Positions 1-51,485 of a DNA stretch of 51,485 bases are shown here, piece by piece. Below the pieces are notes generated by a model. It saw nothing but the letters and a program-made list of their open reading frames with translations, ran no database searches and had not been told where the DNA came from. Numbering within the stretch: the stretch's first letter is position 1; each line of letters starts with the position of its first letter. The stretch comes from Candidatus Levybacteria bacterium RIFCSPLOWO2_12_FULL_39_17 (GTDB lineage Bacteria; Patescibacteriota; Microgenomatia; Levybacterales; GWA1-39-11), in assembly GCA_001782675.1 (NCBI GenBank), contig MFPJ01000005.1:1-51485 (forward strand), read 5' to 3'. A program made the position numbers and the translations under genes.

Positions 1-696
1 AAAAAATATTTTAAATTTGCCGGTTTTTTATTTATTTTTTCAGGACTCGCTTTTTTTATCTATTTTTTCTTTCCTGTGATTTCTTACCAACTTTTCCTGG
101 CAAATGCCTACTCGGGCAATAAAATAGAATCTCCCATACCAAAGTACCTAATCATTAACAATAATGGAGGAATTCGGAGTCTTATCAGCCAGGGAATAAC
201 ATCATTGACTTCCGATTTTACTGATGCAAGAAATTGGTATCCAAATGTCCCTTCGGATACAAAAGAAAAAGTAAAGGTTGACAAATATTTCCTTTCTATT
301 CCCAAGCTTAAAATAGAAAATGCCGAAGTATCAACTAAAGATTATGATCTCGAGAAGCATCTGGTCCAGTATTTTGGAACATCAATTCCCGGGGAAAAGG
401 GAACGGCTGTTATATTTGGGCACTCAACGCTTCCCTACCTTTTTAACCCTAAAAATTACAAAACAATATTTGCCACTCTACATACAATAGAAGTGGGGGA
501 TGAGATCTATGTGAAAGTTAAGGATATAAGTTATAAATATAAAATTTTTTCTATAACTATCACATCGCCTGATGACACAAATATCCTTTCTCAAAGCTTT
601 GATTACAGTTATATTACTTTAGTAACATGTACGCCCCCGGGAACTATCTGGAAAAGGCTAATTGTTCGTGCCGGTCTTGATTCAATTGCTGATTAA
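1..696 (+). CDS. Sortase family protein, N-terminus truncated by window edge
   Basis: Frame 1 is open from base 1 (KKYFKFAGFLFIFSGLAFFIYFFFPVISYQ, hydrophobic N-terminal segment); conserved GHS, TLVTCTPPG and KRLIVRA motifs of sortase catalytic His/Cys/Arg. Confidence 0.88.
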   Translation, partial: KKYFKFAGFLFIFSGLAFFIYFFFPVISYQLFLANAYSGNKIESPIPKYLIINNNGGIRSLISQGITSLTSDFTDARNWYPNVPSDTKEKVKVDKYFLSIPKLKIENAEVSTKDYDLEKHLVQYFGTSIPGEKGTAVIFGHSTLPYLFNPKNYKTIFATLHTIEVGDEIYVKVKDISYKYKIFSITITSPDDTNILSQSFDYSYITLVTCTPPGTIWKRLIVRAGLDSIAD

Positions 697-711
697 AGAT
701 ACCATATTCTT

Positions 712-939
712 ATGCTTGAAAATATTTCGCGTGAGGCGCCAAGCGAATCTGAAGGGTTCGGAATGACTTCTGATGATTTTAAAAATCAAAAAATAAAATC
801 CATTATTGGTTCGATTAAATATTATTTATCAATAATAGGCCCGGCCCTTATAAAAGTTTTAGACGGAGTAATTTACCTATTTCTAAAAATAATAAAATCA
901 TTCTTTAAAACCTTTCTTGAGATGGTTAAGGGAGGATAA
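712..939 (+). CDS. Small hypothetical protein with hydrophobic segment
   Basis: 75-aa ORF just downstream of sortase; IGPALIKVLDGVIYLFLKIIKSFFKTFL membrane-like helix. Confidence 0.45.
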   Translation: MLENISREAPSESEGFGMTSDDFKNQKIKSIIGSIKYYLSIIGPALIKVLDGVIYLFLKIIKSFFKTFLEMVKGG

Positions 940-1074
940 GGTTAAGTTAAAAGTTTAAAGTGCAAAGTTCAAAATTAATGCTTTGGCAATAAATTCAAAA
1001 TTCGAAAAGATTATAACTTTAAATTGACCAACTGTAACTTTTAACTTTTAAATTTTAATTTTTAACTTAGGAAT

Positions 1075-2358
1075 ATGGATGAGAAGAGCTTAGCTTTAGA
1101 GGCTATAAGAAAAAAATTAGTAGGTAAAAAGTTAACATATAAAGAAATTTATGCAATTATGGATCAAATTGCAAAAGATAAACTGGGAGATGTTTTAACC
1201 ACATATTTTGTTGCTTCCGGATATTCGGAAGGTTTTACAAACGACGAAATTTATTATTTAACACGGGCGATGGTTGAGACGGGTGAAAAGCTAAGCTTCT
1301 CGGGCCTTGTAGCAGATAAACACTCAATCGGCGGAGTTCCGGGAACCCGAACAACTCTAATTGTGGTTCCGATTGTGGCTGCATGTGGCTTTAAAATTCC
1401 AAAAAGTTCCTCGCGCGCCATAACCACTCCGGCAGGGACGGCAGATGCTATGGAGGTTTTAGCAGATGTCACTTTCACCAAAGACGAGATCTATAAAATT
1501 GTTAAGAAAACAAACGCATGCATAGTCTGGGGAGGAAGCTTTAAAATTGCTCCCGCCGATGATGAAATTATTAAGATAGAGGAACCTTTGCTTTTTGAAA
1601 GTTATGATAAGATTGTCGTATCCGTGATGGCAAAAAAAATTGCTTTTGGTTCAACGCATGTAGTAATAGATTTGCCATATGGAAGAAATGTTAAGATTCA
1701 CCGTATTGAGGACGCGCATGTTCTCAAAAGGAAATTCGATTACCTAGGAGATAAATTTAGCGTAAAGGTTGACACTTTGATTCATAAAATTGAGGAACCG
1801 GCAGGACGAGGGATTGGTCCTCTTCTTGAGGCAAAAGATTCTTTAAAAGTTTTGGAGCAAAAACCCGACAGGCCGCTGCCCCTGGAAGAGTTATCGCTTG
1901 AATTGTCATCCAAATTGCTTGAACTTTGTCTTCATGATTCCCCTAAAAAGATAAAAGATGAGTTTGAAAAGAAATATAAAAATACAAAGGACTGGGCTGA
2001 AGATATTCTTACAAGCGGGAAGGCCTTATTGAAATTCCGGGAAATAATTGATGCACAGCAGGGAAATTCAAATATTAAATCTTCGGATCTTAAGCCCGGG
2101 AGATATTCATATACGGTTTATTCGGAATTCCCGGGCAGGATTTCCAGGATAATAACAAAAAATCTTACAGTTATTGCAAAAATCCTTGGGGCTCCCCAGG
2201 ATCACCGCGCGGGAATTTTTTTATACAAAAGACTTGATGACAAAGTAAAAAAAAGAGATGAAATACTCTCATTTTACAGCGAGAGTGAATATAGGTTAAA
2301 AGAAGCAATTCAAACCTGCGATCTTTTTCCTATGTTTGAAATTGGGAAACTTAACTAA
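1075..2358 (+). CDS. Thymidine/AMP phosphorylase family protein
   Basis: Motifs KHSIGGVPGTRTTLIVVPIVAACG, KSSSRAITTPAGTADAMEVL, GGSFKIAPADD, resembling archaeal-type AMP phosphorylase/DeoA. Confidence 0.88.
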   Translation: MDEKSLALEAIRKKLVGKKLTYKEIYAIMDQIAKDKLGDVLTTYFVASGYSEGFTNDEIYYLTRAMVETGEKLSFSGLVADKHSIGGVPGTRTTLIVVPIVAACGFKIPKSSSRAITTPAGTADAMEVLADVTFTKDEIYKIVKKTNACIVWGGSFKIAPADDEIIKIEEPLLFESYDKIVVSVMAKKIAFGSTHVVIDLPYGRNVKIHRIEDAHVLKRKFDYLGDKFSVKVDTLIHKIEEPAGRGIGPLLEAKDSLKVLEQKPDRPLPLEELSLELSSKLLELCLHDSPKKIKDEFEKKYKNTKDWAEDILTSGKALLKFREIIDAQQGNSNIKSSDLKPGRYSYTVYSEFPGRISRIITKNLTVIAKILGAPQDHRAGIFLYKRLDDKVKKRDEILSFYSESEYRLKEAIQTCDLFPMFEIGKLN

Positions 2359-2382
2359 CTATTTGTCACTTTGTGATAAAAT

Positions 2383-3354
2383 ATGCCTTACTCTATGCGA
2401 AAATTAATTGTAGTTTTTGTTTTAACAATAATTATAGTTCTATCATCTTTTGGGTATTGGCAATACGGTAACCAAGCGGTAAATCCTCAGGACAAAAACA
2501 ATAAAATTTTTGTAATCGAAAAAGGGGCCTCGATAAGAGAAATCGGAAATAAACTCAGAAAGGAGGGGCTATTGCGAGATCCTGTTGTTTTTTTTCTTTA
2601 TATAAAACTTTATGGGCAAGACAGGAAAATTCAAGCAGGAGATTATAGGTTGTCACCCTCAATGAGCCTTAAAGAGATAGTAGACGCGCTCAATCACGGA
2701 ACCCTTGATCGTTGGGTAACTTTTCCTGAAGGAATAAGAGCGCATGAGATAGCCGATTTGTTGAAAGAAAATATCCCTTCATACAGGGAATCTTGGCGGG
2801 AGAGATTGAATGAAAATGAAGGTTATCTTTTTCCCGACACATATCTTGTACCAAAAGATGCGGATGTTGAAATGGTGATTGCCATGATGAAAAATAATTT
2901 TGATAAGAAGATTAATATGGTGGGTTCAGAGCTTAATGATCCACAACTTCAAAAAAGAGTGCTTATAATTGCTTCGCTTATTGAAAGGGAAGCAATAACG
3001 GATGAGGAAAAACCTATTATTTCAGGCATTATTGATAAGAGGCTTAAGATGGGAATGGCACTGCAGGTTGACGCTACAATACAGTATGCAAAAGGCTATA
3101 ATAATCTTACTAAAAAATGGTGGTCTCCCATCTTGCCAAGCGATTATAACGGCGTGGATTCTTCCTACAACACATATCTTAATCCCGGTCTTCCTCCCGG
3201 GCCAATCTCCAACCCGGGTCTTGAAGCAATCCGAGCAGCGCTCAACCCTGCCAGCACACCTTATTTATATTATCTTCATGATTCTGCCGGCAAGATTCAT
3301 CTTGCAAAGACAATGGAAGAACACAATGCAAACATCAAGAAATACCTCAAATAA
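2383..3354 (+). CDS. mltG: Endolytic murein transglycosylase MltG (YceG-like)
   Basis: N-terminal TM; FPEGIRAHEIADLL, EGYLFPDTY, ASLIEREA, LQVDATIQYA, SYNTYLNPGLPPGPISNPGLEAI motifs. Start may be ATG at 2395. Confidence 0.92.
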   Translation: MPYSMRKLIVVFVLTIIIVLSSFGYWQYGNQAVNPQDKNNKIFVIEKGASIREIGNKLRKEGLLRDPVVFFLYIKLYGQDRKIQAGDYRLSPSMSLKEIVDALNHGTLDRWVTFPEGIRAHEIADLLKENIPSYRESWRERLNENEGYLFPDTYLVPKDADVEMVIAMMKNNFDKKINMVGSELNDPQLQKRVLIIASLIEREAITDEEKPIISGIIDKRLKMGMALQVDATIQYAKGYNNLTKKWWSPILPSDYNGVDSSYNTYLNPGLPPGPISNPGLEAIRAALNPASTPYLYYLHDSAGKIHLAKTMEEHNANIKKYLK

Positions 3355-3371
3355 AAGAAAAGTATTGGGTG

Positions 3372-3400
3372 TTGACAAATGAGCGCTTTTGATATATAAA
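3372..3400 (+). promoter_or_regulatory. Sigma70-type promoter upstream of rpoB
   Basis: TTGACA (3372-3377), 17 nt, TATAAA (3395-3400); rpoB ATG at 3483. Confidence 0.75.
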
Positions 3401-3482
3401 TTATCAAACCTAAAAGAATAAGGGGGTAGGAATACCTTCTATATTTTTTTTTGCATAAAATTCTTCTTAGAATTTATTTCTG

Positions 3483-6400
3483 ATGAGTAAGCAATCTAGT
3501 GTCCGACAATATTGGGGAAAAATAGAAAAAGTGCTCCCCGAGCTTGACCTATTAACTATTCAAAAACAATCCTATAAATGGTTTATTGAGGAAGGAATTA
3601 AGGAAGTACTTGATGAAATTTCCCCAATAGAAGATTTTACAGGAAAAAATTGGGAACTTTCCTTAGGTGAATATAAGCTTGGTGAGCCTAAAATTACTGA
3701 GACCACTGCTATCAGTAAGGGTCTAACCTATTTTTCCCCCCTAAGCGTTGAGGCAGCTTTGATAAATAAAAAAACAGGTAAAACTTTTGGCCAGAATGTG
3801 TTCTTAGGAGAAATTCCAAAGATGACAGACCGCGGAACATTTATTGTAAACGGAATTGAGCGAGTAATTGTCAGTCAAATTGTGAGGTCGCCCGGAGTAT
3901 TTTTCACAGCAGGAGAAGATCCTATTGTTGGAAAAACTTTATACACTGCTGAAATGAGGCCCGTCCACGGTTCCTGGCTTGAATTTTCCACAACAAGAAC
4001 AGATATGGTAGTGGTGCGTATTGACCGAAGAAAGAAGTTCTTAGCCACAGTTTTCCTGAAAGCCCTTGGTATTGAGGGTAATGACGAAATCTACGAAAAA
4101 TTCAAAGGTGTTGAAGGCGCAGAGGTCTTTATTAAAAATACTTTGGAAAAGGATGGCGCAAAAGGAGGGACAGATGCGTTAATTGAAATATTTAAGAAAA
4201 TGAATCCGGGAGAACCCATTGTTATTGACACCATCAGGCAAAATTTCAGAGATTCATTCTTTGACAGGAGAAGATATGATTTATCCAGAGTAGGAAGATA
4301 CAAGGTCAACAAAAAGCTTGCCGGACTTGCGAATTTTACTCCTCAAGAAGCATATACTCTGACCATTAATGACATTATCGGAATAATTTCTTATTTAATT
4401 AAGCTCACAAATGGGAAAGGAAAAATTGACGATATTGACCATCTTGCGAATAGACGCATAAGATCAGTTGGAGAGCTTGTTCAAACAACGGCTTTTCGCT
4501 TGGGCGCGCTACGACTCGAGCGAATTGTTAAGGAAAAAATGAGCTTGGCCTCAACAGAGGAGGAATATTCTCCTTCCCACTTTATCAATGCCCACCCAAT
4601 AATTGCCGCAATCAATGAATTTTTCAGAACATCACAGTTATCGGCTATTCTTGATCAGACAAATCCCTTGTCGGAAATTGACAACATCAGACGGTTAACG
4701 GTTATGGGAACCGGCGGAATATCAAGAGAAAGAGCATCATTTTCTATCCGCGATATAAATTCTTCCCAATATTCAAGGATTTGTCCTGTCAGATCTCCTG
4801 AAGGCCCAAACATTGGTTTGGTTACATATCTTGCGCTTTACACAAAAGTAAATGATTACGGGTTTTTGGAGGCCCCATATAAAAAGGTCGTACAGGAAAA
4901 GCAAGGAAGAAAAACAAAACTTAAGGTGAAAGATGAAATTGTTTATATGGACGCAGCAGAGGAAATGGAACATTATATAACCCATGCTGACATCAGGATT
5001 GATAAAGATGGATATATTGCAGCCGACCTTTTGCCTGCAAGATACAATAGTGAATATCTTGAGGTTGAAAAGGAAAAAATAGAGTTCATTGATGTAATCC
5101 CAAGACAGGTGGTTGGAACTTCTGCTGCCTTGATTCCCTTTATTGATCATGACGAAGCAAACCGCGCCCTAATGGGTACTCACATGCAGTGTCAGGCAGT
5201 CCCGCTTGTTAAAAACGAAAGTCCCATTATAGGAACAGGAATGGAAGGGACTGTGAGCCGGGCTATGAGCAGAGTGATAACGGCGCCTTTTGACGGGAAA
5301 GTTTCATATGTTGACGCAAATAAGGTGGTTCTTCGCGGTCGCGGCAGAAAACAAGAAGCAACATTTTACATAGATAAATTCAAGAGAACCGCTCAGAATA
5401 CATTCTTTAACCAAAAACCCCTGGTGTTTGTAGGTCAAAAAGTGGCGCGCGGAGATATAATAATTGACGGTCCGGCATCGGAGCAGGGAGAGCTTGCTCT
5501 TGGAAAGAATCTGGTGATTGCATATGCTTCTTTTGACGGTCTTGGATATGAAGACGCAATAGTTATCTCAGATAAACTTGTTAAAGATGATTCTTTAACC
5601 TCTGTGCATATTGAAAAATATGAGGCAACAGTTGTTGATACCAAGCTTGGACCGGAAGAAACAACGCGCGATATTCCAAATGTGGCAGAAGAGGATCTTT
5701 CAAACCTTGATGAGGAAGGGATTGTTGTTGTAGGATCCGAAGTCAAACCCGGAGACATTCTTGTCGGGAAAATCGCGCCAAAAGGCGAGACCGAATTAAC
5801 GGCTGAAGAAAGATTGCTCCGGGCAATTTTTGGAGAAAAAGCTCGTGAAGTTAGAGATACATCATTAAGGATGCCCCACGGCGAACACGGAATAGTAACA
5901 AATGTTCAGATTTTAGACAGATTCAAAGGAGATGAACTCGAGCCCGGAACTATTAAAAAAATTCAAATTGAGGTGGCTCAAATGAGACATGTTGTAGTAG
6001 GAGATAAACTTGCAGGAAGACACGGAAATAAAGGTGTAATTTCAAAAATAGTACCCGAATCCGATATGCCATACCTTGAGAATGGTACTCCTGTTGACAT
6101 TATTATCTCTCCCATCTCGGTCTTAGGACGAATGAATCTTGGACAGCTTCTTGAGGCGCATCTTGGACTCGCAGCAAAAAAACTTGGAATAAAAATTGCA
6201 CTGCCGGTATTTGAGAAGATGAATGAGGATCGATATTTAGAGCTCATGCGGAAAGCGGAACTGCCGGCAAATGGAAAAATGAAGCTTTATGATGCAAGGA
6301 CAGGCGAACCGTATGAAAATGATGTAGTTGTCGGAATAGGATATGTTATGAAGCTTATACATATGGTTGAAGACAAAGCGCATGCCCGCTCAACCGGGCC

Positions 6401-6836
6401 ATATTCTCTTGTGACCCAGCAGCCCTTGGGAGGAAAGGCCCAGATGGGTGGACAAAGACTTGGGGAAATGGAAGTCTGGGCGCTTGAGGCGCATAGAGCA
6501 GCCTACACTCTTCAGGAAATGCTGACAATAAAATCAGATGATGTTTCGGGTAGGGCCAAGGCTTTTGAAGCGATTATTAAATCTGTTGATATCCCAACGC
6601 CAAAAGTTCCTGAATCCTTTAAGGTATTGATACGGGAGCTGCAGAGCTTGGGACTTAATATTGTCCCTCTGCAAGCCGTAGTTGAGGAAGCAAAAGAAGA
6701 AGCAGGCGAAGAAGTTAGGGAGGAAGCAAAGGAATTGCAGAAAACTCTTGAGGGAATAGAAGTAAGTTCAGCAGAGGATGTTAAGGCGTTAGGAGGAAGC
6801 GAGGAAATTCCCGCAGGAAAAGTTCAAGGAAAGTAA
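3483..6836 (+). CDS. rpoB: DNA-directed RNA polymerase subunit beta
   Basis: Extensive RpoB motifs (RSPGVFF, SQYSRICPVRSPEGPNIGL, GDKLAGRHGNKGVIS). Confidence 0.99.
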   Translation: MSKQSSVRQYWGKIEKVLPELDLLTIQKQSYKWFIEEGIKEVLDEISPIEDFTGKNWELSLGEYKLGEPKITETTAISKGLTYFSPLSVEAALINKKTGKTFGQNVFLGEIPKMTDRGTFIVNGIERVIVSQIVRSPGVFFTAGEDPIVGKTLYTAEMRPVHGSWLEFSTTRTDMVVVRIDRRKKFLATVFLKALGIEGNDEIYEKFKGVEGAEVFIKNTLEKDGAKGGTDALIEIFKKMNPGEPIVIDTIRQNFRDSFFDRRRYDLSRVGRYKVNKKLAGLANFTPQEAYTLTINDIIGIISYLIKLTNGKGKIDDIDHLANRRIRSVGELVQTTAFRLGALRLERIVKEKMSLASTEEEYSPSHFINAHPIIAAINEFFRTSQLSAILDQTNPLSEIDNIRRLTVMGTGGISRERASFSIRDINSSQYSRICPVRSPEGPNIGLVTYLALYTKVNDYGFLEAPYKKVVQEKQGRKTKLKVKDEIVYMDAAEEMEHYITHADIRIDKDGYIAADLLPARYNSEYLEVEKEKIEFIDVIPRQVVGTSAALIPFIDHDEANRALMGTHMQCQAVPLVKNESPIIGTGMEGTVSRAMSRVITAPFDGKVSYVDANKVVLRGRGRKQEATFYIDKFKRTAQNTFFNQKPLVFVGQKVARGDIIIDGPASEQGELALGKNLVIAYASFDGLGYEDAIVISDKLVKDDSLTSVHIEKYEATVVDTKLGPEETTRDIPNVAEEDLSNLDEEGIVVVGSEVKPGDILVGKIAPKGETELTAEERLLRAIFGEKAREVRDTSLRMPHGEHGIVTNVQILDRFKGDELEPGTIKKIQIEVAQMRHVVVGDKLAGRHGNKGVISKIVPESDMPYLENGTPVDIIISPISVLGRMNLGQLLEAHLGLAAKKLGIKIALPVFEKMNEDRYLELMRKAELPANGKMKLYDARTGEPYENDVVVGIGYVMKLIHMVEDKAHARSTGPYSLVTQQPLGGKAQMGGQRLGEMEVWALEAHRAAYTLQEMLTIKSDDVSGRAKAFEAIIKSVDIPTPKVPESFKVLIRELQSLGLNIVPLQAVVEEAKEEAGEEVREEAKELQKTLEGIEVSSAEDVKALGGSEEIPAGKVQGK

Positions 6837-6841
6837 AAAAT

Positions 6842-9800
6842 ATGGAACCAAAAAGGAATAAAGAAAGAAAATTTGACCCAATAAATATTGCAGACTTTAA
6901 AGGTCTCCGTGTGTTAATTGCAAACCCAGATGACATTAAGCAGTTCTCTTATGGTGAGGTAGTAAAGCCTGAAACAATCAATTACAGGACTTATAGACCG
7001 GAAAAGGATGGACTTTTTGATGAAAGAATCTTTGGACCAACCCGTGACTTTGAATGTTATTGTGGAAAATACAAAAGGATCAGATACAAGGGAATAGTTT
7101 GTGACAGATGTGGAGTTGAGGTGACCTACTCTCGTGTTAGACGAGAGAGAATGGGTCATATTTCTCTTGCTTCTCCTGTGGTTCATATTTGGTTCTCAAA
7201 AGGGAGCCCATCCAAGCTTTCTGTTCTTTTGGATATACCGCAAAAAGATCTTGAATCCGTTATCTATTTTGCTTCTTATCTTGTTACTAAAATTGATGAG
7301 GACAAAAGAAAAGAGGCTCAAAAAATTCTTGCCGATATAAAAGAGGAAAGAATTAAGAAGCTAAAACAGCAGGCGGAAGATGAGGCAAAACAGTTTGGAA
7401 AAGAAGAAAAAAGCAGGATAAAAGAAGTAAAGAAAACTCTTAAAAAAGAACAGAAAGAATTGGTGCTTGAGGAGACAGATGTAAGTTTTAGGCAGAGAAG
7501 AATTACTCTTGAAAAAAGGCTCGAAACAGAGATTACAAGAACAGAGGAAATCTTCACTCGTGTTAATGACATAATAAAAAGCCTTAGGCTGTGGGATGTT
7601 TTATCCGAAGAAGAATATGTAAGGTTAATTGAATATGAGATGCCAATGTTTTTTGAAGTTGAAACCGGAGCTTCCGCAGTGCTTCACGCAATTGAATTAT
7701 TGGATCTTGCGAAACTTATAGGAGAGTTGAGGGAGGAAGTTCAAAAATCCAGCGGCCAGAAACAACTAAAGCTACTTAAACGTCAGCATTTAGTTGAATC
7801 CATGAATAGAGCCGGTTCTAAACCTGTCTCTTTAGTCCTGCAGATTCTTCCCGTACTTCCGCCTGATCTTAGGCCTATGGTTCAGCTAAACGGAGGACGG
7901 TTTGCGACTTCAGATCTTAATGATTTATATAGACGCGTAATTAATAGAAATAACAGATTAAAACATTTAATATCTTTAGGGGCACCGGAGATAATATTAA
8001 GAAATGAGAAAAGAATGCTTCAGGAATCAGTCGATTATCTTATTGATACATCAATCAGAACCTCTCAAACTCAGAAACAGTTCAAATCCTTATCGGATAT
8101 TCTTCGGGGGAAACAAGGAAGATTCAGAAAGAACCTTTTGGGTAAAAGGGTTGATTATTCGGGACGCTCGGTCATTATAGTGGGCCCTGAATTGAGGCTT
8201 AATCAGTGTGGACTTCCAAAAGAAATGGCGCTTGAATTATTCAAGCCGTTTGTTATCAGAGAGGTTATTGCCCGTGGCTTGACTACTCCGAATGTAAAAG
8301 CTGCCAAGAGATTTATTGAAAAAAGATCCTCTGAAATCTTTGATATTTTAGAAGAAATAACAAAAAATCATCCGGTTCTTCTCAATCGTGCCCCGACTCT
8401 TCATAAGCTTGGTATTCAGGCGTTCTATCCTGTCCTGATAGAAGGTTCAGCAATTAAAATTCATCCCTGTGTCTGCGCCGGTTACAATGCCGACTTTGAC
8501 GGAGACCAAATGGCAATTCATATACCTTTATCAAGCAAAGCACAAGAAGAGGCAATGAAGTTGATGATGCCTGCTCATAATCTTCTTAAGCCCGCGGACG
8601 GGTCCCCTATTACTCTTCCAAACAAAGAGATGGCCCTGGGTGCATTTTACCTTACATCCATTGACGAAAGATTAAGGAAGAAAAATTTGCCAATATTCTC
8701 CGATGAGAAAGAAGCGCATCTGGCATTTTCTTTAAAGAAAATCGCGCTAAGAGAGCCAATCAAGGCTAGAATCAAAGGAGATATTCTTGAGACATCTATT
8801 GGGAGAATTATGTTCAATGAAAGATTGCCAGCCGAGCTCGGCTTCATAAATTCCGAAATAAAAGCTTCAACAATTAAACAAATCGTAACCCGCGCAATGG
8901 TTACATGCGATGACTTGGAAGTCGCGGATCTAATAGACAATCTAAAAGAAATCGGATTTCTGGCTTCCACAATGTCAGGAATTTCCGTGTCCACTTTTGA
9001 CTTAAAGAGGCTTCCGAATAAGGAAAAGCTGATTGAGGAAGCTGAAGGTAAAATTAAGGAAATTGAAGAAGAGTATCAAAACGGATTAATCACGCAAAAT
9101 GAGCAGAGAAGGCTATCAAACAATGTTTGGCTTGAAGCAACCGATAATATGGCAAATCTGACTTGGGAACTGTTTGATAAAAATGATATTATAAGAATTA
9201 TTGCCGAGTCGGGAGGTGCCCGGGCCGGAAAAGATCAAATTAAGCAGCTGGCGGCAATGAGAGGATTAATCTATGATCCTATGGGACGGATTGTTGAGCT
9301 TCCCATTAAATCTAATTTCCGTGAGGGGCTTTCAATATTTGAATATGTAAACTCTGCCCGTGGATCAAGAAAAGGACTGACGGATTCAGCCTTAAAAACC
9401 GCCGATGCAGGTTATTTAACCCGCAGGCTTGTTGATGTTGCCCACGATGTAATAATTCGGGAAAAGGATTGTAATGTCGAGGAAGGTATTACGGTTAGCA
9501 TGGAGAAAAGAGCGGATGAAACATATATGACAAGCATGCTTCTTGGACGAGTTGTTTTAAAAGATGTGGTAAGCAAAAAGAATAGGAAAACAATAGTCAA
9601 GCGTGCAAGCGAAATTGATTACAATAAGTTGCCTGAAATTATTAAAGACGAAACCATTAATGAAATACATGTTAGATCTCCTCTTTTCTGTAAGCTAAGG
9701 TATGGAATTTGTGCCAATTGTTATGGCTGGGATTTGTCAACCTACAAACTTGCAGATACCGGTACTCCTGTTGGGGTTATTGCTGCTCAATCAATTGGTG

Positions 9801-10591
9801 AGCCCGGGACTCAGCTTACAATGAGAGTAAGGCATTTTGGGGGAGTTGTAATGTCTGATGTTACTCAAGGTTTACCAAGAGTAGAAGAGTTGTTTGAAGT
9901 CAGAAGGCCAAAGGTTCTGGCGCCTGTTGCTGAAATTTCCGGGAAGACTCAGGTAAATAAAGTTGAAGACGGGTACATTATTAGAATTAGAAACACAAAG
10001 GTAAAGCCTGTTGAGGAAAGAGAATACTTTGTTCCATTAACTTCAACTCTTCTTGTTCAGGAGGGACAAGCAGTTACGGCCGGAACTCAGCTTTGTGAAG
10101 GATATCTTGATCCGCGGGATGTCTTAAAGATTTCAGGTTTGAAATCTGCACAGCACTATCTTATTTCTCAAATTCAAAGCGTTTATGAGTCCCAAGGAAT
10201 TAGCATTCATTACAAGCATTTTGAGACAATAATAAGAAAAATGTCTGATAAAGTTATGATTGAGACTCCCGGAGACACAACGCTTATGCCGGGAGATCTG
10301 GTTTCTAAGCTTAGGTTTGAAGAGGAAAACGCATCGGTCATCTCCGAAGGTGGAGAGCCTGCATCTGCCCGTGAAATAATTCTTGGAGTTACAAAGGCGT
10401 CATTGGTTACGGATTCATGGCTCTCGGCAGCCTCATTTCAGGAGACAACCCAGGTCTTAACAGATGCTTCCCTGGAAGGAAGAGTTGATAACCTGATTGG
10501 TCTTAAAGAAAATGTTATTGTGGGAAGGCTTATTCCAGTTCGCGAAGAATTTATAGAAGGCGAGCTTTCTTTAAACAGTCCTTCGCAATAA
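6842..10591 (+). CDS. rpoC: DNA-directed RNA polymerase subunit beta'
   Basis: NADFDGDQMAIH catalytic motif, C-x-C zinc motifs, GEPGTQLTMR. Confidence 0.99.
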   Translation: MEPKRNKERKFDPINIADFKGLRVLIANPDDIKQFSYGEVVKPETINYRTYRPEKDGLFDERIFGPTRDFECYCGKYKRIRYKGIVCDRCGVEVTYSRVRRERMGHISLASPVVHIWFSKGSPSKLSVLLDIPQKDLESVIYFASYLVTKIDEDKRKEAQKILADIKEERIKKLKQQAEDEAKQFGKEEKSRIKEVKKTLKKEQKELVLEETDVSFRQRRITLEKRLETEITRTEEIFTRVNDIIKSLRLWDVLSEEEYVRLIEYEMPMFFEVETGASAVLHAIELLDLAKLIGELREEVQKSSGQKQLKLLKRQHLVESMNRAGSKPVSLVLQILPVLPPDLRPMVQLNGGRFATSDLNDLYRRVINRNNRLKHLISLGAPEIILRNEKRMLQESVDYLIDTSIRTSQTQKQFKSLSDILRGKQGRFRKNLLGKRVDYSGRSVIIVGPELRLNQCGLPKEMALELFKPFVIREVIARGLTTPNVKAAKRFIEKRSSEIFDILEEITKNHPVLLNRAPTLHKLGIQAFYPVLIEGSAIKIHPCVCAGYNADFDGDQMAIHIPLSSKAQEEAMKLMMPAHNLLKPADGSPITLPNKEMALGAFYLTSIDERLRKKNLPIFSDEKEAHLAFSLKKIALREPIKARIKGDILETSIGRIMFNERLPAELGFINSEIKASTIKQIVTRAMVTCDDLEVADLIDNLKEIGFLASTMSGISVSTFDLKRLPNKEKLIEEAEGKIKEIEEEYQNGLITQNEQRRLSNNVWLEATDNMANLTWELFDKNDIIRIIAESGGARAGKDQIKQLAAMRGLIYDPMGRIVELPIKSNFREGLSIFEYVNSARGSRKGLTDSALKTADAGYLTRRLVDVAHDVIIREKDCNVEEGITVSMEKRADETYMTSMLLGRVVLKDVVSKKNRKTIVKRASEIDYNKLPEIIKDETINEIHVRSPLFCKLRYGICANCYGWDLSTYKLADTGTPVGVIAAQSIGEPGTQLTMRVRHFGGVVMSDVTQGLPRVEELFEVRRPKVLAPVAEISGKTQVNKVEDGYIIRIRNTKVKPVEEREYFVPLTSTLLVQEGQAVTAGTQLCEGYLDPRDVLKISGLKSAQHYLISQIQSVYESQGISIHYKHFETIIRKMSDKVMIETPGDTTLMPGDLVSKLRFEEENASVISEGGEPASAREIILGVTKASLVTDSWLSAASFQETTQVLTDASLEGRVDNLIGLKENVIVGRLIPVREEFIEGELSLNSPSQ

Positions 10592-10599
10592 AAATTGCT

Positions 10600-10628
10600 T
10601 TGCAAGGACACCTTCAATATAGTAAAAT
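10600..10628 (+). promoter_or_regulatory. Promoter upstream of rpsL with very short leader
   Basis: TTGCAA (10600-10605), 17 nt, TAAAAT (10623-10628); rpsL ATG at 10640. Confidence 0.65.
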
Positions 10629-10639
10629 ACCTTTGTTTT

Positions 10640-11059
10640 ATGCCAACACTTAATCAATTAATAAAAAAAGGAAGAAAAACAAAAACAAAGAAAGTTAAAG
10701 CAACGGCTTTGCTTTCGGTTTTTAATGCAAAGATTCGAAAATACACTCAAGTTCCTTCCCCACAAAAACGCGGGGTAGTTACTTTAGTGCGAACAATGAC
10801 ACCAAAAAAGCCTAACTCCGCACTTCGCAAGGTCGCAAGGATCAAGCTTTCAAATAGAGAAGAGGTAACTGCTTACATTCAGGGAGTGGGTCACAATCTG
10901 GCAGAGCACGGGATAGTTTTGGTTCGTGGCGGAAGGGTTAAGGATTTACCGGGTGTTAAATATCATTTGGTTCGAGGAAAATTCGATCTGGCAGGCGTTG
11001 AAAACCGAAAAACTTCAAGAAGCAAATACGGAACTAAGCGTCAAGGAGGAGAAGCATAA
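10640..11059 (+). CDS. rpsL: 30S ribosomal protein S12
   Basis: [12 protein letters not shown] start, [33 protein letters not shown]; the provided ORF starts upstream at 10595 but MPTLNQ is the canonical start. Confidence 0.98.
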
Positions 11060-11541
11060 TGGCTAGAGGTAAAAAAAACATTACAAAAAAGAGAGAAATT
11101 CAGCCGGACCCTATTTATGGGAATATTCTGGTTGCAAAATTTATAAACAGGCTTATGCATAACGGCAAAAAAACTGTTGCGCAAAAAGTAGTTTATTCTG
11201 CCTTTGATTTGCTCAAGCAGCAGGGTCATAATCCTGTTTCTTTGTTTGAAAAAGCTATTGAAACAATAGGGCCAAGGCAGGAAGTTAAAGCCAGAAGAAT
11301 TGGAGGGGCAGCTTATCAAGTGCCTTCAGAAGTGAGAGGGGCAAGAAGGACAGCCCTTGCGATCCGCTGGATTCTTGAGGCAACCTCAAAAAGGTCAAAC
11401 GCAGAATATAAAACTTTTTCTCAAAAATTAGCAGCGGAGCTCTTGGACGCCTCACAAAACTTGGGCGAGGCAATAAAGAAAAGGGATATTGCGCACCGAA
11501 TGGCAGAAGCCAACAAAGCCTTCGCCCACTTTAGGTGGTAA
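11059..11541 (+). CDS. rpsG: 30S ribosomal protein S7
   Basis: S7 motifs, IGPRQEVKARRIGGAAYQVPSEV; C-terminus MAEANKAFAHFRW. Confidence 0.98.
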   Translation: MARGKKNITKKREIQPDPIYGNILVAKFINRLMHNGKKTVAQKVVYSAFDLLKQQGHNPVSLFEKAIETIGPRQEVKARRIGGAAYQVPSEVRGARRTALAIRWILEATSKRSNAEYKTFSQKLAAELLDASQNLGEAIKKRDIAHRMAEANKAFAHFRW

Positions 11542-11547
11542 CTCCTA

Positions 11548-11576
11548 TTGCTTCTTTTTAATTCAGGATTTATAAT
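11548..11576 (+). promoter_or_regulatory. Promoter upstream of LigT-like gene
   Basis: TTGCTT (11548-11553), 17 nt, TATAAT (11571-11576); ATG at 11588. Confidence 0.6.
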
Positions 11577-11587
11577 CTGTCTGATTC

Positions 11588-12181
11588 ATGACCGTTGCTA
11601 GAGCCGAATCAAAAGAAAGAGGATTATATTCACCTTCTTATATAGTAGTATCAGTTTTCCCACCAGAAATTAATAGAAGAATAGAGGAAATTCGAAATAA
11701 ATATAATTTACGCATTCCTGCGAAAATTAAACCGGTGGGACCTCATCTTACGCTAAAATCGCCCTTTAACCCAACAGTGCCATTTGAGGGATTGGTGCAA
11801 AAGCTTAATGAAGCTGCAGATAGGGCAACAGCTTTTCCCATAGAACTTAGTGGTATTAATCGTTTTGGGAGAAAGAGAAGTCTTGTGTATATTTCTGTTA
11901 CAGACTCAACATCTCCACATATCGCTGATTTACATAGAAATATTGTAGGAGTTTTAAGCGGAATGACTGAAGATAGAGGAAGCAACAAATTTGAACTGGG
12001 TAGCTTTACTCCCCATGTAACTATAGGAGAGGGTAAGCCATCTGAAGACGTCTGGGAGAAGTTATTGAAAGAAGGAATAAATTTTCAATTAACATTAAAT
12101 TCTTTTTCTCTGTATTACGCCCCAAGAGTAGATGGCCCCTGGATACTCAGAAAAGTTTTTATGTTGGGAGACACAGGTTAA
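11588..12181 (+). CDS. 2'-5' RNA ligase superfamily (LigT/2H phosphoesterase-like) protein
   Basis: Two HxTx-type motifs: PHLTLKSPF and PHVTIGEG. Confidence 0.8.
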   Translation: MTVARAESKERGLYSPSYIVVSVFPPEINRRIEEIRNKYNLRIPAKIKPVGPHLTLKSPFNPTVPFEGLVQKLNEAADRATAFPIELSGINRFGRKRSLVYISVTDSTSPHIADLHRNIVGVLSGMTEDRGSNKFELGSFTPHVTIGEGKPSEDVWEKLLKEGINFQLTLNSFSLYYAPRVDGPWILRKVFMLGDTG

Positions 12182-12188
12182 CATTATA

Positions 12189-12224
12189 GAAGTCAACAAA
12201 GCCCTTGCCCGCTTCCGCTGGTAG
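12189..12224 (+). pseudogene. Displaced 3' tail of rpsG (EVNKALARFRW-stop)
   Basis: gaa gtc aac aaa gcc ctt gcc cgc ttc cgc tgg tag encodes EVNKALARFRW*; the intact rpsG ends EANKAFAHFRW*. Confidence 0.7.
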
Positions 12225-12314
12225 CACTATTTACTGTTCCTTTTACTACTTCCTCAGATTTACTGATCACTGATTTACTGTTGCACTGCTTTACTGTTTT
12301 ACTGTATATTACTT

Positions 12315-12371
12315 CTGTGGAAAATATAAGGTGGTTGGGGCACGCAAACCTAGATTTGTCTTTCTCCACAG
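12315..12371. other. Hairpin of unknown function
   Basis: CTGTGGA (12315-12321) pairs with TCCACAG (12365-12371); nested AGGT/ACCT inside. Confidence 0.4.
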
Positions 12372-12400
12372 CAGAGTAGTTAAATAATAAAGAATAATTT

Positions 12401-12440
12401 CGTGCTTAGTCTAATGATTCAGACTATTAGACTAGATTCA
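12401..12440. repeat. 40-bp direct repeat copy 1 (contains inverted repeat), at 3' end of TrpR-like gene
   Basis: cgtgcttagtctaatgattcagactattagactagattca; 37/40 identical to copy at 12885-12924. Confidence 0.9.
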
Positions 12441-12884
12441 TTTTCTACTTCCTCCTAATGGATGTTTTGGGGGTTTTGGTGGTTCGAGTCCCGGCCATTT
12501 TCTATAAGCTGAATAAGAAAATGATGATGCAACCTCCTTAATCATATCTTTAAGAAATGCTCCGAGCTCCTCATCTCTAATTACTCTTTTGACAACCATC
12601 TCGTACCCTTCGCTTCGGTAGTTGAGAACGCCATTCACGCGAGCAATAGTCTCTTGAGATACTTTAAGAACGTCTTTTATGGTTTCATAGTTATAGCCTT
12701 TGGCTAAAAGCAGAGCGATTCCAAGTCTTTTGGCGAGCATTGTTTTTTCAGTTGGCCCAAGGAGGCTGAATAAAAATTTCTCGATATCCGAAGGATTTCT
12801 GATATTAGCGAGTGCTTTGAAAAACAAGTCGAACAATTTTTTCTGTGTGTCTTTTGGTAAATATCTTCTTGAAACCTGTGCCAT
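12438..12884 (-). CDS. TrpR/YerC-YecD-like DNA-binding protein
   Basis: LLGPTEKTMLAKRLGIALLLAKGYNYETIKDVLKVSQETIARVNGVL, typical TrpR-fold HTH. Confidence 0.82.
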   Translation of the reverse strand: MAQVSRRYLPKDTQKKLFDLFFKALANIRNPSDIEKFLFSLLGPTEKTMLAKRLGIALLLAKGYNYETIKDVLKVSQETIARVNGVLNYRSEGYEMVVKRVIRDEELGAFLKDMIKEVASSFSYSAYRKWPGLEPPKPPKHPLGGSRK

Positions 12885-12924
12885 CGTGCCTAGTCTAATG
12901 ATTCAGATCATTAGACTAGATTCA
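12885..12924. repeat. 40-bp direct repeat copy 2, abutting start codon of TrpR-like gene
   Basis: cgtgcctagtctaatgattcagatcattagactagattca; TAGTCTAATGA-ttcaga-TCATTAGACTA perfect 11-bp inverted repeat. Confidence 0.92.
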
Positions 12925-12949
12925 GTATAAAGAGCTAGAGCTATAATTG

Positions 12950-14140
12950 TCAATGATTTTCTTGTTTCTTTTCTAAAATTCTTTCGAGGGTTAAGCAATA
13001 GAGGGCGGCGGCGATTCGGATGTTTTCAAGTTTTACATATTCATTTGCATTGTGGGCGCTATGAGAACCATCATCAAGGGAGTGGACAAGCGTTTCGATT
13101 TCAGCAAAGGACAAGGGCTTTGCGTCTGTGATTCCACCCATAGTTCCGGATCTCATTTTTAAGCCAAGTTCTCTTGATGAATCCATAAAAGCTTTAATTA
13201 AAATAGAATCCGATTCGGTTAAATGAGGATCAAGCGAAAGAGTTTCTTCAATCTCAATTTTTACACCTTTTTTCTTTTGTTCCAAAGTTAATTCTTTCAT
13301 CGCTTTTTTAATCAGATCAAGAATTTGTTTTTTCGTTACGCCCAAAGGAATCCTAATGTCAATTTCCGCTTCCGCATATGCGGGAACTATATTTACAGCA
13401 TGACCTCCCTTTATGGTTCCAATGTTTTTAGTAATACCATCAAATGCTTCATGAAAAGATAATTCCTCAAATCTTATTTCAGTAAATTTGTGAAGAGCTT
13501 TAATTAGATTTTCAACAGCATTAATTCCTCTTTCTGGTGCAGATCCATGAGCTTGCTTACCAAAGCTTTTAAATCTAAGACGAATGACCCCTTTTTCACC
13601 AGTTATGATTTTATCAATAAAACCTCCGTCAGGGACAATTGCATAATCCACCCTGAATCCTTTTTTCAAAAGGTAATGGCTCCCCAAATCTGATCCGGTT
13701 TCTTCATCAGCGAAACCGACAAGATAAATAGTCCCCTTAAATTTTTTATTCCGGTCAAGAAATGTTCTTATTGCGGCCCATGAAGATGCATAATTTCCTT
13801 TGCTATCAACAGAACCTCGAGCGTATAGTTTCCCCCCTTTGATTACCGGTTTAAACGGATCTGTTTTCCATCCGTCTCCCGCAGGAACAGTATCCAGGTG
13901 GGGGAAAAAACCAATCGAAGGAAATCCTTCTCCAATTTTTATAATAAAATTCGCTCTTCCTTTTGCTCCCTGAACTATTTCAAGTTTTCCGTCTATTTTT
14001 TTTGCCGCCTCTACAATTATTGGTTTGAGAACAATTTCCTTTCCGGGAGGATTAACAGTTTTTATTGAAACCAGTTTCTTTAAAAGTTCAACTGCCTCAT
14101 CCAAGGGAACTTTGTTTAGAATATTCTTATTTGTCTTCAT
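12950..14140 (-). CDS. M20 family metallopeptidase (ArgE/DapE/Acy1-like)
   Basis: GFFPHLDTVPAGDGWKTDPF, RGSVDSKGN, ADEETGSDLGS motifs. Confidence 0.9.
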   Translation of the reverse strand: MKTNKNILNKVPLDEAVELLKKLVSIKTVNPPGKEIVLKPIIVEAAKKIDGKLEIVQGAKGRANFIIKIGEGFPSIGFFPHLDTVPAGDGWKTDPFKPVIKGGKLYARGSVDSKGNYASSWAAIRTFLDRNKKFKGTIYLVGFADEETGSDLGSHYLLKKGFRVDYAIVPDGGFIDKIITGEKGVIRLRFKSFGKQAHGSAPERGINAVENLIKALHKFTEIRFEELSFHEAFDGITKNIGTIKGGHAVNIVPAYAEAEIDIRIPLGVTKKQILDLIKKAMKELTLEQKKKGVKIEIEETLSLDPHLTESDSILIKAFMDSSRELGLKMRSGTMGGITDAKPLSFAEIETLVHSLDDGSHSAHNANEYVKLENIRIAAALYCLTLERILEKKQENH

Positions 14141-14226
14141 TCCCGCAAATTATACCAGAAATTATTTTAATTTTTTGACTTCTTACCCTTCTTTTCCTAA
14201 ATTTTTAAACAATTTGTGCTATATTA

Positions 14227-14895
14227 GTGGGAATGGAAAATGTGACATGGTTTGGGCATGCGAGTTTTGCAATAACCGACAGTTTAAATGGCAATCGAAT
14301 ATATTTTATTGATCCGTTCGAACTCCCTTCAGACAATTCGGATAAGGCAGATTTAATATTCGTAACTCACGCTCACTATGATCATTTGTCACAAGGAGAT
14401 ATAAATTCGATTTTAAAAGACAACACTATAGTTGTTGCCACTCCGGATTCTCTGTCGACTCTCAAAATTAAGGACGAAAGTAAATTTCCGGTTGCGCCAA
14501 ACAATTCATATGATGTCAAAGGAACAAAATTTGAGACAATCCCCGCATATAATATTCGCGAAGATCGATTAAACTTTCATCCCAAATCAAACAATTGGGT
14601 AGGCTACATTTTATTTGTCAATAATCAAAAAATATACCATGCCGGAGATACGGATTTTATTCCGGAAATGAAAACTTTAAGTTCGAAAAATCTTGATATT
14701 GCCATGCTTCCCATGGGCGGGACTTATACAATGGGAGTCGAGGAAACAATTGATGCCGCCAACGCGATCAAGGCCAAAATTACAATTCCCATGCATTACA
14801 AAAGAATTCTTGAGGATAAATACAAAGAAGCAGAAGAAAGATTTAAAAAAGAAGTAAAAAATTCAGAAGTCGTAATTCTTGAGGAAGTCTCATAA
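14227..14895 (+). CDS. Metallo-beta-lactamase-fold hydrolase (UPF0173-like)
   Basis: WFGHASF, VTHAHYDHLS, YHAGDTDFI, PMHYK; ATG likely 14233. Confidence 0.87.
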   Translation: MGMENVTWFGHASFAITDSLNGNRIYFIDPFELPSDNSDKADLIFVTHAHYDHLSQGDINSILKDNTIVVATPDSLSTLKIKDESKFPVAPNNSYDVKGTKFETIPAYNIREDRLNFHPKSNNWVGYILFVNNQKIYHAGDTDFIPEMKTLSSKNLDIAMLPMGGTYTMGVEETIDAANAIKAKITIPMHYKRILEDKYKEAEERFKKEVKNSEVVILEEVS

Positions 14896-15026
14896 ATAAA
14901 AATTAAGCACGAAGAACCAAGCATCAAACAACAAATAAAATAGAAATTATAAATTTTAATAATTAAATATTGGAGCTTAAGTATTATTTGGAACTTGAGA
15001 TTTATGATTTGGATTTTAAATTGAAG

Positions 15027-15683
15027 TTATTCGACTTCAATTTTTATCATTTTGTCGCCGGCTGCAATTTGTTTTACTATTTCCATGCCATTAGTGACTT
15101 TCCCAAAAATGGTGTAATTGTGGGGGAGAGGATTATCGGCAAGCATGATGAAAAATTGACTGCCGTTGGTGTTTGGCCCGCGGTTTGCCATTGCAACAAC
15201 CCCTTCAACATAACCCTCTTTATAACTTTCTGTTTCAGGATTTAATTCATCTTCAAATGTAAAACCATAAATTGATTTTCCACCTGTACCATTTCCATTT
15301 GGATCTCCCCCCTGAATAACAAACCCGGGTTCCATCCTATGGAAAGTAAGATTATTGTAATATCCTCGTTTTGCAAGAGTCGCAAAATTCATAACTGTTT
15401 TTGGAGCATCTTCGGGATATAACTTTATTTCAATATCGCCTTTTTCGGTTTTGATCGCGGCTTTATTTGCCGAAACTCGATCTTTTTCGGAAAGGGTCGG
15501 TTGCCGAGTCGGCTGATCCAGTGCAATAGTAGGATTTGGTGTTGGTGTCAAAAAATTTCCTGCTGTTTGTCCTTCTTGTTTATTTTGGTTTGTCATAATG
15601 TAAATCCCTAAAAAACCTAATAAAACTATTACTCCAAAAATAACAGCCGCTTTCATTTTATATGATTTTAGTTTAAGAGCCAA
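15027..15683 (-). CDS. Cyclophilin-type peptidyl-prolyl cis-trans isomerase, membrane anchored
   Basis: FHRMEPGFVIQGGDPNGNGTGG, MANRGPNTNGSQFFIML; N-terminal TM. Confidence 0.95.
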   Translation of the reverse strand: MALKLKSYKMKAAVIFGVIVLLGFLGIYIMTNQNKQEGQTAGNFLTPTPNPTIALDQPTRQPTLSEKDRVSANKAAIKTEKGDIEIKLYPEDAPKTVMNFATLAKRGYYNNLTFHRMEPGFVIQGGDPNGNGTGGKSIYGFTFEDELNPETESYKEGYVEGVVAMANRGPNTNGSQFFIMLADNPLPHNYTIFGKVTNGMEIVKQIAAGDKMIKIEVE

Positions 15684-15763
15684 TAAATTTCAATATAGTC
15701 TTTGGCTTAAAAAGAGCAGGTGTCAAGCTAATCCACCTCCCAGGTGTCTAGGAGCCTAAGGAT

Positions 15764-16855
15764 TTAAACTTCGATTATTTGTTTTGGTGAGCTTGTGAGT
15801 TGTTCGAGGCCATTTTTGGTTAGCAAGAAATCATCTTCGATGCGAACGCCGCCAAAACCTGGAATGTAAATCCCCGGTTCTATTGTAAAAACATTTCCTT
15901 CAACAAGTTTATCTTTCGATTTAGGTGATAGCCGTGGTTCTTCGTGTATTTCAATTCCAATCCCATGCCCCAGGCCGTGAGATATAGGGTCGAACCCTTT
16001 TGAAACAATATGCTTATTTGCAACTCTTACCACCTCGAAGGAGTCATGGCTTCGTAAACTCAGCCTGCCACCATTCGAGGTGTTGATATAGTCGATTACT
16101 TTCTGTTGAGCTGTACTGACTGTTTCGTATATTTTGTGAGCTTTGCTTTTCGCGTTTTTCGCGAGTAATGTTCGCGTCATGTCAGAGCAATAGCCATTCA
16201 CTTTCGCGCCGAAATCTAAAAGGACAAATTGGTCATCTTTGCTTAATTTTTTGTTTGAAGTTTTATGATGTGGAATTGCTGCATTTGCCCCGAATGCAAC
16301 AATGGTATCGAAAGATAGCTCGCCACCATTTTCTTTTATAAATTTGTCAATCCTCCAGGCGATTTCTTTCTCTGTTATATCTATTCTCATATTCTTAAGA
16401 ACATGAGAATAAGTTTTGTCTGTCAATTTACATGCGGGGCGAATATTTTTTATTTCTTGCGAATCTTTGACTGAGCGTAATTTTTCAATTAACCAATCGG
16501 TTAAATAATAATTTAATGATGTCTCTTTTTTGAACCTAATATATTCGGCAAAAGTTAAATTTTGCTCAAATCCGATACTTTTTACATTAGAATTTTTTAT
16601 TATTTTGAATAGTTCGGTATGTAATAAAGTTTTAACTCCTTTCGGAACTATGTTTTTTACTACTTCAATATATCTTCTATCTGTAAAAAGATATGCGGTT
16701 CGATTTGTGATAAACATATATGCGTATCTTTCTTCAGGAGTAAAATAGTCAACGCCTGTTAAATAAAGAATATTCGGAACCGACGACACAAGAAACCCCT
16801 CGATTTTTTTAGATTTCAATAAATTTTGCAGATTTTTCAGCCTCAATTCATGCAT
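15764..16855 (-). CDS. M24 family Xaa-Pro aminopeptidase
   Basis: [59 protein letters not shown]; start taken at [10 protein letters not shown] (16855). Confidence 0.93.
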
Positions 16856-16903
16856 AGAAGCAATTATAGCATGGCGAGTATAAAAAAATATCGACAAATA
16901 CAA

Positions 16904-16932
16904 TTGCACCTCTCTTGCATTTTTGGTAAAAT
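16904..16932 (+). promoter_or_regulatory. Promoter upstream of fusA
   Basis: TTGCAC (16904-16909), 17 nt, TAAAAT (16927-16932). Confidence 0.6.
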
Positions 16933-16981
16933 GTCTAAGGTTTCGAATTTCGAGCTTCGAATTTCGATTTTTTTTATTATT

Positions 16982-19096
16982 ATGGCAGATACAATTTCAA
17001 GAAATGTACCATTGGACAAGATTCGCAATATCGGAATTATCGCGCATATTGACGCGGGGAAAACCACGACAACCGAGCGAATTCTTTACTACACCGGAAA
17101 ATCCTACAAGATTGGTGAGGTTCACGAGGGAGCTGCTGTCATGGATTGGATGGATCAAGAGAGAGAACGGGGAATTACAATAGTTTCGGCTGCCACAACC
17201 ACTTTTTGGGGCGACCACAGAATAAATATTATCGATACTCCCGGACATGTTGATTTTACGGCCGAAGTTGAAAGATCTCTTCGTGTTTTGGATGGGGCAG
17301 TAACGGTCCTTGATGCCGAGGAAGGAGTTCAGTCTCAATCGGAGACTGTTTGGAGACAAGCTGATAAATACAATGTCCCCAGAATTTGTTTTATTAACAA
17401 AATGGATAAACTCGGGGCAGATTTTGAAAAAACAATTCAGTCAATTATAAACAAACTCGGAGCAAATCCTATTGTTTTAGGGTTTCCAATTGGGAGCGAG
17501 CAGGATTTTCGCGGAATTTATCAAATCCTCGAGCAAAAAAGTTATATTTGGTCCGGGGAAGAGTTAGGAGCAAAATTTGATGTTAGAGATGAAATTCCTG
17601 CAGGAATGGAAGAAACAATTAAAAAGTATAGAGAGCAATTAATTGAGAAAATTGCGGAAACGGACGATGTTTTGCTTGATAAATATCTTAAGGGGGAGGC
17701 AATTCCAGACGAGGAATTAAAGAAAGCGCTTCGCGCCGCAGTCATTGCCTATAAAGTTGTTCCTATTTTTGCAGGTTCATCTCTTCGCAACAAAGGTGTT
17801 CAGCCTCTTTTGGACGCGGTTGTTGATTATCTTCCATCGCCGGTTGATTTAGACGAGGTTAAAGGAATAAACCCAAAAACCGGAGCCGAGGAAGTAAGAA
17901 AACTTGTCCCCGAAGAATCGTTTACGGGTTTTGCTTTTAAAGTCCAAATTGATCCTCATGTTGGAAAGATCACTTATGTTCGAGTGTATTCGGGACAAAT
18001 TAATTCCGGATCTTATGCCTATAACAGCACGAAAGATATAAGAGAGAGAGCGGGAAGGCTTCTTCTGATGCATGCGAACCAGAGAGAAGAGATTAAAGAA
18101 GCCTATTCTGGTGAAATCGTGGCTGTTGTAGGTTTGAAAGATACCTCAACAGGAGATACTTTGTGTGATGAATCAAAGCCGATAATTCTTGAAAAGATTT
18201 CATTTCCCGAGCCTGTTATTTCTTTGGCAATTGAGCCAAAAACAAAGTCTGATCAGGAAAAACTCGGTTTGGCTCTCAAGAAACTGATGGACGAAGACCC
18301 TACATTTTCAGTTAAGATGGATCACGAGACAGGACAAACAATAATTTCCGGTGTTGGAGAGCTTCAGCTTGAAGTAAAAGTTGAGACAATGAAAAGGGAG
18401 TTTGGGGTTCAAGCAAATGTTGGAGCACCTCAAGTGGCGTATAAAGAAACTATATCCCAAGCGGCTCAAGCTGAAGGTAAATACATAAGGCAAACGGGAG
18501 GGCGCGGACAATACGGACACTGTTTTCTGAGAATCGCGCCGCTCGGCCGTGGTGAGGGCTTTGAATTCGTGAATGCAATTAAAGGAGGATCAATACCTTC
18601 CGAATTTATCCCGTCAGTTGAAAAAGGGGTGAGAGAAACACTTGAGAAAGGTGTGCTTCTGGGGTATCCTGTTACGGATTTGAAAGTCACGCTTTACGAT
18701 GGAACATATCATGATGTTGATTCATCCGACATAGCTTTCAAAATTGCAGGATCCATGGCGTTTCAGAGTGCTGCAAAAAAAGCAGGTCTTAAACTTCTTG
18801 AGCCCATTATGAAGGTTGAGGTAACAACTCCTGAAGAATTTATGGGTACTGTTATTGGAGACCTTTCTTCAAAAAGAGCACAAATTTTGGGGACTGAAGA
18901 GCGGGGAAATGTCCGAATAATCCTGGCAAGTGTTCCATTGTCCGAGCTTTCAGGATATGCTACTACACTGCGTTCTATGTCTCAAGGCCGGGCGATTCCA
19001 TATGTTGAGCCTTCTCACTACGAAGAAGTTCCCAACAATATAGTTCAGGCGATGCTTGCAAAATCCACTTTCACCGGCCGCATCACCGCCCAATAA
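16982..19096 (+). CDS. fusA: Elongation factor G
   Basis: [52 protein letters not shown]; start at [11 protein letters not shown] rather than upstream ORF start 16826. Confidence 0.98.
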
Positions 19097-19114
19097 TTTT
19101 GATATAATTTAATA

Positions 19115-19801
19115 ATGCAGAATTTGGATGATTTAGCTAATAAAATTTCCTCAACCCCCCTTTTTTTAAGGCTAAAAAATGTTGTTGAAAACGGTACGGG
19201 TTGGCATGACCATGAAGATGTTTTCTCGCATTCTGTAAAGACTGCAAATATTGCCAAAAAAGAGCGGGATGGAGAATTCGTAACCAACCCGGAATCAAAA
19301 GAGCTTTTTACAAAATGGATGGATGAAGATGTTTTTGGGATGAAAAGGAAAGATGTTGCAGTAATTATTGCTCTTCTTCATGACTGCGGAAAAATCTTAA
19401 GTTTTAGAGAAAACGGAAATGTTTCAACTCTAATAATTAAAAGGCCATTGGATTTAAGTCAGACGTCATGTCCCGGACATGAATTTTGGGGCGGAGAAAT
19501 TGTAGTTCGCGAAATTTTAAAAGATTCAGGTTTGGATGAAAAACTTATTGAATACATTGCAAAAGTAATAAAGCAACACGGTTTATTTAGCGCAGAATAT
19601 TATGTTGGAAAAGAAAAGTGGTCGGAATCAGAGCTCCTGAATGATGTTAAGTCAAAAGCAGAAGGCTTGCGCAAAGAATCTTTGTTTAATATGTATTGTG
19701 ATGGATATACTGCTCCTGCATTTTCTCAAGGAAAGGCAAAAGTAAAAGAATTATTTAATATGCCTCCATTTTACGTTACACGAGAATATTTCATTCCATG
19801 A
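19115..19801 (+). CDS. HD-domain protein (putative phosphohydrolase)
   Basis: GWHDHEDVFSHSVKTA, IIALLHDCGKIL. Confidence 0.75.
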   Translation: MQNLDDLANKISSTPLFLRLKNVVENGTGWHDHEDVFSHSVKTANIAKKERDGEFVTNPESKELFTKWMDEDVFGMKRKDVAVIIALLHDCGKILSFRENGNVSTLIIKRPLDLSQTSCPGHEFWGGEIVVREILKDSGLDEKLIEYIAKVIKQHGLFSAEYYVGKEKWSESELLNDVKSKAEGLRKESLFNMYCDGYTAPAFSQGKAKVKELFNMPPFYVTREYFIP

Positions 19802-20487
19802 AGATTCCCCTATTTGATATTGACTGGACAGTTTTAGACAAAGATCCAAAAAGAAATATCCATCACGAAGCCTTTTCGTATGCTTACGATAAGGTTTATG
19901 GTGTATCGAATCCAAAAGAAATAAATGTGGAGGGCAAGATAGATAACCAGATCATTATGGAAACGATGGTATTAAATGGAGTCCCCGAGGATGTAGTGAC
20001 GCAAAAGCGTGGTCAAGCCATATCAGCTATGATCGAGTATTTTTTCAAGCATATAAACGAGGGGCAAGTTCATCCGCTACCCGGAGTCAGGGATTTACTG
20101 GAAAAGCTAAAAGAGAGAAGAGTGTTGATGGGTCTTCTGACCGGAAATGTTGGGGAAATAGCATGGGGAAAGCTTGAACAGGCAGGTATTAAAGATTATT
20201 TTGACTTTGGTGTTTTTGGAGATCAGGTAGAGCAAAGAGTTGAGCTTGTCGAAATGGCAAGATTAAAAGCGGAAAATTTGCTTGGAAGAAGTGTAAGACT
20301 GGAAGACTTAGTTATAGTCGGGGATACACCTTTGGATATTGCTTGTGCTAAGGCAGGAAAAATAAAGTCAATCGCGGTTGCTTCAGGTTTTTACACCGAG
20401 GAAGAACTTAGAAAAACGGGAGCTGATCTTATTGTGCCAAGCCTCATGGACAAAGATAAAATTCTTCAATTCCTGCACACCCAATAA
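19798..20487 (+). CDS. HAD-superfamily hydrolase
   Basis: LFDIDWTVLD, GLLTGNVG, VIVGDTPLDIACAKAG. Confidence 0.88.
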   Translation: MKIPLFDIDWTVLDKDPKRNIHHEAFSYAYDKVYGVSNPKEINVEGKIDNQIIMETMVLNGVPEDVVTQKRGQAISAMIEYFFKHINEGQVHPLPGVRDLLEKLKERRVLMGLLTGNVGEIAWGKLEQAGIKDYFDFGVFGDQVEQRVELVEMARLKAENLLGRSVRLEDLVIVGDTPLDIACAKAGKIKSIAVASGFYTEEELRKTGADLIVPSLMDKDKILQFLHTQ

Positions 20488-20524
20488 ACTTTATCTTAAG
20501 AGGTCAAACTGGTAGAATTACAAC

Positions 20525-21706
20525 ATGGCGAGAGTAAAGCTTTCTGAATTTAGGGCAAAACAGATTCTAGGGGAATTTCTTGGGGAAGGGTATTCGGGAT
20601 TTCCGTTTGATACGGAAAAAGATGACGAGCAGAAAATTGGAAAATCAATTAAACAGGGTAAAAGCTATGTTGTCAAAGTTGACCAGGGTGTAAAAAAGAG
20701 GTTCAGGCAAGGCTTGATAAAACTTGATTTAAAAACTTCAAAAGATATTTCAAGCGCAATTTCTGAACTGAAAAAACAAGGATTCAGATATTTTTTAATT
20801 GAAGAATTTTTGCCTCACGATGAGACTGAAGAAAGATATTTTGCTCTGGAAAGGACTTCTTCCGGAATTGTTGCGTATTTTTCAAAAAAGGGAGGAGTTG
20901 ATGTTGAAAGTTTTGAAGGCCAAGTTCAAGAGCTTCTTTTACAAGACGCGGAAGATGCTAAGAAAATTGCAATCGAGCTGGGTGTTAAGACAGAAGGATT
21001 TATTGAAAAACTAATTGAGGCTTTTGATATTTATTATTTTTCATTTCTTGAAATTAATCCTCTTGTTATATCTTTTAAGACCCCGCATCTTTTGGATGTT
21101 GCGGGAGAAGTAGATTCGGCTGCGGAATTTTTCGTTGAAAAATGGAACTCGGATGATTTTCAGGATGGTAAAAAAGATTTAACCCAAGAAGAACAGAATG
21201 TCTCGAAATTATCAGAAAAGAGCCAGGCATCGTTCAAATTAGTCGTATTAAACCCGCAGGGTTCAATCTTCATGCTCTTGTCGGGAGGCGGGGCAAGCAT
21301 TGTATTGGCAGATGAGGTTTACAATTTAGGAAAAGGCCATGAGCTGGCAAATTACGGAGAATATTCGGGGAATCCAAACGAGGAAGAGACCTTAATCTAC
21401 ACAAAAAATATTTTAAATCTTCTTTTAAAATCGAATTCGCAAAACAAAGTTTTAATAATTGGAGGAGGAGTCGCCAATTTTACGGATATTCGAATAACTT
21501 TTCGTGGGGTTGTTAGGGCTCTTGGGGATGTTAGGGATGAACTAAAAATACAGAATGTTCGCATTTTTGTGAGAAGAGGCGGACCGCATCAGGATGAAGG
21601 TCTGGCGCTAATGCGGAAGTTTTTGGAGGAAAATGGAATCGAAGGGGAAGTGTATGGACCTGAGTTAGTGCTTACAGATATAGTTTCAAAAGCCCTTGAA
21701 AAATAA
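20525..21706 (+). CDS. aclB: ATP-citrate lyase, ATP-grasp/beta-type subunit
   Basis: GGGVANFTDIRITFRGVVRALGDV, IFVRRGGPHQDEGLALMRKF, YGPELVLTDIVSKAL resemble ACLY N-terminal half. Confidence 0.85.
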   Translation: MARVKLSEFRAKQILGEFLGEGYSGFPFDTEKDDEQKIGKSIKQGKSYVVKVDQGVKKRFRQGLIKLDLKTSKDISSAISELKKQGFRYFLIEEFLPHDETEERYFALERTSSGIVAYFSKKGGVDVESFEGQVQELLLQDAEDAKKIAIELGVKTEGFIEKLIEAFDIYYFSFLEINPLVISFKTPHLLDVAGEVDSAAEFFVEKWNSDDFQDGKKDLTQEEQNVSKLSEKSQASFKLVVLNPQGSIFMLLSGGGASIVLADEVYNLGKGHELANYGEYSGNPNEEETLIYTKNILNLLLKSNSQNKVLIIGGGVANFTDIRITFRGVVRALGDVRDELKIQNVRIFVRRGGPHQDEGLALMRKFLEENGIEGEVYGPELVLTDIVSKALEK

Positions 21707-21809
21707 AAAATCAAAATGCAAAAATCAAAACCACAAACCAAAATTTCAAACTTTATTAGTTTTTAAATTATAGTTTTGATATTTTATTTTTGGTTTTTGG
21801 TTTAAATCT
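21707..21809. repeat. AT-rich word-like imperfect inverted repeat spacer
   Basis: 5' arm aaaaatcaaaatgcaaaaatcaaaaccacaaaccaaaa, 3' arm tagttttgatattttatttttggtttttggttt. Confidence 0.6.
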
Positions 21810-23633
21810 ATGTTAAATATTGATAAAATTCGCAAATCTCAAACAAATATTATCACCATCGGGAGTTATCCTGCCATAATTGCCTCAATGCTTGATTTTG
21901 ATTATCTCTCAAAAAAAGAAAAACCCAGTATTAAGGCAATTATTGCGGCAGGAAGAAAATTTGAGCGTTATTTTTTTGGAAGGCGGGAAATTTTAATTCC
22001 TGTTTTTCCTTCTTTTGACCAAGTACCTGAAAGCAAAAGATTGTCGGCAACTTTTTTCCTTAATTTAAGTTCCGGAAGGCGAGTCTTAACATCATCTATT
22101 GAGGCCATAAATAAACTTCCGGCACTTGTGGGAGGCGCTGTTTTTGCAGAAAATACTCCTGAAAAGCATGCAGTTGAACTTAAAGAATATGCCAAACAGA
22201 AAGGCGTTTTTATTATCGGACCTTCAAGTGTTGGGATTATAGTACCTTCGAAAATTAAACTTGGTGCAGTCGGAGGAGTTGATTACAAACAAATTATTTC
22301 GGCGAAACTTCTTGATCAGGGCTCTATTGCTGTACTTTCGGCATCCGGCGGAATGACAAATGAATTGATAAATATATTGGCAAATACAGGAAAAACTTTG
22401 TCTTTCTCGCTTTCTTTTGGTGGAGACAGGTTTCCCATGGTCACGCCTTCCGAGGCTATTTTGGCTGCCGAACGCGATCCGCAAACTTCTGCTATTGTTT
22501 ATTTTGGAGAGCTGGGAGGAAAAGACGAGTATCATATTGCCCAACTTCTAAATGAAGGAAAAATAACAAAGCCAATAATTTGCTATATTGCAGGAACAGT
22601 TGCCGAAATGTTTCCGACTTCTCCACAGTTTGGTCACGCCAAGGCTATGGCAAAAACAACAGAGGAAACAGCAAAAGCAAAAAGAGACGCGTTAAAACAA
22701 GCGGGAGCTAAAGTTGCAGAGAGCTTTAAAGAGTTTGTTAAGATGATAGAAAAAATTCCTCGGCCCACCCCCGAGGTGAAAGCAGCCCCCACCTCGGGGG
22801 TGAATAAGCTTTCGAAAAAAGATATAATAGAATCCATGCATGATCGAAACCATGCTTTAATTTCAACAAGCATATCTGGCTACAAAGAAGGGAAAGTATT
22901 GGTTTTGGGGGAGGAGCTTTTGGATTTTGCAAAAAATCATTCTTTTGCCTATATTGTTGCCTCAATATTTCTGGGAAAGAAAATAAAATCGCGCGAGCTT
23001 GAGGAATTTGTAGATTTTATCTTAAGGCTTTTAGTTGACCACGGACCTTATGTTTCAGGGGCGGTTAACACGATTGTCAGTTCGCGCGCCGGACGCGATT
23101 TGGTTTCATCTTTAGCATCGGGAATTTTAACAATCGGCCCTCGATTCGGCGGGGCGATAAATCAAGCGGCTAAAAATTGGTTAGTAGGTATCACTTCGGC
23201 AAAATCACCATCTGCTTTCGTTGAGGAATTCGCAAGTAAGAAAATTTACATTTCAGGGATAGGTCATAGAAAATACAGGAGCGATATGCCTGACCCCAGA
23301 GTCGCCGAAATTATTTCCTATTCGGAAGGGCTTGAAGCTCGCTTCACAAGTTTTGCCCGTGAAGTTGAAAAAATTACGGTTGGAAAGAAAGGAAATCTGA
23401 TACTTAATGTGGACGGAGCAATAGCCTGTGTCTTGCTCGATATATTAAATGAAAAAGAAGGATATTCAGTTGAAGAGCTTAAGAAACTGGTTGAAGTAGA
23501 ATTTTTTAATGCCCTATTTGTTTTATCCCGATCAGTCGGATTTATCGGCCATTATCTTGACCAAAAGAGGCTGGATGAGGGGGTCTTCAGGCTCGAAGAA
23601 GAGCATGTCGCCCAGGCAGAAATTGAGGATTAA
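21810..23633 (+). CDS. aclA: ATP-citrate lyase, CoA-ligase/citrate synthase-like subunit
   Basis: QFGHA (phosphohistidine region), DHGPYVSGAVNTIVSSRAGRDLVSSLASGILTIGPRFGGA, GIGHRKYRS, NLILNVDGAIACVLLD, SVGFIGHYLDQKRL as in ACLY C-terminal half. Confidence 0.9.
   Translation: MLNIDKIRKSQTNIITIGSYPAIIASMLDFDYLSKKEKPSIKAIIAAGRKFERYFFGRREILIPVFPSFDQVPESKRLSATFFLNLSSGRRVLTSSIEAINKLPALVGGAVFAENTPEKHAVELKEYAKQKGVFIIGPSSVGIIVPSKIKLGAVGGVDYKQIISAKLLDQGSIAVLSASGGMTNELINILANTGKTLSFSLSFGGDRFPMVTPSEAILAAERDPQTSAIVYFGELGGKDEYHIAQLLNEGKITKPIICYIAGTVAEMFPTSPQFGHAKAMAKTTEETAKAKRDALKQAGAKVAESFKEFVKMIEKIPRPTPEVKAAPTSGVNKLSKKDIIESMHDRNHALISTSISGYKEGKVLVLGEELLDFAKNHSFAYIVASIFLGKKIKSRELEEFVDFILRLLVDHGPYVSGAVNTIVSSRAGRDLVSSLASGILTIGPRFGGAINQAAKNWLVGITSAKSPSAFVEEFASKKIYISGIGHRKYRSDMPDPRVAEIISYSEGLEARFTSFAREVEKITVGKKGNLILNVDGAIACVLLDILNEKEGYSVEELKKLVEVEFFNALFVLSRSVGFIGHYLDQKRLDEGVFRLEEEHVAQAEIED
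22766..22802. repeat. 13-bp perfect inverted repeat within aclA coding sequence
   Basis: CACCCCCGAGGTG-aaagcagcccc-CACCTCGGGGGTG. Confidence 0.95.
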
Positions 23634-23730
23634 ATCTCTTTAGCCGCTCGTGCATTTTTTTGCAAAGATCAAGTTGACAACCGCAAATCTTTTACTCTAA
23701 ACTAAAAATAGATACAGCAACATAAACAAT

Positions 23731-24057
23731 ATGTTATCAATGAAGAAAAACCACGAGCTTTTTTGGATTCTTGAAGTTCTTCTCTTAACCCCAACTGCCT
23801 TATTTTGGCTTGGAATAATATCCCTGGCATTAACCGATTCAAATACTCTTTTCCTGGCAGTTCTGGGAGCTCCCTATTCTTTATTAAAAGGATTTTTTGT
23901 TGCTATATTATGCCCTGCCGCAGCAGCTTGGATTGCTTATGACTACATTAGGGAAAATAAGAAAGACAGGAAGGCGACCATTGGAATAGCAAAAGCCATC
24001 TTGTGGGTGAGCCTAGCAACAATCGGTCTGGTTTTAATCTATATTTTTCAGAAATAA
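23731..24057 (+). CDS. Hypothetical multi-pass membrane protein
   Basis: 108-aa ORF with three hydrophobic segments; upstream TTGACA box. Confidence 0.6.
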   Translation: MLSMKKNHELFWILEVLLLTPTALFWLGIISLALTDSNTLFLAVLGAPYSLLKGFFVAILCPAAAAWIAYDYIRENKKDRKATIGIAKAILWVSLATIGLVLIYIFQK

Positions 24058-24082
24058 GCCCTCTGTTTTTTTGGCCACGAAT

Positions 24083-24111
24083 TTGATAATTATTCAAAAA
24101 TAGCCTAAAAT
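24083..24111 (+). promoter_or_regulatory. Promoter upstream of murB
   Basis: TTGATA (24083-24088), 17 nt, TAAAAT (24106-24111); ATG at 24123. Confidence 0.65.
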
Positions 24112-24122
24112 GATGCAGATTT

Positions 24123-25103
24123 ATGAAGGTATATCCCGATTTTTTACTTCACGATATTCTTTGGTATAAAATTGGCGGGAAAGCAAGATTTTTAATCGAG
24201 GTTAAAGGAAAGCAAGACATAAAAAACGCCTACGAATTTCTAAGAAAGCAGAAAGACCTGCCTGCCGGCAGGCAGGTTAAGAAGGTTTTTTTTCTTGGAC
24301 TGGGAAGTAATTTAATCTTTACGGACGATTATTTTGATGGAGCAATACTTCGATTTCTTCCAAATAATAATTCAATAAAACTTACAAAGCCTCATTTAAT
24401 TCATGCGGATGCAGGCACGATCCTAGATGATGTTATACAATTTGGTTTTCAAAATAATTTAGTAGGGCTTGAATGGGCAGGAGGATTGCCCGGAAATGTG
24501 GGAGCTGCAGTCCGAGGGAATGTAGGAGCATTTGGAGGAGAAATTAAGGATGTAATAAAAGATATAGAGGTTTTTGAAGCCCAAAATGGAAAGCCAAGAT
24601 TTAAAAATTTAAAAAGATATGAGTTAAAATTTTCTTATCGAAATTCCTTAGTTAAGAAAAACGGACTGGGAGTGCTGGCGGCTACTTTCAGATTAAAGCA
24701 GGCAGATCCGGCAACTATTCAGCGAGCAAGACAAACTTATCTTAATAACATTGAATACCGTAAGATCCGGCATCCTTTGGAATTTCCCAACTGCGGCAGT
24801 GTTTTTAAGAATATTGCAACCCCGGAACATGTGGAAAAAATCCTCAATGTTTATCCCGACCTTGAGGAGAAAATAAAGAGAGATTGGTATGGAAAGGTTT
24901 CCATGGGCTATCTTATTAAGCGGTTAGACTTGTCAGGCTATAGAATCGGCAACGCAATGATTTCTCCAAAACACTGTAATTTTATTGTAAATTTGGGGGG
25001 AGCCCGCGCCAGAGATGTGCTTTCGATTATTAAAGTTATAGAGGAAAAATTCCTTGAAACCTTTGATTTTACGCCAGAGGTCGAGGCTGAGGTAGTGGAA
25101 TAA
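24123..25103 (+). CDS. murB: UDP-N-acetylmuramate dehydrogenase
   Basis: YKIGGKARFLIEV, LGLGSNLIFTDDYFDG, GLEWAGGLPGNVGAAVRGNVGAFGGEI, FPNCGSVFKN. Confidence 0.95.
   Translation: MKVYPDFLLHDILWYKIGGKARFLIEVKGKQDIKNAYEFLRKQKDLPAGRQVKKVFFLGLGSNLIFTDDYFDGAILRFLPNNNSIKLTKPHLIHADAGTILDDVIQFGFQNNLVGLEWAGGLPGNVGAAVRGNVGAFGGEIKDVIKDIEVFEAQNGKPRFKNLKRYELKFSYRNSLVKKNGLGVLAATFRLKQADPATIQRARQTYLNNIEYRKIRHPLEFPNCGSVFKNIATPEHVEKILNVYPDLEEKIKRDWYGKVSMGYLIKRLDLSGYRIGNAMISPKHCNFIVNLGGARARDVLSIIKVIEEKFLETFDFTPEVEAEVVE
24256..24277. repeat. 22-bp perfect GC-rich palindrome inside murB
   Basis: ACCTGCCTGCCGGCAGGCAGGT, encoding LPAGRQV. Confidence 0.95.
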
Positions 25104-25419
25104 TTTATTCCCTCCGCCTATTCTTACTTCAAGCCTTTTTAGTACTATTCCCTTCGAATTCCTCAGGGCAAGCGTACACGGCTTGAAGGGCGAATTCCGG
25201 CGGACATAAGAATTTGTAGTTACTCACTTTGTTCGTAAACAAATCCTAATGGAAGTTGAAGTGGAGATTGTAAATTAATCTCTTTCAGATTTCTTACCTC
25301 CTTTATGTTTAATGTTTAAACCTTAGGTTTATTATAATTTTATGGAAAATTTGATATTGCTTGGGAGCGCAATAGGAGTTCTTATTTACCTTCGGATGAC
25401 AAACGTAGGTTAGTGTCCT

Positions 25420-25542
25420 ATGACATATTCGAGAAGGAAAAGAATCGAAAATGAAAAATTTAAAAAGATTTTTGAAGTGGGTAAAAAACAATTAGAGCAA
25501 TTATTAAAATTTGGCATAAACCTCCCAATCGCCGCAGGGTAA
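25420..25542 (+). CDS. Possible 40-aa small basic protein
   Basis: ATG...TAA: MTYSRRKRIENEKFKKIFEVGKKQLEQLLKFGINLPIAAG; in a 650-bp region otherwise without ORFs. Confidence 0.3.
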   Translation: MTYSRRKRIENEKFKKIFEVGKKQLEQLLKFGINLPIAAG

Positions 25543-25753
25543 TTAGTCTATCTATATTTATCGAAATATTCTTTGTAGCCCTTCATTGTAAATGTTAACC
25601 CGGAATGCAGGGGTTTGAGAAGATTATAATCTATGTTATGAAAACTATTTATACAATAGTATACTCGACAAGGTCGATTGAAGAGTTTATGAATAACTTT
25701 AGTATTTAAAATTTAAAAATTTATGTATTGTTTCGGATTTCGAATTTAATAAA

Positions 25754-26437
25754 TTATTCTTTTCCAACAATAACTATGGTGTCGGGGCGGGAGTCGGAGG
25801 CTAAATCTGCAGAAGTTGTGCCAAGAGAGTAATTTGAAGAGAGATCTTTTTTAAGAAGAGAAAGAAATTCTTCCTTGGCGCTTTTTATTTGAATTGTTGT
25901 CTTTTCATAGTTGAAATTTTCGGCATTTCCAATTTGAATAACATTGTATCCAAGACTTTCAAGGAAATCTGAAGCTTTTTTGCTGGCACGGCCCGCTCCG
26001 CTGCCATTTAAGACATGGATTGAGAGGTTACTCCGGTCAAGGCCTGTAGTTTTATCAACAGGATTTACGGTTGGTTTTGGAGTCGGGATTTTTGTAGGCG
26101 TTGGTTTTTTTGGCTCTTGGGTAGGTGAAATCTCTTCTGTCGGTTCCGGAATATCTGTTGGAAATGCTTCAGCTGTTGGTGCCGGCTCGGAATTCTGCTC
26201 ACTTTTTCCGCCCGCAAAGAATCTTGTTGTTCCAAAGATTATAAGACCGACTATAACAATTGAAAAAAGAATTATAAAAATTTTCTTGGGAGCAAATTGA
26301 TTCTTTGGTCTCGAAAGCCGACTTTCGTATTGTGTTGGAGATTGAAAAATCTCGCTTTTATTCTCCTCTTCCATTGGCAATATAATACCACCATAAGCAG
26401 ATTTTGCAAGTGGGAATTGCAAAATTTCAAATTTCAA
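25754..26437 (-). CDS. LytR_C-domain membrane protein
   Basis: N-terminal TM, Pro/Thr-rich linker, LSIHVLNGSGAGRASKKASDFLESLGYNV. Confidence 0.75.
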   Translation of the reverse strand: MKFEILQFPLAKSAYGGIILPMEEENKSEIFQSPTQYESRLSRPKNQFAPKKIFIILFSIVIVGLIIFGTTRFFAGGKSEQNSEPAPTAEAFPTDIPEPTEEISPTQEPKKPTPTKIPTPKPTVNPVDKTTGLDRSNLSIHVLNGSGAGRASKKASDFLESLGYNVIQIGNAENFNYEKTTIQIKSAKEEFLSLLKKDLSSNYSLGTTSADLASDSRPDTIVIVGKE

Positions 26438-26459
26438 ATTTCAAATTTCCAATTTTAAA

Positions 26460-26843
26460 TTAATTGCCTGCTCGGACCTGCACCAATTGAAAGAAATTTC
26501 CGTCGGGATCAACAAAAGTTGCTATCAATCCATATCCCTCAACATGATAAATGTCTTGATGTTTTTTAATCCCCTTCTCGTCCAGCCTTTTTGCTTCCTT
26601 TTCTATATCATCGACTTCCAGATTAAACATTATCCGCTCCGGATTTTGGTTTTTTCCATTTACCTGCGAATGATCTGTTATATAAAGGCTGGTTCCCTTC
26701 ATGCTAAATTCGTACCCTTTTTTCCCTTCTTCTCCAATTTCCATCTCGGCCGACTGTTCCAATCCAACCACATTTTTATAAAATTCAGCAAGTTCTTTCG
26801 CATTCTCGCTTCCAATCAAGATGCTTTCTATGCCTTTTATCAT
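26460..26843 (-). CDS. VOC/glyoxalase-like protein
   Basis: ELAEFYKNVVGLEQ, ATFVDPDGNFFQLVQV. Confidence 0.85.
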   Translation of the reverse strand: MIKGIESILIGSENAKELAEFYKNVVGLEQSAEMEIGEEGKKGYEFSMKGTSLYITDHSQVNGKNQNPERIMFNLEVDDIEKEAKRLDEKGIKKHQDIYHVEGYGLIATFVDPDGNFFQLVQVRAGN

Positions 26844-26979
26844 TTTTCACCTCCTTTTTGACTACATTATATTACCCTTTTGTTAAAAGTTGGTAAAAAA
26901 GAGATAGTAGACTTATGAGGTGGCAGGATAATTTTTAATGGAAGAATATTTGGTTATCAAGAAATGAGCATTTTGACCC

Positions 26980-27008
26980 TTGACGGAGGAAGGGAAATGG
27001 TGTATATT
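26980..27008 (+). promoter_or_regulatory. Promoter upstream of tuf
   Basis: TTGACG (26980-26985), 17 nt, TATATT (27003-27008). Confidence 0.7.
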
Positions 27009-27051
27009 AATTTAACACTCTAGAGACGGGGTGTTTTATTTTTGACTAAAA

Positions 27052-28233
27052 ATGGCCGGAGTATTTCAGAGAACAAAACCACACATTAATATCGGAACCA
27101 TTGGTCATGTAGACCATGGTAAAACCACTTTGACTTCTGCTATTACTATGGTTTTGGCCAAAAAAGGAATGGCCGAGGCCAAGAAATATGAGGATATTGA
27201 TAACGCTCCCGAGGAAAAAGCCCGTGGAGTCACCATTAATATTTCCCATCAGGAATACGAGACAGAAAAAAGGCATTATGCTCACATTGATGCTCCGGGA
27301 CACGCAGATTACATCAAAAACATGATCACGGGTGCAGCGCAAATGGACGGCGCAATATTAGTAGTTTCGGCGGCAGACGGCCCAATGCCTCAAACGAGAG
27401 AACACATTCTTTTGGCTCGTCAAGTTGGAGTTCCTGCAATTGTAGTCTTCCTTAATAAAACTGATATGGTTTCGGACCCCGAACTCATCGAATTAGTTGA
27501 AATGGAGGTTCGTGAACTTCTTACAAAATACCAATATCCCGGAAATGAAACTCCCATCATAAAGGGTTCGGCCCTTAAAGCAACCCAAGGGGATGCGGAA
27601 GCTGAAAAAGCCATCCTTGAATTGATGGAAAAAGTTGATGAGTACATTCCAACTCCAACCCGCGACATCGACAAACCATATCTTATGCCTGTTGAAGATG
27701 TCTTTTCAATTAAAGGTCGGGGAACAGTTGTAACCGGCCGTGTTGAGCGAGGACAGGTAAAAGTAAATGACACGGTTGAAATCGTAGGGATCAAGCCTAC
27801 GAAGTCTACAGTGATCACGGGAATTGAAATGTTCCGAAAAAGTCTTAGCGAGGCTCAGGCGGGAGACAATGCCGGACTTCTGCTCCGCGGAATAGAGAAG
27901 CAGGATGTTGAGCGTGGACAGGTTATTGCAAAACCCGGTTCGATTACTCCCCACACGGACTTTGAGGCCGAAGTTTACGTCCTTACAAAGGAAGAAGGCG
28001 GACGACACACGCCTTTCTTTACTGGCTACAGACCACAGTTTTACATTAGAACAACCGATGTAACCGGTGAGATAAAACTCCAGGAAGGCGTTGAAATGGT
28101 CATGCCCGGAGACAGCACAAAAATGACTGCAAAATTAATTGTTCCCATCGCTCTTGAGGAAGGAATGAGATTTGCCATCCGTGAGGGTGGTAAGACAGTA
28201 GGCGCAGGAGCAATAATAAAAGTGATAGCCTAA
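27052..28233 (+). CDS. tuf: Elongation factor Tu
   Basis: [51 protein letters not shown]. Confidence 0.99.
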
Positions 28234-28283
28234 AAGGCTGTCATCCCGAGCACATTTGACAATTTATGTTTGAGATTTATAAT

Positions 28284-28310
28284 AAAACCTACTGTTGAAG
28301 TAGGTTTTTT
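28284..28310 (+). terminator. Intrinsic terminator after tuf
   Basis: AAACCTACT-gttga-AGTAGGTTTTTT. Confidence 0.85.
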
Positions 28311-28321
28311 GTTGCAAAGCT

Positions 28322-28633
28322 ATGGCGGTAAAAGGGAGAATTAGGGTCCGTTTAAAATCATACGATTCAAGGATAATTGACTCTTGCTGTCAACAAATCC
28401 TTGATACCGCAATTCGCACAGGCGCAAAAGTGGTAGGGCCAATTCCTCTTCCAAGCAAAAGAAGCGTATTTGTTGTCAATAAATCCCCATTTATAGATAA
28501 AGACGCAAGAGAGCATTTTCAATTAAAAACTCACAAACGATTGATTGATATTATTTCTCCAACCGACAAAACTATTGAATCCTTGATTCACCTTGATCTC
28601 CCCGCCGGCGTAGATGTCGAAATCAAGATGTAA
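28322..28633 (+). CDS. rpsJ: 30S ribosomal protein S10
   Basis: IRVRLKSYDSRIID, PLPSKRSVFVVNKSPF, LDLPAGVDVEIK. Confidence 0.97.
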   Translation: MAVKGRIRVRLKSYDSRIIDSCCQQILDTAIRTGAKVVGPIPLPSKRSVFVVNKSPFIDKDAREHFQLKTHKRLIDIISPTDKTIESLIHLDLPAGVDVEIKM

Positions 28634-28748
28634 TATTCCCCACGGCTAAGCTTGATTTCCACGGATTTATAGCTGATTCACGCTGAAAGAATTTCGCAAT
28701 ATCTTGAAGTATCTTGAAATATTATGAAAGATCTTGTAAAGTGGTTTT

Positions 28749-29717
28749 GTGATAAAAGATTATATTTATCTAAAAACACCCAAGATTGCTTCGTTAATTA
28801 CTCAAATAAATACCTATCGAGACTTGTTTGAAAAAATCCCAAAACTACCCCACATTCAAGAAAATCTGCTTAGAAAATCAACTCTCAAAAGCTCATTGTA
28901 TTCAGCACGAATAGAAGGGAATAGACTTGAAATGACTGACGTTGAATTCGGCGGAATTCAAAATAGAGAAAAAAGGGAAGTTTTTCAGATTTTTGACGGA
29001 TTAAAATTCGCGCGATCATTTAAAGGTAGAACCACGAAGGAATTTATTTTGGAGCTCCATCAACGCGTAATGGATGATTTAACCGCTGAACTTGGTAGGT
29101 TTAGAACAGAGCCTTCAGCAATATTTAATACTGCCGGAGTTGCTATTTACGTTGCTCCGTCAGCACAGAAAGTTCCGATCCTAGTAGGTAAATGGCTACA
29201 ATTCGTGAATCGGCGAAACTCGAATCTATGTGACATAGCTATTACCCATTTTGTATTCGAAAAGATTCACCCATTTCTTGATGGGAATGGGAGAGTTGGG
29301 CGAATTTTAATGAATTGGCAATTGCAAAAACTTGGATATGGATTTGCCGGCCTTATTTCGTTTGAAGACTATTTAGAACAAAATAGAAACAATTATTATT
29401 CGACTTTAGCAATCGAGAAGAAAGATATTACTGAGTTCGTCGAGTTCATTTTAGAAACTGTTGCTCAAAGTGCACAAAAAGTAATCTTACAGCTGCAAAA
29501 GCAAGAAGAGGGCAAAATTGAGGATATTCTTCTCCCCCGCCGTGCAGAAATTCTTGCAATCATTCGTGAACATCAAGTGGTAACGTTCGATCAAATTCAC
29601 CGCCGATTTCTCTCTGTGAATTCCCGAACACTTCATTACGACTTACAAGATTTGGTTCGGAAAGGGTTAATTCGAAAGCGAGGGGCAACCCGTGGTTCTG
29701 TTTACGCTCCTAAGTAG
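28749..29717 (+). CDS. Fic-domain protein with C-terminal winged helix (class II-like)
   Basis: HPFLDGNGRVGR Fic motif; N-terminal SARIEGN inhibitory-type motif; C-terminal HTH-like region; GTG start. Confidence 0.92.
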   Translation: MIKDYIYLKTPKIASLITQINTYRDLFEKIPKLPHIQENLLRKSTLKSSLYSARIEGNRLEMTDVEFGGIQNREKREVFQIFDGLKFARSFKGRTTKEFILELHQRVMDDLTAELGRFRTEPSAIFNTAGVAIYVAPSAQKVPILVGKWLQFVNRRNSNLCDIAITHFVFEKIHPFLDGNGRVGRILMNWQLQKLGYGFAGLISFEDYLEQNRNNYYSTLAIEKKDITEFVEFILETVAQSAQKVILQLQKQEEGKIEDILLPRRAEILAIIREHQVVTFDQIHRRFLSVNSRTLHYDLQDLVRKGLIRKRGATRGSVYAPK

Positions 29718-29855
29718 TTGATTAAATAAGTATTTGAGCCCAGGAAGTATTGCATTTGAATTCAAAACATTATATAATCTTTTGTTACATGTCCAAACTA
29801 TTGATGACTTCTCTAGTTACATGATCGAGGTCAATCCTTGGGATGTGCAAGGTGG

Positions 29856-29880
29856 GCGACTCGAGGAGTCGCTTTTTTTT
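29856..29880 (+). terminator. Intrinsic terminator/attenuator directly upstream of rplC
   Basis: GCGACTC-gag-GAGTCGC-TTTTTTTT. Confidence 0.85.
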
Positions 29881-29890
29881 GCTTATAAAT

Positions 29891-30670
29891 ATGCAGATTT
29901 CAAGTTTAATAGGTAGGAAGATTGATCAAACACAAGGATTTTTGGAAGACGGAAGAAGGGTTCCTCTTTCGATAATTTCCGTAGCCGGAAATGTGGTCAC
30001 ACAGATTAAGACTCAAGATCGGGAAGGATATAATGCTATTCAACTTGGCTTTGGGTCAACAAAAGCGACTACGAAACCTATATTGGGGCACATAAAAAAA
30101 GCGGGGCTAGAGAAAACGCCCCGTTTTTTTAGGGAAATAAGAGTTCATGATCCTTCTCAAGTTTCTGCGGGCAAAACCATTTCAGTTGAGGAAGTTTTTG
30201 AAGCAGGAGATGTTATTGATGTTGAGGGTAAATCAAAAGGAAAAGGTTTTGCAGGAGTAGTGAAGCGTCATGGGTTCGCTGGAGGACCAAGAACGCACGG
30301 ACAATCGGACAGAGAGAGAGCTCCCGGTTCCATTGGTCAAACTACTACTCCCGGCCGAGTGTATCGAGGCAAAAGAATGGCCGGCAGAATGGGTAGCGAC
30401 AGAGTTACAATAAAAAATTTGGAAATTCTAGGCATTGAAGAGGATAAGATTTATGTTAAAGGTCTTATCCCTGGAGTAAGGGGAGGCATTGTCATGATTA
30501 CTAAAGTCGGAAAAAATAAGAAGTTCGTCCCTTTATATTCAAAAAAAGAGGCGGAAGATGAAGGGGGCAAGCCCGTTTTGGAAGCTCAAGCCGAAGAAGC
30601 TCAGGTTGCAAGTTCTAACACTGAAGAAATAAGTTCGAAGGAAGGAAAAGATAGCGATGCCGAAAAGTAA
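29891..30670 (+). CDS. rplC: 50S ribosomal protein L3
   Basis: MQISSLIGRKIDQTQGF start; GKGFAGVVKRHGFAGGPRTHGQSDRERAPGSIG. Confidence 0.97.
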   Translation: MQISSLIGRKIDQTQGFLEDGRRVPLSIISVAGNVVTQIKTQDREGYNAIQLGFGSTKATTKPILGHIKKAGLEKTPRFFREIRVHDPSQVSAGKTISVEEVFEAGDVIDVEGKSKGKGFAGVVKRHGFAGGPRTHGQSDRERAPGSIGQTTTPGRVYRGKRMAGRMGSDRVTIKNLEILGIEEDKIYVKGLIPGVRGGIVMITKVGKNKKFVPLYSKKEAEDEGGKPVLEAQAEEAQVASSNTEEISSKEGKDSDAEK

Positions 30671-31433
30671 GATCAAAGATCAAAAATCAAAAATCAAAAG
30701 TACAACTCAAATTTCAAAACTTAAGAAAACTAAGGTCGGTGCCAAAAAAACGGAAACCAAGACAAAGAAAGGCTTAAGTCTTCCTGTTTTTACTTTGACA
30801 GGAGGCAAAAAAGGTACGGTTGATCTGCCAAGGGAGATTTTTGGCGCAAAAGTAAATCGGGTTTTAATGGCTCAGGCGGTAAGAGTTCACCTTGCAAACC
30901 AAAGACAAGGAACAGCTTCAACTAAGACAAGAGGACAAGTTACAGGTTCTACCAGGAAGATATACAGACAGAAGGGTACGGGAAGGGCCAGGCACGGCAG
31001 TATTAAAGCTCCGATATTTGTTGGCGGGGGAATAGTTTTTGGTCCAAGTCCCCGGGATTTTTCGCTTAAATTATCAAAGCAGATGAGAAGGAAAGCGCTT
31101 TTTAGTGCCTTATCACAAAAATTTGTTAATGAAAGGATTTTGGTTGTTGATGTTAATGGAGCTTCGGGAAAAACAAAAGAAATTTATCAAATGTTTAAAT
31201 CTTTAAATCTGCTTGGGAAAAAAGGAAAGGTAGGCAAGATTTTGTTTGTCTCGGGCGCAAATGCTCTAACCAAGCAAGCAGCAAAAAACATTGAGGGGGT
31301 AAAGATTGAACCGGCAAAATCAATTAATACTTATGATGTTTTAAGCAACAATCATTTGGTAATCGTAAAAAATGCCCTTGCAGATATTGAAAGTACTTTT
31401 TTAGGAAAAGGAGAAAATAAATCCAGCACCTAA
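30657..31433 (+). CDS. rplD: 50S ribosomal protein L4
   Basis: NQRQGTASTKTRGQVTGSTRKIYRQKGTGRARHGS. Confidence 0.96.
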   Translation: MPKSKIKDQKSKIKSTTQISKLKKTKVGAKKTETKTKKGLSLPVFTLTGGKKGTVDLPREIFGAKVNRVLMAQAVRVHLANQRQGTASTKTRGQVTGSTRKIYRQKGTGRARHGSIKAPIFVGGGIVFGPSPRDFSLKLSKQMRRKALFSALSQKFVNERILVVDVNGASGKTKEIYQMFKSLNLLGKKGKVGKILFVSGANALTKQAAKNIEGVKIEPAKSINTYDVLSNNHLVIVKNALADIESTFLGKGENKSST

Positions 31434-31445
31434 GAGGTGCTGGAT
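31421..31445 (+). promoter_or_regulatory. Perfect 11-bp hairpin across rplD stop, just upstream of rplW
   Basis: ATCCAGCACCT-aag-AGGTGCTGGAT; rplD stop at 31431-31433, rplW ATG at 31451; no U-tract follows. Confidence 0.75.
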
Positions 31446-31450
31446 AAAAT

Positions 31451-31759
31451 ATGAATATTTCAGATTTTATAATAAAACCGATAATTACTGAGAAATCGCT
31501 TGAAGAAGCAAAATCCAATAGGTATACTTTTTTGGTTCCAAAGAAAGCGACAAAAATAGATATTAAACACGTTGTTGAGAAATTATTTAATGTAAAGGTA
31601 AAAAATGTTCTTACTTCACATATCAAAAAGACAAAAACTAAGCTGACTCGGTACGGAAAAAGGGTATCGGACCTTTCGTTTAAAAAAGCAAGAGTTATGA
31701 TTGAAACAGGCCAGAAAATAGATATTTTTGAGGAAAAGACAGAAGAAAAGAAAAAATAA
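31451..31759 (+). CDS. rplW: 50S ribosomal protein L23
   Basis: IIKPIITEKSLEEAKSNRYTFLVPKKATKIDIKHVVEKLFNVKV. Confidence 0.95.
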   Translation: MNISDFIIKPIITEKSLEEAKSNRYTFLVPKKATKIDIKHVVEKLFNVKVKNVLTSHIKKTKTKLTRYGKRVSDLSFKKARVMIETGQKIDIFEEKTEEKKK

Positions 31760-32499
31760 TGACTAGAAGATTAAAAACAATATTAAAAAAACAATCGGGG
31801 AGAGACTCTTCCGGTACGGTTAGGGTGAGACATCAGGGTGGCAGAGAAAAAAGATTCTATCGCGCGGTAGATTTTAAGCGTGACAAATTTAATATTTCCG
31901 GTAAGGTTGTGAAAATCGAGTATGATCCAAATAGATCTGGAGATATCGCCTTGATTCAATATAAAGATGGAGAAAAAAGATACATCCTGGTACCTTTAGG
32001 CCTGAAAATCGGCGACAGAATAGTATCGGGAGAAGAAGCCGATGTAAGGGTGGGGAATGCATTGCCTATGATAAAAATTCCTATTGGACAACCGATACAT
32101 AATATTGAGCTGACTTCCGGGCGAGGCGGACAAGTAGCCAGATCCGCAGGAGATCAGGCATTTATTATGGCAAAAGAGGGTAAATATGTTCATCTAAAAA
32201 TGCCGTCAGGAGAAATAAGAAAAATCTTAGCATCAAATTTTGCAACAATTGGGCAAATTGGAAGACTTGAATGGAAGGATCGAGTTATTGGGACGGCAGG
32301 GCGAGCACGCCACATGGGGATCAGGCCAACCGTTAGGGGAGTTGCAATGAATCCTTCTTCTCATCCCCATGGAGGAGGAGAAGCAAGGTCAGGAATTGGT
32401 TTAAAATATCCGAAAACTTACGCGGGACGAAAAGCGGTTGGAAAGACCAGATCAAAAAAGAAATATTCGGATAAATTTATTTTAAAAAGAAGGAAGTAA
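31759..32499 (+). CDS. rplB: 50S ribosomal protein L2
   Basis: SGRDSSGTVRVRHQGGREKRFYR, GVAMNPSSHPHGGGEARS. Confidence 0.98.
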   Translation: MTRRLKTILKKQSGRDSSGTVRVRHQGGREKRFYRAVDFKRDKFNISGKVVKIEYDPNRSGDIALIQYKDGEKRYILVPLGLKIGDRIVSGEEADVRVGNALPMIKIPIGQPIHNIELTSGRGGQVARSAGDQAFIMAKEGKYVHLKMPSGEIRKILASNFATIGQIGRLEWKDRVIGTAGRARHMGIRPTVRGVAMNPSSHPHGGGEARSGIGLKYPKTYAGRKAVGKTRSKKKYSDKFILKRRK

Positions 32500-32575
32500 A
32501 AGTTATAGATTATAGATTAGATATTATAGATTATTTGAAATCTTATATAATCTACAATAAATAATATATAAACAT

Positions 32576-32860
32576 ATGAGTAGATCATTAAAAAAAGGTC
32601 CATTTTTGGACGAAAAATTAGTAAAAAAGGTACAAAAACAGAAGGAGACGGGAGATCGTTCTCCTATCAAAACATGGGCGAGAGCAAGCCAAATTTCTCC
32701 CGATTTTGTTGGACACACTTTTTTGGTTCATAATGGGAAAAATCACATAACTGTCAAAGTTGTAGAAAATATGGTTGGACATAGACTTGGGGAATTTGCC
32801 CCGACAAGGATATTTCGGGGACATGGTAGAGTTGTGGCGAGAGAGATAAGTAAAACATAG
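32576..32860 (+). CDS. rpsS: 30S ribosomal protein S19
   Basis: [26 protein letters not shown]. Confidence 0.97.
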
Positions 32861-32953
32861 TTCAAAGTTCAAAATGAAAAGTTCAAAGTTGCAATTAAAA
32901 ATTCAAAATATTAAAAACTTTAAACTTTTAACTTTAAACTTTTAATTATTAGT
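32861..32953. repeat. AT-rich word-like inverted repeat spacer rpsS-rplV
   Basis: agttcaaagttcaaaatgaaaagttcaaagtt ... aaactttaaacttttaactttaaactttta. Confidence 0.65.
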
Positions 32954-33382
32954 ATGGATTATATAGCAATAAGTAAAAATATAAAAATTTCGCCAAGAAA
33001 AATAAGATTGGTTGTGGATAGTGTTAAGCAGAAAGATTTGAAGCTTGTTTTAAATAGCCTTTCTGTCATGAAAAAAAGAGCAGCCCTTCCTTTGAAAAAA
33101 GCTTTAGATTCGGCTATCGCCAATGCGGTTAATAATTTCAAGGTTGATCGGCAGAATTTAAAAATCAAAGATATAATCGTCACAGAGGGCTTGAGCCTTA
33201 AGCGATTCCATTTTGCAGGCAGGGGCAGGATTCGCCCTTACAAAAGGAGAGCAAGCCACATTAAGGTTATCCTTGCGGATAACAATATAAAAAATCAAAA
33301 ATTAAAAATTAAAAATGAAAAAGAGGAATTCAAAACAGGAAAAGGAAAGGAGGCAACGAAATTATATGGGACAAAAAGTTAA
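32954..33382 (+). CDS. rplV: 50S ribosomal protein L22
   Basis: KNIKISPRKIRLVVDSV, RGRIRPYKRRASHIKVIL. Confidence 0.95.
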   Translation: MDYIAISKNIKISPRKIRLVVDSVKQKDLKLVLNSLSVMKKRAALPLKKALDSAIANAVNNFKVDRQNLKIKDIIVTEGLSLKRFHFAGRGRIRPYKRRASHIKVILADNNIKNQKLKIKNEKEEFKTGKGKEATKLYGTKS

Positions 33383-34004
33383 TCCTATCGCATTGAGACT
33401 TGGTATACATCAAGGATTTAAAAGTATCGGATTTTATCCGAAAAAAATGTATGCCTCAATTGTGCTTCAGGATATAAGAATCCGGGAGGCTTTGTTTAAA
33501 AAACTCAGGCCCGCAGGAGTAGGGGATGTAATAATTGAGAGGTCTCTTTCAAGCATCAAGCTTACTATCTATGTAACCAGACCGGGTATTGTAATTGGCC
33601 GAGGAGGCACAGGCCTTGAAGAGCTCAAGAAATTCATAGTAAAGATGCTTGGGATTACCAAGAAAGATAAAAATGCCAAAAAAATCGAGCTCAAAGTAGA
33701 GCCTATAAAAGAGCCCAATCTTAGCGCATATTTGGTTGCATCAAATATTTCTGAACAATTAATAAGAAGAATGCCTCATAAAAGAGTTATGAAACAGGCA
33801 ATAGACAGAGTTATGTCTGCAGGCGGAAAAGGGGTAAGAGTAGTTCTGTCCGGAAGAATCGGAGGGGCTGAGATTGGCCGACGCGAGAGACTTCAGGCCG
33901 GAAAACTATCCTTGTCAACAATAAGAGAAGATATTGATTTTGCCGTGGTTCCGGCATTAACAAAAAGCGGTTATGTTGGAGTTAAGGTATGGATCAATCG
34001 ATAG
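33366..34004 (+). CDS. rpsC: 30S ribosomal protein S3
   Basis: MGQKVNPIALRLGIHQGFKS start inside rplV 3' end; GIVIGRGGTGLEELK. Confidence 0.96.
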   Translation: MGQKVNPIALRLGIHQGFKSIGFYPKKMYASIVLQDIRIREALFKKLRPAGVGDVIIERSLSSIKLTIYVTRPGIVIGRGGTGLEELKKFIVKMLGITKKDKNAKKIELKVEPIKEPNLSAYLVASNISEQLIRRMPHKRVMKQAIDRVMSAGGKGVRVVLSGRIGGAEIGRRERLQAGKLSLSTIREDIDFAVVPALTKSGYVGVKVWINR

Positions 34005-34011
34005 CAACTAG

Positions 34012-34093
34012 TGACTAGATACTAGTAACTAGGAAAATAAAGCCTAGTATCTAATATCTAGTATCTAATATCTAGTATCTAATATCTAAAAAT
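34012..34093. repeat. CTAG/TATC-word inverted repeat leader of rplP
   Basis: gactagatactagtaactagg ... cctagtatctaatatctagtatctaatatctagtatctaatatctaaaaat. Confidence 0.8.
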
Positions 34094-34510
34094 ATGTTAA
34101 CGCCAAAAAGAACAAAATACAGAAGACAATTTAAACCTAAGGTTCAGGGACAAGTTGCATATTCCGGCAACAAAATCTCTTTTGGTGAATTTGGTTTGAG
34201 AGCAGTAGGCTCGGGTAATATTTCAAGCAGGCAAATAGAAGCAGCAAGGAAATCTATAACCCATTTTACAAAAAGAGGTGGAAGGCTATGGATAAGAATA
34301 TTTCCGGACAGGCCAATTACAAAGAAACCACCCGAAACAAGAATGGGCGGGGGAAAAGGAGACATACATGAATATGTTGCTCCTGTTAAGATTGGAAAAA
34401 TAATTTTTGAGATGGGGGGGGTTTCTGAAAGCATTGCCAAGGAAGCCTTGAGACTTGCTTCCCACAAGCTTCCTCTAAGAAGCATTTTTGTGAAGAAGGA
34501 GGAGATTTAA
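34094..34510 (+). CDS. rplP: 50S ribosomal protein L16
   Basis: MLTPKRTKYRRQFK, RMGGGKGDIHEYVAPVK. Confidence 0.97.
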   Translation: MLTPKRTKYRRQFKPKVQGQVAYSGNKISFGEFGLRAVGSGNISSRQIEAARKSITHFTKRGGRLWIRIFPDRPITKKPPETRMGGGKGDIHEYVAPVKIGKIIFEMGGVSESIAKEALRLASHKLPLRSIFVKKEEI

Positions 34511-34514
34511 GCTT

Positions 34515-34748
34515 ATGAAAAAGAAAGATTTATTAGAAATAAAAACTAAAACAAAAGATGAATTAAGAAGAATGATTATTGATATCAAATCCGAAATCGG
34601 GAAGTTAAACATAGAACAAAGCTTAAAAAAACTTAAGAATACTAATGCTATCAAGAGTAAAAAAAGAGATATCGCGGCGTTGTTAACGGTTCTATCGATG
34701 AAGGAATTTTTGGAGAAACAAGATAGCGTGAATTTAAATAATAAATAA
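34515..34748 (+). CDS. rpmC: 50S ribosomal protein L29
   Basis: Position and L29-like coiled helix; MKKKDLLEIKTKTKDELRRM. Confidence 0.85.
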   Translation: MKKKDLLEIKTKTKDELRRMIIDIKSEIGKLNIEQSLKKLKNTNAIKSKKRDIAALLTVLSMKEFLEKQDSVNLNNK

Positions 34749-34774
34749 TCAATAATAAATAATAAATAAAAAAT

Positions 34775-35026
34775 ATGGCAAGGAAAACATTAATTGGAAA
34801 AGTTATGTCTAATAAAATGCAAAAGACCGTGGTGGTTGAAATTGAAAGACTTGTTCGTCACCCGATCTATAAAAAAATCCTTAAGAAAACAAAGAGAATT
34901 AAGGCTAATTCAGATAATTTAGAATTAAGAGTTGGACAGTATGTAAGAATAGAGCAAACGAGGCCTTTAAGTCGCGATAAGCATTTTAAAGTGGTAGAAG
35001 TAATGAAGGGAGAAACTAGAGACTAG
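34775..35026 (+). CDS. rpsQ: 30S ribosomal protein S17
   Basis: TLIGKVMSNKMQKTVVVEIERLVRHPIYKK. Confidence 0.95.
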   Translation: MARKTLIGKVMSNKMQKTVVVEIERLVRHPIYKKILKKTKRIKANSDNLELRVGQYVRIEQTRPLSRDKHFKVVEVMKGETRD

Positions 35027-35084
35027 AAACTAGCTACTAGGAAATTCCCTAGTATCTAATATCTAGTATCTAATATCTAAAAAT
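35021..35084. repeat. CTAG/TATC-word inverted repeat leader of rplN
   Basis: gactagaaactagctactagg ... cctagtatctaatatctagtatctaatatctaaaaat; near copy of the rplP leader. Confidence 0.8.
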
Positions 35085-35459
35085 ATGATACAACACAGAA
35101 CAATGCTTGATGTGGCAGACAATACAGGAGTTAAGCAGTTAATGGTTATTCAAGTTTACGGCGGTTCAAAACGAAGAAAAGCAGAACTTGGAGATTATAT
35201 AGGTTGTGTTGTAAAAAAGGTTCTTCCAAATACGCAATTTAAAAAAGGAGATATGGTGAAAGCTGTTTTGGTGAGGACCAGAAAGGAATTTAGAAGGCAG
35301 GATGGTACATATATAAGATTTTCTGAAAACGCGGGAGTAATAATTGAAAACGAAAAATCAAAAAATCCCATAGGTACCAGGATTTTTGGTCCAATAGCTC
35401 GCGAAATCAAGGAAAAAGGTTATGCAAAAATCGCAAGCCTCGCGAATCATGTAGTCTGA
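35085..35459 (+). CDS. rplN: 50S ribosomal protein L14
   Basis: [31 protein letters not shown]. Confidence 0.97.
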
Positions 35460-35485
35460 AGCAGATTTTCGCGGATTTACATCGG

Positions 35486-35809
35486 ATGATCACAGATAAA
35501 AATATGAAAGTAAAAAGAGGCGATATTGTAAAGATTCTAATAGGGAAAGATAAGGGAAAGACGGGGAAGGTCGAGAAGATTTTTTCCGACTCCCGAGTCT
35601 TAGTTGAGGGGATTAATCAATTTAAGCGTCATTTTAAATCCCGTGTCAGAAACCAAAAATCGGAAATTATAACTATAACAAAACCTGTGTCTTTAGCTAA
35701 TGTCGCATTAATATGTGGCAAATGCAAAAAGGCAACCAGAGTTGGTTTTGTCCTGGATAAAAAAGGCGAAAAAATTAGAATTTGCAGAAGATGTGAAGGA
35801 GTAATATGA
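35486..35809 (+). CDS. rplX: 50S ribosomal protein L24
   Basis: [26 protein letters not shown]; true start likely MKVKRG. Confidence 0.94.
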
Positions 35810-35919
35810 AGGTACAAGCATCAGTAAAAAAAAGGTGTATAAAATGCAAGATTATTAGAAGGCATAGAAAGCTTTATGTTATTTGCGAAAATCCAAGGCA
35901 CAAGCAGAGGCAAGGGTAG
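35806..35919 (+). CDS. rpmJ: 50S ribosomal protein L36
   Basis: [37 protein letters not shown]; 37 aa, absent from the ORF track. Confidence 0.95.
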
Positions 35920-35934
35920 GGCAATTTAAAAACC

Positions 35935-36486
35935 ATGACAAATCTTAAACACAAATTCGGCAAAGAGATAATTCAAAAGCTCCAGGAGCGGCTTGGGATC
36001 AAGAATCCTATGGCTGTTCCCAGAGTTGTCAAGATTATGGTTAATACCAGCATGAAGGATTTTCTGTCTGATAAAAAAAATATTGAAAAAAGTCGTGAAG
36101 AATTAGGTCTTATAACCGGGCAGAAACCAAAACTATCAAAAGCCCGTGTTTCTGTTGCTACATTTAAACTTAGAGAAGGAGATGAGATTGGCTTGACTGT
36201 AACTATTAGAGGAGATAGAATGTATGATTTCCTGGAGAAACTTATTAGAATAGTCTTTCCAAGGGTCAGGGATTTCTCAGGTGTCAGCGCTAACTCTTTT
36301 GATGGCCACGGAAATCTCAGCATAGGATTTACGGAAAGCACTGTTTTTCCTGAAATTGATCCCGGAAAAGTTGATAAAATTAGGAGTCTTCAGGTAACAA
36401 TAGTTACCGATGCAGGGGATAACGAACGCGCGCGAGTATTGCTTGAGGAGATGGGAATGCCGTTTAAGAAATCAAATATAAAATAG
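35935..36486 (+). CDS. rplE: 50S ribosomal protein L5
   Basis: VPRVVKIMVNTSMK, TGQKPKLSKARVSVATFKLREGDEIG. Confidence 0.96.
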   Translation: MTNLKHKFGKEIIQKLQERLGIKNPMAVPRVVKIMVNTSMKDFLSDKKNIEKSREELGLITGQKPKLSKARVSVATFKLREGDEIGLTVTIRGDRMYDFLEKLIRIVFPRVRDFSGVSANSFDGHGNLSIGFTESTVFPEIDPGKVDKIRSLQVTIVTDAGDNERARVLLEEMGMPFKKSNIK

Positions 36487-36576
36487 TAAATATAAAAAAT
36501 GATATGAAAAATAAAAAATACAGATTCAAAGTCAAAAATATTTTATCTCTTATATTTTATATTTAATATTATTGTC

Positions 36577-36765
36577 ATGGCTAAAAAATCTAATATTGTA
36601 AAAAATTTGTACAAAAAACCGAAATACAGCACACGAAAAAAAAATATTTGCATGATCTGCGGAAGAGCAAGGGGCTATATGCGCCTTTTTGGCTTATGTA
36701 GAATATGCTTCAGAGAGAAAGCTTTAAAAGGTGAATTGCCCGGAGTTAAGAAAGCATCCTGGTAG
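36577..36765 (+). CDS. rpsN: 30S ribosomal protein S14, zinc-binding type
   Basis: [23 protein letters not shown] (CxxC...CxxC). Confidence 0.96.
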
Positions 36766-36825
36766 TATATTGATTATAGATTATAGATTAATTGAGTTCG
36801 AAAAATAATAAATAATAAATAATAA

Positions 36826-37212
36826 ATGTATACAATTGGAGATTTTTTAATACAAATTAAAAACGCTTACGGCGCACGAAAAAAACAAATTGAGTATCGG
36901 TATTCAAATGCTGTTGCGTCTATTGGTAAGATCCTAGAAAAAGAGGGTTTCATATCAAAATTAAAGGAAAAAACAACAGATAAGAAAAAAAGCTTAATTA
37001 TCGATCTTAAATATAACGGGAAAGTTCCGGCTGTCTCCCAAATTAAAATTATCTCAAAGCCGTCCGTGCATTATTTTCTCGGAAAATCCCGTATTAAGAG
37101 AAGATTTCCAAGTCACGCTCTTGGGATTATTTCAACAAGCCGGGGGATAATGACAAGCAAGCAAGCAGAAAAAGAGGGCGTAGGAGGAGAACTTATCTGC
37201 CAAATCAGTTAA
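36826..37212 (+). CDS. rpsH: 30S ribosomal protein S8
   Basis: GDFLIQIKNAYGARKKQIEYRYSN, LGIISTSRGIMTSKQAEKEGVGGELIC. Confidence 0.95.
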   Translation: MYTIGDFLIQIKNAYGARKKQIEYRYSNAVASIGKILEKEGFISKLKEKTTDKKKSLIIDLKYNGKVPAVSQIKIISKPSVHYFLGKSRIKRRFPSHALGIISTSRGIMTSKQAEKEGVGGELICQIS

Positions 37213-37309
37213 AAGTTTAAAGTGCAAAGTTAAAAGTTATGGAATTAATTTATAAAAACAATAATTTTGAATTTTTAATTTTGAATTTTGAACTTGAGCG
37301 ATAGCGATT

Positions 37310-37855
37310 ATGTCTAATATTTCTAAAAAACCGATAATAATTAAAGAGGGAATTAGCGTTAATATCCTTGATGGAAAAGTAATTGTTTCAGGTCCAAAAG
37401 GAACACTTACAGCCATGATTCCTGAGAATGTTGAAATATCCATTGAAAATGGGGAGATGAGAATTGGAAAAGTTCTTTCTGCCGATTTTGAAAAATTCGC
37501 CGGACTGGCTCGTGCACTTTTGGCAAATATGGTAGAGGGAGTAAGCCGGGGATTCCAGAAACAATTGGAATTGTCAGGAGTGGGGTATAGAGCAAGAGTT
37601 GAGGGAGGAGAGTTGGTTCTTAATGTAGGTTTTTCAACACCTGTTCGAATTAAATCGATAGAAGGCGTTAATATCTCTGTTAATGAAAATATAATAACAG
37701 TCTCAGGAATTGATAAGCAACTGGTTGGAGACATGGCGAGTGATATCAGAAAGGTAAGACCGCCCGATCCCTATAAAGGAAAGGGAATTAAATATTTGGG
37801 TGAAAAATTAAGAAGAAAGGTAGGTAAAGCAGCGAAAGCTGTTGGTGCAAAGTAA
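37310..37855 (+). CDS. rplF: 50S ribosomal protein L6
   Basis: VSGPKGTL, GVGYRARVEGGELVLNVGFS, PPDPYKGKGIKY. Confidence 0.96.
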   Translation: MSNISKKPIIIKEGISVNILDGKVIVSGPKGTLTAMIPENVEISIENGEMRIGKVLSADFEKFAGLARALLANMVEGVSRGFQKQLELSGVGYRARVEGGELVLNVGFSTPVRIKSIEGVNISVNENIITVSGIDKQLVGDMASDIRKVRPPDPYKGKGIKYLGEKLRRKVGKAAKAVGAK

Positions 37856-38210
37856 TATGCGTGAAGAATTAATAAAAAGACAAAAAAAACAAAGAAGAAA
37901 AAACAGAATAAGGAAAAAAATATCAGCAGATAAGCTTAGGCTTACGGTTTTCCGTTCCAATAAATATATCTATGCTCAGATAATTGATGATAAAAAAGGA
38001 AAAACCGTGCTTAGCGCAAGTGAAAAAGATTTGAAAAACGAAAGCAAGGTTAATAAAGTTCAGAAAGCGGAGGAATTAGGAAAAGCTATTGCACAAAAAG
38101 CAATGAGCAAGAAAATTAAAGATGTTGTTTTTGATAAAGGAGCTTATAAATATCATGGAAGAGTAAAGGCATTAGCAGAAGGAGCCAGGAAAGGGGGTTT
38201 AGTATTTTAA
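37842..38210 (+). CDS. rplR: 50S ribosomal protein L18
   Basis: RLTVFRSNKYIYAQIIDD, VVFDKGAYKYHGRVKALAEGARKGG; ATG likely 37857. Confidence 0.95.
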   Translation: MVQSNMREELIKRQKKQRRKNRIRKKISADKLRLTVFRSNKYIYAQIIDDKKGKTVLSASEKDLKNESKVNKVQKAEELGKAIAQKAMSKKIKDVVFDKGAYKYHGRVKALAEGARKGGLVF

Positions 38211-38215
38211 TAAGT

Positions 38216-38671
38216 ATGGATAATATACATAATTTTCAAAATCAGGAAAAATTGGAAGAAAAAGTTATCCAGGTAAACCGAGTTTCTAAGAAAACTAAGG
38301 GCGGAAATAAAATGAGGTTTACCGCGCTGGTGGTTGTTGGCAATAAAAACGGAAAAGTTGGAGTAGGTCTTGGCAAATCAGCCGATGTCTCATCGGCAAT
38401 AATTAAGGCGGCGATTTACGCAAAGAAAAGGATGATTAATGTTCTCATTGTGAAGGATACAATTGCTTTCCCTGTTGTTGTAAAGGAAGGCGCGGCTCAA
38501 ATTTTGCTTAAGCCGGCACCACCGGGTACCGGAATTATTGCGGGAGGCGCCGTAAGAGCTGTTGTTGAAGCGGCGGGAATTAAAAACATATCATCCAAAA
38601 TTCTTGGAACAAATAACAAGGCAAGCAATGTCCATGCAACTCTTAAAGCCTTGGAAAAACTGGCCAAATAA
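38216..38671 (+). CDS. rpsE: 30S ribosomal protein S5
   Basis: VNRVSKKTKGGNKMRFTALVVVGNKNGKVGVGLGKS. Confidence 0.97.
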   Translation: MDNIHNFQNQEKLEEKVIQVNRVSKKTKGGNKMRFTALVVVGNKNGKVGVGLGKSADVSSAIIKAAIYAKKRMINVLIVKDTIAFPVVVKEGAAQILLKPAPPGTGIIAGGAVRAVVEAAGIKNISSKILGTNNKASNVHATLKALEKLAK

Positions 38672-38677
38672 AAAATT

Positions 38678-39109
38678 ATGACGCTAAAATTAGATAAAAT
38701 AACAGAGAGAAAACTTAAGAGGGTTGGACGGGGACATGGATCCGGGCGAGGAAAAACATCAGGGCGAGGAACAAAGGGTCAAAAATCCCGAAGAAAAATC
38801 AGCCTGTCTTTTGAAGGAGGAGCTCTTCCTTTAATCAAAAGGCTCCCTTTTTTAAGAGGTCATGGGAAAAACAGATCATTAAAGCCGGGTATATTTATTG
38901 TTAATGTGGGCAAACTGAATAAACTTCCATCAAAAACAGTTGTTGATGTTGAGTCTCTAATTAAGCATTCCTTGATTTCAAAGGATGCAATCGGGGCACC
39001 CGTCAAAATCTTGGGCGTTGGTGATTTAAAGGTTGCCTTGACGGTAAAGCTTCCTGTTTCAAAAAGCGCAAAGGAAAAAATTGAGCGTGCCGGTGGAGCC
39101 ATAGCCTAG
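38678..39109 (+). CDS. rplO: 50S ribosomal protein L15
   Basis: RVGRGHGSGRGKTSGRGTKGQKSR. Confidence 0.96.
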   Translation: MTLKLDKITERKLKRVGRGHGSGRGKTSGRGTKGQKSRRKISLSFEGGALPLIKRLPFLRGHGKNRSLKPGIFIVNVGKLNKLPSKTVVDVESLIKHSLISKDAIGAPVKILGVGDLKVALTVKLPVSKSAKEKIERAGGAIA

Positions 39110-39112
39110 GAT

Positions 39113-40399
39113 ATGAACAAGGTTTTGAGTATTTTTAAGAATAGCATCAAAGACCGCGATACTCGACGAAAAATTTTAGTAGTTCTATTTATTTTTCTAA
39201 TCTTCAGATTTTTTGCTCATATTCCGGTTGCGGGAGTGAACATTGCTCAGCTAAAATCTCTGTTTGCTCAAAATCAACTCCTGGGACTTCTTGATATTTT
39301 TTCAGGAGGCACCCTGTCAAACTTCTCGATTCTGGCAATTGGTCTTGGTCCTTATATCTATGCCTCAATAGTCCTGCAGCTTTTAACAATGGTTTATCCT
39401 AAGCTTGAAGCATTACAAAAGGAAGGAGAATATGGAAGACAAAAAATAAATCAATACACAAGATTCTTAACCATTCCCTTATCTATTGTTCAGGCCTTGG
39501 GAATGTATGCCTTACTTCGTAATCAGCAAATCATTACATCCTTGCCTCCGGTTGAAATTTTATCATTTATTACGACCATGACGGCAGGAACAATATTTAT
39601 TATGTGGCTTGGAGAACTTATATCGGAACAAGGGATTGGAAATGGAATTTCTCTTCTGATATTTGCAGGAATTGTTGGCAGAATTCCAATTGCAACTTTT
39701 CAAATGTTGTCCACTCTCAACAGTCAGGATGTTTTGAATTTCGGAATTTTTGCAGCGCTTGGAATTGTAGTTATTGCATCAATTGTTTTTGTTAATGAAG
39801 CTATTCGAAAAGTTCCCATCTTTTATGCCAAAAGAGTTAGGGGATCAAGGATGTATGGGGGGCAATCCACACATATTCCATTAAAGATTAATCAAGCAGG
39901 AGTTATCCCTATAATTTTTGCTGTCTCAATCGTTCTTTTGCCTTCACTTCTTGCCAACTATTTTGTCGCAAACCCTAATAAAACCTTAGCAGCAATTGGA
40001 ACCTTTTTAGCCCAAAATTTTGATCCCAATAGTATTTTATATAACCTTGTTTATTTCCTCTTGGTAGTTGGATTTACTTATTTTTATACAGCCGTAATAT
40101 TTAACCCTCAAAAGGTCTCAGAGGATATTCAAAAATATGGAGGTTTTGTACCTGGAATAAGGCCCGGAAAGCCGACGACTTCCCTTCTTAATTACATAAT
40201 AACAAGAATCACTCTGCCGGGCGCGCTTTTCCTGGGACTCGTCGCGATTCTTCCAAGCGTTGTCACGGCAATGACCGGAATTACTGCTGTTTTGGTTGGT
40301 GGGACCAGTATACTCATAGTTGTTTCGGTTGTGATTGAGACTATTAAAATTCTTGAAGTTCAAATGGTTACTCGTTCTTACGAAAGGTTTTCAAGATAG
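39113..40399 (+). CDS. secY: Preprotein translocase subunit SecY
   Basis: Ten-TM architecture; [37 protein letters not shown]. Confidence 0.97.
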
Positions 40400-40950
40400 T
40401 GAAAATTGTACTTATTGGAATTCAGGGTTCGGGAAAATCAACGCAAGGGAATCTGCTTGCGGAAAAGCTTAAGGTTCCCTATCTTTCTACAGGTCATATA
40501 TTTCGCGAAATTGCGAAAGAACATACTCCCATGGGCCGTTATATAAAAGAAATAATGAATTCGGGTTATCTTATTCCGGACGAGAAAACCCTTGAGATCG
40601 TCAGCGATTATCTTTCCCGGCCTGAATATCAAAAGGGATATATTCTTGACGGATTCCCAAGAACTAAAGTTCAGGCAGAGTCCTTTAAAAACGGGATAGA
40701 TGCGGTTTTATATATAAAAGTTCTTGATGAAGAAGCCATAAGGCGTTTATCTTTAAGAAGAGATAACCGTGAGGATGAAGCTCCCCGCGCTTTAAAAAAG
40801 AGGATTGAGTCGTTCCATAAGTTCACAATACCTGTTCTTGAGTATTACAAAGAAAAAGGAAAACTTCATGAGATCAATGGGGAGCGAACCATTGAAGAAA
40901 TTCACCGGGATATTTGCGGTATTCTAGGTGTTGCGTCAAATGGACAATAA
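40399..40950 (+). CDS. adk: Adenylate kinase
   Basis: GTG start overlapping secY stop; GIQGSGKSTQGNLL, ILDGFPRT. Confidence 0.93.
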   Translation: MKIVLIGIQGSGKSTQGNLLAEKLKVPYLSTGHIFREIAKEHTPMGRYIKEIMNSGYLIPDEKTLEIVSDYLSRPEYQKGYILDGFPRTKVQAESFKNGIDAVLYIKVLDEEAIRRLSLRRDNREDEAPRALKKRIESFHKFTIPVLEYYKEKGKLHEINGERTIEEIHRDICGILGVASNGQ

Positions 40951-41719
40951 GAAAATTCTAGGAATGACCACGGCAGGAAGAATTTTAGGTGAAGTCCTTG
41001 AGGAATTAATTGCTTATACCGCCCCCGGAGTAACAGAAATTGAAATAGACGATTTGGCCGAAAGATTAATCAGAAAAAAAGGAGGCAAACCCGGCTTCAA
41101 AAAAGTCCCGGGGTATCATCATGCAATTTGTGTTTCGACTAATAATGTTGTCGTTCACGGTATTCCCTCAAAAAGGAAGCTTTCCGAAAGGGACATAATT
41201 GGTATTGACTGCGGAGTGTTTTATGAGGGCTACCATACCGATATGGCTGAGACCCGAAGGGTCTCAACAACTGACAAAGGACAACTGACAACTGACAGTT
41301 CGGCGGATAAGTTTTTGGTGGTGGGAAAGAAGGCGCTGTTTGCAGGAATTAGAGAAGCAAGAGCTGGGAATCGGGTTGGTCATATTTCGCAAGCTATACA
41401 AAATATTGTTGAGAGCGCAGGGTATTCAGTTGTTCGGTCTCTTGTGGGGCATGGGGTGGGAAAAAGCCTTCATGAGGAGCCTGAAATTCCCGGTTATCTT
41501 GCGGCAAAGATTGAAAAAACTCCCCTTTTAGTTCCGGGTATGACTATTGCTGTTGAAGTCATTTACAATATGGGAAAGCCTGATGTTGTTTATGAGAGGA
41601 ACGATGATTGGACCATTTCAACAGAGGACGAGAGTCTTTCGGGACTCTTTGAGCGAACAATTCTAATAACCGAAAAAAACCCAAGGCTTTTGACTCGCCT
41701 AAAGAGTGATAAAATATAG
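40940..41719 (+). CDS. map: Methionine aminopeptidase type I
   Basis: GYHHAICVSTNNVVVHGIP, IGIDCGVFYEGYHTDMAET, VGHGVGKSLHEEPEIPG; ATG at 40940. Confidence 0.95.
   Translation: MDNKKILGMTTAGRILGEVLEELIAYTAPGVTEIEIDDLAERLIRKKGGKPGFKKVPGYHHAICVSTNNVVVHGIPSKRKLSERDIIGIDCGVFYEGYHTDMAETRRVSTTDKGQLTTDSSADKFLVVGKKALFAGIREARAGNRVGHISQAIQNIVESAGYSVVRSLVGHGVGKSLHEEPEIPGYLAAKIEKTPLLVPGMTIAVEVIYNMGKPDVVYERNDDWTISTEDESLSGLFERTILITEKNPRLLTRLKSDKI
41248..41266. repeat. Palindrome within map coding sequence
   Basis: TGAGACCC-gaa-GGGTCTCA, followed by (aactgac)-type words. Confidence 0.85.
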
Positions 41720-41727
41720 CTCTTGGC

Positions 41728-41756
41728 TTGTAAACCTGGGCTTGATCTGCTAAAAT
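41728..41756 (+). promoter_or_regulatory. Promoter upstream of infA
   Basis: TTGTAA (41728-41733), 17 nt, TAAAAT (41751-41756). Confidence 0.6.
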
Positions 41757-41777
41757 AGCATGAATTATAGGGGAGAT

Positions 41778-41996
41778 ATGGCGCATGAGGGTGCAATTGA
41801 AATTGAGGGAATTGTAAAAGAGGTTTTACCAAATACTTTATTTAGGGTAGAAATTGAGGGAGGAAAAGTTATCTTATGTCACTTATCAGGTAAAATGAGA
41901 ATTCATTTCATAAAAATACTGCCGGGTGACAAAGTCAGGATAGAAATGACCCCCTATGACCGGGAGAGAGGTAGAATAACCTACAGGATCAAATAG
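41778..41996 (+). CDS. infA: Translation initiation factor IF-1
   Basis: [38 protein letters not shown] opens at 41760 but promoter position favours ATG 41778. Confidence 0.93.
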
Positions 41997-42055
41997 CCCC
42001 GGCTTACAGAACATTTGCGATTTAGCCCCGATTAAATCGGGTCAATTATTTGAAT

Positions 42056-42472
42056 ATGAGAGTTGTTGGAGTAAACATACCGGACGAAAAAAGAGTTGAC
42101 ATTGCTTTGTCCTACATTTATGGAATAGGAAGGAGCAATGTTTGTTTAGTGCTTAAGAAAGCGAATATTGATGGCGCGAGAAGATTAAATACTCTTTCCG
42201 AGGAGGAGCTTGGCAGGATCCAAAAAGCTCTTGAACCGTACAAAATCGAAGGAGATCTTAGGGCTGATGTTGTAGGAAATATCAAGCGACTTAAAGAAAT
42301 CAGTGCTTATCGGGGCATAAGGCATGCAAGGAACCTTCCTGTTCGAGGGCAGCGAACCCGTTCCAATGCCAGAACCAAAAGAGGAAAGAGAGTAACAATT
42401 GGAGCTATTAGAAAAGAAATTGCTCAAAGAATGGGTATAGTAGCAAAACAAGATGGCAAAAGCAAAAGTTAG
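42056..42472 (+). CDS. rpsM: 30S ribosomal protein S13
   Basis: [47 protein letters not shown]. Confidence 0.97.
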
Positions 42473-42845
42473 CGCAAAAACAAAGAAAAAGACAATTTCA
42501 CTTGAATCGGGAAGGATTTATGTTTCTACAACATTTAATAATACAATTGTAACCATTACGAATGAAAAGGGAGATGCTGTTTCATGGTCAAGTGCCGGAA
42601 ACATAGGATTTAAGGGGACACGAAAAAGCACCCCATATGCGGCAACCCAGGCAGTGGATGAAGCAATTAAAAAGGTAAGGGATTTGGGATTAAAAAATGT
42701 TGAAGTTTTCATTAAAGGCCCCGGGGTTGGAAGAGACGCCGCTTTGCGCGCAATAAGAAATTCCGGCCTTTCAATTTCCATGATTGCTGATATTACGCCC
42801 ATTCCTCACAATGGGCCGAGGATGAAGAAGAAAAGAAGAGTGTAA
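42453..42845 (+). CDS. rpsK: 30S ribosomal protein S11
   Basis: [39 protein letters not shown]. Confidence 0.98.
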
Positions 42846-42934
42846 CATTATTTATTATTTATAATTTATAATTTATGATTGACTATTTAGATTCAAAAAT
42901 AATAAATAATATATAATAAATAATAAATAAATGT
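42846..42934. repeat. AT-rich word-like inverted repeat spacer rpsK-rpsD
   Basis: ttatttattatttataatttataattt ... aaaataataaataatatataataaataataaataa. Confidence 0.65.
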
Positions 42935-43534
42935 ATGGCTAGGTATACAGGTCCAAAACACAAATTAGCAAGGCGAGAAGGAATTAATATATTGGGAAAA
43001 ACTTCGCAGTCTCTTGACAGGAGACTTAATGTGGTTCCCGGATCACACGCAAAGAGAAGAACCAGGAAGCTTTCCGAGTTTGGAGTCCAATTACGCGAAA
43101 AACAGAAATTGAAGAGAATATATGGTTTACTTGAGAGACAATTCAGAAAGTATGTCAAAGAGGCTCAGAGGAAAAAAATAAATACGGAGGATGCGCTAAT
43201 TCAACTTCTTGAAACAAGACTTGATAATGTTGTCTACAGGTTTGGATTGGGCAAAAGCAGAGCGCACGCAAGGCAACTGGTATCTCATAGACACATCCTG
43301 GTGAACGGGAAAAAAATAAATATACCTTCTTATGCCGTGAGGCGCGGGGATTTAATATCTATTGAACCAAAGCTTCAAGGGGGGGAGCTAAAAGCAAGAC
43401 TTCAAGAAATAAAAGAAATTCCTGTTTTTCTTGAGAAAAAGGATCTGGGAGGGAAACTTTTAAACCTCCCAACAAAAGAAGATGTGTCAAATCCTGTGAA
43501 TTACCAGTTAGTTATTGAATTTTACTCTCGGTAA
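42935..43534 (+). CDS. rpsD: 30S ribosomal protein S4
   Basis: MARYTGPKHKLARREGIN, ARQLVSHRHILVNGKKINIPSY. Confidence 0.97.
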   Translation: MARYTGPKHKLARREGINILGKTSQSLDRRLNVVPGSHAKRRTRKLSEFGVQLREKQKLKRIYGLLERQFRKYVKEAQRKKINTEDALIQLLETRLDNVVYRFGLGKSRAHARQLVSHRHILVNGKKINIPSYAVRRGDLISIEPKLQGGELKARLQEIKEIPVFLEKKDLGGKLLNLPTKEDVSNPVNYQLVIEFYSR

Positions 43535-43565
43535 TGATAAAATAATTTTTTGATCTTGAGGCAAA

Positions 43566-44489
43566 ATGATAAATCCAACATTTAAAACAATAGAAGAGAA
43601 AAAAGAGCAAGGTTACACCCGTTTTGTAATTGAACCGCTTGAGCCCGGATTCGGACACACTTTAGGTGTTGCCTTGCGCAGGCTTCTCCTAACATGCATT
43701 GAAGGAGCAGCAGTTACATCTGTTAAGATAGATAGTGTTCGTCATCTTTTCTCTACTCTCCAAGGACTTAAAGAAGATGTGATCGGTCTTGTCTTAAACA
43801 TCAAAACACTCAGGGTAAAACTTGCGGAAGGCAAAGATGAGGCAAGGTTATCATTATCCGTAAGCGGACCGGGTGAAATTAAAGCTTCAAAAATTGAGGA
43901 ATCGGACGGTGTGGAAATAATTGATCCGGATCATTATTTGGGGTCGCTTTCCGACAAAAAATCAAAGCTTAATATGGAAATGACTGTGGAGCGTGGAGCA
44001 GGATATTCTCTTGCCGAGGATCGAAAAATTTCAACCGTAGGAGTAATTCCTATTGACGCAATTTTTTCTCCAATACTCAGGGTGAATTATAAAATTGAAC
44101 AGACTCGTGTTGGAAGACAGACAAATTTTGACAAACTTATTCTTGAAATTTGGACGGATGGAACTATTGAACCCAAAGAGGCATTGGACGAGGCAAGTAA
44201 AATTCTGGTTGTATACTTTCATCAGATTTATGAACCGAATGAAACATCTGAGGTTTCCAAAATTGCTTCTGCGGGTTCTCTTCCAAACGATGTTCTCAAA
44301 ATGACTATTGATGAATTGGATCTTCCAACAAGAATCTATAATAGTCTTAGAAATGCGGGAATTGAAACAGTTGGGGAAATGCTTAATGTTCCAAGAAAAG
44401 ACTTAATGAACTACAGAAATCTTGGGGCGAAATCACTTTCAATAATTGAAGAAAGTTTGAAAGAAAGAGGCATTACTCTTTCGCTTTAA
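43566..44489 (+). CDS. rpoA: DNA-directed RNA polymerase subunit alpha
   Basis: FVIEPLEPGFGHTLGVALRRLLL; C-terminal RPOL alpha HhH domain. Confidence 0.98.
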   Translation: MINPTFKTIEEKKEQGYTRFVIEPLEPGFGHTLGVALRRLLLTCIEGAAVTSVKIDSVRHLFSTLQGLKEDVIGLVLNIKTLRVKLAEGKDEARLSLSVSGPGEIKASKIEESDGVEIIDPDHYLGSLSDKKSKLNMEMTVERGAGYSLAEDRKISTVGVIPIDAIFSPILRVNYKIEQTRVGRQTNFDKLILEIWTDGTIEPKEALDEASKILVVYFHQIYEPNETSEVSKIASAGSLPNDVLKMTIDELDLPTRIYNSLRNAGIETVGEMLNVPRKDLMNYRNLGAKSLSIIEESLKERGITLSL

Positions 44490-44526
44490 AGTTAACTCTT
44501 TAAAATTACCCCGTTAGAAGCAACTT

Positions 44527-44994
44527 ATGAGAAAAAGAATTTTCGGAAGAAGATTTAGGCGAGACACAAATGAAAGAAAGGCGTTATTTAAAAGCTTGAT
44601 GAACTCTTTGATTCTTCATGGCAAGATTAAGACAACCGAGGCAAAAGCCAAAGCAATAAAAGGAGAGGTGGAAAAAATCGTGACCCGGGCAAAAGCCGGC
44701 GAGGCCGCGAGAAGAATCATTACTGCAAAACTTGGAGACACGCGGGCAGTGGAAAAGGTAATTGGTGAAATTGCTCCTAAATTTGCGGAGCGCCCCGGAG
44801 GTTACACGAGGCTTTTAAAGCTTGGGTCAAGAGTGAAGGATGGAGCTTCCGTGGCACTTTTAACTTGGGTTGAAGAGGTGCTACCGACCCCTCTTAAGGA
44901 ACCTAAGAGGAACACAAAGAAAAAGACAACGAAACCGCAAGAAAAACCAAAAAAAACCCAAGCAAAAAAAGAAAAAAAATCAGTCAAAAAATAA
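44527..44994 (+). CDS. rplQ: 50S ribosomal protein L17 with Lys-rich tail
   Basis: RRDTNERKALFKSLMNSLILHGKIKTTEAKAK. Confidence 0.95.
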   Translation: MRKRIFGRRFRRDTNERKALFKSLMNSLILHGKIKTTEAKAKAIKGEVEKIVTRAKAGEAARRIITAKLGDTRAVEKVIGEIAPKFAERPGGYTRLLKLGSRVKDGASVALLTWVEEVLPTPLKEPKRNTKKKTTKPQEKPKKTQAKKEKKSVKK

Positions 44995-44997
44995 ATT

Positions 44998-45429
44998 ATG
45001 CAAACAGCAACACAACCAACAAAAGTATCGCAAATTAAAAGAGACTGGCACTTAATTGATGTAAAAGGTAAAATTCTCGGAAGAGTTTCAACTGAAATTG
45101 CCCGGCTTCTTATGGGAAAAAATAAGCCTTATTTTGTCAAGAATCTTGATTGCGGGGATTATGTGGTTGTAATAAATGCAAAAGAGATAAGTATAACCGG
45201 TAAAAAAGAGAAAGATAAAATTTACACAAGTTATTCGGGATATCCGGGAGGTTTAAGAAAAAGAACATTAGCAGAGCTTCGTCATAACAAACCGGAGGAA
45301 ATTGTAAGGCATACAGTTTCAGGAATGCTTCCAAAGAATAAATTAAGAAATTCTTTGCTCAAAAAATTATTTGTTTTTAGAGGGGAAGAACATAAATACG
45401 AAGATAAATTTCAGAAGGTAGGGGTATAG
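44998..45429 (+). CDS. rplM: 50S ribosomal protein L13
   Basis: WHLIDVKGKILGRVSTEIARLLMGKNKPYFV. Confidence 0.96.
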   Translation: MQTATQPTKVSQIKRDWHLIDVKGKILGRVSTEIARLLMGKNKPYFVKNLDCGDYVVVINAKEISITGKKEKDKIYTSYSGYPGGLRKRTLAELRHNKPEEIVRHTVSGMLPKNKLRNSLLKKLFVFRGEEHKYEDKFQKVGV

Positions 45430-45433
45430 GGTT

Positions 45434-45880
45434 ATGACAAGAAATCAAACAGTTAAATCATATGTTTTTGCAGTAGGAAGAAGAAGAGAGGCTGTGGCTC
45501 GCGTAAGACTCTATAATATGGGCAAAGCAGTAGTTAATGGAGCCGAGCTTAAAAAAGGAGAGATAGTTGTAAACAGTAAGCCCATTCAGGAATATTTTAG
45601 ATTCGGACCATACGCCCCAGTTTATAATAAATTCATACTTAATACTGGAATAAGTGGAAAATATCCGTTAAGTATAAAAGTTGAAGGTGGAGGAATAGCA
45701 GGACAATTAGACGCCGCCATTCTTGGGATGGCACGCGCGCTTGATAAGTTGGATCGCGAGAAGTATCACAAAATTCTTCGAGATAACGGATATTTAACTC
45801 GTGATCCTAGAACTAGAGAACGCCGAAAAGTCGGCATGGGCGGCAAAGCGAGACGGAAAAAACAAAGTCCGAAACGGTAA
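45434..45880 (+). CDS. rpsI: 30S ribosomal protein S9
   Basis: [43 protein letters not shown]. Confidence 0.98.
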   Translation: MTRNQTVKSYVFAVGRRREAVARVRLYNMGKAVVNGAELKKGEIVVNSKPIQEYFRFGPYAPVYNKFILNTGISGKYPLSIKVEGGGIAGQLDAAILGMARALDKLDREKYHKILRDNGYLTRDPRTRERRKVGMGGKARRKKQSPKR

Positions 45881-46065
45881 TTCCCTCAAAGCCCCGTCAA
45901 TCGCCTCCTTGCCGTGAACGCCTGCCCGCCTCTGGCGGGAATAGAACCCAAGAGGCGAGAGGTAAGATTGTTTGGGGGTAAGGAGAAAGAAACAATCACT
46001 CAAACGATAATACTTAAATGTATAAACTACAGGGGGAAGAAATAAAAGATGCCTTTATTTTAACT

Positions 46066-46578
46066 TTATGCTAGATCTAGTGGGTAAAGAGTTCGTCCTC
46101 CTCCAATACTATAAATGGGTTTCGCATCGGAATATATCGATGTGTGTCTAATGCTAAAACCTCCAGTTTTCTTATAAAATTCTATTAATTGTGTATTGCT
46201 TGGAGGAAAAATTCTCTGCTTAATCTCTTCATCGGAAAGTAGAGTTGCTGTACCCCTATTAAAGGGAAAATCGGCATTATTACCTACTGTACTCACATTT
46301 ATACCATGAAAGCTTGTGGAAATCATGCTGTTTTCTATTTCATCTGGGGACAGTTTTGTATCTAGTACCCACGCTTTATAATAATCATTGCTCTTCACAT
46401 CCTCGCTGCATCTCGCTCGCACTGCAACCACGAGTCCATCAGAAGTCATCCCATATATGTATTGCGTTCCTACTTCCTGGTTAAACTTATCAGAAAATCT
46501 TCTTAACACATCTTTTACGCCTGGTTTGGAAAGATATTCATGAATTTTTGGCCTAGCTTCTTCTTCTTCTTCAACCAT
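46066..46578 (-). CDS. Hypothetical protein; frame continues upstream to an in-frame TAA at 46744-46746
   Basis: 170-aa ORF; reading upstream in the same frame stays open (SQEPQESTEYASLVQEAKDARKVAINARIEEGDSRRVLDLEKIAERTEITARERK-M). Confidence 0.5.
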   Translation of the reverse strand: MVEEEEEARPKIHEYLSKPGVKDVLRRFSDKFNQEVGTQYIYGMTSDGLVVAVRARCSEDVKSNDYYKAWVLDTKLSPDEIENSMISTSFHGINVSTVGNNADFPFNRGTATLLSDEEIKQRIFPPSNTQLIEFYKKTGGFSIRHTSIYSDAKPIYSIGGGRTLYPLDLA

Positions 46579-46743
46579 TTTTCTTTCTCGAGCTGTTATT
46601 TCTGTTCTTTCGGCTATTTTTTCTAAGTCTAAAACTCTCCTACTGTCCCCTTCTTCTATACGCGCGTTTATAGCTACTTTTCTCGCATCTTTAGCTTCTT
46701 GAACTAGGGAAGCATACTCCGTAGATTCTTGAGGCTCTTGTGA

Positions 46744-47385
46744 TTAAAGTGTAAGTTCTTGATGTTTTTGTGATTCAGGTATTGGCGGTTCAGGCTCTTG
46801 TGATTCAGAAGAAAAATCTAGTTTTCCAGTAAAAGGTCGACTTTTGACATATTGATCAAATGCAGGTGATAAAGGATCCCCGCGATGAATAGCGGTAAAA
46901 TCAGCTGGATTCTTTCGTATGCCATGTGCGGCTATATCATGATACACCTTCTCAATATCTTCAAGGAGGGTAAGGTTTTCTCTTTCTGACATTCTTTCGA
47001 CACGACGCGTACGACTCTCTGCGAATTTATGATATGGGTCTGCATTGAGATAATTGTCTAAAAGCTTAACATTACCGTATGAATTATCCCCTTGAATTAC
47101 ATAAACCATTTTTATTTTTCTGTCAGCTTCTGTACCAATCGGAGGTTCCAATAGATACGTTAAGCTTCCTAAGCCATACGATTCATTAACAGCTACCATT
47201 CTTAGAGAATATGCTAAGGGGTCATTGCTTGATTCGTCGGACTCAATTCGGTGGCTTAATTCGTCTGATATAGACCTTACTGTTTCTCTTGCGGGAGCTT
47301 CATTACCTTCCTGCAAAGCCTCTTTAGCAGCTTGTATGTTGTCTCTGATGGGGCCTGTAGGAGTTCCTTCACCAACTTCTGACAT
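46744..47385 (-). CDS. Hypothetical protein
   Basis: 213-aa ORF, same frame as 46066-46578 ORF. Confidence 0.5.
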   Translation of the reverse strand: MSEVGEGTPTGPIRDNIQAAKEALQEGNEAPARETVRSISDELSHRIESDESSNDPLAYSLRMVAVNESYGLGSLTYLLEPPIGTEADRKIKMVYVIQGDNSYGNVKLLDNYLNADPYHKFAESRTRRVERMSERENLTLLEDIEKVYHDIAAHGIRKNPADFTAIHRGDPLSPAFDQYVKSRPFTGKLDFSSESQEPEPPIPESQKHQELTL

Positions 47386-47494
47386 ATATCTATTACAATA
47401 TATCAGATTTTTTCTGCAAAGGTCAACTGACTTAAGAAGACCACATCTTTACTTCAATGTTCACTCCTATGATAATCTCAAAAATTCTTTTGTA

Positions 47495-47805
47495 ATACGC
47501 GGTATCTCATGCTGAAAGTATTGTTTTATCTCTTTCCGTGTTGCCTTAAAAAAAATCTCTGGCATGTGGAGAAAGCATTTAGGATTGCTAAATCAGATTT
47601 AGAAGCACGACCAATCTTTCATCAGAAACGAGACAGCATAAAAGCACATATTCCGTTTTTATCAGTTTATGTGTGGCAAAAGCAATTGAGCTTAAGACTG
47701 GATGCTCCATCCAAAAAGTCAAAGACCTCATTTGGTCTATCCTGGACATTGAGCTTGTTGACCCGTTGACAATACAACCTTTGTCAAGTACTCAATGTGG
47801 ATAAG
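47495..47805 (+). pseudogene. Frameshifted C-terminal remnant of a DDE (IS4/IS1634-like) transposase
   Basis: LWHVEKAFRIAKSDLEARPIFHQKRDSIKAHI, then after a frame change AIELKTGCSIQKVKDLIWSILDIEL. Confidence 0.75.
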
Positions 47806-47837
47806 TATTTGAAAAAGGCTAAAGACGTACTAAAAAA

Positions 47838-47906
47838 GTGAAGTCAGGAAGAAAAGTAGGAATGGGCGGCAAGGCAAGAAGGAAGAAACAATCTCCAAAG
47901 CGCTAA
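47838..47906 (+). pseudogene. Displaced 3' tail of rpsI ([20 protein letters not shown]-stop)
   Basis: gtg aag tca gga aga aaa gta gga atg ggc ggc aag gca aga agg aag aaa caa tct cca aag cgc taa; protein identical to rpsI C-terminus over [18 protein letters not shown] but many codons differ. Confidence 0.9.
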
Positions 47907-48412
47907 ATCTTCAAAAGGCTTTTTATAACTTCAAAGGAGAAACCTTTTCTTTGTAAAAATCCTCCCATCTTTTTTTTGAATTCTTCTTTTAGTAGGTTTC
48001 CTAGTATTCTCTTCTTTTTATCAAACAAAATTCTGGCTATTTCAAAGTCATCTCTTGCTTCTTTAAGGAGCGTTTCGATTACATCATTACTTAAACCCTT
48101 CATCCCGAGTTCGCTTTTTAAAATAAACTTACTTTTGCCTTTATATTTTTGGCGGGATTCGATCCATTGACGACCGAACTCGAGATCATCTAAAAATTTT
48201 AGATCGATAAGTTTTTTTAAAACTGAATTTATTGTATCTTCGATAAAGTTTTTCCGAAGCAAATAATCATAAACTTCTTTAACACTTCGAGCTCGATATG
48301 AGAGGTATTTTAATGAATAATTAAAGGCCTGCGAGCGATTTTCTTCAGAATCCTGCCTCGCCGGCAGGCGGGCATTTTTAGGCGGCAAGTTCTTCTTCCT
48401 CATTCTCTTCAA
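47903..48412 (-). CDS. recX: Regulatory protein RecX
   Basis: [40 protein letters not shown]; overlaps recA 3' end. Confidence 0.82.
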
Positions 48413-49472
48413 CGCCTACCGCAATAAGAGGCTTTTGACTTTTTGATTTCTCCATAATCTCCCCAACTATTCTCTTTTGGATTTCAGGATGTTCTTTAAT
48501 ATAAACTACAGCCGCAAGTTTTCCCTGACCAAGCATTAGATCTCCATAACGCAAGAATGCGCCGGTTTTTGAAATTACTCCTATTTCAATTCCAACATCT
48601 AAGATATTTCCTTCTTTTGAAATTCCTTCGTGTGCCAAGACATCAAACTCGGCAACCCGGAATGGCGGTGCCACTTTATTTTTTACAATCTTTACTCTTG
48701 TCCGGCTTCCTAGGACTTTTTCTCCGTCCTTTAAGACCTCAATTTTTCTAGTATCAAGACGTACAGACGCATAGAATTTTAAAGCCATACCTCCGGTTGT
48801 CGTCTCAGGATTACCAAACATTACACCTATTTTTTGCCTAAGCTGATTGGTAAATATAACTATTGTTTTGCTTTTTGAAATCGCGGCAGTTAACTTTCGC
48901 AAAGCTTGTGACATAAGACGCGCCTGCATTCCCATCATTGCGTCACCCATCTCGCCTTCAATCTCTGCGCGCGGGACAAGCGCGGCTACTGAATCTATAA
49001 CGATTACATCGATCCCACCGCTTCGAATAAGCTGTTCGGTTATCTCAAGCGCCTGTTCGCCGGTGTCGGGTTGTGAAATCAATAGATCATCGAGTTTCAC
49101 TCCAATTGTTTGGGCCCAGAGCGGATCCAGCGCGTGTTCAGCGTCAATAAATGCTGCTATTCCGCCTTTTTTCTGAGCCTCAGCAATTACTGAGAGCGCA
49201 AGCGTAGTTTTTCCTGATGCTTCAGGTCCATATATTTCGACAATTCTGCCTCGAGGTAATCCGCCAACACCAAGTGCTAAATCTAATGCCAATGAGCCGG
49301 TTGAAATTACATCAACTACCATTCGCTCTGCAACATCTCCAAATTTCATAATTGAGCCTTTACCGTACTGTCTTTGAATTTGTTCCATTGCCATGGAGAT
49401 TGCCGCTAATTTTTCTGATTGAGGGGATTTTGAGGGTCCGTTACCAATTGGAGTTTTTGCTACTTTAGCCAT
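48378..49472 (-). CDS. recA: Recombinase A
   Basis: [53 protein letters not shown]. Confidence 0.99.
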
Positions 49473-49532
49473 ACAATTACCTCTGATTTTAGCAACTTTA
49501 TGATAAAATACAATATATCATTTTTTAAATTT

Positions 49533-49606
49533 CGGGGTATAGTTTAGTGGTAGAATGAGCGGCTGGGGGTCGCTTGGTCTCGGTTCGATTCCGAGTACCC
49601 CGACCA
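49533..49606 (+). tRNA. tRNA-Pro(GGG), CCA encoded
   Basis: Acceptor CGGGGTA/TACCCCG, anticodon arm AGCGG-CTGGGGG-TCGCT (anticodon GGG), T-arm CTCGG-TTCGATT-CCGAG, then A-CCA. Confidence 0.93.
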
Positions 49607-49835
49607 ATCAAGACATTTCAAATTTTCAGGGGAGCGACCAAAAAGGAGTCGCCGCCGAATTTCGTATTTCGCTTTGCGAAATGCGCCGCCAAGAAAAAAG
49701 GTGTTGTGCTTGCCCCGCCCACCCATGCGCACACAACAAATTTTCACTCCCTTTTAGTATCGTAGCATAATTGCTTTCCATAGACCAATCATACAACAAT
49801 TGCTATAATATCTGCAAGAGTAGATAAATTCCCTT

Positions 49836-50045
49836 ATGACAAACGGAGTTATACAATTCGGTAAAAAGTTAAGAGAAGTACGCCTGAAAAAGAAATTGTC
49901 GCAAGGCGATGTGGCAAAAATTTTAGGCGTACACCGAAGTTATATCAGTGGTTTAGAGCGCGGAATGCGAAACCCGTCTCTGCTAACGGTTCAGAAGGTC
50001 GCCAAAGCACTTGGCGTAACTGCTGAAAAACTGATTAACGAATAA
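49836..50045 (+). CDS. XRE-family HTH regulator
   Basis: LREVRLKKKLSQGDVAKILGVHRSYISGLERGMRNPSLLTVQKVAKALGV. Confidence 0.93.
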   Translation: MTNGVIQFGKKLREVRLKKKLSQGDVAKILGVHRSYISGLERGMRNPSLLTVQKVAKALGVTAEKLINE

Positions 50046-50050
50046 ACACT

Positions 50051-51485
50051 ATGAGCGTACTTAAATTTATCTATAAAAACCTTGATCGCTTTAAAACAAG
50101 ATTTGCTCTTGTTTTTCTCGCTGGAATTCTTGATGGTTTAGCTACATTTTTTGTTCCTGTAGTGCTCGCGGAATTTACTAGAAGTTCTTTTACTCCAAGT
50201 GATTTCCAAAATCTTATCAGTCTAGTTGTCATCTTTTACTTAGCTTCGTTATTTCTCCAATGGACTATCAGGAAATGGGGCGAAGCCCTTGGTCCACAAT
50301 TTGGGAATTATATACGCTTGAAGTATTTTAAGGCCTTAGAAAAACTTCCAATAAAAGATTTAATTAATCATCATTCGGGCTACATTCTCTCGCTCATAAA
50401 CAAGGTTTCTGATGGTTTAGCGCCTATAATGTTTGATATTTTTTGGACTTTTGCCAAAAGCATTTCAAACATGACCCTGTTTTTCTACTTTACCGCTAGA
50501 GAATCGGTTTTTATCGCCATTATTAACCTGATTGTTTTAACTATCTTTATAACAATAAGCACAATCCTTTCGAGAAAGATGGTGCCAATTGCGGATGAAC
50601 TAAATAAAAAAAGGGCTTCGCTGTTGGAATCATATACTGACTTTATGTCTAACATTCTTACTGTAAAAAGGTTGGGCATTTATTCTTTTGTGGAAAACAA
50701 ACTATTTCGTAAAACCGATGAAAATTATGATCAAATTCAAAGACTTCAAAACTTTCATGCTAATAGATGGTTTTTCTTGCATACATTATTCAGCTTTGCT
50801 TTCTTATCTACTATCGGATTTTTACTCTTCCAAATTTCTAAGGGCGCCATTTCAGCTTCGGTATTAATTCTTTTTATCGCGGCCTACACAATAGTAAGAG
50901 TCAACATTGAACGCCTATCAGAAAATTTCAAATCATTGATGGAAATGAAAGCGTATATCAATAGCTTGGATAAAATTATTTCTCCAAGCGAGTTGGTAAA
51001 CGAGGATAAAGAAATTCAGAAATGGGAAGAAATAAAGTTTAGTAAGGTGTCTTTTCAACATTCCGGAACCGAAAAGAAAATCAGTATTCCTAATTTTGTT
51101 ATCAAGGGCGGAGGAAAAATTTGTGTCATCGGAAAATCAGGAGAGGGTAAAACAACATTCTTAAACTTATTTACAAACTTTCTAAAACCAGATAAAGGAG
51201 AACGTCTAATTGATGGCCAGTCGTATGAAAAAATGAATGGAAAATTTTTTCAAAAACATATTACTATGATCTCGCAAGAAACAGAGCTTTTTAATATTTC
51301 TCTGCGGGAAAATATAACTCTCGGTCAAAAAATCGAAGAAAAAGCTATATTTGATATTTTTGATAAACTCGACCTTTTGTCTTGGGTGCGAAACTTGGAA
51401 GACGGTTTAGAAACAATCGTTGGCGAAAAAGGAATTAAACTTTCTGCCGGACAGAAACAGAGAATAAATCTTATCAGGGGTGTTT
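50051..51485 (+). CDS. ABC transporter (permease + ATPase fusion), truncated by window end
   Basis: ATG at 50051 MSVLKFIYKNLDRFKTRFALVF...; hydrophobic N-terminal half; Walker A GKSGEGKTT; signature LSAGQKQRI; open to window end, hence absent from the ORF track. Confidence 0.9.
   Translation, partial: MSVLKFIYKNLDRFKTRFALVFLAGILDGLATFFVPVVLAEFTRSSFTPSDFQNLISLVVIFYLASLFLQWTIRKWGEALGPQFGNYIRLKYFKALEKLPIKDLINHHSGYILSLINKVSDGLAPIMFDIFWTFAKSISNMTLFFYFTARESVFIAIINLIVLTIFITISTILSRKMVPIADELNKKRASLLESYTDFMSNILTVKRLGIYSFVENKLFRKTDENYDQIQRLQNFHANRWFFLHTLFSFAFLSTIGFLLFQISKGAISASVLILFIAAYTIVRVNIERLSENFKSLMEMKAYINSLDKIISPSELVNEDKEIQKWEEIKFSKVSFQHSGTEKKISIPNFVIKGGGKICVIGKSGEGKTTFLNLFTNFLKPDKGERLIDGQSYEKMNGKFFQKHITMISQETELFNISLRENITLGQKIEEKAIFDIFDKLDLLSWVRNLEDGLETIVGEKGIKLSAGQKQRINLIRGV

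Follow-up and report, generated by a model that had tools for sequence, protein, structure and literature searches.

The DNA analysed here, referred to as the window, is a stretch of 51,485 nt from Candidatus Levybacteria bacterium RIFCSPLOWO2_12_FULL_39_17 (contig MFPJ01000005.1, positions 1–51,485, forward strand). It carries an intact rpsG gene encoding S7 (11059..11541, + strand; PF00177, E 5.8e-55), whose final codons constitute a replacement tail: the last 8 codons are identical, and the last 10–12 nearly identical, to those of genome G040, while differing from those of the genus-mates. Downstream lies a cargo gene encoding a LigT / 2'-5' RNA ligase-like protein (11588..12181, +; PF13563, E 1.8e-23), followed by a stranded native rpsG tail of 36 nt (EVNKALARFRW*; 12189..12224, +), recovered as a direct repeat with ~80% nucleotide identity to the tail of the intact gene. 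The DNA 3' of this orphan tail matches the DNA 3' of rpsG in the genus-mate G002, and the native intergenic DNA between rpsG and an MBL-fold gene (12225..12316, +) is conserved with the same genome. The LigT-like gene is sporadic, being present in 7 of the 147 genomes searched (the window's own counted) and in none of the genus-mates, and a donor carrying it directly after rpsG was found in 0 of 147 genomes. No recognisable folded element was detected at the window rpsG.

Beyond this native intergenic DNA, a gene START has been displaced in turn. The native MBL-fold gene start, now stranded (VENIRWLGHA; 12317..12346, +), aligns, in equal context, with the MBL-fold start of G002 (VENIRWFGHAS), and has been separated from its gene by two cargo genes encoding a TrpR-like repressor (12438..12884, −; PF01371, E 2e-15) and an M20 peptidase (12950..14140, −; PF01546). 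The latter is placed between the stranded head and the intact MBL-fold gene (14227..14895, +; PF13483), which uses another start (MENVTWFGHAS). This start echo indicates that both gene ends are usable as targets. The TrpR-like gene is bracketed by 41-nt direct repeats of 93% identity (12400–12440 and 12884–12924), and a homolog 60% identical to it sits within the rpsG echo of G011; the M20 peptidase gene was not found near rpsG or the MBL-fold gene in G002 and G003.

The second ribosomal protein locus is organised around rpsI, encoding S9 (45434..45880, +; PF00380, E 4.8e-27), which is likewise intact and bears a replacement tail. It is followed by a type-2 folded spacer element, supported by local alignment and fold (45881..45980, +), by a second rpsI tail copy that an unbiased tail scan recovered 100 nt past rpsI (RRKKQSLKR*; 45981..46010, +), and by cargo consisting of a single 440-codon frame with a TAA break at 46744–46746 and no Pfam match (46066..47385, −). 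The stranded native rpsI tail, a 57-nt direct repeat (47850..47906, +), differs from the tail of the intact gene by 11 synonymous codon changes, and by no nonsynonymous ones, over 18 residues. It adjoins recX (47903..48412, −; PF21982 and synteny), the native neighbour marking the original rpsI end; in the genus-mates G001 and G002, the rpsI–recX gap is ~8 bp. An IS-transposase relic suspected at 47509–47850 was dropped, as it found no Pfam support. We also rejected rpsI as a general hotspot, since the second copy occurs in the window's own genome only, among 72 matching genomes.

The initial annotation of this DNA had proposed that rpsG and rpsI share a layout of gene, cargo and orphan tail, with the cargo inserted at the gene end and that end regenerated. 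Both propositions hold: the two echoes are direct repeats detected without prior assumption, and each stranded tail occupies the position of the native tail, as judged by synteny with the genus-mates. Our analysis confirms a layout in which the gene is re-ended and followed by cargo and by a stranded, synonymously diverged copy of its own tail, and extends it to two further cases in the window, namely the second rpsI tail and the stranded MBL-fold gene START. Decay of a tandem paralog does not explain the stranded tail, because the tail alone is present, in its native syntenic position and with mostly synonymous changes. Given the supplied replacement end, the target gene remains functional while its old end is left next door.

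We surveyed 1185 Microgenomatia ORFs, the window included, across 1.14 Mb of sampled stretches, using a threshold of at least 7 of 9 residues. The expectation that tail echoes would exceed a shuffled control was borne out: the survey gave 20 real echoes, whereas shuffled tails gave 0, the antisense strand 1 and the 491 genes of control genomes none. Targets comprise rpsG, rpsI, rpsO, rpsJ, rpoC, lepA, a UvrD-like helicase gene, tRNA genes and the RNase P RNA gene (rnpB), a list whose make-up is affected by a detection bias toward conserved tails. The architecture, with its orphan in the native position and its synonymous divergence, recurs at many conserved Microgenomatia genes; since rpoC, lepA, the helicase, tRNA and rnpB genes are affected, together with a gene START in the window, the specificity for ribosomal protein genes that had been suggested at the outset finds no support. 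Two or three rpsG tails were counted in G066 and in 13 of the 179 class genomes that matched, and multiple tails occur at 8 of 14 Curtissbacteria-family loci. Echo tails score 28–42, as true tails do, while non-echo downstream DNA scores no higher than −8. Echo length varies between genes from 18 to 66 nt, with none longer than 66 nt, and inserts range from ~30 bp to 4 kb, most of them without cargo; no rpsG echo insert larger than ~4 kb was found in 373 genomes. The layout is also present in G122, an 820-kb single-contig genome. When all species genomes were scanned for tandem rpsG tails, 58 loci came up, most of which were coincidental matches inside genes of other phyla; the true arrays belonged to Microgenomatia.

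Many of the short inserts correspond to conserved folded elements. The type-1 hairpin, TTGCGATAG...CTATCTAAA, which displays compensatory changes, was recovered at 22 places in 20 of 373 class genomes (reversed-pattern control, 0), with two copies per genome at most, at the ends of rpsG, rpsO, tRNA and rnpB; it is absent from the window and from ~310 genomes of other Patescibacteria classes (0 hits). Its core, as read from alignments, is TTGC...TAAA, and the hairpin base (TCTAA|A) coincides exactly with the insert boundary. Over 1.14 Mb, gene ends lacking an echo yielded no strong type-1 hairpins. In rnpB, the element is located inside the RNA, which it interrupts close to the end, and not beyond it. 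Six pairs are altered on both sides, a level reached by 0 of 500 shuffles, and the covariation score is 0.323 against 0.115 for shuffled alignments (arms trimmed by hand); by this measure, structure is conserved more than sequence in the folded site. A flanking direct repeat is significant (p<0.01) at only 7 of the 22 places, and an inverted-arm match (p<0.05) at only 3 of 22. The type-2 spacer of the window rpsI (45881–45980) is homologous over ~20–38 nt to the rpsG spacers of Curtissbacteria G087 and G754, with 0 of 500 shuffles aligning locally as high, so that one family is common to the window rpsI and Curtissbacteria rpsG. Searches against Rfam gave no credible match for the window inserts or the rpsG spacers.

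Comparison of the two ends revealed 27 synonymous versus 6 nonsynonymous changes in codons outside the detection window (p ~1e-11), whereas the synonymous-bias test on rpsG alone is skewed by the search pattern. The tail copies differ at most synonymous sites and hence have no common overlap core beyond the amino-acid constraint. Codon divergence and nearest-neighbour identity suggest a foreign ancestry for the replacement end. The last 48 codons of the window rpsG drift from the genus-mates (distance to G002 rising from 0.237 to 0.340, with G001–G002 steady at 0.216/0.194), and the nearest relatives of the last 28 rpsI codons belong to other genera. Tests for a breakpoint delimiting a longer foreign segment inside rpsG and rpsI did not reach significance (AU test, p 0.77 and 0.22; permutation test, p 0.14 and 0.26); only a trend in distance speaks for a foreign gene-body segment.

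Consistent with the initial annotation, neither the window inserts nor the examined echo inserts were seen to contain a recombinase, integrase or mobilisation gene. Tyrosine recombinases are encoded in all 28 genomes tested (at least one each, mostly two or more) with or without an rpsG echo, leaving no apparent echo-specific integrase, and none of them was assigned as IntI. A phage origin was rejected, as 0 viral contigs carried the rpsG tail or the type-1 hairpin.

Taken at a probability of roughly one half, our preferred reading is that these gene-end displacement insertions are horizontally acquired gene-end cassettes, steered by gene-end homology, often with a folded site and putative trans machinery. 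A stretch of foreign DNA with its own form of a conserved gene end, presumably delivered by horizontal transfer, would enter just within the terminus of the resident gene, with homology to that terminus probably guiding insertion. The incoming piece may bring cargo or none, and would in many lineages include a small folded element; the resident gene would be re-completed by the foreign end, and its own end shoved outward as the orphan. Where a folded element is present, a putative structure-specific enzyme may act in trans at the hairpin base, as if an integron cassette used a host gene end as its site. Weighing against this reading are the lack of a recombinase tied to the insertions, the absence of the type-1 hairpin from the window and of a folded element from the window rpsG, the small share of type-1 places with a significant flanking repeat or arm match, the position of the element inside rnpB, and the non-significant breakpoint tests. 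A more far-reaching version, which we consider doubtful, is that Microgenomatia possess an integron-like system of gene-end cassettes that lacks a fixed platform, wherein a predicted trans-acting, structure-specific recombinase inserts folded sites, some with cargo, plus a spare gene end into the ends of essential genes, conserved host genes serving as attachment sites.

Several of these observations would also follow from homology-facilitated illegitimate recombination (HFIR) after DNA uptake, in which the conserved gene body anchors linear DNA and the other end joins illegitimately in the last 20–70 nt, stranding the old end; conserved genes would then be targeted because only there is cross-genus homology sufficient. 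The targets do rank among the most conserved genes, echo length is variable, the drift of the last 48 rpsG codons and the cross-genus affinity of the last 28 rpsI codons point in this direction, and a matching layout is seen in V. cholerae T6SS arrays, whose displaced gene ends have been proposed to arise by HFIR (PMC5361080). However, the predicted breakpoints gain no support from the AU and permutation tests, no echo exceeding 66 nt was seen, strong type-1 hairpins are missing from non-echo gene ends in the 1.14 Mb scanned, and type-1 inserts stop precisely at the hairpin base where randomly broken, illegitimately joined ends should vary. We regard this natural-transformation and homology-facilitated route, raised as a possibility in the initial annotation, as possible but less likely than the preferred reading.

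An origin as remnants of integrase-borne elements (ICE, IME, phage or an integrase-less CIME), with the gene-side copy as attL, the orphan tail as attR and the integrase lost, appears unlikely. It would account for the anatomy of the window, where a restored gene end and an orphan copy are just as expected, and the ends of tRNA and ribosomal protein genes are established attachment sites. The rpsI 3' end in particular hosts ICEs and IMEs in streptococci (PMC4701971, PMC5090054, PMC5357655). Nevertheless, this origin is at odds with the ~4 kb ceiling on rpsG echo inserts in 373 genomes, the absence of recombinases from the inserts examined, the unfixed echo length, the lack of a shared overlap core between synonymously diverged copies, the absence of the rpsG tail from viral contigs, and the presence of one small hairpin at unrelated target genes. 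Far less probable still is local tandem duplication of the gene end, a decaying paralog or mixed-strain mis-assembly: slippage can yield close direct repeats and most of the genomes are probably metagenome-assembled, but only 18–66 nt are duplicated with no paralog body, amino acids are kept in the orphans while synonymous sites differ (the 27 versus 6 above), the native flank lies outside the orphan end, and the layout recurs in several genes and in the single-contig G122.

Collectively, this looks like an unrecognised means by which a group of tiny, little-known bacteria acquires new DNA. The genomes of Patescibacteria are reduced, and their routes of gene acquisition are poorly known; the stranded gene end is a diagnostic scar that, together with a recognisable folded element, makes gene capture countable over thousands of genomes. 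Should a structure-specific recombinase be responsible, host gene ends would be serving as recombination sites in a novel way, whereas HFIR would imply unusually frequent evidence of illegitimate capture at conserved genes between genera.

Among known systems, the attC site of integrons folds into a conserved structure that has an internal loop left unpaired, a variable tip and R'/R'' boxes (GTTRRRY / RYYYAAC). Gene-end displacement insertions resemble integron cassettes in having a folded site with such a loop and tip, in comprising units with or without a gene and in forming arrays; they differ in having neither these boxes nor an attI–intI platform, in using host gene ends as the site, and in an outer stem that partly matches the target gene. 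Small palindromes at or in protein and RNA genes also include Rickettsia palindromic elements and REP/MITE-like repeats, but these are usually multi-copy within one genome and are not known to bring a second copy of the target gene end; the type-1 element was found at most twice per genome. As in ICEs, IMEs and CIMEs at rpsI and other 3' ends (PMC4701971, PMC5090054), the gene end is restored, a displaced copy lies on the far side and rpsI is targeted; unlike them, the insertions described here show no integrase or relaxase, span only ~30 bp to 4 kb, vary in echo length without an identical fixed-length core in both copies, and share one hairpin family across many unrelated targets. In Rhs, CDI and T6SS C-terminal displacement and immunity-gene arrays (PMC5361080), a new end and accessory DNA are likewise placed upstream of the old end, which is left as an orphan, and repetition leads to arrays; there, however, secretion-system genes exchange variable toxin modules, whereas the ends exchanged here are the conserved termini of housekeeping protein and RNA genes, accompanied by small folded elements and mostly lacking cargo.

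The layout proposed in the initial annotation, an intact ribosomal-protein gene followed by cargo and an orphan tail of the same gene, was borne out at both rpsG and rpsI of the window, which is one entire contig of the source genome. Downstream of rpsG (11059-11541) come a LigT-like gene and then a 36-nt sequence repeat of the rpsG tail (12189-12224), already altering in protein sequence (NKALARFRW). At rpsI (45434-45880), cargo separates the gene from a 57-nt repeat of its tail (47850-47906), in which 19/19 codons keep their meaning with 11 synonymous changes; a tail scan recovered a second rpsI tail copy at 45981-46010. The same region holds a 440-codon frame of unknown function on the minus strand (46066-47385), broken by a single in-frame TAA (46744-46746), neither half of which matched Pfam. 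Directly ahead of the stranded rpsI tail lie frame pieces resembling a DDE transposase end (47509-47850; WHVEKAFRIAKSDLEARPIFHQKRDSIKAH), a likeness that nothing in Pfam backed.

Three genes are affected within the 51-kb window, two at the 3' end and one at the 5' end. A stranded, native-like MBL-fold gene start (VENIRWLGHA; 12317-12346) is separated by TrpR-like and M20 genes (12350-14226) from the intact MBL-fold gene at 14227, whose own start differs, and this gene-start echo mirrors the tail echoes. The TrpR-like gene has a 41-nt direct repeat on each side (12400-12440 and 12884-12924), with a palindrome inside (AGTCTAATGATTCAGA..TTAGACT); the rpsG echo of another compared genome (G011, L093) encloses a gene 60% identical to it, with similar flanking palindromes. 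A possible second gene-start echo occurs in G126 (L245 12223-13246, minus strand), where a short orphan frame lying 1.5 kb upstream repeats RKSYKIATL (9/9).

Synteny identifies the native copy at each locus. Both genus-mates have recX, then recA, ~8 bp after rpsI; in the window recX is adjoined in this way by the orphan tail, not by intact rpsI. Likewise, the DNA 3' of rpsG in the genus-mate G002 corresponds to that 3' of the orphan rpsG tail, through the MBL-fold gene start. Since the orphan tails occupy the native positions, the insert sits between gene body and native end, and the intact gene was re-completed with another end. Codons outside the detection set show 27 synonymous versus 6 nonsynonymous changes (p ~1e-11), and echoes score 28-42, like true tails, against at most -8 for unrelated downstream DNA; this bias and these scores speak against an old neutral duplicate. 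The pattern points to gene ends whose histories as coding sequence were separate. In the window rpsG, the final 8 codons match exactly those of G040, a member of another family, and over the final 48 codons the gene diverges from the genus as a distance trend. As an AU test on these gene-end segments did not reject the genus clade (p 0.77 for rpsG; 0.22 for rpsI) and a permutation breakpoint test was not significant (p 0.14 and 0.26), a long foreign segment within the gene is a trend, not a result.

The phenomenon recurs across Microgenomatia. Of 373 class genomes, 179 matched a degenerate pattern built on the nine final rpsG codons, and 13 of those 179 carry two to three clustered same-strand tails, as does G066 from a separate earlier search; the reversed control pattern gave two stray matches. 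By-eye reading placed an echo at 8 of 14 Curtissbacteria rpsG loci, and one genome (G087, L070 4853-5640) has three successive rpsG tails with two distinct folded spacers, the DNA beyond the last matching native intergenic DNA of G111. Scanning 84,980 species for tandem rpsG tails, with a pattern whose fixed HFRW ending limits its reach in other phyla, found genuine arrays in Microgenomatia only (Curtissbacteria, Shapirobacteria, Woykebacteria and one further group). The predicted excess of echoes over shuffled gene ends was also upheld: a general scan of 1185 ORFs in 1.14 Mb, which looked for each ORF's final nine residues and stop on the same strand up to 5 kb away, yielded 20 echoes at ≥7/9, against 0 for shuffled tails and 1 antisense; the 20 include duplicates from overlapping tiles, further copies at a single gene and loci chosen for their rpsG echo. 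Counting the window and tiles alone, with the rpsG-chosen loci left out, the window has 3, G122 has 5 (4 distinct), G087 has 2 (one a paralog) and G126 has 2; the same scan found 0 echoes among 491 genes of other Patescibacteria classes and E. coli. The suggested specificity for ribosomal-protein genes did not hold, as echoes occur at rpsG, rpsI, rpsO and rpsJ and also at rpoC, lepA (two genomes), a UvrD-like helicase, a phosphoribosyltransferase and an EntD-like protein, with groES a weaker case.

Short spacers are mostly folded. The type-1 element (CYTTGC-stem-loop-stem'-TAAAG) carries compensatory changes in its stem, 6 of 10 pairs having altered on each side (13 cells; 0/500 shuffles as high), and the GC/TA internal loop within that stem is invariant; the 13-row alignment used had hand-trimmed arms and a fixed loop. 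Across the class, its pattern turned up 22 times (control 0) in 20 of 373 genomes, never more than twice in one. The sites include ends of rpsG, rpsO, tRNA and RNase P RNA genes, some of the 22 being unassigned; at many, the target end is repeated on the far side. A slightly stricter pattern found none in ~310 genomes of other Patescibacteria classes, and all strong type-1 hairpins in the 1.14 Mb lie at echoes. Because the element is oriented with protein genes and opposite to tRNA and rnpB genes, a DNA site suits it better than an RNA. In RNA genes it may interrupt rather than flank; in G260 (L315 1243-1581) a type-1 hairpin bracketed by direct repeats of 13-15 nt lies within RNase P RNA, close to its 3' end. 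Type 2 is common to two Curtissbacteria rpsG loci and the window rpsI spacer (0/500 shuffles as high), tying the latter insert to rpsG inserts of another family; the window rpsG insert has no recognised folded element.

We consider it about an even bet (roughly 0.5) that gene ends are displaced by horizontally acquired DNA that would carry its own gene end, enter at the resident gene's end steered by homology to it and, in folded-element cases, draw on a putative structure-specific activity supplied in trans. Varying echo length and conserved targets favour the homology guidance, and the precise hairpin-base junction and structural conservation favour the trans activity. Homology-facilitated illegitimate recombination alone, the main rival, has good precedent in displaced T6SS gene ends (PMC5361080); we regard it as a rather unlikely full account, given those junctions. 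Decayed integrase-borne elements are less likely, and to our reading improbable, because the inserts are small, no integrase was seen in those examined, and the copies share no fixed core. At least one tyrosine recombinase occurs in every genome tested, and two in most, regardless of rpsG echo. Most of these genomes (e.g. L183, L184, L186 and L187) encode, alongside an XerC/D-like recombinase, a conserved ~292-aa Xer-like one of unknown function with NDLRHT replacing the usual HxLRH.

If a dedicated recombinase were found behind gene-end displacement, the system as a whole would be categorically new; otherwise it is a variation on kinds already described. Among known systems, ICE, IME and CIME elements are defined by an integrase and fixed core absent from these insertions, and integron cassettes resemble them in part, although the defining core boxes and platform are absent; the insertions operate like Rhs/T6SS C-terminal displacement.
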